Source: Ischnura elegans (Eukaryota > Arthropoda > Insecta > Odonata > Coenagrionidae). Taken from it: a stretch of 64,000 nucleotides of DNA. The stretch covers positions 133,312,972 through 133,376,971 of the forward strand of contig NC_060248.1 of the NCBI RefSeq assembly GCF_921293095.1, written 5' to 3'. Shown piece by piece: positions 1 to 64,000 of the stretch (within the stretch, counting starts at the first letter, position 1; the number at the start of each line of letters is the position of its first letter). The notes under the pieces were generated by a model. It did no database searches and was not told the DNA's origin. It saw only the letters and a list, made by a program, of their open reading frames with translations. The position numbers and the translations under genes are program-made.

Positions 1-1202
1 GTTCTGGCAGTGCTTGGCTCGAAAAATATCGTCATATCCTTAGGATTTATGAGGAATATAAAGGTAGAAATGTAAGTGCATCCTGTGAGAATTTTATTTC
101 AAAAACTGAGAGATTTTCCATTTTATGGTGACTATTTTAGGAGATTAAGTATTGAACAGGATGGGAACAGTTGAAAATGATTCAAGCAAATTTTGAGGCA
201 GGAAATTTTTATCGCCAGCCCTTTAAAAATATATGGAACATTTTTTAAGTTAACAAAACTATTTTTAAGTTGCATAATGAATCAGGATTTCCATATAACC
301 TCCTGTGTGTGGCAAAAAGCTTTAATATTATATTTATTACGGTAAAATTGTCATTTATTTAGCGATCCGTCACCAAATATTTGCATTTCTCCACATTTTC
401 AACTTGAAATAAACTCGCTGTCCAACTTCCTATGGCTAAATTATTCTTTGTCCATTGTTCTCACTTGAATTTGTAATAATGTAGGAGTAAATTTATCACT
501 TTCAGAGAGGAATGTTGCAACGGCAGATTCATATTACTCGTTGGAATCACCAGGAAGTTGAACCATCGAAATCCTGATTTTTTAGAACGTACTGTATAAT
601 CCTGTGGCCTTTGTTCTCAAGGCACGGTGAGGCTTCGCCGTTTATACAACCCATTTAATGTTCCGTTGGGAATAGCTGTGGTGGAAAAGAAAAAAAACAC
701 ATTGGGCTAGTTCGCAAAGTTTATTATTTTCAAAAGTCCACTATTTAGAAATGTGTTATTCAAAGTAATGCTTGATAGATATTCTTTCAATTAGAGGTAG
801 GAGTTAACAAAAAATCACAAATATTTACTGATTATACTAATATTTTATATTTTTTTCGTCATTTTTGGGTGATAAAAAAAACAAAATTTCTCGCAGATTT
901 GATATTTCCGCCCATGCAACATTCCTAAGTAGGTTGCGTGCAGCCCAGTTCACTGTCTCCCTAGCAATAAAATGTTTAATCTCACGACTGCTCAAGAGTC
1001 TTGCGGTTTTGAAACCACTCTAGTGGTCACCCAGAATGGAAGAAATGGTTATGCTATGTTATGACTCATGAAAACGACCGCAGCTATTTCTCACACGTTC
1101 TTATGGTGCTTCTAGATGCAAACATCAGGAGAGATTACTCTCGTTCTGAGTTGTCCGGTTGATAACATTTAGGTGCCATCAGATATTGCAACGTAAAGGA
1201 GA
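1..1202. other. No recognised feature
   Basis: AT-rich non-coding DNA. I see no long open frame, RNA gene or paired repeat ends in this stretch. Confidence 0.5.
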
Positions 1203-1213
1203 GCAATGAGTTA

Positions 1214-1536
1214 GGGGCGTACCAAGGATCATAACTAAGGGGGGGCATGCAATGATCTAAGGGAGGGGGCAAGCCAAGTTGTGACATTTTAGCATGGAAA
1301 AGGTAATGAAACCAACATTTTTAAAAAATTGTAACAGCGCCTTATTAGTTTATTTCCTTAAAAAAGTTTTATTTTAGTTACATATCTCATACATATTATT
1401 TTTCGTGGCTTTCAAGAAAATTTGTAGAATACTTTCGTTTCCATTCAGTACTGATTTTGCTTAAAGAATTTTGCGATTTTTGCTTCGAGAGAGGGGGCAG
1501 CTGCCCCCCTCCTAGCCCCTCGCTGGGTACAACAAT
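1214..1536. mobile_element. Short G/C-run element, hAT-like non-autonomous
   Basis: A 323-bp insert lies between exact 11-bp direct repeats GCAATGAGTTA (1203-1213 and 1537-1547), read as a target duplication that may be longer than the true 8 bp because of chance flanking matches. The left end starts GGGGCGTACC. The interior holds G-runs on the left and C-runs on the right. It resembles the 49006-49205 element in style. The right terminus is decayed, so the hAT assignment rests on the repeat length and the GGGGCG start. No coding capacity. Confidence 0.6.
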
Positions 1537-1647
1537 GCAATGAGTTATAAAAATAAGGTCGTATAGTATATTCGTATGCATAGATGTTCAACTTTTGTGT
1601 GACGGCTAGCTTTCTTCGACGTTGTCGGTATTGTGAGTCATAAACAT

Positions 1648-2830
1648 TAGGGATTTGCGAGTACTCGAAAATTCGAGTCGATAACGTCTAAGTTTTTAAA
1701 GTCGATAAGTCGAGAGTTTCAGCGTGCTGTATACGCAGCAGTCATCCAATGTATTAGTCGACGTGGACGCCGAATACCTTTTCATCGACCTGGGTAGCCG
1801 ACCATCTTCCGACCCGGCGGCGTATTCTGAGTTATCAGAGTGGACCGCTGCATTCCTTATACTTTCTAATGCAATACTTTTATGCCCGACCCTACTTTCT
1901 TTATTCAAACGCTGAGAGAATACGTAAAAATCGTTAAGATTTCTATGAAAAAAATGCAACTTTTAGGTTTTAGCGGACAGTGCTGGTGGAATTTCAAAAA
2001 GTCCCATCTTTTAGTCTTTTTAGTACTATGTTCGTCCAATGCTAGCTTTCGTTTATATCTTTGTTGCGTTAAGCTTCCTTCTTGAACTTACAAAATAAGA
2101 GTTGCTAAGGCTGATTAAATGAAGTGAGATATAAAGAATTCTTTCGTTCTACAAAGCTAAAGCGAAGTTAAATAGTCAGTTGGCTTCGTCCAATTAAAGT
2201 CCATGAAGATTCAAGATCCATAAAAATTGTTGATATAATTTTTAATAAAATTTCTTACGGCTCTAAAATCTTTAAATTTGTCGAGAAAGTACTTGTCCAG
2301 CCACACAGATTTGTTACGAAAGTCCATTATCCGCAGGCACTAATACTGTAACATGGATACGTCAAAACCTGCGGTCTGAGCATGTACAACAATTGGTTTT
2401 TCTGCAGGAGAATTTGAAATGATCAAATTTTATATGATTCATTTACCTAAACGTGATCTTTATTATAAATGTGCAAATATCTTTACTCAGGGCTCATCCG
2501 ATCAGTTTGGATACTTATATTTATTAAATTGAATACATATCACAAAAGGATAATTCATTCCAATTATGCTCATGGAAAATTTTTAAGAGATATTAATTTT
2601 AATTCATCTCCAAATTCTGATACAATAACCATCAACGTCCCTCATAATCTCTTCCATAGTCATCAAGCTAAGTATTCACAGTAGAAAGTTAATAATGGTA
2701 TTGGAAAAGTGAGAATATCTTGGCGAATACATTGTTGTATTGTTATCCAGGAATTGCAATACACGACTCGGTACTCACGAGTAGTTTTCAACTCGACTCG
2801 AGATCAAAAAGCACTTCTCGCATATGCCTA
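1648..2830. mobile_element. hAT-like DNA transposon, non-autonomous
   Basis: The ends are inverted repeats: the left begins TAGGGATTTGCGAG, and the right end read in reverse begins TAGGCATATGCGAG. Both are followed within 40 bp by an ACTCGA-rich stretch. Flanking 8-mers ATAAACAT (1640-1647) and ATAAAAAT (2831-2838) match at 7 of 8 positions, which fits an old hAT target duplication. The 1183-bp interior has only short open frames (for example 1696-1959 on the minus strand, serine-rich) with no transposase motif I recognise, so it was probably mobilised in trans. Confidence 0.7.
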
Positions 2831-2838
2831 ATAAAAAT

Positions 2839-4150
2839 GCATTCCGCCGTGGCGAAAAAAGCCATAAGGTAAAATATGACTTTTACATTCATCCTCAAAA
2901 TCTCTTTAACTATCTATTATCTAAATGTTCGCTCTTATTCTAATACCTATTTCATTTATAGGTAACTAAGTCATGAACTGTAAATAGCAACGGAAAAATG
3001 CACTCGAAAGCCTCGACTGCGCCTCAACAGGATTCTGTCAAGGAAGAGATGTGGAAAGCGGAGGTTAGAGGTTTCTCAGCACCGTTGGCTGAGGAATGAG
3101 ATTTCCGAAGGAATATACACAAGGGGTCGGAGTGCTGATTTTATGGCGGGCTCCGAGACTCTTTGAGGACAATGGGTGCGTTTATGGCATCGGAAAAAAT
3201 GTTCAAATACGGTTCCCATGATGCTGCGGCCGTGTGCTTCCGCATTCTTACGCTAGGAGGAGACACATCCGTAGCCGCACCGACCCCTTACATCCCCCGG
3301 CTCTCATTTTAGGCCAAAGTACTGTCTAAATAATCTATCTGGCAATTCTATTACTCGCATAACTGTAGCTGTAGCAATCGACGGTTAAATTTTCTGTGTC
3401 CCTCCGCAACTTCTGCTTTGATCAACAGCTGGTCAGGGAAAATTTTGACGAGTCGGTCAAGATGAATTAATAGGAGAAGGGCGATGAGTTATTTCAAACT
3501 CATGCTGCAACGTCAGATACTCCACCATTCTAACACTAACGAACTCCCTGCACTGCTAACAGGAAAATCTCTCTTACAATTAGTGACGCCTCCGCTCTCA
3601 TTTAATGGCTATGAGAAAAAGGTAGTCGAAAAGATTTTACCAAACCTGGAGTAATTTTCTGGACCTTTTGGCGTGAGCTATCTTAAGTTGCAAAAAAACT
3701 GATTTTTTTCATTTTTCACGACGAAAATCTGTTTCCCAAGAGAATGTACAGCCCAATAGAATTCCAATATTTTACACAAAAATAAATCACCTCAAAAAAT
3801 GGATAAATCAAAAATGTGTTTAACTGTCGATATCGTCATCTTGCCCCGTGGTCCTCCACCCATCAGCAATCGCAATCATGGTTAGGTGTATTTCTCCAAT
3901 TTGCATTTAACCATGTTTTATGGTGCCCCCATTACCTATGATAGTTAATATATCTTAATTAGTCTCGCCGTGACGGATACGTCTGAAACACGTGCGGTAA
4001 CTGAAAGCGAATCATTCAAAGCATTGGGTAAAAGAGGAAAGAATCGTTCAACATCACCCGCGAAATACCAAAAATACACGTACTCTTGTATTACGCTTTC
4101 GATGAAAGAAAAACTGGCAACAGACCACGGGGAGATCTCCGCTATCTCGT
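2839..4150. other. No recognised gene
   Basis: Mixed-composition non-coding DNA. The only open frame of note (3970-4152 plus, 60 codons) has no recognisable domain and runs into the dispersed repeat that starts at 4151, so I do not call it a gene. Confidence 0.4.
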
Positions 4151-4383
4151 AAAACTGTAATCAAAAGTTATTAGTTCTGTGAAAAAGCACTGCATTTGGC
4201 TTTTATGAATTCTGCAAGTTCTCATAAAATGCATAATTATCGATAATTTGCATGTTTCGGTCCAAAAATCTCATTTTTATTACCTAAGGTTTGCGATTAA
4301 AGTGCAACCGAAATTTTTTTTAAATTACTAAAAATGTTTCATTGTTTTTCTTAATTTGTGTAGCCATATTACAACTTAAGTGC
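4151..4383 (+). repeat. Dispersed repeat family D, copy 1
   Basis: About 230 bp that recurs in the same orientation at 6943-7170. I estimate roughly 85 per cent identity by eye. Shared landmarks are TTAGTTCTGTGA, CATAAAATGCATAATTATCG and CTTAATTTGTGTA. There is no open frame. It is an unclassified mobile repeat. Confidence 0.75.
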
Positions 4384-4717
4384 ATATTCTTCCGCAGGCA
4401 AAGCGTGCGATTCAAGTGTTAACCCTATTGAAGTATCCGTTGTGCACTCAAGCGAAGAGGTTTTTCATTCCACATCTTGTGGAGGCCCGCAACTAGATGA
4501 TAAGTGTCATTTTTAGCATTTGGTTCATTAAAATAACTTAATTGTGGCCATTCTAATCTCAATCAAATCTATTACCAGTGATCGTGTTAGTGGCCTCCCC
4601 TAGCGATTGTCCCGCCGCGCCGTGGCAGTCTCCGCCGCCGATGGCGGGAACCACAGACGATGGCACGGCCGAACAAGCTATATAAAAATCGGTGTCACCA
4701 GAGTGAGCACGATACTA

Positions 4718-5340
4718 GAAACTTACAATCTACGAGGGACGTATTTTTTCAACCTCCGATGGGTCATGAGCAGAAGACCAAGTGAATGATTAAAAATTAT
4801 TTCAATGCTAAGTGTTGAGCACACACACATCCTTTCGACATAATCGCCTCGTCAATTGAGGTATTGGTCGTGCCTGTGGACAAGTTTTACTATACCCTCT
4901 TCAGAAGATGTTGACGTCAGTGACCTGCAATGAATTTTGCCTTAGTTCCGAAGCTCAAAGCCAGTTTGAAAACCCTTCCCTTCTCGCCACTTCTTCACTT
5001 CAGTGTTAAGATGGAAGTCACACGGCACTATGTCGACATTGTACGGCGGATGATCGAAAATGTCCCATTGAAATTTCTCAAGGAGCAGTTGGGCTGCATC
5101 AGTGCTGAGATGACGGTCGTTGTCATGGATCAGAACAGCATGTCTCCTCTTTTTCTTTGAATGGGAATGGATGAGATTGCTAATAACCTTAAATTAACAA
5201 CTTAAGATCAGAAATGACTTGAGCGTGTAGTGCGGAGCACGCGCAGTTGCCCTATCTGCGCATTATCCTCCTGTCGCTAGTATGGTGTTTTTGCTGAGCT
5301 AGTGGAGGTTGAAACAAACGTCCCTCGTAGAAGCTTAGTG
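4718..5340 (-). mobile_element. Mariner-like element, internally reduced
   Basis: TIRs share CTACGAGGGACGT followed by TTTCAACCTCC, at 4730-4760 and reversed at 5302-5331. TA dinucleotides lie outside both ends (4716-4717, 5341-5342), as expected for Tc1/mariner target duplication. At 623 bp it is about half of a full mariner (around 1.3 kb). It keeps only the C-terminal part of a transposase on the minus strand. Orientation is taken from that fragment. Confidence 0.85.
4942..5145 (-). pseudogene. Mariner transposase C-terminal fragment
   Basis: An open minus-strand frame of 67 codons plus stop reads like the catalytic C-terminal third of a mariner transposase. It contains IHDNDR (family: HDNARPH, second catalytic Asp) and, after an LLEKFQWDIFDHPPY segment, VDIVPCDFHL (family: SPDLAPSDYHLF, third catalytic Asp). 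Changes from the family consensus include R-H-L for RPH, N for the S of YSPD, and C for S before the last Asp. The N-terminal helix-turn-helix and first catalytic Asp are absent from the element, so it cannot encode an active enzyme. Confidence 0.85.
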
Positions 5341-5416
5341 TAATAGCATGGCCTCAGAGGTTTGGCAGAACTCGGTTGAAATATCTAATTTTTCTCTACA
5401 AACTTGTAAAATATGC

Positions 5417-5735
5417 TTGATAGCAGGCTCCACCATTTTGTTATGCATGTAAGGTCAATAAATCTTTTAAAAAAACTACCATATGGAAGAGAAATAATTT
5501 TACACAAAAACGGCGCGATAGTTATTTTACGCAGCAATTCGTTAAACTACAGCAAGAGTTAAATTTGGTAGTTAACAGAAAAAATCGTGGATGGTCGTTT
5601 TACGCGAAATTTATTCAACTTTGACCTCATAAATATTACTAACACGCGGAAGAGGAAATAATATATCAGTAAATTTATGCAAAAGTTAGTTGAGAATGTT
5701 AATGCGAAGTTTCAACTTCCTATCTAATAAAAATC
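5417..5735 (+). repeat. Dispersed repeat family E, copy 1
   Basis: About 320 bp that is alignable by eye with 18362-18690 in the same orientation. Shared landmarks are CAGGCTCC-CCATTTTGTTAT at the start, a GGTCGT followed by TTT-CGC-AAATT in the middle, and GTTTCAACTTCCTA near the end. No open frame and no clear TIRs. Unclassified. Confidence 0.7.
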
Positions 5736-6031
5736 ATTCTATCCTCCTCGGTGGTGTTAGGCTTATAATAATGAGCATTTGGTTTATATTAAGAGACCTT
5801 TTCTACTAAATCCATAGGTATATAAGTATTGCTTTGTGGTGTCTTCACCCAAGTGGCGCTAGATCAACAGTATATATGGATCATTTGAGTAAATCGACTT
5901 CTAGAATTTCCCAGTGAGGAAAAAAATTGATTTCTTGATGTAAAACGAGTAAAATATGGCGGAATACGCGATACTTAGTTTGCCGGATATTAATTTTATT
6001 TCAAAGAGAAACTGTTTAACATAATGATAAC

Positions 6032-6859
6032 CAGGGCTGGATTTACCGCAAGGCAAAATAAGCATTAGGCGTGCTTAGGGGCGTCGCAGTCCAAGGGGCG
6101 CCATCTGTTAGGCAACCGGCAATGATCTGTACTGGAGTCGCCTCGAAGGGCACCGCCGTCAGCAGGCGTATTATGTGAGTTCCGTCTGCCTGCAGGTGCC
6201 CTCTTTGCTATGGCTTTAAATGTGCTAACTTAGGGTTATAGCAGAACTATAACTGCGATACCACAATTAATGAATTTGCCGAAAAGATGACAAGAAGGAA
6301 GCTTTTAAAGAAGTTCTCGTGTGCTTGAGGCAGGCCCCGTTATGTCTTCATTCAAGTTTTTTTTATCTGCACTCTAATTTCTCTAGAAGATATTGCATAA
6401 AGATATGCAGTACGCCGTATTTGTATTTTTGAGGCTTTGTTCAATTTAAAATGTCGTCAGAACCACTGCTCTTCATGCGTTTTAACATTAGTTTATTTAT
6501 ATTACATCTCGTGCTACCACAGTTCATTCAGTTACAGTAGTACGTAAAGTTTTTATTTTTGAAGTTACTCTTCTTTTTTGTTTTTGGAATTAAGGCTAGA
6601 CATTATTTTTGGAAAGGGTATTCATAAATTGTTATAGTTGCATAAAAGTTAAACTGTTTCATATATAGTTTTACTCCAATCTGTTTTCATTGAATTTTCT
6701 ATGTTTCCCCTGCGTAAAAATTCAAGCATAAACTCACGCTGTTAGCCATATATCTGTTTATTCCTTTTTTCGAACCTTACCTCATGCAAGGGGCTCAAGT
6801 GAAGAGGATCGCTCAATGGAGAGGTGCCTCTAGGGTAACTTAGGGTAAATCCGGGCCTG
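6032..6859. mobile_element. hAT-like non-autonomous element, 828 bp
   Basis: The left end begins CAGGGCTGGATTTACC. The right end read in reverse begins CAGGCCCGGATTTACC. Flanking 8-mers ATGATAAC (6024-6031) and ATGATATC (6860-6867) differ at one position, a hAT-type target duplication. The CAG-initial TIR is also typical of hAT. The interior has no transposase, so this is a non-autonomous copy. Both TIRs and the duplication are well preserved, so it is only moderately old. Confidence 0.85.
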
Positions 6860-6942
6860 ATGATATCTGCGTGGAGTGTTAGTGACGAAAAATACAGATC
6901 TTATCTCCCAAGGTATTGAAACATGAATTTTTATCAGATAAA

Positions 6943-7170
6943 CTGTGATCAAAAGTCATTAGTTCTGTGATAAAAGCGCTGCATTTGGCTTCTATGAATT
7001 CTGAATGTTCTCATAAAATGCATAATTATCGATCATTTGCATGCTTCGGTCCAAAACTCTCTTTTTCATCATCTGAGGTTTGCAATTAAAGTGTAACCGA
7101 AATTTTGTAAGCATTACGAAAAACTTTTCACTGTATTTCTTAATTTGTGTATCCATATTGCAACTTAAAA
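6943..7170 (+). repeat. Dispersed repeat family D, copy 2
   Basis: Second copy of the repeat at 4151-4383, with the same orientation and boundaries within a few bases. It lies 80 bp right of the hAT-like element. The two copies do not flank a single element cleanly, because a mariner, repeat E and a hAT lie between them. I read them as independent insertions. Confidence 0.75.
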
Positions 7171-10100
7171 AATAAATTTAATGTAATAAGGCTTTATGGG
7201 ATGAGATGATCCAAGGCTTAAACGAGAAATGCAGAACTTAATCTAATATTGTTTCCCCTGCTTTCCATTTTCGAGATGACGCATTACAAACAGATGGCTC
7301 GCTTGGGTTTTCCTTTCGCCACTCGGTTGGCAATTCTTTTGATTCTCTTTTCTTTTGAGAACTTTGTCATAGTGATATTCGCTAGCGTAGAATTGATTGC
7401 AATCAAATGAATAGCAGTTGAGGATCGCAGATACTGATGGGCACTATGCGAGTAAGTCAGTTCAACTGTACGACTCAGCAGATTGAGCTGTGAGGCGAGA
7501 GAGTCGGTCGCGACTCCCTTCGCACACGACTCCCTCAGCGCACACTGTGCGTGTTGAAGTCGTGAGCGGTGGAAGTCGGACTCCATGCACACACGACTGC
7601 TTCCATATATTTTTTCTGTATGAGGCTCATCGCACGTTTGTCGGGTCAAAGGGAGCACATGGCACTTTACGCGGGTAGCCCACTGCTCACCTTTTCACGT
7701 CACTTGAAAGATTCTCCTGATTCATTTTCTGGGTATTACTCTAAAGAATCTCATATGACCTACACCGTTATAAGTTTTCCTGGATATCACACAATTACTC
7801 ATATCACTTCTTTTTTAACAGAGCGTGACCCGGGATTCAATGAATTATCATCATCTTCAGGCGCAAATTATGATTTTTTTATCTTATTATTTTTACCTAG
7901 TTACTAGATGATTTCTTTTTCTTTACCGTAATTCTCTCTCCTGCATTTTTCATTCATCGTGAAATAAAAAGGGTTGAAGATATTCATGTAAAAGTATTCG
8001 TCAACGGAAAATTTATGAAAATAATACGAGAAAAAATGAAATTTTCTTCTAACACAAACAACAAATATTAATCGAGGAAATTGATTATGATTTTCACAGA
8101 ATTTTTTAAATTGTCGTCATCTCTAAGCACAGGTGACGGAATACATTTTCCGTCTTCCATGAAAGGCATTATGTATCGGCAGAAGTAGTTCCTAAGTTAT
8201 ATCACCTGTTAAGAATTGTGACTGAGGAATGCGTGGTTGATTTGAAATCAATTTTTCAAAATGTGATCTCGGAAATGTAGCATTTTAAATGTTCGTTCAG
8301 AAATCTCCCTCTCACCACCTTCCCCTCCCTTCCACACCCCTCTTCCCCCCTCCCCTCAACCTAGAAGCGCTTTGCTGAGTACCCCTCTGGAGTGTACTGT
8401 GAGCGGTGAGGCAGCTCCACAAAAGTGTCGTTTATTCCATCACTAATCGAGGGTGTCTCCTGCAGAGTATTCTTCTCTGCGTTACTTATATGTGTTGCGC
8501 GGCATCGTCGTATCCCTTTCAACGAACTTCGAAAAGTTCTCCGAGTTCCGTCAATCGGTAAAGATGTTTTCCTTTCCACGTAGGTATTCAAAGTATGACG
8601 AGGAAAACTCAATTCCTGCAAAAAGCCCTTTTTCAATGATTTTCGGATTTCAACAGGTATTGTTTGATAATATGTTCCGCTGCTAAATAAGTATGAATGC
8701 GTATAATAAATCTAGGGTGCTATGTAGTTGATGATTAGGTTATCATATTTGGCTGCAACTTTCAAATAATACTCTGATAAAATGGGGATAATGTAGGATA
8801 CTTATTTACCATCATTAATTAATTTCTCTACTAATAAGTAGGTTACATGCTTTACCCCACATTAGGAAATGTGTTTGTTGGCAATACGTTTTATGTGTTG
8901 GGCAAGATTGAAATCAGTGGAACTGCAGCTCATTTCATAAAACCTTTCCAATCGACTAAGAAGGACGTAAGCAAATCCGAACAGAATTTCTGTTTGAAAT
9001 GAATGTATATCCATGCTTCATTAGAAATACAAATACTGAGTTAGAAACATAATAACAAATAATAATAACTTATAAGGACGATACCATACCGAATTCGCAG
9101 GCGACTCGATCAACAACATCATAATATTCCTATATTAACCAGCCGAGACATGAAGTATGCGAAAGCCTCCGTGCTCAAGTTATGATTATATATACGAATA
9201 AAAGACTAAAATACTGAGAAAGTGATTATTTTGAACACAATTCGTTCAATTGAGAAGCACATGACAGCAGCTCAGTGTTACAATTACGATAAATCGTCAA
9301 CATTATCGCCTTCAACAATTGAAGTATAGAGCAGCGTTTAAATCCCCCCATGCCCAAAATTTTTATATCCTTATCACAGCCGTATTTTATTTTAAAGTTT
9401 TTTACTTTTTAAATGTAGGTTAAATGGGTACCAAATGTTAAATTTGAGCGTTTTTTACTGCAATTTCTAATTTAAATGATCGTGCGACGGGAATCAAGCA
9501 CGTGCATAAAAAACACTCAATCTCACCAAATCACATATTCCACATACAATGAACAACATTCTCTCATTCAATCAAAATATAATACCCTCATTCACGCTAG
9601 ACCACATTCTAATGCATAAAAAACCTATCAATCATACCAAATCACAATCCCTCATAAACAATGAATCAAATTCACTAGTACACACTACATCGCTGTCATC
9701 ACAAAGGTACAAGAAGACAGATACATTCAAGACACACACTTTTCTCACAAAAACAAATCAAGCTCTTCAGACTGTATACCGCCTTTCTTCGTCTCTTGGA
9801 GGCTACGAACGTTGTTTAATCGTATTCACTTATGCACTTAAAAATGTGAATTTTAATGGAATCTTCAAATCTTAAAAATTAAATTCTTAAATATACCTAG
9901 CGGAAACTTCCGCTTTAATGAACATAATTGCGTTCTAGTAACGACTAAATTGGGCACTTCAAAATTTTAAGTAGCCTTTTTAGTATCGTTTCTGAAAGCA
10001 AGGCGCATGTTAATAATTCAACTTTAAATGAAAGAAAATTGTACCACTCTATAGAGTAAAAACGGAATTGGGGTAAATATAGGAAATGATGATTCAAGCG

Positions 10101-10199
10101 CATTAATTTTTTCTCATTTGTCTTCTAGGATAACGATCAAATGACGCAATGATATCATTATAATAATTGTAGGAACATGATACCTTGAGGACAAACTTT
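7171..10199. other. No recognised gene; polypyrimidine tract
   Basis: No exon or RNA gene is recognised. A C/T-rich tract lies at about 8300-8355. A minus-strand open frame of 124 codons at 7284-7658 overlaps a GTCG/CGAC-rich segment and has no domain I recognise. A 91-codon minus frame at 8361-8636 is likewise unrecognised. A short imperfect direct repeat (TGCATAAAAAAC followed by an ACCAAATCACA-type tail) occurs at about 9503 and 9611. Confidence 0.4.
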
Positions 10200-11140
10200 C
10201 CGAAGAAAATTATTTTGCATACATGGAGGGAGAATTTTGAGTGTACAAGCAACACACTGCCTGGGAACTACACGCAAAGAAGGAAAGATGTGCAATGGAG
10301 ACCAAACAAGAAGTGTACAGTTCAGCAAGACAGATGTTTAAAAAACATAGGATGAGATCTGGGTGAGATTTCAACAATGCATATTATGAGACGATAAATC
10401 CACCTTAAATTCAAAATTCAAAGATCTCAATGAGTGGAATATGGCAGACAGAAACACTATAGGAGTGAAAACTGACATTTCAAGAAACGGAATAGGACAA
10501 CAATGGAGAAGAAATTACTTAGATGTCAGCGGGAGATAGGTGTAGCAATGCTAAGAAAAGGACCACGGGGAAAAGCAAGATCACGAAGAAAAGTTTTCAA
10601 GAAGAAGAAATAAATCACGGATGAAGTATTATACGTCATTGAAGAAAGAAGAGAATGCTAGAAAGTGATCGCAACGGACAAAAACGCTTCTCTGTGAAAG
10701 TAAAGAACGTTATTTGTCGAAAAGCGTGTAAATTTATGGAAAGGAGTATGAAGGCCCTGTGCGAAGATGTATTAATTAACCTCTCCCATGGAAAACTGGA
10801 CACAGAACCTGGAATTGTTAGGAGCTATTTGAAGGATCGTAGCTCAGGATCCTAAGCTGAAAGTGGCAAGAATGGAAGTATCTTGATACAAAAAATACTC
10901 ATTTTAACTTAGTAATTTTAGTAATTAATTAGTAATAAGGTGGAAATTACTCCCGGAGGAGTAGAATGGAAGTAAAAATGATCGAAGGGGAAGGTAAAGT
11001 AGATAATAATGATAGGTAACATCTCAATAACGGAATTTGACGTAGTATTTTAAGACCTGCGAAAAAATCAGCCATCAGGAGAGGGAAATATTCCGGGTGA
11101 TCTAATGTAAAGTACAGGAGGGAGATTTTAACCCAGCTCT
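10200..11140 (+). mobile_element. Degraded RTE-like LINE copy
   Basis: A decayed copy of the LINE at 12425-14590. Around 10610-10860 the reading VIEERRE, then FVEK-R and ENW-Q corresponds to VLDLIEERRKYK, ICRKARKAR and GKVEAAYRIV of the better copy. Around 11030-11110 an ITEFDVVF-DLRK and SGEGNIPGDL stretch matches SQFDAAVRDLR and SGIDDIPAELI. Many stops and frame changes. The region upstream (10200-10600) may be the linker after the endonuclease. The copy ends before the reverse transcriptase catalytic motifs. Confidence 0.7.
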
Positions 11141-12040
11141 ACACGAAAAAAAATATTTGTGAATAACTGTCAATTATATTTACTTACACGATGTTGTAAA
11201 ATATGCTTAAACTTTGAAGAAAATAATAAATCTCTTGATTATTTTATACAAGTGTATAATGGTATCGAGAATTTCGATATTTCATATTTAAATTTCGGTA
11301 AAAATAACGACTTAAATTTTGTAATTGAAATGTGGTGAATATCACGGATATGATGATACATTTTACAATCACGTTTGCATGTTTGTTCACAAATATTGAA
11401 TGCTCTATATGTAGTTCGATGTGATTGATTACACAAATCGATTTGTATGACAAATATAATTCTAGAATACGGAGGATAAGTACAACTAAAGGGCTTATTT
11501 CTATTACGAAAATCACGTTTCATTGAGTGACTTAGTTATTTACCAGATTAAGTCTTCGAATCACAGCTTTTGTAAAGCCTTAGTTATCTAAAGTTTTCAT
11601 CTGATACTCACGAAATGATTTAATTTCACTTTATCATGGATATTAAAGCTTTAAAGGAGTTGTTTGTGTATTCCGACCGACACATTAAAACTTTAATTAG
11701 AGATATTCCTGAGGTATAAGCATTTGAGATCATGAGGAATTATCATTGGATAAAATTCGTCATGATAGATCAAATCATCCCGAGATCTAACCAAATACGA
11801 TGTAGAAAACTTACATCAGTGTAAAATGTCTGCAAGAAAAGCGTTGTTGCGCATTTCAGTAGTTGGTATAATTATTCAGAAAGTACCTATGTAATGGCAT
11901 CGTGCGTATCTTCTACTCTTGAGATTATAATTCTCACGAAGGGAAACTGCACTCACACATTTTCCGCAGCACGCGTAAAGGAAAACATTTAAATTATACA
12001 AATATTTAATGTTCCATAAGAGCCCAAACTTAACATTCTA
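11141..12040. other. No recognised feature
   Basis: AT-rich DNA with no convincing gene. Two overlapping minus-strand frames near 11239-11523 (94 and 90 codons) have no recognisable domain and look like chance openings. Confidence 0.4.
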
Positions 12041-12046
12041 TCACTT

Positions 12047-12395
12047 TTGACCAATGTACCCTCTCGAGTAGTCCCCGCCCGGAGATCCGAATGGGGGACT
12101 AGTTTACCTCCGGAATATTTTACCCGAGAGAATTCCATCATGTCATTATATAAATTGAGTGGAGTAGCTGCAACTCCTCGGGATGATAATGTGGTGGTTT
12201 CCCCTTGCCTTCCACATCGCAGTACTCCAGCCGTTAAAGTAAATGTTTCCACGCCCGTAGTGGAATGTGTATCGCTGTACCTACCAGTATGGTCTCCACT
12301 TTCGCACATGTGAAGAGGAGCTGCTGCCCTCTCCCCCGGGTGATGAGAGGCATAATTGTTGGCGGTCCCCAGTCGCCAAGTCACGGTGTATTCAC
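12047..12395. repeat. Possible conserved dispersed module
   Basis: A more GC-balanced 350-bp block that is open in both directions (12047-12313 plus, 11989-12384 minus). It includes CTCCGGAATATTTTACCC, GTAGCTGCAACTCCTCGG and GGTTTCCCCTTGCCTTCC. From memory this resembles sequences repeated across arthropod genomes, but I cannot name the family. It ends about 30 bp before the LINE copy, so it could be part of that insertion's target or an independent repeat. No protein domain is recognised in either frame. Confidence 0.35.
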
Positions 12396-12424
12396 AGGTT
12401 TAGTGTATCATTTAATTAGCATGA

Positions 12425-12537
12425 AACCACCTTCAATTTTTCAACCTGCCACGTATTTTTCACGGCTTTCTTTAAAATTTGAAAAAATTGAAGAAAGCCG
12501 TGAAAATACATGGCCGGTTGAAAAATTGAAGGAGGTT
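12425..12537. repeat. Fold-back hairpin at LINE 5' end
   Basis: Arms 12425-12472 and 12491-12537 are near-perfect inverted copies (48 and 47 bp) around an 18-bp AT-rich loop. The right arm is ordinary LINE coding sequence (reads ENTWPVEKLKEV). The left arm is an inverted duplicate of it placed at the 5' edge of the truncated LINE. Confidence 0.85.
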
Positions 12538-13038
12538 CAGCATCAACTGGCTTTTAAAGAAGCTGTAGAAAAGAGAATAGAGGAGGATACGACCAATAAA
12601 CCAGTGGAAGAGAGCTGGAAAACCATTACAAGTGGCCTGTAGGCAGCTGCTGAGGAAGTTCTTGGTAAAAGAGGAGTCGTTATGAAAAAACCATGGATCA
12701 CGCAGGAAGTATTAGATCTCATCGAAGAAAGAAGAAAATATAAGGTTGCGAAAACAGAGGAAGGACAGAATTGTTACGAGAGAATAAGGAACGAAATATG
12801 TCGTAAAGCGCGGAAGGCTAGAGAAACGTGGATGAAAAATATTTGTGAAGACGTGCAAAACAATCTTAAGCACGGAAAAGTAGAGGCCGCCTATAGGATA
12901 GTGAGGAACCACTTTAAGGAAAGGGGCGTAAGATGTAATACCCTTGGGGACAAAAACGGAGAACCATTGATTGAAAACGAAGACAAAGGGAAGAGATGGA
13001 AGGAATATCTGGAAGATTTGTACAAAGGAAGCAGCTAA
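12538..13038 (+). pseudogene. LINE ORF2 linker segment before RT
   Basis: Highly charged, helix-rich segment that precedes the reverse transcriptase in this LINE type. It includes KKPWITQEVLDLIEERR, ICRKARKARETWMKNIC and GKVEAAYRIVRNHF. A stop at about 12640 splits it from the first part, which begins in the hairpin arm, and another stop near 13036 separates it from the RT segment. The WIT-E-VL and ICRKARKAR motifs are the same ones seen degraded in the copy at 10200-11140. Confidence 0.8.
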
Positions 13039-13068
13039 AGAACGAATGCTATCGAAAACGAGAGGGAA

Positions 13069-13942
13069 GTGGATACCGATGACATGGGAGCCCCAATTTT
13101 AAGATCACAATTTGATGCTGCTGTAAGAGACCTTAGGATATATAAAGCGTCTGGCATTGATGATATTCCCGCAGAGCTAATTAAAAATGCAGGAGAGAAG
13201 ACGTTGAACCAACTGTACAAAATTATTATTGAAATGTATTCGACAGGTGGGATACCAAAGGACTTCGAGAGGAACATTATAATTCCTATTCCTAAGAAGA
13301 AAAGAGCGGAGAAATGCGAAGATTTTAGGACCATAAGCCTAACCACACATGCGTCGAAGATACTGACAAGGATCGTCTATAGAAGAACAGAACGAAGACC
13401 AGAAGAATATTTGGATGAGGACCAATTTGGATTCAGAAAAGACAAAGGCACAAGGGAAGCAATATTGGCCCTTCGACTGCTCATAGAGAAGAGAATGGAA
13501 AAGTACAAGCCAACGTTTGTTGCGTTCGTAGACTTAGAGGCTTTTGACAACGTGGATTGGAGCACAATGCTTGGAATCCTAAAAGAAATTGGGGTTCTTT
13601 ACAATGGCAGAAGAATTATCCACAGTTTATACAAAAACCAAGTAACGGTGATAAAATCAGGGCCCAGCTGTGAAGAAGGAAGAATTAGGGAAATGAGTGA
13701 GACAAGGCTGTGCATTGTCACCCGTAAATTTCAACGTTTACATTGAGAAAGCGATTAATGAAATCAAAGAAAAAACATTGGGAGTGAATATTCATGGAGA
13801 AAAAATTAGCATGCTAAGATTTGACGATGACATAGCCGTTATAGCAGAAACAGAGAAGGATTTGAAAAATATTCTGGTTAATATGGGTAGGGTAATGGGC
13901 AAATATCAACTGAAAATAAGCACGAAGAAACCAAGACATTAG
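13069..13942 (+). pseudogene. LINE reverse transcriptase domain, frameshifted
   Basis: Non-LTR reverse transcriptase palm and fingers. Visible motifs in order: ASGIDDIPAELIK (RT0/1), FRTISLTTHASKILTRIV (RT2), DQFGFRKDKGTREAI (RT3), FVDLEAFDNVDW (motif A, first catalytic Asp), RQGCALSPVNFNVYIEKA (motif B, in the next frame from 13697), LRFDDDIAVIAETEKDL (motif C). Motif C reads F-D-D-D where the family has F-A-D-D, a change at the residue before the catalytic pair. A frameshift between motifs A and B (about 13690-13700) and a stop at 13940 make it inactive. Target-primed reverse transcription is the family function. Confidence 0.9.
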
Positions 13943-14018
13943 TATGCAGCAGAAGAGAAGAAGTCAAGACTAACATAAAAATAGGGAAGCAAAAACAGAG
14001 GGTGATGTATTCAGTTAT

Positions 14019-14519
14019 TTGGGAAGCAAGGTAACAAGTGACGGGAGAAGCAAGAAAGAAATCATCAGCAGAATAGCACAGGCGAAGAGAGCATTCCAAC
14101 AAAAGATAGACCTGCTTACAGCGGGAAACTTAAATATGGAAGTAAAGAAACAATTTATAAGAACCTACATTTGGAGTATGCTCCTATACGGAAGTGAGGC
14201 ATGGACAATGACCGAAGCGGAGAAAGCAAGGATAGAGGCCTTCGAAATGTGGTGCTACAGAAGAATGATGAAGATCAAATGGATCAACCGAGTTAGTAAC
14301 GAGGAAGTCCTAAGAAGAGTAGGAGAGAGGAGAAGCCTCATGAAAACCTTAACAAGAAGACGGAACAACCTTACAGGCCACATCCTGAGACATGATGGCC
14401 TGATGAAGACAATCGTCGAGGGACAAGTGGAAGGCAAGAATGGAAAAGGAAGACCTCGAACAAAATACATGGAACAAGTAAAGAAGGATGTGAAAGAGAA
14501 GAAATACGTACAGGTGTGA
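14019..14519 (+). pseudogene. LINE ORF2 C-terminal tail
   Basis: The post-RT region characteristic of these insect LINEs. Motifs include YLGSKVTSDGRSKKEI (partly before the open segment), ISRIAQAKRAF, LLYGSEAWTMTEAEKARIEA, FEMWCYRRMMKIKWINRVSN and EEVLRRVGERRSL, then HILRHDG and the basic GKGRPRTKYMEQVKKDVKE. The segment stays open for 167 codons and then hits a stop. The remaining C-terminus (ERRTEWRAASNQS type) is visible in another frame up to the TGATGA tail. No enzymatic role is established for this tail; it is useful for family assignment. Confidence 0.9.
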
Positions 14520-14639
14520 AAAGATTAGCTGAAAGGAGAACTGAGTGGAGAGCTGCGTCAAACCAATCCTAGGATTGTGATGATGATGAAGAAACCAAAA
14601 CTGGTATTTTCATTGTGGAATAACATTTGCGAAATCTAC

Positions 14640-14830
14640 TCAACAGAAGATAATCCAATGGGCTTCGAGAATATCAGAGAAGTGGTAAGATTTCAGGGCC
14701 CAAGCCGAAAGAAACATGGGTCCAAGATATCGGCAAGAAATCATCTACATGAGGCTAGAAAGAATAGCATATGATGAAGGATTGGCATTCAGATAAAGCA
14801 TGGGCAAGAGAGAAGTAGTATCGTCCCTTG
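14640..14830 (+). mobile_element. Possible LINE 3' tail fragment
   Basis: Directly after the LINE tail, a stretch reads like a decayed LINE C-terminus in mixed frames: ETWVQDIGK, then an ARKNSI/ERIAYDEGLAFR-like segment. The basic, Trp-containing ending recalls the GRPR-W--D region of LINE tails. It is short and frame-broken, so confidence is low. 14831-15084 has nothing else except a repeated GGTGTTATTTT motif. Confidence 0.3.
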
Positions 14831-15084
14831 CGCTGTTCATAGATAGGGACATGGGACATAGGGTGGGGTTATTTTATAGCCAAAAGTGGTGTTATTTTTT
14901 TACAAAAGCGATTGTATTTTGCCCTGAAATCGGTGTTATTTTAACGGCAAAATAATTGATGTTTATTGAGAGCCATCCTTCCAGTGGCCCACTCATTGCC
15001 CTAAATTTAGGATATTATTGACCGGGAATAATTTAAGCACTAATATACATGGAGTATTGACTGAATTCACCTATTTTACATATT

Positions 15085-15345
15085 TTATCCTTCGCGTATC
15101 CATATATCTAGATTACATAGAGAGAAATTACTTTTAAATGTTTGTAATTTCAAATGAAATGTTGCTATTTTGATCAAGTTGTTATCTTTTACATTTGTTC
15201 TCTTAACTGTTAACACAGTGCTAAAGCAGGAAAAAAATCTTTCACAGTCCACGTTTGCAGAGGGTATCCAAATTGTTTGAACGTGCTTCGATGCAAACGA
15301 TGTCTCAGACAATTTGAGCTCCTGGATTGCTTTAATTATATCCAC
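15085..15345 (-). pseudogene. hAT transposase C-terminal dimerisation fragment
   Basis: An 86-codon minus-strand frame contains IWIPSANVDCERFFSCFST followed by VLTVKRTNVKDNNLIKIATF. This matches the hAT C-terminal dimerisation signature (P-S-A-S-V-D-x-E-R-x-F-S then R-x-x-L/N-x-x-N-L). The sequence upstream on that strand (15346-15720) is frame-broken and I cannot read the catalytic core in it. It is therefore a partial, dead copy. It is unrelated in position to the short hAT elements at 1-7 kb. The frame ends at 15085 with a stop. Confidence 0.7.
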
Positions 15346-15749
15346 TGAACCCTAGGAATTTTGCTTTTGCAGTAATTTCTGTAATTCTCCCAACCCCAAC
15401 ACCAACTTCTGTCTCCATTGATTCCAGGCCATGAATGTTTTGTCTTTAAGTCAGGGTTCATGTGTGTAGTCAGAACTTCTTGGGGATCAAAAACTGATCT
15501 TTTCAAATACCTATTTTTCCGCTTAGATCTTCTACCATAAGATAACTAAGTTTGGTTGAAGCCTTTTCAGCCATCTGCATAGGTAATGACTTTACCGCTG
15601 CTGCTTTAGAAGTTGTCATGCTTTGCAGATGTAATAAGTGGTTTTATCAAAAAAGTACTCCTATAAATATTCTTGAGGCTCATTTTTAACTTCCTCAACC
15701 CTTTCAAAACGATGGAGTTCTCTCCTTAGCATGAATGCAGGGCTGCATC

Positions 15750-16220
15750 CCAAGAGACTCTTCGGTCTTCTCTGTATGGAGCATTTATGTTGGGCATTTG
15801 TTAAGAAGGGTCTTGCGGATAATCACATACTCTCAACACCAACCTTTTTTGATCCTTCCTAGTGGGGATTTCACATTATCCGGGGCTTCGAGGGTAGTTG
15901 GTCTTCCTCCTTTCGTGGTTTATAACCCTACCAGCGGCATTGGTTCGCTGTCAACTCATGCTTTATTTATATGAATTAGCTGTATGGATAATTGTTGCTT
16001 GCACCTAAATTGCAGACTTCCAATTGTATTCCTCATTTTATTCTGAGAATTTTAAAACTTTGAATGAAGCTCTACCGCCAGCATTAACGAATTTAATGCA
16101 TTAACAATTTCCATGTTGATTTTATACTGAAATCGAGATATAAGTTAATATTTAGGGTAGAATTTTGTTTAAAAATTGTAAACGCTGCTCAAATACAAGT
16201 TGGGAAGTAGGGAAAGTAGG
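15750..16220. other. No recognised feature
   Basis: AT-rich spacer between the hAT remnant and the 16221 element. Just before the element the short words GGGAAGTAGGGAAAGTAGGG echo the TIR sequence that follows. Confidence 0.4.
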
Positions 16221-16689
16221 GTGCTTAAAGTAGGGAAGCGGACTCTTTTATTAACAAACAAACTCTATTTCGAGGCAAGAGCCCTCGATGATCAATGGCC
16301 TCCACTTCCTAACCTCCCATACATATTTAAAGGCCTGCTCACAACGGTCGTTTTATAGTATTGTTGTAGTGCGGAGCCCTTTGACCTTGTTTTTGGTATG
16401 GACTGCTGCTAGCTGTAAACGTTTCGAAAGGCATATTACTCACATCGGATAATGTATGCTTTCAAAGAAATACTGTTAATTTTAACTTGTGCCTTAAGCT
16501 CAATTTAAAGTATCGATTTAAATCTCTCACGTATATATCAACGTCTTTATTATTAATAAACTGCGCTGCTGACAAAATCGTTATTTCTTAGAAATATTTT
16601 ACAAACAATATATAAAAAAAACCACACAATTTACATTTTTCCCAACTAACATATTGCAATTAGCACTTTCAGCAATAAAAAGCTACTGT

Positions 16690-17240
16690 TTTTCATTCAC
16701 TATCTGACGAGTTCTTATCACTTTCATTATCTGAGCTCAAGCATTGTTTTCCTTTTTCGAAAACACATCCAATACATTTTTCGGCAGGCTGTATGTTTCT
16801 TCCAGTTTAATTGGCGTAATTTTTGTAATTATCAGTTATGACATTAGGAGGTGTCTTCGGAATAAATCCTGATTTGTGGCCACTCGTGCTATTTTTCTAG
16901 CCAACCGTTCACGGATCTTTCTCACGTCCTTATTTCGCGCCTCTATTGCTACCCCTGACAGTTGTGACACTTAAGAATGGACTCTTTTGCAATGAAAGCT
17001 CCGTGAATGAAGACCTTATGTACGGTCGGTGGCATATAATAATTGGTTTTAAAGCGTCAGTGATGGCTATTTAGAGAGGAAATCTAGAATAATTGTGATG
17101 ACTTTTGAATACTCGTATCTGTTTCATGCTTTACCGAACGAAGAGCATCTTTTACCAAAACAAGAAGGCAGAAGGGTGCCCACGAGGAAGTATTCATGAG
17201 ATATAGGCTCTCGTTCCAACATGTGATTATATTGAGCATG
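16690..17240 (-). pseudogene. Transposon protein remnant with VHK-IHG motif
   Basis: Minus-strand translation in shifting frames gives NYYMPPTVHKVFIHGAFI (about 17047-16990), then EARNKDVRKIRERLARKIAR followed by TNQDLFRRHLL (about 16950-16850). It then gives GFIPKTP and a terminal CIGCVFEKGKQCLSSDNESD acidic tail. I recall the order MP-TVHK-LIHG, EARNKD-x-RE-ARK-SR, M-D-F-RLL from large uncharacterised arthropod transposon proteins. The Arg-rich NK-R-R-AR block also faintly resembles the RAG1/Transib C-terminus. Several stops and shifts make it dead. The function as transposase is inference. Confidence 0.45.
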
Positions 17241-17822
17241 TCCTAACTGCTGTCAAAGCCGTGTTTGCAAATTAAAGTGCACTTTATATGTGACACGAGA
17301 CTTGGATCTGTTGAAATGCACGTTGTGATTAGAGACGCGGTATGGTCCAGAACCATTTTTGGAAACTTCACATATAGCCTCTGCTACAATAATTTCACTC
17401 GCGTGAATGGAATCGTATGCTCGCCTCACTCTCTCATCACTGGTGTTAAGATTATACCCAGGGAATTTCAGATTTTCGAAGACCCTTGTACTGAAATTTT
17501 GTGAGCTGCATGGACACAATTACTTAGTGAGAGGGCCTCTTAATCTGACATCACATAATACTCGGGGTTGCATTTTATCCACTTGGCAAGGGTCCTTCTT
17601 GCCTCCGAGGATGGTCACTGTATCTTACTTTTGCAATCGGTTTCCCCCTTTTCGTTCTCTTGCTACAACCCCGAAAACATACGACTTGACGTCCACCTGC
17701 ACTGGCTAAACTAAAGCAACTTGTACATTATGCTGCATAAGTAATAGTTATTAATCACTTTAAATCAAGGATATAAACTAAATAAACTTACTGGATTAGA
17801 ATAATTTACTCTTCAAGCGCCG

Positions 17823-17861
17823 AGACAGTACTTGATTTTTCGGTAAAATCAAGTACTGTCT
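17823..17861. repeat. Perfect 17-bp stem hairpin
   Basis: AGACAGTACTTGATTTT (17823-17839) and its exact reverse complement (17845-17861) flank a 5-base TCGGT loop. It lies inside the right end of the 16221-17956 element. It could be a transposase-binding or cruciform site, or a terminator-like structure; nothing in the sequence decides. Confidence 0.85.
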
Positions 17862-17956
17862 TGAGCCATTTTCCATCACGTTTAAGGAATATATAATTTG
17901 GTATTGTTATAGAGTTTGTTTGCTTAGAAAAGAGTCCGTTTCCCTACTTTAAGCAC

Positions 17957-18361
17957 ACGATTTAAGTCCATTCTCCGTAGTAGTATATGGAATGCACTCA
18001 AAAAAAGAAACCTTGCAATGCACCTCTTGCAGTGCCCAGCGATTGCATAATAAGAGTCATTCGTAGAAATATTTATTAATTTTTCTTTCTTGTGATTATT
18101 TTCTATCACTATTATATCTGTTATCCACATATAAAAGTGAATGAGACCATATTGCATCCACACGCTTGCCGCGTCGCCGTACTCTCGTAGAGTCGACTGC
18201 ACGCTCGAAAAAACAATTTAAAATTCGGGGTTGCAAGTTGGTGCAAGGTTTTACTTTAGATTCACAATGTAGAAGTTTCAAAGAACGACATGATATAAGT
18301 TACTTAGTGGAAGTCGATGATAATATCTACATTTTCTCTACGTTTATGTAAAACAAAGGGC
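17957..18361. other. No recognised feature
   Basis: Spacer between the TIR element and repeat E copy 2. Short overlapping frames on both strands have no recognisable domain. Confidence 0.4.
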
Positions 18362-18690
18362 TGAAAACAGGCTCCGCCATTTTGTTATATATCTATGGTT
18401 ATTGATGAAACAAAATCTTTAAAAACCTTTCAAATGAAAGAAAAATAAGTGTCAATTAAGATGGTATAACATTTTTGTCGATAAAACTATTCATGAAACC
18501 ACTGCACGAGGATAAAGTCGGCCATTTTCAGAAAAAAATCGAGGGTCGTCGTTTTTCGCTAAATTTGTTCATTTTTGACCCCACACATATTGTTTACGTG
18601 AAAACAAAGGGAAATAAATAATCTGTAAAGACATGCACAATTTATTTGAGAATTTGTATGCGATGTTTCAACTTCCTAGCTCAAAAGAAT
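18362..18690 (+). repeat. Dispersed repeat family E, copy 2
   Basis: Second copy of the repeat at 5417-5735, same orientation, colinear over about 320 bp with several small indels. No coding potential. Confidence 0.7.
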
Positions 18691-18764
18691 TTTTTTTGAT
18701 TTTTCGATTTTGAGGTTTTGGCCAGCTTTTTTCGATTCTAGCCCACTGTGTGAAGGTTCAAATC

Positions 18765-19190
18765 GTGAAAAGACGCTATTTTTCTGTATTCCAGAATTCT
18801 TAATGGCGTTGTTTCGGGATTCAGTAATTCCAAAAGACACTTTTTCTTACTCCGAAATATGCTATTTTCCTGAATACCGTTTTTCTGACTTCCAGAACTC
18901 TGAATGACGCTCTTTCGGGATTCCGGAATACCGAAAGACGTTTTCTTGGAGTCCTGAAAGACGCTATTTTCCATAATACTTGAATTCCGAGCGTATTCAG
19001 GAAGGCCTGATTTCGGAATTCACAAAACCCCCTTTCCATTTTCCGTAGACGCCATTACGGCTTTTCGAAGACCTTATTTCGATATTCCTAAGACCCTATT
19101 TCGTTACTGCGATTGACGCCTTTTGTGTATTCCGAAAGACGCTATTTTGGTTTTCCGAAATTAGGTGTTTCGATATTCCGAGGACGCTAC
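18765..19190 (-). repeat. Satellite-like array, reverse-oriented block
   Basis: Degenerate repeats of AAAGACGCTATTTT and CGGGATTC/GGAATTC words spaced about 25-55 bp. Read on the minus strand they become AAAATAGCGTCTTT, the unit of the larger array at 21280-23060. It is strongly diverged. The short open frames here are by-products of the repeat. Confidence 0.75.
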
Positions 19191-19349
19191 TCCTATGACA
19201 TATTCACCGCGTCATTTAGAAGGCTTCTTGTCATGTAAAGGACAAATCCAACCTTCATGATCATTATGGTGCTTTATTCTTTCTTGTAGGGAGTCGACAT
19301 TTTTCTGTTTTAGATTTTCTGTTAATATGATCGCCGAAAGTGTGAAAGA

Positions 19350-20085
19350 TAGAAGAAGCCCGACGAGAATATACATGGAAGAAATTATTTATGAGAAAAT
19401 ATAAGAAAAATGGGACTAAAAGTAAATAACTTAATACCAAGTGCAATTTCACGTGAACCCCAAATGATATAGGCCCCATAGAAATAGAAGGACATAAGTT
19501 TGATAATGTGTAAACCTTTTCAAATACTTAGGAGTCATCTCGATGGTAATACGGAAGAGACTGAGATTCAAAATAGACTGAACCTAGCAACCAGATACCT
19601 ACACGAAAGCTATAAGTTGTTCTCTTCAAAACCCCTATCTCATGGAACAAAAATAAGAACGCACAAAACAATAACCTGCCCAATTCTGATCTATGGGCCA
19701 GAGACGTGGATAAAGTGGAGAAATAATTTATGGTTTTCGAAAATAAGATTTTACGTAAGATTCAATTCGATAAGACTCAATTATGAGCAAGGGAGGTGGA
19801 GAAGAATGCTCAATAAGGAGATCGGAGAAGCCTGCTGGAGTAATAATATTATTGGCGAAATTTGGACCAGAAGAAATAGATAATTAGGCCATGTGCTGAG
19901 AAAGATGACGGAAGTAAGATGAAGGAAGTTCTAAAAGCAAACCCAAATGGACGAAGACCAAGAGGAATACCAAGAAAGAGTTGGTGGGACTAACTACTAT
20001 CAGATTTGGAGAAGCTTGGGCCTTCAAAAGATGTGGGTCATTCTTCCATAATCGTACAAAATTATTGCCATGGACTACCATAAAA
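19350..20085 (+). mobile_element. LINE 3' fragment, second family
   Basis: Plus-strand readings include LDGNTEETEIQNRLNLATRY, SSKPLSHGTKIRTHKTITCP and ILIYGPETW, then GEIWTRRNR at the end of a 127-codon frame (19500-19883). Past the stop come a LGHVLRKM-like and a GRRPRGIPRKSWWD segment. This is the post-RT tail of a non-LTR element, but the words differ from the RTE-like copies, so it belongs to a different LINE family. RT catalytic motifs are absent. Confidence 0.7.
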
Positions 20086-20129
20086 AAACTAAAATAGTTA
20101 AATCAAAACTAAGCTCGCATATTATTTTA

Positions 20130-20820
20130 TGAGCCCTTTCACTAATTATAGTGGACAATTAGCAAATAAAAAATTATATTCCCCAAATTTAATGTCTACA
20201 GACTGATTCGTCATGTCCTTGGACTGTCTCACATAGATTTTCGAAGAGGTGTTAATTGTATTAACAACCTTTACTAAATACATTATTATAAAATCTATCA
20301 TTACACAAGTAACAGCAGTATAAAAAATCCAAAATAATCTTGATTAGTTTCATTTTTTGCATTGTAGATTATTATTTATATATATTTATTATAAAATAAA
20401 ATATCTGCGGCCCAAAAAAGAAATGTCCGTGGACATCCAGGAAAAGGGAGAATTACTCATAGGATATTAGTGGCAGCCCTAAACAAACAGTGTGTAGAGA
20501 AAGAGATTGTCAGCTATGTTGGGTTGTTTGAATTAACACCTGGTTTAGTGAAAGCTTTAACGCAGGAAGTAAAATTTTATTTCCGTTTTTTGAAAGAGCC
20601 AAGATCATCAGTTATGTCCGTGGACAATTAAAAATTGGTAAAAGGAATACCTTTTGCTAATTAAAATTCAGATATCTTTTACAGCTATAAGATGAAAGTT
20701 CAATGTAATATGGACGGTGTCCTAACTTATTATCTGTCTCAGCAATAACTTAGTTTAGAGGAAATCGTCATGCCCGTGGACATCATGTTTGTTAACTCTG
20801 CACTCCACGGATATTACAGA
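20130..20820. repeat. Zone with repeated GTCCGTGGACA motif
   Basis: A near-palindromic word recurs: ATGTCCTTGGACTG (20212), ATGTCCGTGGACATCC (20424), ATGTCCGTGGACAATT (20613), ATGCCCGTGGACATCA (20770), with a partial GTGGACAATTAG at 20151. Three are preceded by TC-TCAT or similar. The spacing is irregular (about 160-210 bp) and there is no open frame. It resembles the private internal repeats of the CCC/GGG elements, but I found no terminal repeats here. Confidence 0.6.
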
Positions 20821-21279
20821 TGGTGATGGATATGATGATTAGGGTGGGCCGAAAAAAGGTTTTTTTCCTGATCAAATTTGTCCTGTGCGGGAAAGTTGCG
20901 AAAAGATATAAGGATCTCGTACAAAAAATTTTTCTCAAATCGAATAATATTAACCACTGCCGCCTGAGCTCTAAAGTTAAAAATTTAGCGAAAAATCAGG
21001 CTGATATCAGAATCAAACTGTTATGAAGACTAGTTTTATGCAAATATGGGATAATGGCCAATATGAAAGAGTGGATACATGTTTATAGTTCAGAAAGAAG
21101 AAATTTGAAGTTTATATGACAAAATCTATGGTTCGAACAATGTCTATGATTAAACAACAAAATTAGAGTAAAGACCACCCGCAGAACACAACTAATTTAT
21201 GCCTAGGTAGAGCATCGTTTCGAAAATTCCATTTTGGGGCTAAATTGGAGATAAAATAGTCTAGTTCATTGGTGAAAGG
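20821..21279. other. Likely dispersed repeat fragment
   Basis: Contains AGGGTGGGCCGAAAAAAGG at about 20840, a type of word often seen at edges of arthropod repeats, then AT-rich DNA. No boundaries or gene could be fixed. Confidence 0.3.
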
Positions 21280-23060
21280 TAATAAAAATAGCACCTTTCG
21301 GAATAAAAATAGCGTCTTTCGAGATTATGGACTCCAAAATATCCTTTTGGGTTTATAGAATTCCATAAGGGCGTATTTGTAATTAAAGTAACGTGTAGTG
21401 TAATAGATATAACGTATCTAAATAAATAATAGCGTCTTTTGAAACATAAACACCTCCTTTTGGCGTATTATAGCGTCTTTCGGGATTCCGGAATTATAAA
21501 TTAAGCCTTTTGGGATTTAAACTAGCGTTTTTTTTAAGCGTCTTTTAAAATTCTTGGATCCCTAATAGCGTCATTTGGAATTAGAATAGAACTTTTGTAC
21601 TATTAATTAATTAATCGTCATTTGCAATAAAATGTTGCGTGTTTTTGGAGAACTGGAATACAATAGGCGCTATTTGGAATACAATTACCGTCCATCGGGA
21701 TTCTGTAAATCAAAATAACGCCTCATTGAATAAAAATAGCGTCTTTCAGGATTCTGATACTCCAAAATAGCGTGTTTTGGAATAAAAATTAGTAACTTTT
21801 TGGATTCTGTAACTCCAAAATAGCACCTTTTGGAATAAAAAAGCTCAGTTTAGTAATAAAGCTACTTTTGGTATTCTATAGCTCCAAAAAAGCGTCTTGA
21901 TGATTAAAAATAGCGCTTTTCGGAATTCTGTAACTGCAAAATAGCAACTTTTGGATTAAAAATAGCGTGTTTCTGGATTCTCTAAGTTCAATATAGCGCT
22001 TATTGGTATTCTGTAAAGCAATTAAAGCGTCTTTTGGAACACAAATAGCGCCTTTCGGGATTTTGTAACTCTCAAATAGCTTCTTTTGGAAGAAATAGCG
22101 TATTTTAAAAGTAAAAATAGCTCCTATCAGTATTCTGTAGATACAAAATAGCGCCTTTTGGAAGAAACAGCTCCTTTAAAGAGTAAAAATAGCGCCTATC
22201 GGTATTCTGTAAATATAAAATAGCGCCTTTTGGAATTCTGTAACTACAAAATATCGCCTTGCGGAATAATAACTAGCACCCATCGGTGTTATTTAAATAA
22301 AAAATAGCGTCTTTTGGAAAAAATAGCGCCTTTCGGGATTCTGTAACATAAAAATATCGCCTTTTGGAAATAATAGCACCTTTTAAGAGTAAAATAGCGC
22401 TTATTGCAATTCTGTTAATTAAAAAAACGTCTTTTTAATAGTCTTTTTTAATTAAAAAAAGCTCTTTTCGGGATTCTGTAACTCAAAAAAGCGTCATTTT
22501 GAAAAAAAATAGCGTCTTATATGGGAAAAAGTAGCACTTATCGGTATTCTGTAAATCGAAAATTGCGACTTTTGGAATAAAAATAATACCTTTCGGTAAT
22601 CTGTAACTCAAAAATAGCGTCTTTTGGGAAAAAGCGTATTTTAAGAAAAATATTGCTCCTATCGGTTTTCTATAAATACAAAATAGCGTCTTTTGGAATA
22701 AAAATAGTACCTTTTGGAATTCTGTTGCTCCAAAATAGCGTCTTTAGGAAAAATGGTGCTTTTTAAGAGTAAAAATAGCTCCAATTGGTATTCTATCAGT
22801 CATAAATAGCGTCTTTTGGAATGAAAATGTGCTTTTTTTATTCTGTAACCCAGAAATAGTGTCTTTTGGGAAAAAAACGCATTTAAAAAAATAAAAAAGC
22901 GCGTATTCTGTTAATACAAAATAGCGTCTTTTGGAATAAAAAAAAATCAACTTTTGGAATTCTTTAGCTCCAAAATAGCGACTTTTCTATTGAAATAGCG
23001 TCTTTCGGGATTCTGTAACTCCAAAATAGCGCCTTTTGGAATAAAGATATCGTTGCAAAT
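21280..23060 (+). repeat. Degenerate satellite-like array, AATAGCGTCTTTTGG
   Basis: About 1.8 kb of diverged tandem units roughly 50-60 bp long. Each unit has two halves: AAAATAGCGTCTTTTGGAAT, and AATAGCGCCTTTCGGGATTC followed by TGTAACTCC. Over 25 copies of TAGCG followed by YCTTT are visible. Half-unit spacing and local indels vary. No open frame of substance. The same unit appears inverted at 18765-19190. Confidence 0.9.
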
Positions 23061-23329
23061 AAAAATACAAGACCATGCATGATATAAAAAAAGTCAAAAT
23101 TGTGGTTCTGCAATGTTTGGCAATACGGGTAGCCCCACAAGGGTGGGCGCCGCCCTTCTTAAACTTATTATTTTGACATGATCATTTTTTATTACGTTAA
23201 AAGAAAGGGTTACTGAAGGTATCTTTTGCACCCCCTTGAGTTTTTCTGTATTTGCTACTGTCTTCCCTGCTTTGTCCAGCGCCCCCATCTTCATCCGCCA
23301 CTGAAGGAGGAACAAGCCATAAGAACAGC

Positions 23330-24000
23330 GCAGGGAAAGTGGGCACTCCGAATGAAAGAAGAACGTTTGTCTAAGGGAGAGAGGCATGGACGATGAGAGA
23401 TGCAAAGAATACAAGGATGGAGGCACTCGGGAAGTGGTGCAACCGAAGGATGGTTGAGATGAAATGGATCCCTCGAGTGAGGAAGAGAAATGCAGACCGG
23501 GAAGTCATATGTAAATATTATGAAGATGAGGGAAAAATCTAAATGGACACATCATGAGACATGATGGCCTGATATAGACATATCGATGGATAAGTTCTAA
23601 CAACACGTATCTCAAATTCGGCCGGTTTGACACAGGTATCTTAAACAAAGTGTGATAACATTAAAAAATAAAATACAAGCAAAAAACAACTCTTTTTTTG
23701 CAAATGAATGCTTCTTTTTCATTTTATGAACTTTTAGTTTTTTATTTTAGAGTACAAGAAAAAAAATAATCGTTTTTTTTGCTCTCCTGAAAATTTGCTA
23801 TCTTTGAGATAAGTGTTGTTGGAACTTAGCCATCGATATGTGGAATGATATGTGTTTAGGAACAATGGCAATAGAAGGTCCGAAATGAGGTAAATAGATC
23901 AAGTTATCCCGGTTGCAAAAGAGAAGAAATACGCAAATGTGAAAATATTAGCCAATGGGAGAGGCAGTTGAGTCCAACGACCCCTCGTATCGATGCGTTG
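23330..24000 (+). mobile_element. Degraded RTE-like LINE 3' copy, split by a MITE
   Basis: Before 23579 the reading AWTMRDAKNTRMEALGKWCN, RRMVEMKWIPRV and RHDGLI-T matches the C-terminal tail of the LINE at 12425-14590. After 23840 the match resumes (GPK, KRRNTQM, PMGEAVESND) and ends near 23990. The 262 bp between are a separate inverted-repeat insert. Multiple stops. Confidence 0.75.
23579..23840. mobile_element. MITE with about 38-bp TIRs, inside LINE copy
   Basis: Left CATATCGATGGATAAGTTCT (23579 on) and the reversed right end CATATCGATGGCTAAGTTCC match and continue through AACAACAC and ATCTCAAA, about 35 of 38 positions. The interior is AT-rich with no coding potential. It interrupts a LINE tail, so it is younger than that LINE copy. 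The outermost CATCGAT-type bases could include target sequence. Superfamily not assigned. Confidence 0.8.
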
Positions 24001-25855
24001 TAATGATTATGGTGGACTAAATAATGTCGATTCTTAAATTTTCATTCAATTTTGTCCGTGAATACGTATTTTCAAAAATCTACGCTAAACCTTCAATGTA
24101 ATATATTGCTACAATAATGCCCTTAAAAGACCGGTTTAATGCTCTTTCAGTTAAGATGGTGTCCCATACAGAGTGCTTGGTCACGAATTTAGGCTTAGCC
24201 AAACTTTAAAGCTCAAAAAGCCCAGGTGAAATATGAGACCCACATGTTGAAACAATAATTATATTGACCGTCAGATCAGCAGTTAACTTTCACATGGATT
24301 CTCCAAGGAGCTTTATGGGTTTTAAATGATTGAATTTTATCTCTTCTAAAGAAAATGAAAGTTACGTGCAATTGGGGCTGAGGCTTTTTTCTCATTATTT
24401 TATTTAATGAACGAATAAAGTCAGAGATAAGGATTTCAATTCACTTTATTCATTTAACAAATGCCAAATATGTGACTGTGACTCATTAAGAAATTATTTA
24501 AACTTTTTAAAATTGCTTGGACTTAAAAATGTTAAAATTTAATCACAAACATAACGCCTATTTGAATTTGATTTTTTTCTTCTATCTTAATACATGGCTT
24601 TATTGTTACCTAAGAAAAAAGTTTGGTAGAGGGCTGGATATAAAAATACATAAATGAATAACTTCTAAAATTGGCTAAGACATCGTTCTCCACTCAGTTT
24701 AGCAAGTTTTTGCTATAAAACCTTTTTTCCGTTGTTAAATCTCCTAGGTCACATAGGTAGATGAATATACCTCGCGTTAAAAACAATGATATGGGGTGAA
24801 GGGATAAATATTGGAAACGTGAGGGCATAGCGATGACTGTTGATGAAGGTGTCTGAGCGATCATCTGCGTTGGTGGGGTGGGTTAGAGGCGAGGTACACA
24901 GAGAAACAAAATAATCGTCAGATGATGAGTATTGAGTGGGTGGGAAAGTACACTCTGGGATGGGCACTGCATTAGGCCTTACTAAATCCTCTGATAATAT
25001 ATGAATGAGAAAACTAAAAAGAAGAGTGCGGTCGAGAGGAATATTGGCTTCCTCTGGAATGTGCAGTCACTTTCAAAAGTCGGTCCCCACGGCCAGCGCG
25101 AGCAACTACGTTTTCCTCGGAGGTCGAACTTCGGGCATTGCCTATGCCTTCTGTGCATTGAAAGGGCCCGTTTGACTTACTCTCACCATCTGCAAAACTC
25201 TTACCGATGCATTCTACACAATTCCCAAATCCTTTGTGACTTCTCAAACCCCCAGAGCAAGAACACAAAGCGACGCATAAATCCCCAAGTATGCAATTCT
25301 CACCCGATAGTAGTGTGAGATAGATAGCTTAAGTAGTGTGGATTTTACTCAAAAATACCGAGACGTATCTGCATCGCAACGCACATTTAAGGAAGAAACG
25401 AAAATCGGACTTTATATATGAAAGAGGATTCAAAAATTTTCCTTCTCGATCATACCTTTCAAGCATAATTACCAAACACTATTAATGCATATTGCTCTAT
25501 TTTTAGGCATTTTAGACACTCTTTAACGGCGCTCTGATAGAAGCATTTATTACTCCTAGAGCTACTTCTTGGGATACATATTATCCTACAGTTTTCTACT
25601 TATCCCATCACACGAGAAATCAAAAATACTAATACGCGCTAAATTTTTAACTTTATTTCGAAATTATTCCGGTGGTCACTAAGATCTCCCTCTATAAATA
25701 TTTAAATAATAGTTAATATATTCCACGCATCAGTAAGAAATAAACCCCCGTCTTCATGTTCATCGAAAGCGCGCATGTTAATATAGTAATCATAAACACA
25801 TTGTCGATAAATAAAAAATCGTCGGAAACATTAACAACGTGACTTATTTGTCTAA
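24001..25855. other. No recognised gene
   Basis: Mostly AT-rich. A more balanced block at 25000-25320 is open on both strands (105 codons plus, 84 codons minus) but shows no domain. It may be a fragment of an unknown repeat. Confidence 0.35.
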
Positions 25856-25857
25856 TA

Positions 25858-26515
25858 GGGTGGTTTCCTATTTTTTTATTGCCTTAATCGAAATATTATT
25901 ACTCCTGGAGTACGTATTTCACGCTTTTAGATTTTTAATTGACGATATCTATTTTTCGCGATTAAATGAAAAGGGAAAAATTTCGAGCGCGTGAAAACGC
26001 GACGGCTAAGTATGAATGCCGGGAAATCTCTCCGTGAGACGTATTTCTGGTTCCCGCTTGCCGCCCTCTGAGGTGACCTTGAGACGAGGCTTAGCGCTGA
26101 TACGACGCAGGCTGCTAGCGGGTAGCTGAGTACCTGCTGGCTGGTAGCACTTGGCTTAAATAAGGTTTATTAATACCTTATCAAATGAAGAAAACTTTCC
26201 GACCTTAGCCAGTTTTAATAAGTGATTATTAAGACATGTTTCCCTGAGCTCTGCGCCTCATGCATGCATTGGTAACCTCAGACAATGTATAACTCCTATC
26301 TTCTCGTGTAGAAACTAGGTCCCTGTGACGTCACGTGGAGTGGCATCGCATGGGCGCCAATCTGGCCCTTTTCAAATGAGGATAAAAATGGACCATTGCC
26401 ATTCGTCTTAATCGGTATTTCTAAAACGAAATAATTTGTATATTATGAATACAGTAATGGTGGGGAACGAATCGCAATCAATGCCTTTCGTTTTCTTTAA
26501 TGAGGGAAACTACCC
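25858..26515. mobile_element. TA-flanked TIR element, 658 bp
   Basis: Left end GGGTGGTTTCC, reversed right end GGGTAGTTTCC. A TA dinucleotide lies immediately outside each end (25856-25857, 26516-26517). The interior includes a CG-containing block (GCGCGTGAAAACGCGACGG at about 25988) unlike the AT-rich surroundings. From memory this sequence type is abundant in some insect genomes. Tc1/mariner-like on the basis of TA only. No transposase. Confidence 0.6.
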
Positions 26516-26519
26516 TATT

Positions 26520-26884
26520 CTTACCATTGTAAGGTAAGTACATTTTGAAAACATTTTATATTTGACCCTTTCATTGGGAGCTCCAATTAAGTCTCCCCCC
26601 TTCTTCGTTTCTTTTTTCCGCCAGAATCAGTCGTAATTGGCGCGTGGAGGTATCACGCGTGTCAATGTCCTCCACATGATAATACATAATGGATTCACAA
26701 GCTATACCATAACTTATCCTCCCCAAGTTAATAACCGAAATCTGTTTTATGGATGAACAAATATTGACCATATGGCTTAAAACACCTCAAAACAAGCGTT
26801 TGCATAATATTCATCCAAAAAAATTTACAGTGTGGGGTATCTGAAGGCGCAAGTAATACAAATTATATTCATTCGCTACCGACT
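26520..26884. other. No recognised feature
   Basis: Spacer between the TA-flanked element and a LINE scrap. No gene seen. Confidence 0.4.
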
Positions 26885-27130
26885 TTAGTGTTAGGAGCGT
26901 GGCGCATTACGGTGCGGAAATTTGGACGCTGACGAAAGAGGGACAAGAAAAGAATAAAGGCATTCGAGATGTAAAAAAAGAAAGGAGGTGATGTGGACAG
27001 AAAGGAAAAGGAACGAAGAAGTGTTATCCATGGTGGGGATATTTGAGGTGGGAGGGAGGACGAAGGTAGGGATATGGATATAATGAAGGGATCTAATGCG
27101 AATGGGAGTTACTGTGAATTGAAGAGCTAA
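26885..27130 (+). mobile_element. RTE-like LINE tail scrap
   Basis: Plus-strand reading SVAHYGAEIWTLTKEGQEK, followed in shifted frames by an arginine-rich stretch, matches the YGSEAWTM-EAEK-R motif of the LINE tail at 14019-14519. About 250 bp and heavily decayed. Confidence 0.6.
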
Positions 27131-27221
27131 GTTCAAGTTGGGAGGGGCGCAGGCGGGGTGATTCACGAAATTTTCCATGTAAACTTATATTAACAGGACA
27201 CGTTTTAAAATACATAATCAA

Positions 27222-28245
27222 ACCCAGTCGAAACGGAAGCGTTCGGGGAAGTGTCCGGGAAGTGTTGCGGGAGTGTTCAGGAAGAGTTTAACGGTATGTG
27301 GACGCTTCCCGAACACTTCCTCAACACTACCTGACTGTAGACCCTTCGCTTCCTCGCCACTTCGTGGTTAAAATACTTCCCGGACGCTTTCTGAACACTC
27401 CCCGTCTCTCGACACTTCGGCTTCGCTGACGCTTCTTCGCCACTCCCGGGATGAAACGCTTCCCGAACACTTCCTCAACACTTCCCGCCTCTCGACACTT
27501 CGATTTCGCTATTTTGGTCATAGGACTTCCTCAAAGGATTGCTAATTTGTAATTAATAAAGTATGATTGAAAGGGTAAATAACAGCTGAAGTTGCATTTG
27601 AGAGAATTCACAAACAACCCACGTGAAACGGGATCGTCGATGAAGTATTGCGGGAGTGGAAGCAGCGGTGGAGTGCTGTGGGAGCATTCTAAATGTTATC
27701 ACGGTAGTACACTAAAAACAGCTACGGCTTTACACAGTGCAATTCATGGTAGTGAAGAGTATGGACGTGCCACCGTAGATTTCCTGAGTTCCACCGCCGC
27801 CAGCGAGGGTCGCAGCTGGTATAATGCCTTAGAATTACCGTGTCACTATCTAAGAGCGGTAGACGGTTACCGAACCTGACTCGTACCCGGAGGTCTAAGG
27901 TTCGATTCATAGACGCGGCATTTTTTTTCATAAATTGTTTCTACCTTTCATTTTAAGAAAGCCTGCTGTTCATTATTATTTCCATGATTTACAATTAAAA
28001 TTTTATTTTTCCATATGGAAATCTTTTTCTGCAATGTGGCAGCGTCAGGTGTCGGATGGACACTTCATGAACACTTCCTGATCACTTCCGAAACGCTTCC
28101 GGAAGCGTTCCAAGTGGGCCATAATCTGCTTCCCGGACACTTCCGCGACACCTCCTCAACGCTACCTCAGCACTTGCCCACCACTTCCCGAACACTCCGT
28201 CCGACGCTTCCCCAACACTTCCTCAACGCTTCCGTTTCGCCTGGG
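27222..28245. mobile_element. CCC/GGG-ended TIR element (element A)
   Basis: Left TIR CCCAGTCGAAACGGAAGCGT, right TIR reversed CCCAGGCGAAACGGAAGCGT. Both are followed by tandem-like words of the GGAAGTGT / CTTCCCGAACACTTCC type (27240-27510 and 28050-28225). AA lies outside both ends (27220-27221, 28246-28247), read as a 2-bp target duplication. Length is 1024 bp. No protein gene is recognised; the centre holds a tRNA-like cassette. Superfamily unknown. Confidence 0.8.
27842..27928 (+). other. tRNA-like Pol III cassette in element A
   Basis: A B-box-like GGTTCGATTCA (27899-27909; consensus GGTTCRANNCC) lies about 50 bp after an A-box-like TATCTAAGAGCGG (27847-27859). It ends in a run of eight T (27921-27928), a Pol III terminator. 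A partial T-arm (TCTAA / ATAGA) can be drawn, but I cannot fold a full acceptor stem, so this is not an ordinary tRNA gene. It may be a tRNA pseudogene, a SINE head, or a transcribed part of the element. Confidence 0.55.
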
Positions 28246-28249
28246 AATG

Positions 28250-29140
28250 TACACTATTTCATTTCAGAAGGGTTCGTAAATGATGTTTTTCCATGACCAC
28301 CGTGAATGGTTAATTCACAATCATAATGCCACTCGAAATGTTGATCAAAATATGTTACTTAAAAAAGACAATGGAAAATACTAATGTACAAGTATTCCCC
28401 AGAAACAAAAGGCCACCACGTCCTAAGACGCGCTGTGGTCTAAAACGTGAAACTTTCGTCAATACTCATAAAAATCTCGTTACTTCTTTCAGAAAAAAGC
28501 ATATAAACTTTGAAGGTAATGCAAAACAATACACTTTCCCCTCTTAAAAATACAATTCAAAAATTTTCTCTTCTCGTAAAAAATTGCCTTACTGGTACTT
28601 TTTGCCAGGTTGAAATTTAAGATGCTTCTTTTTTCCATTTTCAGGATGGGAGTAAGTTGTGACAGTCAAAATGTAAGTACTATTTGCATTCCGGATAAAC
28701 TGACATTTAGGAAGTAACTGCGATTTCACTTATTTACTTTGAAAAATGACTGAAAATCCTGCGCCACCGACATAGGTTAACGCTCTGAATTATATTTGTA
28801 TGTTTTTTTCCGCATTAGGCTAGGGAGACGACTCAGGTGTTCCTCTCTCTCTTCCTCGCTCAACTCGCAATAAAACCTTAAATTCTTCTTAAATGTTTCG
28901 GCTGTGGCAAGGATTAATGGGAGTTTTTTTATCTAAACGGGTGCTATATATAGGTAACCGTAACCACTTCCACCAGATACAGCTCATGTGTACGAAGAAC
29001 AATCCCCTTCCCTACCACATTCCCTCGAGAAAGCAACCATCATCAAAACTCTGGGGCCACCCAAACATCGACGCAGCGAAATAGCCCACACATGGTTTTT
29101 ATTTATATCCAAAGCCATAACTTTTTAGACAAAGTCACTG
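28250..29140. other. No recognised gene
   Basis: Spacer with a few short open frames (for example 28326-28547 plus, 73 codons) and no domain. Confidence 0.4.
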
Positions 29141-29147
29141 GCATCAT

Positions 29148-31090
29148 GTGAGTCGCACATTAGAAAATTTAGTGCGTGGTTTGCACCAAATCCTTGTGCA
29201 TGCTGCTCAGATCCCGAAGACGGCCATCGTCACTCCTTTTGGGCTCTTTGAATTCCCGTTTATGACGCTTGGTCTTCGTAATGCGGCGCAAACTTTTCAA
29301 AGGTTCGTCGACGACGTGCTGAAAGGACTTAGTTTCGCATATGCATATATAGACGATATCCTAGTGGCGTCCTCGGACGAGGAAGAGCATATGACTCATT
29401 TAAGAGTGTTGTTTAACCGTCTTAAGGAGTACGGTATTGTCATTAATCCCGCCAAGTGCAGTTTGGGAGTGTCGGAAGTGAACTTTTTAGGTTGCTCAGT
29501 GTCTAAAAAAGGCGTACGTCCCCTTCCCGATAAATTCGAAGCCGTCCTTAATTTTCCTGTTCCTACCACTATCTGGAAGTTGAGACAGTTTTTAGGGATG
29601 CTAAATTATTACCGGCGATTCATCCCCAGTGCCGCCGAATTACAGGCTCCCCTTACAGATCTCCTTTCGCATTGCCCTAAAAGTGAAGACAACATTCCGT
29701 GAACTCCCGACTTGGAATCTGTTTTCCGTAGCTGCAAGAAAGCATTCAGCCAGTGCGCTCTATTGGCACATCCGGATGTGACCGTTCCACTCGGCCTTTT
29801 CACGGATGCTTCGAACGCATCAGTTGCAGCGGCCCTCTACAGCTTACCCCGAATGGATGGCAGCCTCTTGCCTTCTGGACCAAGAAACTGAATGATGCGG
29901 AGAAGCAGTATAGTGCGTACGACAGAGAGTTGTTGGCAGTGTACAAGGCCGTTCTCCAATTTCGGCACATGGTGGAAGGACGTCACTCCACCATTTTCAC
30001 CGACCATAAGCCTCTGACATTTGCCTTTTCGCAAAGACGGGACAAGTGCTCTCCCCGTCAATTCAGACATATAGACCAGACATTTATTTTCAGACATTTA
30101 TTGTCTTCCCGGAGTCGACGTTGCCTCTGGTCTGCGATGTGTCCCTAAATATAGTCCGTCCATTCCTCACCCAGTCGTTCCACAAGCAAGCGTTTAACTC
30201 GCTACATAACTTGTCCCACCCAGGAATCCGTCAGACCGCCAGATTAGTGGCGGAGCGTTTTGTGTGGCCGTTTACGAAAGACTGACGCGCCTGGGCCCGC
30301 TCGTGTTTGCAGTGCCAGCGGAACAAAGGCACCCGTCATGTATCCGCGCCGGTAGGTGATATTCCCGTGACTGAAAACAAACTTAGTCATGTGCACATCG
30401 ACTTCGTTGTACCCCTCCCGTATAGCGACGGTTTTCGTTACATTTTAACCTGCGTGGACCGTTTCAGCCGTTGGCCTGAAACGTATCCCGTTGCCAATAT
30501 CACGGCCGAAACCGTTGCCAAAGTGTTTTTTCGGCGGTGGATATCCCGCTTTGGAACCCCCCGGCGCATCACCACTGACCAAGGCCGGCAGCCCCACAGC
30601 AACCTCTTCCACCAGCTCCTAAAACTTTCCGGTGCGCAACATTTCCGGACGACGGCGTACCACCCCTGCACCCCAATGGGATGGTGGAGCGATTCCACCG
30701 TCAGCTCTGGAAAGACGATCTCCAAGCCACTCCTGTGGAAGTGGTATATGGGCTCACTCTCAGCCTTCCAGGGGAGTTCCTTTCCCCGCCCGAGAGCAGT
30801 TCAGTGAAAGCGACAATGGACTATGAGGCCGTACTGAGAGATAGCCACCGAAGATTCCGCCCCCAGCCAGTTAAGCGCCATGGCTCCCATAGTGCGTTTA
30901 TTTTTCCCGAGTTAGAGAAGTGTTCCCATGTGTTTGTGAGAGATGATCGTCTTCATGGCGCCTTAGTCCCCCTTATGATGGTCCATTTAAAGTTCTCTCC
31001 CGAAGGCCAAAAACCTTTAAGTTAGATATGCGGGGACGCAAAGTGGTAGTCTCCATTGACCGAATTAAACCTGCTTTTGTATCTAACGCA
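29148..31090 (+). mobile_element. Gypsy (Ty3-type) LTR retrotransposon fossil, pol part
   Basis: Broken remnant of a Gypsy-family element. Recognisable parts in order: reverse transcriptase core (YIDDILVAS catalytic motif, LRQFLGMLNYYRRFIP connection), RNase H region (YDRELLAVYKAV, FTDHKPLTFAF), and integrase with its zinc-binding and catalytic core region (HIDFVVPLPYSDGFRYILT, VDRFSRWPE) followed by the C-terminal domain. It has several breaks and no LTR that I can see. It is old. Nothing here can be expressed as a complete polyprotein. Confidence 0.9.
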
Positions 31091-31099
31091 GGTGTGGTA

Positions 31100-31321
31100 T
31101 TCGACGTCTGTTTGTTTGTTGCATGTCAAAATAAATATGTATCAACTTTTATTGTATTGCTCGTGATGGTATCGCATTACTGTATGAACTAGAAGCTTTC
31201 GTTTCTAAAGCTAGCTTTATATTATATGACTCCCTAATTTCAGTATTCATTCTCTGTTTAGGAAATGAAGTAGGTGGCAACGTCACAGCTGTGCTTTCAT
31301 GTATTATGATGGAATAGTATC
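31100..31321 (+). repeat. 222-bp direct repeat R, copy 1
   Basis: Runs from TTCGACGTCTGTTTGTTTGT to GATGGAATAGTATC. It recurs in the same orientation at 36011-36234 with about 95 per cent identity by eye. It begins just after the Gypsy pol fossil. It lacks obvious TG/CA ends and does not match the LTR at 35181-35391. Confidence 0.85.
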
Positions 31322-33107
31322 GATGTTTCAGCTGCAGAGGTGAGAAAAGCAGAGGTAGGAGATAGTGAATTTGAGGATTGATGGAACAGCTGTGAAAAAG
31401 TGAATCAAATAATAGTGAATCGTGTGGAAAGTGCTGTTGTGTCACTTATCATTGTTTTCGTGTCAGCTGATTTTAATACGCTCATTGAAATTTTTGATAG
31501 ACCCTGAGCTGTGCCGATAAACTGCATCTTAATTGTGTGAATAACTTTCTTGCCTATAGAGGAAACAATTTGTATTGAATTCCACATGATATATGTATAT
31601 TGCATTAATGTTGTTCAACGTTTGTGGTGAATCATATATGTTCGAAAACTTTATTGTTGTTCGGAGAAATCCTTTGTTTTCAAGCAAGTAATTGTCGACT
31701 GCCCGTGTTATAATTTCATAAATTTTAAGTTTTAATTGTAAAAGGTAGCGAATAGTGGGGAAAATAATTTCGACTCGTAGCATGTATTTGTATATACTGT
31801 CCAATTGAGGAAATGAACGGCTGATCAAAATATATGGTATCATTATGGTAATATTAGGTTTTCATTGAAAGCTATAACTATTATTTGTCGAGTTAGTGTG
31901 TTAACACAAGCTTGAAATTTTTTACATAGCCCACATTGAGGATGTTATTTTCGTCGCACGTCAAATGTTGAAATAAAATTATTCATTGTAATTATGAACG
32001 AATTACGGAAATTTTGGGCTATTCGTTGTAATTCTTTGCCATGAATATTACAAAAGAGGATCCTCAAGTCTGCCTCTAGATGTGTTGTCACCGACCGCGC
32101 ATTTAAATGGGTTTACAAAAGTCGCCACTCGCGTCGCTGGCAGACAAAGTGATCAGAGTTTCACGGGGAAGGAGCAATTTCGGGTTTCAACCGATATTTA
32201 TATTCAAGATGATTCTATCTGTCAATTTCATTACTTTTCAATACTATCCCTTGCAATTACAAACAATATACTGCAGAATAAAGAAAAAAATTAGATCGCA
32301 TTTCACTCATCACCGCGAAGCTGGCATCTTTGAAAACCTATTAAAATGGACCGAAGTGGCAACAGAAATCGGCCTTCTATGAGAAGGAATTAGGCCTCCT
32401 CCTCTATGCAGTCCCCTTGTTCTTTGCATAAATTGTTATTGTTTTCGTACTGTCAATGAAGTAAGCTTGTGCTCCACATATTAAGCTCGATTTTTGTTTC
32501 GAACCAATTCGCTTAACTTATGAAATATTCATCATTTATGCTACGATTGTTTAATTTTAAAAAATTGATATCATTTTATTTTTGTCTATTATTCCATTTT
32601 TCAATACTTGATTAGGTTACTTTAACCTCATAAAAACAATTCAACATCGCAATGCGCATTTTTTCTGGGTTGCAATACCGAATAGCTCCGCCTGGAGGGC
32701 AAGTCTGCAACTCTGTTTTCTCCCGAAAATGGGAGAAAGGAGTTTCGTGAAGCGCCTGCGCGAAAGTTGTTTCCCGCCCCAAGCCTCAAACGCTTTCCGC
32801 CGGAGAAAGGAGACAATTTGTCGCCTGGGAGAATACTAGTCTCCCGATCCAAGTCTGTAAGCCCTCTCAAGCGCCTTCCGGCGTCCAAGACGGGCACTTC
32901 AGTTACATCCCCCTCAAGAGCCCGACGTATCTCTTTCTTCTATGGAGAAAATGCGTATCTCGACAGTGTTTTGTTGTATTTTCTCAATATGGCGCGTTTT
33001 CTTTCAAACCATAGAATATTATTGCTCATTTATAAGGTGCATTTAAGAGAAGTGGGGCAATTAAGACTATTGAGATATTGTTGCGGGATAATAATAAAGC
33101 ATTTAAA
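31322..33107. other. No recognised gene
   Basis: AT-rich to about 32630, then a CG-richer block at 32650-32950 (open 114 codons plus at 32767-33111 and 89 codons minus) with repeated TCTCC/GGAGAA words. No domain is recognised, and it could be an unknown repeat. Confidence 0.35.
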
Positions 33108-33276
33108 ATAGTTAAAGACTCGCTGCGCTCCGCGCGCTCGTTAAGGGGCTCCGCCCCTTAAAAACCGTCTACATTTGTGGTCGTTCGAAGAATTTTAGTT
33201 CGAATAATCTCACCTCAGCTAGGGGCCGGCTTCGCCGGCTTAACGAGCGCGCGGAGCGCAGCGAGTCTTTAACTAT
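33108..33276. mobile_element. 169-bp MITE with perfect 37-bp GC-rich TIRs
   Basis: ATAGTTAAAGACTCGCTGCG begins the left arm (33108-33144). The right arm (33240-33276) is its exact reverse complement over all 37 bases. Inside are two more small palindromes, GGGGCTCCGCCCC and GCCGGCTTCGCCGGC. The TIRs are far richer in G+C than the surroundings. No target duplication is clear. The lack of any mismatch suggests recent insertion or strong constraint. Confidence 0.9.
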
Positions 33277-34235
33277 CTATTGCTATCCATAGTTAACTGC
33301 TTAGAAGTTATTTTCCAATATTTAAAAAAAGTGTTTTTCTTGCGCTCTCTGAATTACCATTAGCTATCTAAACGCCGCTACTTAGACGAAAAGAATGCAG
33401 AGCTACATATTATTGTTAGGATCGCGGTGTTTTTGTCTGAAATCTTACTGAAAACTGCCTTCCCGCACAAATTCTGCGCAAAATCCTCTATGTTGGGGAC
33501 TGGGTAACGGTCCGGCACTGTTTTCGCGTTTAAGGCACGGTAATCGCCACATAATCGCCACGGTAATCGCCACATCGCACACTCATCTCCGCTTTTGGGG
33601 ACTAAATGGAGGGCGGAGGACCAAGAACTGTCAGATCTCCTCGCGATATCCGTCTTCACCATCAAATCAAACTCCCGCCTAGCAATGGCCAGCCTATCGG
33701 GAGCGAGACGTCGAGGTTTGGACTTAAGTGGATGGTCCGGGACGGTATGGATGTAGTGCTCTGTGGAATACAGCACTCGCTGAGGAAGGCCCGGCAGTCT
33801 CGTGGTCTCTGGGAATTCTTCCAAGAGGCATGGGGGTGAACCATTAATGACGCGCACTTGGATCACCTCCCGAGGGGCAACTACACCAGACACCGAGAGT
33901 GTTGAGGCGCTGTCCACCACACGCCTCCGCGCAACGTCCACTAAAAGCCCGTAATGGTGGAGGAAGTCGGCACCGAGAATGGGTTGCGGCACATCCGCTT
34001 CCAAATCAGCTCCCTCCGTAGACCAAGGGAAAGGGAAAGCGTCACGCACCCGAACGTATGTAAGGGGAATTATTTGCTGCAAACAGCTGAAAATCCGTCT
34101 TTGGGCGTCGCTCCTTTAGGAATTTAACCGGGTACACGCAGATATCGACTCCGGTATCTACTAACAATTCCTCCCGGAAAACACTGTCGTGGACGAAAAG
34201 GCGGTCGGATTTGCGAAGGCAGTCTCCCGCCGCCA

Positions 34236-35042
34236 TCATAGACTGCCCGTTTCGTTTCCCGTAGTGTAGGTGCATGGATGCGTGCACTTCGTGGCTCTCT
34301 CCCCGAAACGGCTGTGATACCAGCAAACGCCGTCCTGCTGGGACCGGTGAGAGGATTGGGTGCGGTTGCGCTGGCGGTCCCGGCTGCGGGAACGAGAGCG
34401 GGTTCGCGAATCACGGTCCATGGCGAGAGCGGCAACTTGTTGCGTTAGCGCCTCGATCTTCGTCATTAACCTCTCTAGCACCGCGTCGGAACCCATAGCG
34501 GTGATCTGGGCCGAAGGAGTCGCCTCAGCTACTTTGTCCGCCAATGAAGGGAGGTCGGCCAAGCTCATGTTGGCTTGAGTAACCAAGATGGCGTGCTTAT
34601 GCCGTGGCAGGCGGCTGCGCCAGATGGTGCGTAGGAAATCATCCGGAATGGCCTCACCAGCTAATAAACGGAGGTGGCGAAGGAACTGGGTAGGAGTTCG
34701 GTTACCGATCTCTTCGTTGTCCAACAGCTGCTTGATACGCTGATGTTCGGAGACCGATAACCGACGGACGAGCTCTTCGCGGAGTTTTGTAAATTTGTCA
34801 GCTGCGGGGGGATTGGTAATTATGTCCTCGACTTCTTGGACGTACCGCGTATCGAGATAAGCAACCAATACCCAAAACTTATCATTGTCTTCCATGATTC
34901 CTGCCATCTTGAAATGGCCCTCTAGTTGTGCAAACAACAAATTAGGTCTTTCCGCACAAAACGGCGGCACCCGCATGGCCATGCGACTAACTGCTTCAGA
35001 GCCGGTAGCCATTCTTAGAGCGTTCGAATCACAGTGGCACAA
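34236..35042 (-). pseudogene. Gypsy gag fossil
   Basis: A 268-codon minus-strand frame with retrotransposon capsid features: RMAMRVPPFCAERPNLLFAQ, FKMAGI, then LLDNEEIGNRTPTQFLRHLR, and a basic arginine/serine-rich C-terminal stretch before a cysteine/histidine motif (WYHSRFGERATKC). This is typical of gag in insect Gypsy elements whose pol shows NCBI-style 17.6/K02A2.6 similarity. It is part of the broken element at 33400-35391. Confidence 0.85.
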
Positions 35043-35180
35043 AAAACACTAACAGAATTAAATAAATCACAGTTCCGAAACACTTCAAATCGATCACTTG
35101 GGCTTGTTCGAGTCACGTTGCAGTCACAGTCAAGGAGCACGTTGCGGCTAAACTTCACGATCACGTCGGGGTCACCAATT

Positions 35181-35391
35181 TGGCGTATCTAGGTCAATGG
35201 TTTGTTTCGCTAATTAAATGAGCGAATTACTCTATGCATGCACGTTTATTAGCCGCACTAGCGATACAGCCGCCGAAGCGGAATAGAAAAATAGCTACAG
35301 GCTAATGGCGGACGGGCATGCTGTCGCTCGCCGCCACCTCTCGCGGCCGGCGCAACAATCCTGACAGCTGAGGGCCGCCATGCGCCCTACA
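35181..35391 (-). repeat. Gypsy LTR, single
   Basis: A 211-bp stretch with TG...CA ends on the minus strand, placed directly upstream of gag. It contains a poly-A signal-like CTAATAAACGT. Just inside, at about 35161-35177, the minus strand reads TGGTGACCCCGACGTGA, the expected place and TGG start of a tRNA primer-binding site. I did not find a second copy in the window. Confidence 0.7.
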
Positions 35392-36010
35392 AATGTGGCC
35401 GCCACATCGTGCAACTCATTAATGGATTTTTGAAAATGCACATTTTCATGCGCACCAGGTTTTTCAGTTTTGATATCTGGGCTGCTATTCTGGATAAACG
35501 ATGCAATAAATAGCTGATGCTACTCCGCGGGTCATTATTGCAACGACCCCGTATTCTGAATGAAGGGGTGTAATAATTTTGTTCGGAATAGCATCTGGCT
35601 ATTTATTGCGTGAGCTCTTTCGAAGCTCCACCTCTTCCCGTATGAAAAACTTTCTGAACAGTTTTCGCAATCACTGAGGGAGAAGATATTTTATACATTG
35701 TTCTTAATTTTACAAAATTGTATAAATAATTGCTTTATTTACATTTAAAAATGATGTGAAAACCTCGGATACACTTTGAAGATCACAAAAAAAGTTTTGG
35801 AAGTCAGCTGTTTGTTGTGGTTGTGATAATTTCACAATGGCTTCAGACAGGTGGGATAGGTCATAATTTCATAATATAATGGTGATTTATCGGGCATAAA
35901 TATTGAATCAATTACCTGTAACCGATCGGTCCTTTATCGTGAGACCATTGCTATGCGAAATAATTACTGAAAGCTAAATATGTTTGATTTTCTTCGTAAT
36001 TGTGTTAAGT
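35392..36010. other. Dispersed repeat trace
   Basis: About 35460-35490 (TTGATATCTGGGCTGCTATTC) is similar to the reverse complement of about 59935-59965 (CCCGAATAGCAGCCCTGATA), so it belongs to a dispersed repeat. A bipartite GAATGAAGGGGTGTAATAA segment follows. No gene. Confidence 0.4.
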
Positions 36011-36234
36011 TTCGACGTCTGCTTGTTTGTTGCATGTCAAAATAAATATGTACCAACTTTTATTGTATTGCTCGTGACGATATTGCTTTACTGTATGAAC
36101 TAGAAGCTTTCGTTTCTAATGCTAGCTTTATATTATATGACTCCCTAATTTCAGTATTCATTCTCTGTTTAGGAAATGAAGTAGGTGGCAACGTCACAAC
36201 TGTGCTTTCATGTATTATATGATGGAATAGTATC
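36011..36234 (+). repeat. Direct repeat R, copy 2
   Basis: Second copy of 31100-31321. The pair encloses about 4.7 kb that includes the minus-strand Gypsy piece and the 169-bp MITE. Its right edge coincides with the CCC start at 36234. Confidence 0.85.
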
Positions 36235-36460
36235 CCAGCCACTGAAATGGCGTGCATTGGACATCCATTGGATGACAGGGCTGACATCCATGGACATCCA
36301 GTTGATGACCACTGGACTTCCTACCCATATCCAAGTGTCCCACTTGTGGACATCCATTCGATGATTTACTCTGGACTCCATATGGATACCCAAACATCCC
36401 ACTTGTGGACATCCATTGGATGTCTTTCCCAGGATTTGGAAAGGAACGGTATCAACCACT
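36234..36460 (+). repeat. GGACATCC repeat block, possible CCC-element end
   Basis: Starts AT-CCCAGCCACTGAAATGG, the pattern of the CCC/GGG elements. It then carries at least six copies of a GGACATCCATTGGATGTC-type word (36268, 36291, 36350, 36410 and partials), nearly palindromic. No matching GGG right end is found, so it may be a truncated or solo end. The block is open in several frames only because of the repeat. Confidence 0.5.
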
Positions 36461-37605
36461 GAACTTCTTTTACTTGTTTGATCAGCACCTAGATGCCTAG
36501 ACCTTTTTGCCAGATTTTATATTCAATATAATGAGGAGCATTTTCACTAAGGGGATTTATTGAATGTGTGTGGTCAATGACAAACTCAACTGAACATGCT
36601 GTACACAAACTAAAATAACTCTGAGACTGTTCATTGCACCTTCACATTAAGCATATCATGGTTTAGATCACTTACTCTGTGGACTAATAATTAAGAATAA
36701 CGTCAAAGCGAAGATTTTGACAAAAATGAAACTTTAATACAATGTAACCCAAATATTTTTCTTTGGTCCAACAGTTTCAATATTTTACTGCGCATTCTTA
36801 TAGGCTTTCGTCACATTCATTGAATGTGGCAAAGTACATAGCTTGTAATCCTACTTACACTCGACAATTAGGAGTCATGGCGCCATGAGACGAAGACTGT
36901 TGTCTTCAGATTCAAATATCCTGCACGAATCAAATATTTTCATTTCGCTAATACCTACCAAAATCCTTATTTTTTCGCAGTTATGTTTGCTGCGAAAGCG
37001 CGCTGTCTCACTCCTGGAATTTCTAAAATTGGCTACTAAAATTGGCGTTTTCTGTTGTAGATTCCGGCCTTGACGAATTGCGCTTTCGCAATAAATACTA
37101 TTTGATAAACCGTACGCTTTTGATTTTAGTGCAATGATAACATCCAATTAGTTATTAACGTTTAACTCGAGTCAACCAGATATCTACGTCGGCAAAACAT
37201 TCAATAAATCCACTTGGTAAAAAAATGGTTCACAATAAAATGAATAAACTCTGCCTAATATGAATAGTAATACTCAAACATCTACTCACACGTTTAGCGG
37301 TTAATACCCATACGAGGACTCTGGAAGAATTTCACAAAAGGCAAACAAAACACCTTACAGTCGGATGATCATTTATTCGCAACTCAATGCAGATAACAGA
37401 AACTGTATTCGGCTAACGGTAATACACATAACACCGGTAACATGTTGCCGGCAGACATCTTGTATGCCTTGTATAGTTGGAAATCGACTTCCGACGAAAT
37501 CTATTGTAGTCGATAGGTCGATATTTGTAAATCACGGGCTGTACATCCAAAATCGGAAATCTCGGCACTGATGTCTTGAGAGATATCTACTATTGGGAGA
37601 AATAA
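36461..37605. other. No recognised gene
   Basis: AT-rich spacer. The 90-codon minus frame at 36875-37147 has no domain. Confidence 0.4.
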
Positions 37606-37960
37606 CCCTGGTGAAAATGAAGTGTGCAAAAACCGTGCAGAAAGTGTTCAAAAAGCGTTCTGAGAAGCGTGCAAAGAGTGTGAGAAAAGTGTGCAATGTC
37701 CCCCAAAAGTGTGCAAAAAGTGTGAGAAAAGCGTGCATTGGGACTACTGAAATGTACATAAAGTGTGAGAAAAGCGTGCAAAGAGAGTGAGAAAAGCGTG
37801 CAGAGTGCCTTAAAAGTGTGAGGAAAGCGTGAATTGGGAATACAGGGAAGTGCAAAAAGCGTGAAAAGAAAGTGCAAAAGGCACTGAAAGAAATTGTGAA
37901 AAGCGCTTAAAAATTGTGCCTAGAGTTTGAGGGAAGCACGAAGTGGGAATAGTGGAATTA
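37606..37960 (+). repeat. GTGTGCAAAAAGTG repeat block at a CCC end
   Basis: Begins AA-CCCTGGTGAAAATGAAGTGT (element start at 37606), close to the CCCTGGCGAAAAAT end of element H at 48034. About 20 degenerate copies of a 17-20-bp word, AAAAGTGTGAGAAAAGCGTG, follow. A weaker similar patch lies at 42365-42435 (GTGCACAGAAAG, GTGCGCGAAATGTGTG), so the element may extend to about 42450, but the right terminus is not clear. Confidence 0.6.
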
Positions 37961-38199
37961 GAAATAGTGTCAAAAGAATGTGCAAACTAATTCAAAAGTG
38001 ATAACTGTGGAAGTATCATCGTATAGCCACCAAATTTGTCATCTCCTCATCTATTCCAAAACATCCTTTTTCTCACGGATCATGAGAATTATCAACTCTT
38101 TGGCTGTACTCCCAATCCATCTCATAGGTTTAACCATATCTAGAATGCTCAGCCATTATGCATGTTTCTCATACTTGAGGGGGCGCCCTAGCGTTTGAA

Positions 38200-38560
38200 T
38201 TTACCAATTTAACGGCTCACGAAGGCCTCTAGCCGCAGCGCCGGGATATGGAGACGGAAGCCGAAGCGCCGCGAGGGAGAGAAAGGGGGGGAGGCAACTC
38301 TCCCCTCCCAAACTTCACCCGCGACGACTCACCCGAGGAGAAATTTGATTCTTAAGATAAATTTGATACGGGTCGCAGGAACAGGGGTCGCAGTCGGAGT
38401 TGATATGTGACACCTAAGTGGCGGCGAACCAATTAAAAATAGTAGAAACCAACTTCTGGTTCCTCTCTCGTGCGCTGAAAAATAGGCCTGTGAATGCGAA
38501 GGTCCTTTTGAGTTTACACCTTTTCCGAAATTGTTGGCGATGATATCTTCATTATGTAAA
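38200..38560. other. CG-rich spacer
   Basis: A 38215-38420 stretch is clearly richer in G+C than its neighbours (GCCGAAGCGCCGCGAGG) and contains a G-run. It could be a promoter for the minus-strand or plus-strand transposon gene nearby, or a foreign repeat. No open frame. Confidence 0.3.
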
Positions 38561-38574
38561 CAGGCATTTCGTCA

Positions 38575-38790
38575 ACATCACGCCACCGACCTCGGTGGTG
38601 ACTGGGTAATATCCTCGTCTGCCATACAAGAAATTGCGGGTTCGAGTCCCGCCTGGGTAGGTTTCCCCTATCCAGAGCTTGGTTGTTCGTGTAAATAATT
38701 GTAGAACTTTTTCAATACTCAATGTAAAATAGCTCAATCTGAGCTGTATTCGGTGGTTTGAGAATAAACAAAATTAAAAAAATAAAATTT
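38575..38790 (+). mobile_element. tRNA-derived SINE
   Basis: A tRNA-like head has a perfect B-box GGTTCGAGTCCC (38639-38650) and an upstream A-box-like TGGTGACTGGGTAA. A body of about 110 bp follows, then an A-rich tail (AATAAACAAAATTAAAAAAA, about 38762-38790). This is the arrangement of insect tRNA-SINEs. It lies within the possible 37606 element, so it is probably a later insertion, though it could be the counterpart of the cassettes in elements A and B. Confidence 0.75.
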
Positions 38791-39365
38791 CAGCATTGAA
38801 TTGTGGTTTAATATGTAATTTAAACGGAATGTAGAGTCTTTTTACGAAATGAAGATATCATCCCTTGCAATTTTCGAAACGGAAGGGAAAAACGGGTGGC
38901 AAACGAAAAATGGAGAGGTTTCTCATTTGATATATACTTACGTAAAATATATTAAACTAACATAATTAATTATTTTAAAAATGTGACAATATATGTCAGC
39001 TAGCTTGCTTGAAAATCACACGAATGCTTGGATGCGAAAAGCAATGGTTACTTAAGTTACAGCTACTAATATTTTTTATTAACACCGATGAAAAGAAGCA
39101 ATAAAACAGAACATGATGAAAAAAAATTCTGTGGGAGAGCCGAAACCTGCATTTCAAGACAAAAGGAGTACTTAATTAATAGTTGAACTTTGTGTCATCA
39201 TTTTTTCTGATATAACACTCATCAGAAATCACATCGCAAGCATTTTATATTTTTAAAAATGCAACAATAACATGAAATTATTTATGAACCATTATGAATT
39301 AACACAAACATTTAAATCATAAGAAAACATAAAGAATAAAATCACCAGCTCTACAACTAGTTTTC

Positions 39366-40549
39366 ATTTGCATTCAAAGGATAAGTTGGCCTCATGATCA
39401 TCACTGAATCTTGGCATTGATACTATGATGCGCGAGGCTGTGTGGTTCAGAAGCCCTTGAAAGTATACTTTAATTTTTTTCTTCCACTGATGTCCCCTCT
39501 GGGTATGAAGATTTTTTTTCGTCTAGCCCTTTCATAACTAGAATAAAGCTGATAGCCACAGATCTTGGCAGTCTTACGAATAATTTTGGATAGAAATTTC
39601 GTTAAATTTCCATCAACAATCAGCGAAATAGCTTCCTCTGGCGTCAGTTTCTTTTGAGTAGAAGGTATTTTCCTCTATTTCTGTAATATCCGTTTCCCTC
39701 GGGTGGGGGTGGTCGTGGTCATTTCCGTGATTATTTTCGCTGCCGCATCATTCCCTTGCGAGCGCAGTGTCACAGATGTGGCTAGCGATAGCTCAGCTGC
39801 TGTTGCTTTCTCAAACCAGTCACTTTTCTGCTCTTATTGTTAGACCTATCACTAGACCTCTGAAAGTCTTTCTTAGGCCTTTCTTTGCTGCTTTAACCAG
39901 AAAAACTAGGAATTAGATAGCAATAGTGATATAAAATCGCCTAGGAGGAAAGTAAATCCAATACGAATACGAACGCCAATACGAACAATAATAGGTTACA
40001 AACTGTGCAAGGAGTCTCAAGGATTATGCATGTCAGGTGGGTATATCCTTCTCTCACAAACATCGACGTTTTTTTCAAAGTTGCTGGTTCTCTTACATTC
40101 GTCCCATTTCTGGAAATGCGTATTGAAAAAGTATTTTTTATGACATTCTGCATTATTTCCTTTGTCCTCACTTCTTGCTCTAAGTTAAACTTATTGAGAA
40201 GATATTGAACGGCAAATTTACGTTTTGAGGACAACGAATTTCCACTTCCATTAACAATAGCGTCATGTATTTCTTTTCGTGGTTCTTTCATTTGCTCAAT
40301 TTTTCTTATCCGAAATATCAACAAACTGAATCATCAAAGATGAAAATCGAAATTAGAGTATAATACCCTGCATAATACAACACACGAAATCAGTGAGATA
40401 TTTATCTTGGAAAACATAGGAACCTTTTTTTCGTTGCGAGATATCCTCCAGTAGTGGTAGTTCGTCCTCAACGCTGAAATCTCACGCTCTAGGGAAAATA
40501 GACCTTGGTTCCTCGCTTCTGTAGCACAAACACTGAGATCCTTTGACAC
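39366..40549 (-). pseudogene. Transposon gene remnant, unassigned
   Basis: Minus-strand segments that look coding. Upstream: SKDLSVCATEARNQGLFSLE (40549 down). Middle: IEQMKEPRKEIHDAIVNGSG, then KRKFAVQYLLNKFNLEQ (40324-40170). Downstream: LTPEEAISLIVDGNLTKFLS, KIIRKTAKICGYQLYSSYER and, in a shifted frame, GLLNHTASRIIVS (39665-39366). I recall the P-EEA-SL-VD-NLTK...YPSYE-A-KK...LLNHTA-R order from the N-terminal half of large uncharacterised arthropod transposon proteins. That is possibly the same family whose C-terminal half is at 16690-17240. Stops and a shift near 39460 show it is broken. Confidence 0.45.
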
Positions 40550-42454
40550 TTACTAGTAAAAGTTGACTAATTTTCTCGGTAAAATCGTGAAAGGAATGTT
40601 TTTCAATCAATTGGGAAGAAGCATTTGTGGAAAACCCCGTGCGTGCCACCTCGTAGAAATCACCTGTATCGAAGATAAGCGATCCTCAAAATGGCAAAAA
40701 CCCTTCACATAACGAGGCAATAAAGCAGTTAGCGGCATTTCTACAAACGGACAGCTATGCTTTTAGTAGAAAACTTTTTAAACGCTAGGTAAAAATCGTA
40801 AGACTGAGGTAGGGTTTAAAGGTCACAATAGGGGTTACCGCGGTAGGCAGGGAAGTGCCCGCCGCCAATCTTGAGCCCTTTCCAATGTTTGAGCTGATGG
40901 GAGCTATGAGAGACCTAGTAGAATGTGGTTAGAAAAATGCGGGTGTATTGCGGTAAGATATGGGTTCTCCAAGAATAAGAAACAATATCCTTGCAGCCGC
41001 GCTTTCCGAGACAAGCTTCCGACTTGCCAGCGCTATCGTTGAGTCCGTAACATATATCTTATGAATAAAATCGTAATTTGCACATGAAAAAATCAAAAAA
41101 TAACACTTATATGGAATTTATAATGTATGCAAGTGTATAAAACTGTAATGTCGTCTCATCTTTAGCGAAATATCCTCAACAATAAGTTTTTTTAAACATT
41201 TAATAAACATTTTCATTCTTGTTATGGCATCCTTAAAAATTACTCATTTTAAAACAAAACGCAACTGTAGACATATACTTCTGACAATTTTATCAAAAGA
41301 TAAGAAAACATTATGGAGATAATTTTATGTTAATTTGACAGAAGTCTCAGTTTGTTGCACGTCTTCCTTTTCCAAGGCGTCTATTCTTTTCGATGGCGTC
41401 GTTTCCCTCGGGGCTTTCTAGACACTTCCATCGCACCACAAAAAGAAATACGCAAAACGAAAGAACGACGATGCGACCTCAAAATCAAGCAGCTAAGAAA
41501 ACGTGTGACCGGCCGGCTGCCGGTGTTGCTGTTGAGGGGAGGGCCTGCGCGCCTCGGAAGGGAGGGTCAGGAGGGGAGGCAAAGAAGTGAAGGATGACTC
41601 GCGGAAGGAGGAGGGGTGTTTAGGATGACTCGAAACGACTGCGCGTTATCGAAAAACTGGCTGCAAGGTCTCACAATTTCCCAAATTGTAGCTTTGATTT
41701 ACGACGTGTAGCATACGTGTAGCCTTTGCTTATACTTGAAAGATTATATTATGCTTTGGTCGGTGGGATTTTCTTTGCGTGATTTTGCGCCGTGGTGATG
41801 GTCATTGAAAAAATCGTAATTCGTGAAATTAAGCGTCAAATATATCCTGTAGGAAACCTGGTAAAAGACCCGTCTTTGTCTCAAGGCACAGATTTAACCT
41901 TTATAAATATTCTGAGTCAAGAAACCGCTATGTACCTATAACGAGCGAAGCACAAATTGGTTAATAGGAAGGGTCTGCATCGCCTTCCGCGACCGTGCTC
42001 GGGCGCGCCCTTAATATAAAATTGTGTACTGAGCCATTATGCTATTCTATGAATTATTAACTGCCATAAAGTTATATTTCCTCAAAAATGATTCATTGAT
42101 ATTGAAGTCAATCAGAAAAGTAATAAAAAGTGAAAATATACAGAAATTTTACTCCTTACCATGCTCATTGTGTGCAAGTTCTACATGGTATCAATCATGC
42201 ATTATTTTATCTAATTTGAAAAATTTTGAACACCTCAACATAAAATAAAAACAAATGTGGCCAACTAAATGCCATTGGCCAATAAAACGTGTTTCATAGA
42301 TAAATTGTTGAAGGAAAGATGTTAACATGCGTAAGAGGAATGGGTACATACACAATCTAACATACGCACATTAAAAAAGGTGCACAGAAAGAATCAATAG
42401 AAGAAGTGCGCGAAATGTGTGAAAGGAGCATGCAAGAAGTTTGAATCATAATGA
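40550..42454. other. No recognised gene; CG-rich patch
   Basis: AT-rich except 41390-41640, where G+C rises and two overlapping plus frames (81 and 66 codons) lack any domain. 42365-42435 has weak similarity to the GTGTGC repeat at 37620. Confidence 0.4.
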
Positions 42455-42486
42455 AAATTTTATAAAGACTGTGTACAATGTACAAC

Positions 42487-42592
42487 TATTTGGCTTTACA
42501 CGATATTTACACATTGTTTACAATTTACACAGTTTCATACATTGTATAAAAAAGTGTAAACTACACACAAATTGTGTAAAGCCAAATTTTTG
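42487..42592. repeat. Palindromic TTTACAC cluster
   Basis: ATTTGGCTTTACAC (about 42487) and GTGTAAAGCCAAAT (about 42576) are inverted arms. Between them are GATATTTACACATTG, TTTACAATTTACACAG, CATTGTATAAAA and GTGTAAACTACACAC. About 106 bp that can fold extensively. Confidence 0.7.
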
Positions 42593-43276
42593 AACAAGGT
42601 ACACATTTTTTATACAATTTGTAAACAATTGTACGGTTTCGCTGAGAGCAATGGATAAATATCCAATGAAAGTCACTTTCACTCACTTTGTTGGTACTTA
42701 ATGTCCCTTGACATCAATCTTTCAAGTTATTTTAAAAAAGAGGCAACACAGGCCTTAAAATACCACCAATAGTGGAATAATAACTGCCAAAATTAATGGG
42801 CCAGAACCAGCAGGGAATCATTGAATTTAATTATTTTTAGGTAAATCATGAGATGCAGGGTAGACATAATAATGCGATCAGATAATGAAGAAATAATAAT
42901 GTAATCTAAACATGGAATCCCCAAATACAGAGTACGATTTCTTACTATGTAAAAGATTATGCGTTTGATACTGATTTTCTTCATCCCTCTTTCCTAATGC
43001 TCTGAATAGTCTGGAATAACTACAGCCACTCTCTCAAAATGATTAATCCAAGTTTTCACAGGAGGTACTATCACAAACGTTACATTCAATTTTATTGGTA
43101 GGGGTGGGCAAAAAAAGAGACTTATTTTCAACTTTGATTGATTGGAGAACTCGCAATTGTTCAAGAGCAGCCACTTCTTTGCTCATGCTTGCTTCTATAC
43201 ATCATTAAATTTTGTACCCCCTTTAAAGTAGAAGTGGGAGCCCCACTAGCGTTGGGAAGAATGTGGTCCTCCAGCA

Positions 43277-43546
43277 TCAATTGACGAATAATGTATCTTC
43301 ATCAGCCTCGTCGTTGCCATTTCCGGGGTTAGCATGGTCCATTTGCACCTCCTTCGGCTCTTCTTGCTCCTGCAGGAGCTCGAGAATTTTTCTCTTTCTA
43401 ACTACAGGTGATCTGGAGAGACTGGGGTGTCCTGATCCTGGCATTCCAATATATGAGGCGTCACTGTTTCCTTTATCCTCATAGGGCCTCACATCATTTC
43501 CCAGTACGTGTAGTTTTCTGCATCCTCTTCCAACTGTAAGGCATTT
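43277..43546 (-). pseudogene. Coding-like last exon, unknown protein
   Basis: Read on the minus strand after an acceptor-like TTGCCTTACAG, the frame gives GRGCRKLHVLGNDVRPYEDK, then SDASYIGMPGSGHPSLSRSP, KRKILELLQEQEEPKEV and an acidic C-terminus ending DEDTLFVN and a stop. Codon-like composition, Pro/Ser and acidic stretches and a proper stop argue for a real exon of a transposon-borne gene. No domain is recognised. Upstream on that strand (about 44230-44020) a reading KYRKQWLLAAQSDLRRYLYQ matches NYRVKWILAARRDIRIYLCQ in element H, so both elements carry the same gene type. Confidence 0.45.
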
Positions 43547-44459
43547 GTAAAAAATGGACAAATCAATTCTTCAATGATAACGATCGCAAAGACTTAAATT
43601 GATGGTTATGATTTAAACAGATTCTTAATAACCTTAATTCTTTGACATTTTCCCAATTTTCAAGAAAAACCCTTAATATACGAGTTAATTAAGACTGACA
43701 CTAATACCATAATGTCATAAAGAACTATTAACAAAGTGCATTCTACCGCGAGAATCCTGATATTTCAACTTAATCCGTCTGAATGGATTGTATTTTTACT
43801 ATTTAAGCGAAAGCAAAGATTACGCTAAATTGTAATTACACTCAGACCATAATTATGAATAATCTTAATAATTATTGGATTAAAATTAGCAATTCAGTAA
43901 TCGCATGAGTGCATAAAAATCGTATTAGAATATACGAAAGGGCACGTACACATGTTCGGTGATTTACTATCGCATAGAAAAATATGTTCTATTTACTCAC
44001 ATTAACATAGTCAGCACAGCAGAGACGGGTTGGTACTGATAAAGGTATCTTCTTAAATCACTTTGAGCCGCTAAGAGCCACTGTTTCCGGTATTTCGATG
44101 CACAGAAACTTAATTCGTCGTTGATTTCAAACAGTATTCTTGCAATCCCTTTTTGCCAGCCTTCACTGCGAAACACGGATTATTTTCCTCCTCCTTAGCG
44201 TACTTCAAAGAAAATTTTGCTTGTAAAACAAGATTTTACAGCACAGCTAATTTCGCAAAGTCACAATATAGGGTAACTTCGAATGTAAACAGTTTCATTT
44301 GCTGTTATCCATATTAGCATGGCGAGATTAGGATGGCGATGTCCGTTGGGTCACATGACATACAAGGTGGCCGCCGGTCATTTTGGCGCAAGTTTCAAAA
44401 TACTATTTTTAATCCAAGATATTAAAATAAGTTCGTAATATAATTAATGGGCAAAAATT

Positions 44460-44707
44460 TGTAACTTAAGTTTTTAAATATGCCAAATATATATTTTCCT
44501 TAGTTACCAAAAGTTGTGTAAATGTTGGTATATACGAATGCAATTTCAATGTTGATTTCTGTGTTACTATGTGCATTGTTGCTTTTATTGATTTTCTAAT
44601 ATATAAGAGTTTCAGTATGTGAATTTTAACCAAAGAGGATACATGTTCTGTTAACATTGAAGTTAAGCATTAATTTCCATCCGCCTTAAATTCTACCCAC
44701 TACAACA
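44460..44707 (+). repeat. Copia 5' LTR
   Basis: A TG...CA bounded stretch (TGTAACTTAAG to CACTACAACA) immediately before the primer-binding-like site at 44708. I see no second copy in the window. Confidence 0.6.
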
Positions 44708-44847
44708 GGTTATGGACCCAGCATTTCATCGGAAAAAAAGGAATCGTTGTTAAATTCGATTTGTAAGAATTTTAAGGGGAACGATTTAGTCTCCGGAAGT
44801 ATGGATGACGAAAGATATAAAATTCCACTCTTTGATGGCAAGGAATA

Positions 44848-47800
44848 CCCTGGCAGAAAAGAATGGTAACATTTGTGTAACCTAATGGTAACTTTGGAGT
44901 GTACCATTAGTGTAGGAAAACGGTAAACTCTTTGTAGGCTGTGTGTAACTATAGTGTACATAGTTGTAACTCCAGTGTAAAATCTGTGTAACTTTGTGGT
45001 AAAGTGGCCCAATCTGTGTAGGTTTTGTGTGTAACTTGTGTAACAATTGGCGCTGATTTGTGTACAGTGAGTACCGAGTCTGCTGTGGTACATGATGTGT
45101 ACATGATGTACACTATAGTACCATTTAGTGTACAGCTGTACAATAATGGTAACAAGGGTTCCATGCAATTAGGATTAAAATTAAAAACATAAATGCAGGA
45201 ATGTTTAAAAATCAATCTTTATTGCTGTTTGAAGAAGAATATAAATCATCAATTGTTGCCTCCTTTACTCCCTCTTGATAATCTTGATAGTTCCTGTTAA
45301 ATGAAAAAGTAAAATTAAGAACATTTGTCAAGCAAAATTTTATAACACGATAAAATGGACAAAAATTTGGTTTAATGCATAACATGACACTTTTTCTGTT
45401 AAAACAATCTTTCTTTTTTTTTAATGAAATGAAACAGTGGTTGAGAGGGCCTTATTTTTCACAACATTTTCATACATAACAACCCCTTAAGTTACTGCTC
45501 TTATTTATTTTACCTCATACCATGTTGATTCCTGCTAACTTATATTAAGCCAATAGGTAAAATAAAATTTGAAGTAACTTACGAAGCCAGGCTCCTGAGA
45601 TTTTCTTCTTCCCCAAGCCAGTGTTATGTCTTCCATTTAAATCGCTGGCCAGCTTTGACAACATGGTCATCACCTCTGTGGACTTTTGTGCAACCATTAA
45701 TAAAACTCATTTGGTTATTAACAGAAAAATAAATTCTACCACTTTTATGCATTTATGTTATCACAAATCTATTTATTTTCAAACAGAATTTTAAAAGAAG
45801 CTACACTAATAAACAGCTTCAGAATACTTCCACAAAGATATCAAATTTAGGAAATTTAATATTGTTATTCAATATAACTTAAAAGTTAAAACACCAATTG
45901 ACAAAATATGGGAAAATTAATTACACACTAATGCTACAAAGAAGTGAGAACCGCACTACTGATTAGGATGATCAATATGATGGCCTTTCTTCTAGGCATC
46001 CCTAAATTTGTCATGTCTAAGCCAATCCTTTTAAATGTAATTTTCTAATTCCTTAGATGAAGCACTTAGGTGATAAAGTCAAACTGCATCTGTAAAAGAA
46101 GAGGTATTCTCTATGACAATGATATCAACAAAATGTAGTCCAATTAATCATCATAGGTAATTTATAAAATTTTTGAAGGATTGATTAATTGGAAAATAAG
46201 GAAGAGATATGTTAGACAATAACTTATGTAGTGGGGATGAAGAGCTTAATAAGAAATAAGTCTTACTGAAGAAAGGGATAGATGTTTTTTGGGGTGTTTT
46301 CACAAAGAAATATCCTTTTGATTTAGAATTGCCTCAGTATCTCTCCTCTAATGATGAAAAAATGTAATATAAAACTTACCAAAAATTATTGTTTTCAGGC
46401 CAAGCTCAGAAAATACTCTTTTATTTTTGTAGCCTATCCAGCTATAGTTGGCTTCCAAGATGTCTTTCATGACATACCGGATAGTTCGTTAAAATCATTT
46501 ATTTAGAAGTGTTGCCTCATATTAGGGCCAACTCGGAAATCTGCAATGAAATTAAAAAAGTATATACATTGTAATCTTCATTTTCAAAGGTAGATGCGTC
46601 AATCAAGTCTTTCACAGAATTGTAAATATTCATGATGATAATATTTTATAGGACTCTGTCGCATGAGACATTTTGTATAACAATAGTTTCACCAGCATTA
46701 TTGCCAGCATCTTCAGGTATTATTGACAATTCAGTTATGTCCTGTTATGTACACTGCATTCACAAACTGACATCCGATATATATTTAAACCAGTTGAAAT
46801 ATTATTTTCCGAAGATATTATTTCTGCCCCAATTCCAACTTCTACTGAAATTGCCAGCAAATTGTGAAAATTGATAACATGATAACTCTATAAAATCAAT
46901 ACCTAAATGATAATGATCGGAGAGAGTTAAATTGATGGCTATGTTTTGAACAGCTTATTAATTATTATAATTCTTCGACATATTTCCTATGGTTATTCAT
47001 TTTCAAGAAAAAACTCTTCGTATACGATTTAATTGAGATTGAGACTGATACTTTAATGCCATAACTAACTGCTAACAAAGTGGATTCTTCTGCGAGAACC
47101 CTGATATTTCAACTTAATCGGTCTGAATGGATTGTATTTTTACTATGGCCGCGAAAGCAAAGATCATGCTAAATTGTAATTAAACTGTGAATATAGTAAT
47201 TAATAATCTTAAATACTCATTGGATAGAAATTAGCGGTTCATTAATCGTATTAGTACATACGAAAGATTACATGCACAACCTCGGTGATTTACTAACGAA
47301 TAGAAAAAATGTTCCATTTACTTAAATTTACATGGTCAGCTCAGCAGATATGTGTTGATGCTGACAAAGATATATTCTTATATCTCTTCGTGCCGCTAGG
47401 ATCCACTTTACCCGGTAATTCAGTACACAGAAACTATCCGGCGTCGATTTAAAAAGTCCCTGAAATAGTATTCCTCCCATTCCTTTTTGCCAGTCTTCAT
47501 TGCGAAACACGGATTATTTACCTCTTCCATTGCGTACTTCAACGTAAATTTGCTTGTAAAATAAGATTCTACAGCATAGCTAAATTCGCAAAGTCACATA
47601 ATACAGTAGCTGCGAATGTTTCATCGACGGCTGTTGGGACATGGTATGCAAGATGGCCGCCGGTCGCTTTGGCCTTTGGCGCAAGTGTCAAAATACGATA
47701 TTTAATCCTTTATATTAAAAAATAATAATTACATAATATAATGGTATCACGACACAGTGGTAAAATTGTGATGACATTTGTGTCCCCAAAAATAGTGATT

Positions 47801-48034
47801 GATGTGTATATATTGAGTACACTTCTGGTGCATGAATAGACTGGTAACTTAGTGGTACAATCTGTGTAACATCTGATGCATCACATTGAGTACGGCTGTG
47901 GTATCAATAATGTAAAGGATGTACAGGCTGTACGATTTGTGTAACTTTGTGAGTAGAAAAGTGTAGTAAATGTGTAATTTTACATAATGTACCATATTTT
48001 TACTCATATTTGTTACACAGATTTTTCGCCAGGG
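44848..48034 (-). mobile_element. CCC/GGG-ended TIR element with spliced gene (element H)
   Basis: Left TIR CCCTGGCAGAAAAGAATGGT, right TIR reversed CCCTGGCGAAAAATCTGTGT. TA lies outside both ends (44846-44847, 48035-48036). Just inside each end are 15 or more TGTGTAAC / GTGTACA-type words (44866-45150 and 47750-48020). At 3187 bp it is the largest complete member. It has coding-like exons on the minus strand (next entry). It is inserted in the Copia fossil and so postdates it. Confidence 0.85.
45247..47510 (-). pseudogene. Element H gene, multi-exon, weak DUF4806-like segment
   Basis: Coding-like minus segments in order: NYRVKWILAARRDIRIYLCQ-HQHISAELTM (47430-47328); ELSIIPEDAGNNAGETIVIQ (about 46745-46660); RYVMKDILEANYSWIGYKNK and RVFSELGLKTIIF ending at a GTAAG donor (46478-46378); VAQKSTEVMTMLSKLASDLN then GLGKKKISGAWLR (about 45700-45590); NYQDYQEGVKEATIDDLYSS then a stop (about 45300-45225). 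The W-x-G-x-K-x-K-x-x-F-x-x-L segment resembles the insect DUF4806 module, but I hold this loosely. Exon borders are guesses and some segments may be broken. The related element at 42455-44456 shares the first segment. Role unknown: transposase accessory or cargo. Confidence 0.4.
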
Positions 48035-49005
48035 TATGATGAGTGGAAGTTCCGGATGGAAATTTACTTAGATGAAAAGGAGTTACTGGAGCATGTGAGA
48101 GTGCCATTTGAGCAACTGATGGACCCTTATGAAATACAGAGAGGAGACAGTGCTGAAACTCAGGCAAGTAAAAGTTCCGCTACAGCGGGATTGAAGAAGC
48201 TTGACAAAAAGTGTAAAAGGTTCATTATTCAGAGCTTGGGAAATTCTCAGTTACTACAAGTGCGAAGTAAAGAAACTGCGAATGAAATATGGACATATTT
48301 AGAAATCAAGTATGAAAAGAAAACTCCCGTGACTAGGATGATGCTGAAAAAGAAGTTAAGCAACCTTGAGTTTCGGCCGTCATCAGAAACGTTTGATGAA
48401 TATTGTGTGAAATATGATGCCCTTATTATGGATTTGAAAAGAGTTGGGGAAATGATAGATGATATGGGGAACGTATTACAATTCCTAATGACTATGCCTG
48501 AGGAGTATGATGCTGTAGTGTCAGGACTGGAAACCTTGGCTACGGAGAGGTTAACCATGGAGTTCTGTCGTCTTCGTATTAGTGAGGAGGAAGCAAAGAG
48601 GAAGGAGAAGAAAACAGGGAGAAGTCCACTAGATGTCACTGATGCTTCTCCCACAGCATTTGCCGGTTCAAGATACCAAGATAGGAGCCTGAAGAGGTTT
48701 GGCAAGTCTCACCTTGTTTGCCACAATTGCAAGCTTCGAGGCCATAAGGTGACCGAGTGTTGGAGACCAAGTGGAAGGATGTACAAAGGTGCAGATAATT
48801 TAAAATCAGGTAATGCAAATTGCATAAGACAGGAGTCTTCTGAGGATGAACTGCCAGCGCATAGTTTTGTCACATTTGGAACAGTAAATTACAAGGTAAA
48901 TAATGTATGGATTCTAGATTCTGGTGCTTCTGACCATCTTGTCACGGTAGATACTCCTGTTGTTAATAGAAGAAAGCTAAAAGAATTTGTTAAGATTGGT
49001 GTAGC

Positions 49006-49205
49006 CAGGGGCGGATCCAGGATTTTTTTCTGGGAGGGGCACAAGCAAGGCCGTATCCAGGATTTTGTTCTGGGTGGGGCACCAGGATACCTCGTAATAC
49101 AAAACGAATGCAATGATAATGGGACTGTATTAAAAATCTTGCATATTTTTGAGGGTCTGGGGGGGGGCACGTGCCCCCGTGCCCCCCCCCCTGGATCTGC
49201 CTATG
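49006..49205. mobile_element. 200-bp hAT-type MITE inside Copia
   Basis: TIRs CAGGGGCGGATCCAG and reversed CATAGGCAGATCCAG. An exact 8-bp target duplication GGTGTAGC lies on both sides (48998-49005, 49206-49213). Runs of G then C lie in the right half. Exact duplication plus preserved termini mark a fairly recent insertion in the Copia fossil. No coding capacity. CAGGGG-type ends and 8-bp duplications are hAT hallmarks. Confidence 0.9.
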
Positions 49206-50015
49206 GGTGTAGCCAAAGCAAGCACATATTTAATCTCGAAAGAAATTGGTGATGTTTATGCACTGACTTATGTTGATGGGAAACCAAGGAAAATAGAACT
49301 AAAGAATGTATTGATAGTTGAAAATTTAAAGTGCAACTTAATTTCTATTTCTAGGTTAGAACAAAAAGGTTTCAAAGTTATTTTTGAGAAAGGTTCATGT
49401 ACTATCAATATAAATCAAGCTGTTGTAGCAGTGGGATGGAGAGAGTCAAATATGTATAAATTGGAGTTAAAAGAATTATCTAATGTCGAGGCATTTATTG
49501 GTATCAGTGATGGACAATTGTGGCACCGGAGATTGGGCCACATAGAAGTTGATGGGCTGAAGCAGATTGGTAAAGCGGTAGATGGACTGTATGAGTTAAA
49601 TGCTAAATATGATTTGTGTGATATTTGTGTACAAGGGAAACAGGCATGTCTTCCACACAATCAGAGAAGAGAAAGGGCTCGTAGACCGCTTGAAATAGTT
49701 CATAGTGATGTATGTGGACCTATATCACCCACTGCTTACAATGGAGTAAAATACTTGCTGACTTTGATAGATGATTTCTCTCATTTTACAGTAGTGTATG
49801 GTTTAAAAAGGAAAAGTGAAGTAATAAATTATTTAACAATTTATGAGGCGATGGCAACTAGCAGATTCTCTTCTAAGATATGTCAGTTTAGATGTGACAA
49901 TGGCGCAGAGTATGTGAATGAGAATGTTAAGATTTTTTTTCAGGAGAAAGGAATTCAGTTTGAGTTAAGCAACCCACACACATCTCAACAGAATGGGATT
50001 GCAGAGAGGATGAAT

Positions 50016-50833
50016 CCCACACAGAAAATAAACATCTATTAGATATCTAGTAGATATCTACAGATAGATAAATAGTTATCTAATAGACATCTATCATAGA
50101 TATCTATTAGATATATTATTGTCAAAATAGCAGCAGTTCTAATAGATATCTACGGTAGATGTCTATTAGACATCTACTGTTGATGTCTATCAGATGTCTA
50201 CTGTAGATGTCTATTAGATATTTAATTACCTGTTTTATACTTATCTATATCTATAAAAAAATTTCTCATGCCTATGCTTGATGCAATTAACATTAGTGAA
50301 AAAATTGTCGCCGTATGATCAAAATGAAAACTACAAAAAAAAATACCTCGACGTGACATTGAACTAGTGTTCCCCGTTCCATAGCCAAACGCGCTCACCA
50401 CTACACCAACTGAGCCTGTTATAGATTTGAAGCTTTTTTTTAAATTATATAACGATTCTTAAAAATACCACTCGGAAATAAATTAATTACAGCCAAACTA
50501 AGGCCCATTCAATGGAATCATACATCTATTCATAGATGAAAATGGACAATATATAGATACAGTTGGCATAGTCGCCACGCATCGTTCTACGCGTCGCAAA
50601 ATTTTTCAAGTCCGCCATCACTCCAGTATAAGGAACCAAAAAAATTGTCCCTAAATCAAATGTTATATCGCTTCCATAGCTCTTAAATCGCGTTTTAAAA
50701 CACACTTTCGGAGATGTATCCAAAATCGCCCCTTGTCACCTGCACATCTAATAGATGTCTTATAGACATCTATTAGATATACATCTACATAGATGAAAAT
50801 AGACAATATATAGATATCTATCTTACGTGTAGG
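50016..50833. mobile_element. CCC/GGG-ended TIR element (element B)
   Basis: Left end CCCACACAGAAAATAAACAT, reversed right end CCTACACGTAAGATAGA. AT lies outside both ends (50014-50015, 50834-50835). Subterminal blocks (50028-50225 and 50735-50822) consist of TAGATATCTA / TAGATGTCTA palindromic words, about 15 on the left and 6 on the right. The 818-bp element sits in the Copia integrase region. No protein gene; a tRNA-like cassette occupies the centre. Confidence 0.8.
50335..50420 (-). other. tRNA-like Pol III cassette in element B
   Basis: On the minus strand: TGGTGTAGTGG (50408-50398) matches the A-box TRGYNNANNGG fully. AGTTCAATGTC (50365-50355) matches the B-box at 9 of 11. The cassette ends in a run of nine T (50343-50335), a Pol III stop. 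The head GGCTCAGTTGGTGTAGTGGT looks like a real tRNA D-arm. The rest cannot be folded into a full cloverleaf by eye. It is probably a tRNA-derived transcription unit carried by the element. Confidence 0.6.
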
Positions 50834-51784
50834 ATAGAACTATTTTAGATAAAGCCAGGTGCATGCTTTTGGGGTCCAGTTTAAGAAAAACATTTTGGGT
50901 GGAAGCTGCTATGACTGCAGCCTACTTAATTAACAGGAGTCCAACTAAAGCATTAGATAACGTCAAGGTTCCAGCAGAGATGTGGTTTGGTTTCCGTCCA
51001 GATGTAAGTAAGTTGAGAGTGTTTGGATGCGTGGCATTTTCTCGTAAAAACAAATCTGAATTAAAGAGCAAATTTGATGAGAGAGGAAAGAAATGTATTT
51101 TGCTTGGTTTTTGTCCTAATGGATATAGATTGTGGAGCCTATCGGAAAGAAAAGTAATTTCTGCTTGTGATGTTGTATTTGATGAAAGCAGGAGCAAGTT
51201 CTCAGGTGAATTTTGGGATGATGATATGTGGGAGAATTCACAGGATAGCTCAAGAGGAGAAGCAAGGTGATGAACTTGAGATGGTAGATTTGGATTATTC
51301 TGATAGTAAGGGTAAAAAAGAGGTAGATCTGGGATTAAGGAGGAGTAATCGGGAAGAGGAGAAGCTAGGTGATGAACTAGATATGGTAGATTTGGATTAT
51401 TCTGATAGTAAGGGTGAAAAAGAAGTAGACCTGGGATTAAGGAGGAGCATTCGAGTCAGGAGGAGGCCAGAAAGTTTAATAGAAAACGCTACTTTGGCAC
51501 CTACAATGAACTGTAAAGAGTTCTTCTCTGAGGAGAATTGTAATAAAGGAAAATTGTATACAGAGAATACGGCTTCATGCCTAGAATATTATCCTATTGA
51601 TGAGTTATGTTGTGCATTGAATGCAATGTCTTTTTGCTATAGTGTTCCTGAGTCTTTTGATGAGCTAGAGAAGAGATGGGATAAAGAGAAATGGCTAAAA
51701 GCTGTGGATGATGAAAATTCAGTCATTACAAAAAAATCACACATGGGAAGTAGTAAAATTACCCGAGGGAAGGAAATTTGAATG

Positions 51785-52430
51785 ATTGTAAGAAAAACTT
51801 TTATTGTGCTTTTCCACATATTCCATTAGTTACAAAAATCTTGAATAGTTGTAGAAAAGCAACCTTTGTCATCATTAACAGAAAAACCACTACACCAACA
51901 AATATTTCACATGCCTTCATCAAAGAAATATGTACTTCCTTAAATTAATACAACTCGGATTCTGTACTATGCCAATATAATACGTGTGATATTGAAAGAG
52001 AAACACGCCTTTAAAGAATATTTATGACCACGATGATTTCACTTCTCACAAACAAACCTACAAGAAAGACAGTCCTCTGACAATGTTTGTCGGTTCTTAT
52101 TGGCGACGTAACGCACATACGCATAATACAAATACAATACAAATCTCAGTACTTGCTCAAAAACTTAAGAGACAAAATAAATTATTAAATAAACACACTC
52201 AAGAACAAATATCACTTCACGACTTTCACTATCACTGAATGGATGCACGAATTACTTAATTCGTCACTGCGGGCATTTAGCACAGGTTAAATAATACTCA
52301 AATAAATAACTGTTTTCTCCGCAACCAACAACTTCACCACAACGCAGTCGACCATGTGCTCGTAAACTGCGGTAAACTGTTCGGATAACGGTATCGGTTA
52401 TTGGGGTTATTGTTTGCGTTTGCTATCTTC
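51785..52430. other. No recognised feature
   Basis: AT-rich spacer to the right of the Copia fossil. No LTR-like repeat of 44460-44707 is seen here. Confidence 0.4.
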
Positions 52431-52439
52431 TATAGGTAG

Positions 52440-53290
52440 GTAGCAGCACCATGCTATCTTTCCGTCCTTGTTGAGAACGTTCACTAGCTGTTCACTGTTC
52501 TCTGTTCGTACCCTGTACCGTGAAACGGACTATGAACCGGCCCTTGCCTGTTGAGTGTCCGTTCACTGTTGTCTGTTCGTTCCCAGTCCGCTGAAACCAC
52601 AGAGTACATACTCCTTGGCTGAAACATACGGCCCCTGCCTGTAATTGGCGAAGTAAAGTATTTAACGTGCGTAAGCCGTGCAGATAGCTGATATAATTTG
52701 CGTGCTCACTTCAATAACCGTCATCCGTGGTTGATGGTAATCGTGATAATGAATTCAAGCGTATATAATTACTGTTTAAGTAGATGATATTTTCTTTGGA
52801 TTCAATTAAACTTCCTTGTACTCAATTAAATTTTGATTAATCCAAATTGTTGTCCAAATTCCGAAACTTAAAACAATTGTTCGTACGTTGTTCATAATCT
52901 GTTCTCAAAATCTCCAAAAGGCTCCAAACTGACAGCGAACAGGCAGGGGCCTGTTTTATATTTTTACGTAAATCGATAGGGTGTTTAGTGTTTGTTCACT
53001 GTTGTCTGTTCATTCCCTGTTCGGTGAAACATACTACCAACCGGCCCCTGCCTGTTAAAAGCTTGTTCACTATTGTTCCCGAAATGCTTGTTGCCTGCCT
53101 GTTAAGGAACAAGCTGCAAACAGAGTACAAACTGTTAGAAGGCTGTTCGTAAGTTGTTCCTACTTGTGTGTGACCCGAGATTGTTCGTTGGCTGTTTATA
53201 CTCTGTTCACTAATCTCCAACAGGCTATCAACAGACTTCAAACGGACAGCGAACAGGCATTGTTGTTTCAGAAATCGACAGGGTTGATGC
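52440..53290 (+). repeat. CTGTTCACTGTT repeat region
   Basis: Two clusters (52465-52660 and 52890-53270) of GTTCACTGTTGTCTGTTCGT-type words and CCGGCCCCTGCCTGTT-type words on both strands. Two copies of a possible GGG end occur: AAATCGATAGGG (52974) and AAATCGACAGGG (53273). Reversed, these read CCCTATCGATTT and CCCTGTCGATTT, as in the CCC/GGG elements. No matching CCC left end was found. Possibly one or two decayed members. Confidence 0.6.
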
Positions 53291-53292
53291 AT

Positions 53293-53697
53293 TTCTCCTT
53301 CATTGAAAGCGATAGATTGCGTAAAGATGAAGGAAAATGGTTATTCTTAGGCTGATCCTAGCAAGCTTCCTGTTACTGATTCCATCATGATACCGCGGGG
53401 TATTTTAGTGAAACTGTAGACTTCGTCGCCGCTGAAAGTCGATGTCGAGAAATGGAAAGGTAGCTGATGTGCATCTAAAATGTTTTTTAGTTCATAAAAA
53501 AGTGAGACATGCAAGTAATATTGGCGAAAGCGTACGTACTCATGTGAAATGTGTATTCTTTTGGCAGTCCGGTCGAGAGTTTTATGGTGAACTTATTTTC
53601 CTCCTCGAGGCAGTCAATGATGCTTTCAACTTAAAAATACCTTTCCTGGGAGGCGATAGGAAGCTCTTTAGGACTGGAATCTGAGCGAGCCAGTCTA
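53293..53697. other. Short unrecognised frames
   Basis: Plus frame 53442-53684 (80 codons) contains KVRHASNIGESVRTHVKC and no domain I know. It might be a scrap of a gene from the decayed element on its left. Confidence 0.3.
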
Positions 53698-53719
53698 CCC
53701 ATGTGGAAAAATTTTCTGG

Positions 53720-54240
53720 TCCAGTACTGGATTTATGCTGGTTAAGTACTGGATTTATACTGGGTCAGTATTAATCCTGTACTGGACCAGAACCGGCCAA
53801 TACTGGGCCAGAACCGGCCAATACTGGGCCATAACCGGCCAGTACTGGGCCAGAACCGACCAGTATTGATTTAGCACTGGAACAGAACCGGCCGGTACTG
53901 GGCCAGAACCGGCCGGTACTGGGCCAGAACCGGCTGGTGTTAAACCAGTACTGGACCAGAACCGGCCAGTACTTGACAAGAACCGGCCAGTACTTGACAA
54001 GAACCGGCCAGTACTGGGCCAGAACCGGCCGGTATTAAACCAGTAATGGACTAGAACCGGCCAGTACTGGACCAGAACCGACCGGTACTGGGCCAGAAAC
54101 GCCAGTACTGGGCCAGAACCGGCCGGTAATAAACCAGTAATGGACTAGAACCGGCCTGTACTGGACCAGAAACGGCCAGTACTGGACCAGAACCGACCAG
54201 TACTGGGCCAGATACGCCAAAACTGGGCCAGAATCTCCAG
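53720..54240 (+). repeat. CCAGTACTGG array, left
   Basis: Units of about 20 bp, mostly GGCCAGTACTGGRCCAGAAC, with variants ending TATTAAACCAGTA. Imperfect higher-order repeats of about 100 bp (compare 53935-54040 with 54030-54140). Confidence 0.9.
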
Positions 54241-54767
54241 TCCAGATTGGGTAATTAATGCATGTACAGAAATTAAACCTTCAATTTTTGCCATATAATT
54301 TTAAAAACATGCTTCAACGAAAAGTTATAAATATGCATTTTTAATGTATTCATTGCGTTTTCACAGAATAAATATTATCAACAATTTTAACTAAGATCTT
54401 ACAGTGAATAATACTATTTTACATGTTTCTTTCATGGAAGTTTGGTCTAGTGAGGAAGTTAAAGGTTGATGATTAGTGCTATACGTCATCTGAATCATTC
54501 TTTGATTTCCATGCGCGTAGCGCATTGTCTTTTGTCATTGAGCTCGGCGCCATCTTGGATTCTCTGGACTTCGAAACATTTCACTCCCGTATGCTCTCTA
54601 GAATAACCATAGAGCGTACGGGAAAATCACTTTTTTTCAATTTTAGAGTAAATGCCCAATGGTAACGTCAATTTCCGGTCCTTATCCCACTCCCACTTTC
54701 GAGCCAGCGTCGCTACTTCCGGTGTAGATAGATCGTTCAGTCTCGCTTGTGGTGTGCGTGTGTCAAC

Positions 54768-55377
54768 ATGGCTAGGTATCGTTCTCAAAGAAGAGAGGCT
54801 CCTCGGAGACCCGTGGAGAAAATCATCAAGGATTGCACTCCCGTAAATATACCAGTTTGCCTTGTGAACAAATTCTTCCAGCTGGAGCTGTAAATGTGTG
54901 GGTTGCTGACACCATTGGACCAAACTTCCTTAGAAGTAAGTTCTTTAAAAGAACTATAATCCTATTAATAGCTGGGCCATATGCCATCACTGGTGCTTCG
55001 ATGAATCACCTAAAAGGCCTTAGTCTAAAAAACTGCCTTTTATAAGGTCTTAAATAATTTTCTTGGGGCCGATTAAGCTTTGGACAGAGTATAATTACAG
55101 GTTAGTTATTGTTTCGTTGGTTATTGCATACACAGTAATCTCAACACTAATGAAACAATGAAAGTCAAAACAATAGTGATAGTAAATTAATGGAGAGGAT
55201 AAAGATATTTCAATGCTTTTATGCTTTCTCCATCCTTCGTTTTCAGACTATGCAGAACACTACGCGAGAGCCAGAAATATAAAGGTGGAAGATCACAGTT
55301 ATGTCAAGAAGCAATTGTACACGAGATTGTGCGAAATTCGAAAAAAGGCAAAGGCAAACTTAAATACGTCTATTTAA
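54768..55377 (+). CDS. Small multi-exon gene in element C, unknown
   Basis: Exon 1, from the ATG at 54768 (reads MARYRSQRREAPRRPVEKII then KDCTP, very basic), ends at a GTAAAT donor after 54842. An internal piece ending at a GTAAGT donor near 54940 reads GAVNVWVADTIGPNFLR. The last exon, after TTTTCAG at 55246, reads DYAEHYARARNIKVEDHSYV, KKQLYTRLCEIRKKAKANLN and TSI, then stops at 55375-55377. An AATAAA follows at about 55450. The frames of the first and internal pieces do not obviously join, so the splice model is uncertain. The final exon has a clean helical, basic profile that looks DNA-binding, but I recognise no domain. It is the best candidate for an intact gene among these elements. 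Confidence 0.4.
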
Positions 55378-55504
55378 TGAAATATTAATTCTTAATCACT
55401 ATCTTTTTTGACCATATATCTTTCTATGTAACCGAATTATATGACTTTAAATAAACCTTTAAAATGTTTTTTTTCAATGCGATTATTTTATTCAAATTTG
55501 ATTA

Positions 55505-55760
55505 TAGCACTAGGCCGGAACCAGCCCAGTACCGCTTGGAGCTGGCCCGGTACCGGCCCAGTAACGGCCCAGAACCGGCCCAGTAACGGACCGGAACTGG
55601 CCCAGTAACGGCCCGGAACCGGCCCAGTAACGGCCCGGAACCGGCCCAGTAACGGCCCGGAACCGGCCCAGTTCTGGGCCGATACTGGCATTTTCTTGCC
55701 AATTTTGGAAGTATCCCAGTACTGGGCCAATACTGGCCCAGTACTGGGATTTTTCCGCAT
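55505..55760 (-). repeat. CCAGTACTGG array, right
   Basis: Homologous but distinct units: GGCCCAGTAACGGCCCGGAA, then CCAGTACTGGGCCAATACTGG near the terminus. A 20-bp period is clear over at least six units. Confidence 0.9.
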
Positions 55761-55769
55761 GGGTATTAA

Positions 55770-56321
55770 TGGCTTCAATTTAGTAGCGATAATATGCACG
55801 AATTTCCAACACAATCTACCAGCTTGTGACTCAAAAACCCCGAAGCCACTTCCTATTCTGCAGAAAGAATCAGTCAATCGCACTCCTATCAATATAATAA
55901 ACACAACGTCTTCTGGTGTTATAAGTTACTTTTGTAATGAAATCCTTCCTAAATTAGCATTAAAATGTGAATGTTTTCCAAACAGAGTCTTTAATACATT
56001 TTGGGAGCTTTTCTCACGATATATCTGAAACCTACTATAAAGGCGAGCTCATAGTCATTGCGATCGTTGTCACTTAAAAATTCCGTATCTGAAATCCTAG
56101 ATAAGCTTCACCTGCACTCTCACTATCACTGGAATCCATGGTTAAAATATCATCCCAATCCAATTTCTATTTGGTTTTAACTGGGGAAAGAGCAACATAT
56201 GAGAGAACTGCACATTCTTTGGGCAACTTAGGTTTGACTTTCCCTCAAACACCCCATTTCCCCTGTGGTGCACATCAGTCCTACTTTATACGAAGGCCTG
56301 ACAACCTTTAAATGGATCCTT
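55770..56321. other. No recognised feature
   Basis: Spacer between elements C and I. The plus frame 55696-56028 starts inside element C and has no domain. Confidence 0.35.
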
Positions 56322-56648
56322 CCCAGACGGCACAGAACCCTCCGTATCTAATTCGTATGTACATAGTACCCATTGACTAAGGGGATACTGTGCCGCTCCG
56401 TCGCTTTTCGTCAATGGATAATTTCCATTCGCGGCCTGTCGACGAAGCGCGTACGCAGCATGTGAATGTCCGCTACTAAGCACGTACGATTGGATACGAA
56501 GCGCTCAGGAACACGGCACTCAGGCTAATCTCAATCGATTAGGTCGAAATTAGGTATATCGTAACTCGCACGATCGAAAAATGTATCGAACGCAACACAA
56601 TCGATAGCTACCGACCGTAGCGAGAACCTTGATACGAATCATTATTAA

Positions 56649-56797
56649 TTGTAAGTTCTCAATAGGTAAATAACACCATATCATGAATTCTAATTACCAT
56701 GAAAGACTCACGACCGACAAAGTTTTTGTCGGTTGTGAGTTTTTCATGGTAATTAGAATTCATGATATAGTATTATTTACCCATTGAGAACTTACAA
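56649..56797. repeat. 149-bp near-perfect hairpin
   Basis: Arms of about 72 bp: TTGTAAGTTCTCAATAGGTA at the left pairs with the reversed right arm (TTGTAAGTTCTCAATGGGTA). The match runs through CATGAATTCTAATTACCATG to a GACCGACAAA / TTTGTCGGTT tip with a loop of a few bases. Only a few mismatches. It could be a tiny palindromic MITE or a structured RNA-forming site. Confidence 0.9.
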
Positions 56798-57376
56798 AAC
56801 TTATTCGGCCACTTAAATAACTGCGAAAAATGAGATTCTCAAGGCTAATTCACGCATCCCCAGCATCCAGCATTCTTAAGTGGCTCGTACTTACTTGGAA
56901 ACCTTGAGATGTTAATAAGAGTAAATTCTTATTAATTTTGACACTAAATAAGACATCACATATCCCACGAGCATTAAAAAGCTTACCCTAAAGCCTGACG
57001 AAATAAAATTTTTAAATAAAAATTGCCGATGAAACAGAATTGCTGACACATCTGCTACTAGTATGATCGAATTCATCAAAATGCAAGCAAAAATTAACGT
57101 ATAGTTCAGTCTCAGCTACTAAAACTTACCCATATCAGGCGCTAAAGTATTTGAAAAATTATTTGGGATGAGTAAAAGTCTCTAGGTCACTGCAGTAAAT
57201 GTATCAACCTATTAAAAATATGAAAGTCCTGCCAAATCACCAGCATAAACACTTGTAAAATAAAACATGGTATCTCTTAGATCACACCTCCGATTTTATA
57301 CTTACTTTGCATGAAGTCACCACCACAAGAAATTTTAAAGAGGCAGGAAAGAAAAAACCCACAGAAATACAATACA

Positions 57377-57860
57377 TATTATGTATTTTCTATTGTCAAC
57401 CACAATGATATTTCCAATTTTCTCTTCTATCCCACATCTAATTTAGCGAAACAATTACTCTTATTCTCTTTCGAAAGAATAGAAAATTATTTAAAAGAGG
57501 ACTGGTCGATACATAAAAACTATCTTCAATACTTTCTCCGCTGAACGTCCACTATCACAGCATCAACTTGCACAAATCAAATCCACATCCACAAATATGT
57601 CACTTCTGCCACAACGTCTGTATTATGTATTTTCTATTGTCAACCACAATAATATTTCCAATTTTCTCTTCTATCCCACATCTAATTTAGCGAAACAATT
57701 ACTCTTATTCTCTTTCGAATAAAAAATTATTTAAAAGAGGACAGGTCGATACATAAAAACTATCTTCAATACTTTCTCCGATGAACGTCCACTATCACAG
57801 CATCAACTTGCACAAATCAAATCCACATCCACAAATATGTCACTTCTGCCACAATGTCTG
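57377..57860. repeat. Tandem duplication, two units of about 242 bp
   Basis: 57377-57620 and 57621-57860 are about 97 per cent identical. They differ by a short gap after TTCTCTTTCGAA and a few substitutions. The boundary word is TATTATGTATTTTC. The right unit overlaps the end of THAP exon 2, so the duplicated piece includes the tail of that exon and its downstream intron. Confidence 0.9.
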
Positions 57861-58629
57861 TCTTCTTGGCGACAGGTAACAGTGAAGCAATGGTACCTTC
57901 CTCCAATCTGGGCACCTTCAATTCAGCAAGAATTTTCTCCTCGTCTTCTCGTCCAAGGCCACAGATTACTTTCTGATATCACAATGGTGCGATGTGAAGC
58001 TCACACACCTAAAATTAATAAATAATAAAATACCATGTAACTTATTAGGTCAAATCATTTCCAATTTTTGGTATTTCTGCATGAGAAATCAAATTACTAG
58101 GCTCGTAAATATAGTAAATATTTGTATGCCTGATATTTTTATTGTTTTACACTATAGCATAAGATAATTTGAAATGATGAAAGCCGACGTGTAATACACC
58201 ATAGGGCAAGCTAAGAAGCAATATTCGATCCTATAAACTTGGCAGCTTATTCCTAGTTTCTCCTTTTAACCACACGTTCACCGAATGAATTAATACAAAA
58301 AAGACAACTAAAATGCAAGAATTTTCAAAAGAATTGCTGCTACAATATTTTCAATCACCATTTTTAGTACTGAATAGTACTATAGTACTGAATAGTTCGG
58401 GATGTTGATGCATCAACATCCCGAAGCCACTTCTAACTTAAACTTACATCCAAATAATTACAGCGAGAAAGAGTACATACCTCACAGCTTCTCGTAGGGG
58501 TGAAATGTTTTCTTCTTATCGCCCAAATGCACTTCTTCTTCAACTCAGGATCTTTTGGAAAGCTAAAACCTTGAACCATGTCCCGGAGTTTCCATTACGT
58601 CATCCCGACAATAAACACACGAAAGGCAT
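57810..58629 (-). pseudogene. THAP zinc-finger gene remnant in element I
   Basis: Exon 1 from ATG at 58629: MPFVCLLSG then a TGA where THAP proteins have the second Cys, then RNGNS. A frame change follows into GFSFPKDPELKKKCIWAIRR then KHFTPTRSCE, ending at a GTATGT donor (58481). Exon 2 (acceptor TTTTAG, from 58008 down): VCELHIAPL, giving the C-x2-H pair, then a TGA, VICGLGREDEEKILAELKVP, RLEEGTIASLLPVAKKTD. The C2CH scaffold, FPKD, W-AIRR and the closing P-L/I pattern fit a THAP domain. The stop at the second Cys and the frame change mean it is broken. THAP domains bind transposon ends in P-like and ISL2EU-type elements. Confidence 0.65.
58396..58425. repeat. Perfect 30-bp palindrome
   Basis: TTCGGGATGTTGATG followed at once by its exact reverse complement, with no loop. 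It lies in the intron of the THAP remnant. It is preceded by a doubled AGTACTGAATAGT word (58368-58395). Confidence 0.9.
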
Positions 58630-59112
58630 TTTTAACAAAAATATCTCACAAACACGTTTCTGAAGCCCAGTGAATGAAATTAAAGAATAAGGGAAACTTC
58701 ACTATTACCAGACACTCTATTTTTCACAAACTTAACCACAAAAATCCCTGAAATGTGGTAAGACGTTACGTAACCGACGCGATCTCCAACGGCTGTGCTA
58801 GCTTGTGAAGACATGTGATCTTTCTAGGAGGATATGGCACGATGGCACCACCCGCGAAAGAAAATAGTCCCAGACCGAATATAGTTTTATCGATGAGATA
58901 CAATTTTATCGATGCATATGAATTTGCCAGTCTCTTGCATCTTTTTTCGTCATTATAGGAAATAAAGAAACAAAACCTTTTTAGTAACTTCCTAAGCGCG
59001 ATTTTTGTATCTTGATGGTCCACCCTCGTATTCAGGTACGAAAACTTCCTGTGCCGTCTGGGTTGCTTTATCCCTTTATCCAAGATATAAATTTGCAAAG
59101 TACAGCGGCTTA

Positions 59113-59607
59113 TTATTTTGACGCCGACAGTAGGATATAACGCTGTCTTCTTGGCTGGCAGTCGAATGTATGAGGAACAACGTTGCTCTTTATTTTCATA
59201 TTTCCTCCCTTGATTTTAAACATCATGCAATTTTCTATGTCCTTCCGGAACTGAAATGGAACAAGTGCCATAAATAATTCGAGTCCATCGTACCCATCGA
59301 GAAACAAGTATCTCGAAGTTTGTATTCTACGGCGGCCGAATTATAGAAAAATCTCAGGTTCAAGTTATTCAGTCGATGAAATATGGAAATATTATTTATA
59401 TTAAAGTTGTCTTCGCTCACATAGCACACGGTTTTATCATTCCGTTTTATATACTCTTATTTTTCCGTAACGCTCATCCCGACAGACGGCATGCATCGAG
59501 GCTTTTCATTCAATTTCCTCAGTGGGAATGCTGACGAAAACTTTTTCTGGGATGTTATTGCACAGAGGATCAATGCACCACTTGTAGTTTTTCCTTATTT
59601 CAGCCAT
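59113..59607 (-). pseudogene. Second THAP-domain gene remnant
   Basis: From ATG at 59607: MAEIRKNYKWCIDPLCNNIP then EKVFVSIPTEEIE, a stop, then AVCRDERYGKIRVYKTE. In another frame comes CYVSEDNFNI, and after an acceptor-like TTCCATTTCAG (59259) RKDIENCMMFKIKGGNMKIK then SNVVPHTFDCQPRRQRYILL, stopping at 59113. The KYKWC--P-C-N, CxxEDxF, D-ENY-FK-MGG and VPH-F-CQ order is a THAP variant common in insects. The usual zinc-binding His after the third Cys reads Asp/Asn here. The in-frame stop and shift show decay. It lies 50 bp right of element I and is of a different THAP type from the one inside it. Confidence 0.65.
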
Positions 59608-59639
59608 GTTCTCTTTCAAACGCGACTTCGCTCTTCCTG

Positions 59640-60746
59640 ACCTGTAGCTACGACGTTACTGGGCTTGGATCTTGGACTCATTCTGAATTATGACGTCACG
59701 GCGTAATATTAGTGGGGGCGGTATTTTCTAGCCCGCGAAACTTGGGAGACTTTTGGGAGTCATTTTCTAGTGTATAAACTGAATTTTAAGCGGAAAAAGG
59801 TATGTTGCGGTACTAAGTATTTACTGTAGTATATCATCAGCACACTTTCTATAAAAAGTATGCAATTTCCCTTTACACTATATTATTGCAACTTCGGTTG
59901 CAATATCGGCGAATAACATGATGCAATTCCATCCCGAATAGCAGCCCTGATATATTTTTCTAAAACTTATTTTAACTACCTCATCAGTCACATTTGAAAT
60001 TTTCAATAATTTCAGGAGTTGTGTGCCGTTATTTTGTTAAAAAAACTTTTTGAAATATAATATGTTTTAATATTAGTTTAACTATAGTTTAATATTATTT
60101 GTCTAATTACAATCTATATCGCCTAATTTCCACAGTACATTTATGAGAGTGCAATCATTAATTACACAGACAAAAAACCTTGGTTTCTGAACCCGTATGA
60201 TTACTATATCTGAGGTAAAAAGTTAACTGTGCGTCCTTTGTTGAACTTTAGGTATTATAATTTTTATTATTTTATCTAATTTAGAATAAAAATCAGAATA
60301 ATAATTTTATAGTATTAAGAAATAGAAAGACTATCACCTGAATATTATCGTGAATATTTTTGGTACATTTCGCAAGAAAAGTTTAATGTCGATCATAACT
60401 GGCGCTATAATATAAAAGTTTCTTAGTTGGCAAAGCCGAAGCCGTCGTATAAACTTATTAAGTTGGTGAACTTGATTCAGTTGAAGAGCGAAATGTAATA
60501 TGAAAAATATTTACGTGGTTGTTGTGAGAGATCTGCTTGGGTGAATATTGCAGGAAGCCGATTTCGTTTTTCAAAGCTATTATCGTGTTATTTTTTATTG
60601 TTATTGTTGATCACTCACGGAGTTAGCGTGATATGTGTTCATGTGTATATTGCATATCGTGAAATGGCCATTGTAGGAAATTGTGACTATATCATTTGCC
60701 TGTGTAGAAAGCTCCTTGTTGATGTGACGGTGTAAATCATTTCGTC
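59640..60746. promoter_or_regulatory. Upstream region of asunder
   Basis: About 1.1 kb between the THAP remnant and the asunder start codon. It includes a CRE-like TGACGTCACGG at about 59691 and a dispersed-repeat trace at 59890-59970. A 5' untranslated exon could lie around 60420-60746, where stops close all frames before the ATG at 60747. No TATA or initiator can be fixed. Confidence 0.35.
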
Positions 60747-62680
60747 ATGAATATCGATAAACTGTGCCCTTCTAATCATAAAACAATATTTGTATTGGAC
60801 CATTCTCCATATTTTGGCATTTCTTGTGAGTGCCAAATAGAGTTTGATTTCACTAAAGCCCGAGGGCCGGGCTTCATTCCCCTTGCTCCAATCTCGAAAT
60901 CGTTATGGACATGCAGCGTAGAAGCTGCAGTTGAGTATTGTCGAATAGTTTGGGACATTTTCCCGCAGGGAAAACTTGTAAGTGGTGGCCTATTAAGGAA
61001 AGCTTTGTAATTTGTGGTAAAATGTATCTCTTTCTTCGGTAAATATAAGCTCCTCTTTTGCTTTTCCAGATTCGTTTTGTAGTGAGTGATTCAGCTGTCC
61101 AAGTTTTAAATACATGGAGTGCTCAGCAGCAAAGTTTGCCATTCGTACGTGATTTCATGTTTTTCTCTTTCCTCCTCATCGAATCCAATGGAAAACTGAC
61201 CGTTTTCGTTTTTGTTGCAGCTTTTAAATGCGTTATCCACCATCGGCGTGCCGAACACTAGACTTTCCAGCAGGGATTGCTCTATATTCTACGGTTTGAA
61301 AAGTGCGATAGAAGCATTGTGTGAATGCTCAGATATTCAGCATGAAAGGAGGACATCGCTAACCGAGAATGCTAGCAAGGTATTTTATTGGATTAGTGGA
61401 TTAATAATAGATTCTTTAAGTGTTGAATAGTCGATAGAAAGATCATAATTTCCTTTTCCTTCAGGTTTTGAATCGTTGTCGAGTTATATGTGTAACCTCA
61501 ACAATTGACAATGCAAGTATCAAGAGCTTTGAAGAATACTTTCAAAATATTCTTATACAGCAAAATAAAATTGCCGCCGGATCAGACCAGTGAGTATAAC
61601 CTGCTGACAGACGCAGCCTGGGCCATTATGCATCAAAATAACGTTTCACTCTAAGATTGAGAATGATTTTATTTTCTATGCTAATATTTATTGGCTTCCC
61701 CTCCAACGCTATACTTATGCTTTTACATGTGTTAATATGCTCATGTACTTACATTTTTACTCACTGGGGAAAAAGTTAGGCTTGATTGTTTATATTTTAA
61801 TTTCAGCCTGATTACTGTACATCACTGCCATTTGGTGATACTCAATGTGTATCCTAATAATGTGGAAACTCAAGTGACTGGACACCCCCCTAAAGATGTG
61901 AGTAGTGCTTCACTTTATAAGCTTAGAAGTGGATTGCTATATAATGGGCGGAATCTATAGTATTTGCTTGTATCTCCAGGGAATAAAAATGTCAACAACC
62001 CCTTATTTATTTATTGAACTATTTATCTGAAGAGTTAACCAGCTTTCTTTTAGCCGTTCATTGAGTCTTCCAACTTATGTTAAGAGGGGTAATGGTAAAG
62101 ACAAATATTGAAATCTAACTACCCAGTTACTTATGTATTTGTAAACAAAACCAAAGTTTTGGGAATGGAACTCCCATCTGCTCGGGGGTATTACCCTGAT
62201 TTGCCCAACTTCCTTTGTTCTTCCTAACCTCAATTTATTTCCAATTCTCAGAAGTGGCTTTGCTTGTTTTTTTTTAATCCCAGCTCCTAACATGTGACAT
62301 AATGAATAGAAAATTTTCTATTGGGCCTTGGAAGTTTCACTCAATACAACCTAATCTTTCAAGTGTTTCTATGGGATGAAAGGAAATTTTTATGAAATAG
62401 AAGGTAAAGCTGTTATTGACCCCACAACTATGATCTTGATTATTTTGTGCATCTTTTCCTTGTATTTAGATGTCAGCAATTCTTACTACAGAAGTGCATT
62501 CTGTGAAGGCTGGTGGTCAGGTGGCTTCGAAGCTGTCTCACCTGATCTTATCGCACTATGACCTTGCATCAACAACGGTCACAGGAATCCCAATGAAGGA
62601 GGAGCAGAATGCAAGCTCTTCTGCCAATTATGATGTGGAGATATTTCACCCATCAGCTGCCCACAACTCTATCATCAAAG
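60747..62680 (+). CDS. asun: Asunder / Integrator complex subunit 13, 5' part
   Basis: INTS13 (Asunder) is a subunit of the nuclear Integrator complex, which cleaves snRNA and other nascent Pol II transcripts. In Drosophila it also affects dynein localisation and spermatogenesis. Six coding exons are visible: 60747-60977, 61070-61144, 61221-61379, 61465-61589, 61807-61897, 62470-62680. All have GT-AG borders and matching phases, giving about 297 residues of a protein usually near 700. Family landmarks: [62 protein letters not shown], then [15 protein letters not shown], and [20 protein letters not shown] with SANYDVE. The first ATG gives a start five residues before SNHKT, close to family N-termini. 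The last donor is at 62681; the rest lies beyond the window. No disruption is seen. Confidence 0.97.
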
Positions 62681-62959
62681 GTACCTATTAATTGTTCTGT
62701 AGCCATTATTCCAACTCATTTAGCCTCTGATGCAATGTTTTATCATTTTGTTTGGGTTTGCTACCATTTTGTACGCCTGAATTGCTCTCATACTTCAATG
62801 ATGATTACTGGTATCATTTTCGGTATCTTTCCCTAATCCCAATTATGAGGACATGGCACAATGAGCAAACCTAATCCGAGTCTTTCACACATATCTATTG
62901 AGAATGGGCCTTATTACTCCAGAAATTTATTGGTAGGGACTGTGAAAATTGTTTAACTT

Positions 62960-63640
62960 ATTTGTGGGAAAGCAGTCTAAAAGTCATAGTGTCAGAGTTG
63001 AATGACCAGTAGTGACAAGACTGCTTCTTGAAGAATGCCCTCTTTGCTTGGGCTATTCTACTGGCTACATATTTCCTTCTTGCTTTTTCCATCATTGGTC
63101 ACTCAGCCAAGGTGATTATCTCCATCACCTTCTCAAGTTAATGTTGGTCTTCCTTGTTAATGTTGGCCTTAGCCGCTTTTCTTATACTGTGAACCAATAT
63201 CTTGCTTTTCTTTACATTTATTTTCAGCGTTATACTAGCCATTGTCTTTTCCAAATTAATTAGGATTATTTTCAGATCTTTCTCTACTATGACTTTCATG
63301 TCATTCATAAATCAGAGAATGCTAATTATTTCACCAGGGATTTTTTCTCCTGACACTTAATCGTTGATTTAATTGATAGCTTTCTCTATGAAAACATTGA
63401 AAATTGTTGGGGACAGATCCCACTCTTGTATCACTCCTCTCCAAATTCTTCTCATCTGGGTCCAGATTTTATCACAGTTCCTTGGTTTTTATCTAATCTG
63501 TGGATAATACTCCTGTCATTATTGAACTCTCAAATTCTTTCAAGATTGCTGGCATTACATTCCAGTCTTCGTAATCAAAAGTCTTCTCCAAGTCCACAAA
63601 TGTGATCAATGTTGGTTTGTTCATGGTTATGTGTGCTTAT
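62960..63640 (-). mobile_element. RTE-like LINE remnant, antisense in asunder intron
   Basis: Minus-strand reading from 63640 down: TFVDLEKTFDYEDWNVMPAI and LKEFE (motif A region, as FVDLEAFDNVDW at 13530). Next come an IPG-ISIL--DMKVIVEKDLKI motif C region and ITLKINVKKSKILVHS, then NDGKSKKE and RIAQAKRAFF corresponding to SDGRSKKEIISRIAQAKRAF. Stops and shifts throughout. It lies in the intron after exon 6, so it is probably spliced out. Confidence 0.75.
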
Positions 63641-64000
63641 CACTACTGCATATATTCAAGGGTTTCCCAAGCAACCTCATGTTTTACTTTATTTGCAAGA
63701 GAACAGTGGAGTACCAATCTCAGGAAACAAATAGATTTTCCTGTCCTACGGCTGCTTTATTACTTGTAAAATTATTTGTAGATGTATTCCTCTTCTTCAA
63801 CTTTGTAGTCTATCGTATGCATGTGAACCTGCCCTTCAACAGCAGCATTAGATTTCCATGGAGTACTGAAGACCATTCTGAGTACCTCCCCTTCCTAAAT
63901 GTACATCCCACTTCAATTCACAATAAGGCATATTCATTCCACCAAAAAATCTTATTCACTTCCTTTCTCTCCCTCGTTTACCTATAATTCACTGATAGAA

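Follow-up and report, generated by a model that had tools for sequence, protein, structure and literature searches.

The five elements A to E, which lie in one 64-kb stretch of a 1.7-Gb genome (the window), are very probably non-autonomous members of five animal-type CACTA families (TRC/EnSpm, CMC group), an assignment that takes in the mechanism proposed below. B and D appear tied to a CACTA transposase by sequence, and A, C, and E would be placed by their ends and target duplications only (A and C also by their subterminal arrays). The families appear to be new, of an already known CACTA kind.

In window coordinates, with features unstranded unless a strand is given, element A (27223 to 28245) has the terminal inverted repeats (TIRs) CCCAGTCGAAACGG / CCCAGGCGAAACGG and the duplication AA; B (44848 to 48034, 3,187 bp) has CCCTGGCAGAAAAG / CCCTGGCGAAAAAT and TA; C (50016 to 50833, 818 bp) has CCCACACAGAAAAT and AT; D (53698 to 55763, 2,066 bp) has CCCATGTGGAAAAAT / CCCATGCGGAAAAAT and TA; and E (56322 to 59062, 2,741 bp) has CCCAGACGGCACAG and TT. 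The original prediction of five complete CCC...GGG elements stands in that all five end pairs are present in the window, with two corrections: A starts at 27223 and not at 27222, a position that belongs to its duplication (27221-27222 and 28246-28247), and the right end of C reads CCT in the window, with ten other C copies ending in CCC. A sixth, one-ended candidate (37606 to 37905) has AA followed by CCCTGGTGAAAAT and carries an array of AAGTGTGCAAA; no convincing right partner was found for it up to position 46000.

A scan of the whole window for CCC...GGG pairs between equal 2-bp flanks ranked E, D, and A at the top (14/15 TIR matches), left B tied with chance pairs (11/15), and missed C, and its total of 14 pairs equals that of the GGG...CCC control (14). 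Single copies alone are therefore no proof of B or C, which are proven by their genome copies. When the genome was searched with the termini, as had been proposed, many copies of all five families were recovered, far above the controls, so that each element belongs to a multicopy family with CCC...GGG ends, and the TIRs begin with CCC in 5/5 families. The A end pattern occurs at 168 places (4 in the reversed control), the B left end at 52 (control, 2), the B right end at 62 (control, 4) with at most 3 mismatches, of which 41 match exactly, the C left and right ends at 148 and 158 (controls, 0 and 2), and the D left and right ends at 27 and 18 (controls, 0). E ends are the most abundant, with 1,757 places (control, 0), and the E family also has 131-bp palindromic mini-versions.

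Across all five families, an exact 2-bp target duplication flanks 62 of the 65 copies examined (A, 9/9; B, 19/21; C, 10/11; D, 12/12; E, 12/12), and the third flanking base is equal in none of the 65. The predicted 2-bp duplication is thus borne out; its description as an A/T pair fits the five window copies but does not extend to the genome, where G or C is present in 33 of the 62 duplications. In the sequence examined, and counting the 2 bp once, at least one empty site was found for 6 of the 65 elements (A, 1; B, 2; D, 3), and the C target is uninterrupted at 15 places (6 exact), which confirms the duplication for A, B, C, and D; the same search of target sites found no empty site for E. 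In the window itself, B and C split a Copia polyprotein (48035 to 51781, plus strand) whose frame continues past both insertions when only one copy of the 2 bp is counted (GKEY|DEWKF and AERMN|RTILDK). B is inserted in the gag part of this Copia element and C further down the same polyprotein, in what we take, from a motif, to be the integrase region, with a Pfam SH3_retrovirus match after it.

CCC TIRs together with 2-bp duplications are a published mark of animal CACTA/TRC elements (PMC1636069) and are described for Spongebob/EnSpm-4N1_HM of Hydra (PMC4298943), so that the claim that no named superfamily has this combination proved wrong. The guess of ISL2EU as nearest relative did not hold either. 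That A to E are ISL2EU/PHIS elements, with a THAP transposase plus YqaJ, is hardly credible: the 2-bp duplication is common to both and YqaJ matches are frequent in the genome (150 scored of 309 candidates), but ISL2EU is described as duplicating AT only (A|AT|T), with TIRs that usually start with GG and with THAP/DDE and YqaJ proteins (PMC4482050), whereas here AT makes up 7 of the 62 duplications, all five families start with CCC, and the B and D ends enclose Transposase_21, which refutes ISL2EU for these two. Among the 150 YqaJ matches listed (of 309 candidates), not one comes to within 10 kb of any of 50 B and 45 D ends, a weak point, since chance predicts only 0.1 and 0.06. As for the THAP gene that had been invoked, scanning the window with a simple motif yielded a single frame, at 25139, that is unconvincing and falls outside the elements, and Pfam searches of five frames within or close to B and E found neither THAP nor any other family.

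The search for a DDE transposase in longer copies, likewise proposed at the outset, revealed Transposase_21 (PF02992) within B and D ends, the D match being just above the cut-off. Measured inward from a B right end, three of 26 PF02992 matches lie at 2.6, 3.3, and 3.7 kb, where random placement would put 0.06 within 10 kb of B ends; two of them fall in intervals with both B ends (9,395 and 11,000 bp), and B ends enclose Transposase_21 on C13. We left uncounted a further match (C13:1871184), which falls outside the element at a distance of 4.3 kb from a B end. Protein P0001 matches PF02992 with 3.7e-11; window B has only 302 bp, at its right end, in common with the portion of the 11-kb copy that was compared. 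Pfam assigned no family to nine frames of two B copies' interiors, a SAP match in L087 (0.016) is below its cut-off, no solved structure matching P0001 by sequence was found, and an NCBIfam search gave nothing of use.

For D, the list of PF02992 matches contains none within 10 kb of 45 D ends, and the case came from a search with P0001. A 25-kb interval (C6:79006124-79031251; first 9 kb read) has AA on both sides and contains, in L159, the left array and a 766-amino-acid open frame that matches PF02992 (9.5e-7; 28.7 bits, cut-off 28.6) and is 31% identical to P0001 over 561 amino acids. The match was obtained with the frame alone and went unreported when whole frames were scanned with stops read as X. 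The interval holds a 94-bp minisatellite, on which UvrD_C_2 matches in L159 fall (these were dropped), and may hold nested elements, so its transposase could belong to one nested in D. A Transposase_21-like frame in L160, near a D end, lies outside that D copy and has no nucleotide homology to L159. In window D, 39 bp (54411 to 54449) match, at 35/39 positions, a 3'-end stretch of the Transposase_21 frame in L159, the relative with a transposase, and from this match D looks like a deletion derivative. D244, D330, C349xxC352, H565xxxH569, and E589 are invariant in 3/3 Transposase_21 proteins, which thereby carry the CMC motif, described as D, D, and E, where the second D and E flank C(2)C and H(3-4)H (PMC12730594). 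Ahead of the catalytic core lies a conserved CxxC...CxxC motif.

We consider it improbable that only B and D are CACTA elements and that A, C, or E belongs to another or unnamed superfamily with convergent CCC ends and 2-bp duplications. Such a split would fit the finding of no transposase for these three (by eye, no Transposase_21 was seen near their ends among the first 100 places each of 168, 148/158, and 1,757), as well as E having no array and the TIR least like those of plant CACTA elements (4/11 bases beyond the first three, reached by 12,012 of 20,000 permutations). Against it, A, C, and E have the same CCC start and the same exact, any-sequence 2-bp duplication (31 of their 32 pooled copies), and A and the left end of C show the lag-11 signal described below. 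Likeness to plant CACTA TIRs stands out for D left (204/20,000 permutations), less so for D right (612), and not for A, B, C, and E.

Four of the five CACTA-type elements carry their own subterminal words. Counting both ends, the most frequent 8-mer is found 8, 8, 9, and 23 times in A, B, C, and D (maxima in 200 shuffles: 3, 6, 6, and 5), with no exact occurrence in the element interiors; in E, without a clear word array, it occurs twice (shuffle maximum, 4). A repeats GGAAGTGT, mostly in 11-bp steps, in a left (27235 to 27510) and a right (28129 to 28233) array; B repeats TGTGTAAC; C repeats the palindromic TAGATATCTA, mainly at the left end (50034 to 50221); and D repeats the palindromic CCAGTACTGG in 10/11-bp steps, in a left array with strongest period 21 (53716 to 54233) and a right array with period 11/22 (55544 to 55748), the D arrays varying between aligned copies. 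With one mismatch allowed, the C word has 10 occurrences at the left end and 1 to 2 at the right one. The original prediction of private words in at least four elements thus holds, its "both ends" being weak for C, and the wider idea of a common transposition machinery with lineage-private subterminal repeats is likewise supported. Subterminal repeated motifs, a plant CACTA hallmark, are present in A to D (C mainly at one end) and absent from E, so arrays are not required by every family. The words are plausibly protein-binding sites.

A lag of ~11 bp is the best in 5 of 10 element ends and second in 4, whereas in the background it is best in 6 of 201 windows. The step is common to arrays of unrelated sequence; in most arrays of the four families the repeats recur at this distance, about one turn of the DNA helix. 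The strength of the register, as a z score, varies by end: it is weak at B right, with 1.9, and at C right, with 2.3, moderate at E left (3.3), and absent at E right (-0.5). B's own word falls off multiples of 11 (steps of 68, 43, 43, and 9), and repeated 6-mer pairs lie at exact multiples of 11 in 17 of 90 cases at C left and 2 of 22 at C right. It is unlikely, in our judgment, that the arrays are minisatellite growth or self-complementary sequence without a role and the 11-bp step mere slippage of short words. The palindromes of C and D, the differences between D copies, and the lack of an array in E all speak for such an origin; however, the words adjoin the ends and are missing as exact matches from the interiors, unrelated arrays have the same step, the mix of 11- and 10-bp steps in D left (16 and 13 of 35) is disfavored under fixed-unit slippage, and the subterminal repeats of maize En/Spm are described as binding TNPA (PMC2613891).

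In the mechanism that we propose for these CACTA families, Transposase_21 would cut at the conserved CCC-type TIR and insert the element at a target cut with a 2-bp stagger. Recognition of the subterminal words would fall to a DNA-binding part of the transposase (CxxC...CxxC) or to a partner, much as it does to TNPA in maize En/Spm. Because the repeats are about one helical turn (~10.5 to 11 bp) apart, the bound proteins would align on one face of the DNA, where they may assemble into a cooperative filament by which the ends are paired. Between lineages, words would drift along with the protein, with spacing and TIR type staying; for A, C, and E we assume transposases that belong to this same group. 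A more tentative proposal, which we hold as possible, is that the end code of animal CACTA elements is conserved as geometry (a 10.5- to 11-bp binding-site register), the word being freely replaced in each lineage and codiverging with the transposase or its partner while TIR type, duplication, and spacing remain fixed.

These results probably settle the class of a set of abundant elements that a single window leaves looking unclassifiable. They suggest that the end words of several CACTA families in a single genome are mutually exclusive, as noted before for two soybean families. The helical step common to unrelated arrays offers a testable rule for how ends are read, and for why lineages would not cross-mobilize, and a 1.7-Gb genome in which a single 64-kb window has up to five of these families is a natural set for studying transposase-site coevolution.

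Among known systems, the ends of IS1535 (IS607 family) likewise have helically phased subterminal motifs, for which cooperative filament binding has been proposed, but this element is bacterial, with an unrelated serine transposase, no TIR, and no duplication (PMC6188088). SmTRC1 of Schistosoma, the TRC elements of Tribolium and Aedes, and Hydra Spongebob share with A to E the CCC TIR start, the 2-bp duplication (7 of 14 SmTRC1 copies), and many defective copies, and Transposase_21 is common to SmTRC1 and, here, B and D; the family sequences differ (PMC1636069, PMC4298943). SmTRC1 differs in its 54-bp TIR, which has an internal repeated motif, and in a region of tandem repeats (PMC1636069), and private word arrays at both ends and an 11-bp register are not described in the relevant sections of the animal TRC/EnSpm accounts (PMC1636069, PMC4298943). 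Plant CACTA elements (En/Spm, Tam1, Tgm/Tgmt*, Jozin), as described, differ in their CACTA ends, 3-bp duplications, and separate TNPA-type protein that binds the motifs, and resemble A to E in Transposase_21 and in family-specific subterminal motifs of 10 to 20 bp, direct and inverted (PMC2613891, PMC8978399), with the D left TIR matching a Chenopodium Jozin TIR at 11/14 bases.

Direct reading of the ends places five elements in the window, A (27223-28245), B (44848-48034), C (50016-50833), D (53698-55763) and E (56322-59062), bearing out the original prediction of five elements with CCC...GGG termini and similar inverted repeats, except that A starts one base later than the 27222 first given. 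The right end of C reads CCT in the window copy versus CCC in other copies. When the window was scanned blindly for CCC...GGG pairs bounded by identical 2-bp flanks, E, D and A came out highest, B scored the same as chance pairs and C escaped detection; the total of 14 pairs equals the 14 found for GGG...CCC. Single copies would thus not prove B or C, and their proof comes from copies elsewhere in the genome. We also observe an inner CCCACGTGAAACGGG in A (27618) that pairs with the right end of A (12/15) and may mark the fossil terminus of a shorter A version; a similar word occurs in two fetched genomic stretches, L001 and L002. A sixth CCC end, AA followed by CCCTGGTGAAAAT, which resembles the B TIR in sequence, lies at 37606-37905 with its own array of AAGTGTGCAAA (period 11/22 by TRF), and no convincing partner was found for it up to 46000.

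All five ends recur across the 1.72-Gb genome, with patterns matching at 168 places for A, 62 (right) and 52 (left) for B, 148 (left) and 158 (right) for C, 18 (right) and 27 (left) for D and 1757 for E (up to three mismatches tolerated for B, C and D, not for A and E), and reversed-pattern controls matching at 0 to 4. The B places form 40 pairs within 30 kb, built from 43 of the 62 right and 50 of the 52 left places, and 19 pairs are 3187-3249 bp long. Flanks were compared in a non-random sample of 65 copies, comprising the five window copies and 60 genome copies: 8 automatically extracted A loci, half of the 40 B pairs (20), and 10 C, 11 D and 11 E copies picked from the listed places. The 2-bp flanks are identical at both ends in 62/65 (A 9/9, B 19/21, C 10/11, D 12/12, E 12/12), and the third flanking base is equal in none. 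The claimed duplication of A/T pairs holds for the five window copies, but the duplicated dinucleotides are varied (29/62 A/T only, including AT in 7/62; 33/62 with G or C), making it coincidental that all five window copies show A/T pairs. Two 131-bp palindromes on one contig (L126 and L127, C1), with E ends and 2-bp duplications, are miniature forms of E.

Comparison with empty sites, as proposed in the original prediction, gave exactly one dinucleotide for A, B, D and C. When short flanks of the 65 elements were joined and compared with fetched sequence, allowing up to five substitutions in 38, empty sites were found for six elements (A 1, B 2, D 3) and for no C or E copies; four substitutions occur in the A case, and one of the D sites (L043) matches repeats lying in its own flank. 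Two of the empty-site targets are E copies, so E has received insertions of both B and D. The frame of the Copia polyprotein interrupted by B and C in the window is unbroken once the duplicated TA and AT are counted singly, and the C target occurs without insertion at 15 genome places (up to three mismatches), six of them exact.

The original prediction knew of no named superfamily with this combination, which is in fact found in animal CACTA: TRC elements of Schistosoma, Tribolium and Aedes are described with CCC-starting TIRs and 2-bp duplications, like A-E, and assigned to CACTA, with a Transposase_21 domain in SmTRC1 (PMC1636069). Hydra Spongebob is described as assigned likewise, by ends and duplication (PMC4298943). 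A, C and E would fall in this class by their ends and duplication, A and C also by their arrays, and it is well supported that A-E represent new families within a known, ordinary class. The kind of element would likewise point to an animal host. YqaJ-domain matches are also abundant in the genome (at least 150, with 150 of 309 candidates scored), and the genome may therefore also house elements with YqaJ, ISL2EU-like or otherwise, distinct from A-E.

Based on the TRC ends and the SmTRC1 domain, we searched the genome for Transposase_21 (PF02992), and a search of longer copies for a DDE transposase, as originally suggested, located this domain between the ends of both B and D. Three of the 26 PF02992 matches lie inside a B right end by 2.6, 3.3 and 3.7 kb (contigs C13, C13 and C9), with 0.06 expected within 10 kb of a B end by random placement. 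Both C13 matches also have a B left end, in intervals of 9395 bp (L107/L037, TC at either side) and 11000 bp; in the fetched part of the latter (L087), the right-end 302 bp are 92% identical to window B and an 804-aa open frame, P0001, matches Transposase_21 (3.7e-11). P0001 itself has at least 58 genome matches (56 of 522 candidates scored), most at 28-42% identity and a good number containing long open frames, indicating many related lineages. No PF02992 match in the list lies within 10 kb of 45 D ends, and the D transposase came from the P0001 search. A left and a right D end, at C6:79006124 and 79031251, bound an interval of 25,128 bp with AA on each side. The opening 9 kb of this interval (L159) carry a D terminus, a D-type array and a 766-aa open frame that shares 31% identity with P0001 across 561 aa and scores just above the PF02992 cut-off (9.5e-7; 28.7 bits against 28.6). 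The sequence read covers 9 of the 25 kb, which weakens the assignment to D, and the remainder may hold nested elements. L159 also contains a minisatellite of about 94 bp (3950-6560) and a part of the transposase frame repeated in opposite orientation (4565-4912). Window D matches the 3' end of the L159 frame over 39 bp (54411-54449, 35/39), which fits a deletion derivative.

D244, D330, C349xxC352, H565xxxH569 and E589 are unchanged in three divergent proteins (P0001 and those of L159 and L160, the last below the PF02992 cut-off), as are C137xxC140 and C158xxC161 ahead of the core. The catalytic residues are putative, assigned from conservation; the CMC(T) group is described as marked by a C(2)C and an H(3-4)H motif, both located after the second D and before E (PMC12730594).

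With respect to the private words, counts of 8-mers in the 286 bp inside each end (536 for D; 200 shuffles) support the claim of at least four elements with arrays, namely A-D. The commonest 8-mer occurs 8, 8, 9 and 23 times over both ends of A, B, C and D versus shuffle maxima of 3, 6, 6 and 5, and never exactly in element interiors, while E has no word (2 versus 4). With one mismatch, each family word clusters at the ends of that family, with at most one per end in other families; interiors hold GGAAGTGT in B (3), D (2) and E (1), and TGTGTAAC in A (1) and B itself (4). The further claim of arrays at both ends stands less well for C, whose word is lopsided (10 left, 1 right, one mismatch allowed).

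The repeats of these unrelated arrays are spaced by roughly one turn of the helix. Over stretches of 250 bp (lags 6-45, z against single-base shuffles), lag 11 is best at 5/10 ends (both of A and C, B left), second at both D ends (behind 21 or 22), B right and E left, and not seen at E right. Left and right z values are 6.9 and 8.2 (A), 5.4 and 1.9 (B), 4.9 and 2.3 (C), 9.2 and 12.6 (D) and 3.3 and -0.5 (E), and dinucleotide-keeping shuffles agree (7.3, 8.5; 5.6, 1.7; 4.8, 2.2; 8.4, 11.8; 3.3, -0.4), giving 0.6, 1.2 and -0.2 in the interiors of B, D and E. The background comprised 201 windows of equal length, none of them overlapping an element, the 21200-23100 array or the sixth end (37606); six of these have lag 11 as their best, and one reaches z 4. 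Spacing of the A word is mainly 11, 22, 33 or 44 (exceptions 12, 17, 23, 49), and D steps are 11 in 16/35 and 10 in 13/35 on the left and 11 in 11/14 on the right; spacing over rounded turns gives 10.5-10.6 per turn, a calculation biased to 10.5 by construction. Against the register are the spacings of the B word (68, 43, 43, 9) and the C word (11, 13, 22, 37, 46). Exact multiples of 11 among repeated 6-mer pairs up to 60 bp apart account, left and right, for 21/33 and 17/27 (A), 27/69 and 2/9 (B), 17/90 and 2/22 (C), 19/161 (21 dominant) and 153/174 (D) and 3/11 and 0/10 (E). The window also contains unclassified repeats with TGTTCACTGTT and GGCCCCTGCCTGTT (52478-53300; lag-11 z 6.2 at 53001) and, spread over 1.8 kb at 21268-23060, variable repeats of 50-120 bp and of AAATAGCGCCTTTCGGAATTCTGTAAC type.

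A-E combine precise 2-bp insertion with a conserved TIR type, A-D carry private arrays, and longer copies of B and D enclose Transposase_21. We propose that the Transposase_21 protein would cleave at CCC, that its zinc-ribbon-like portion, or else a partner, would bind the words, and that non-autonomous copies would be mobilised in trans. Family-specific subterminal motifs like those of A-D are already described for plant CACTA, where they are bound by a TNPA-type protein in maize and tell two soybean families apart (PMC2613891; PMC8978399), and the part worth following is the register common to unrelated arrays. Judged by title, the papers found on helical register in transposon ends offer one further relevant system, the bacterial and unrelated IS607, whose ends are described as carrying helically phased motifs bound cooperatively as a filament (PMC6188088); on this model, the phasing proposed for the arrays here would likewise serve cooperative binding.
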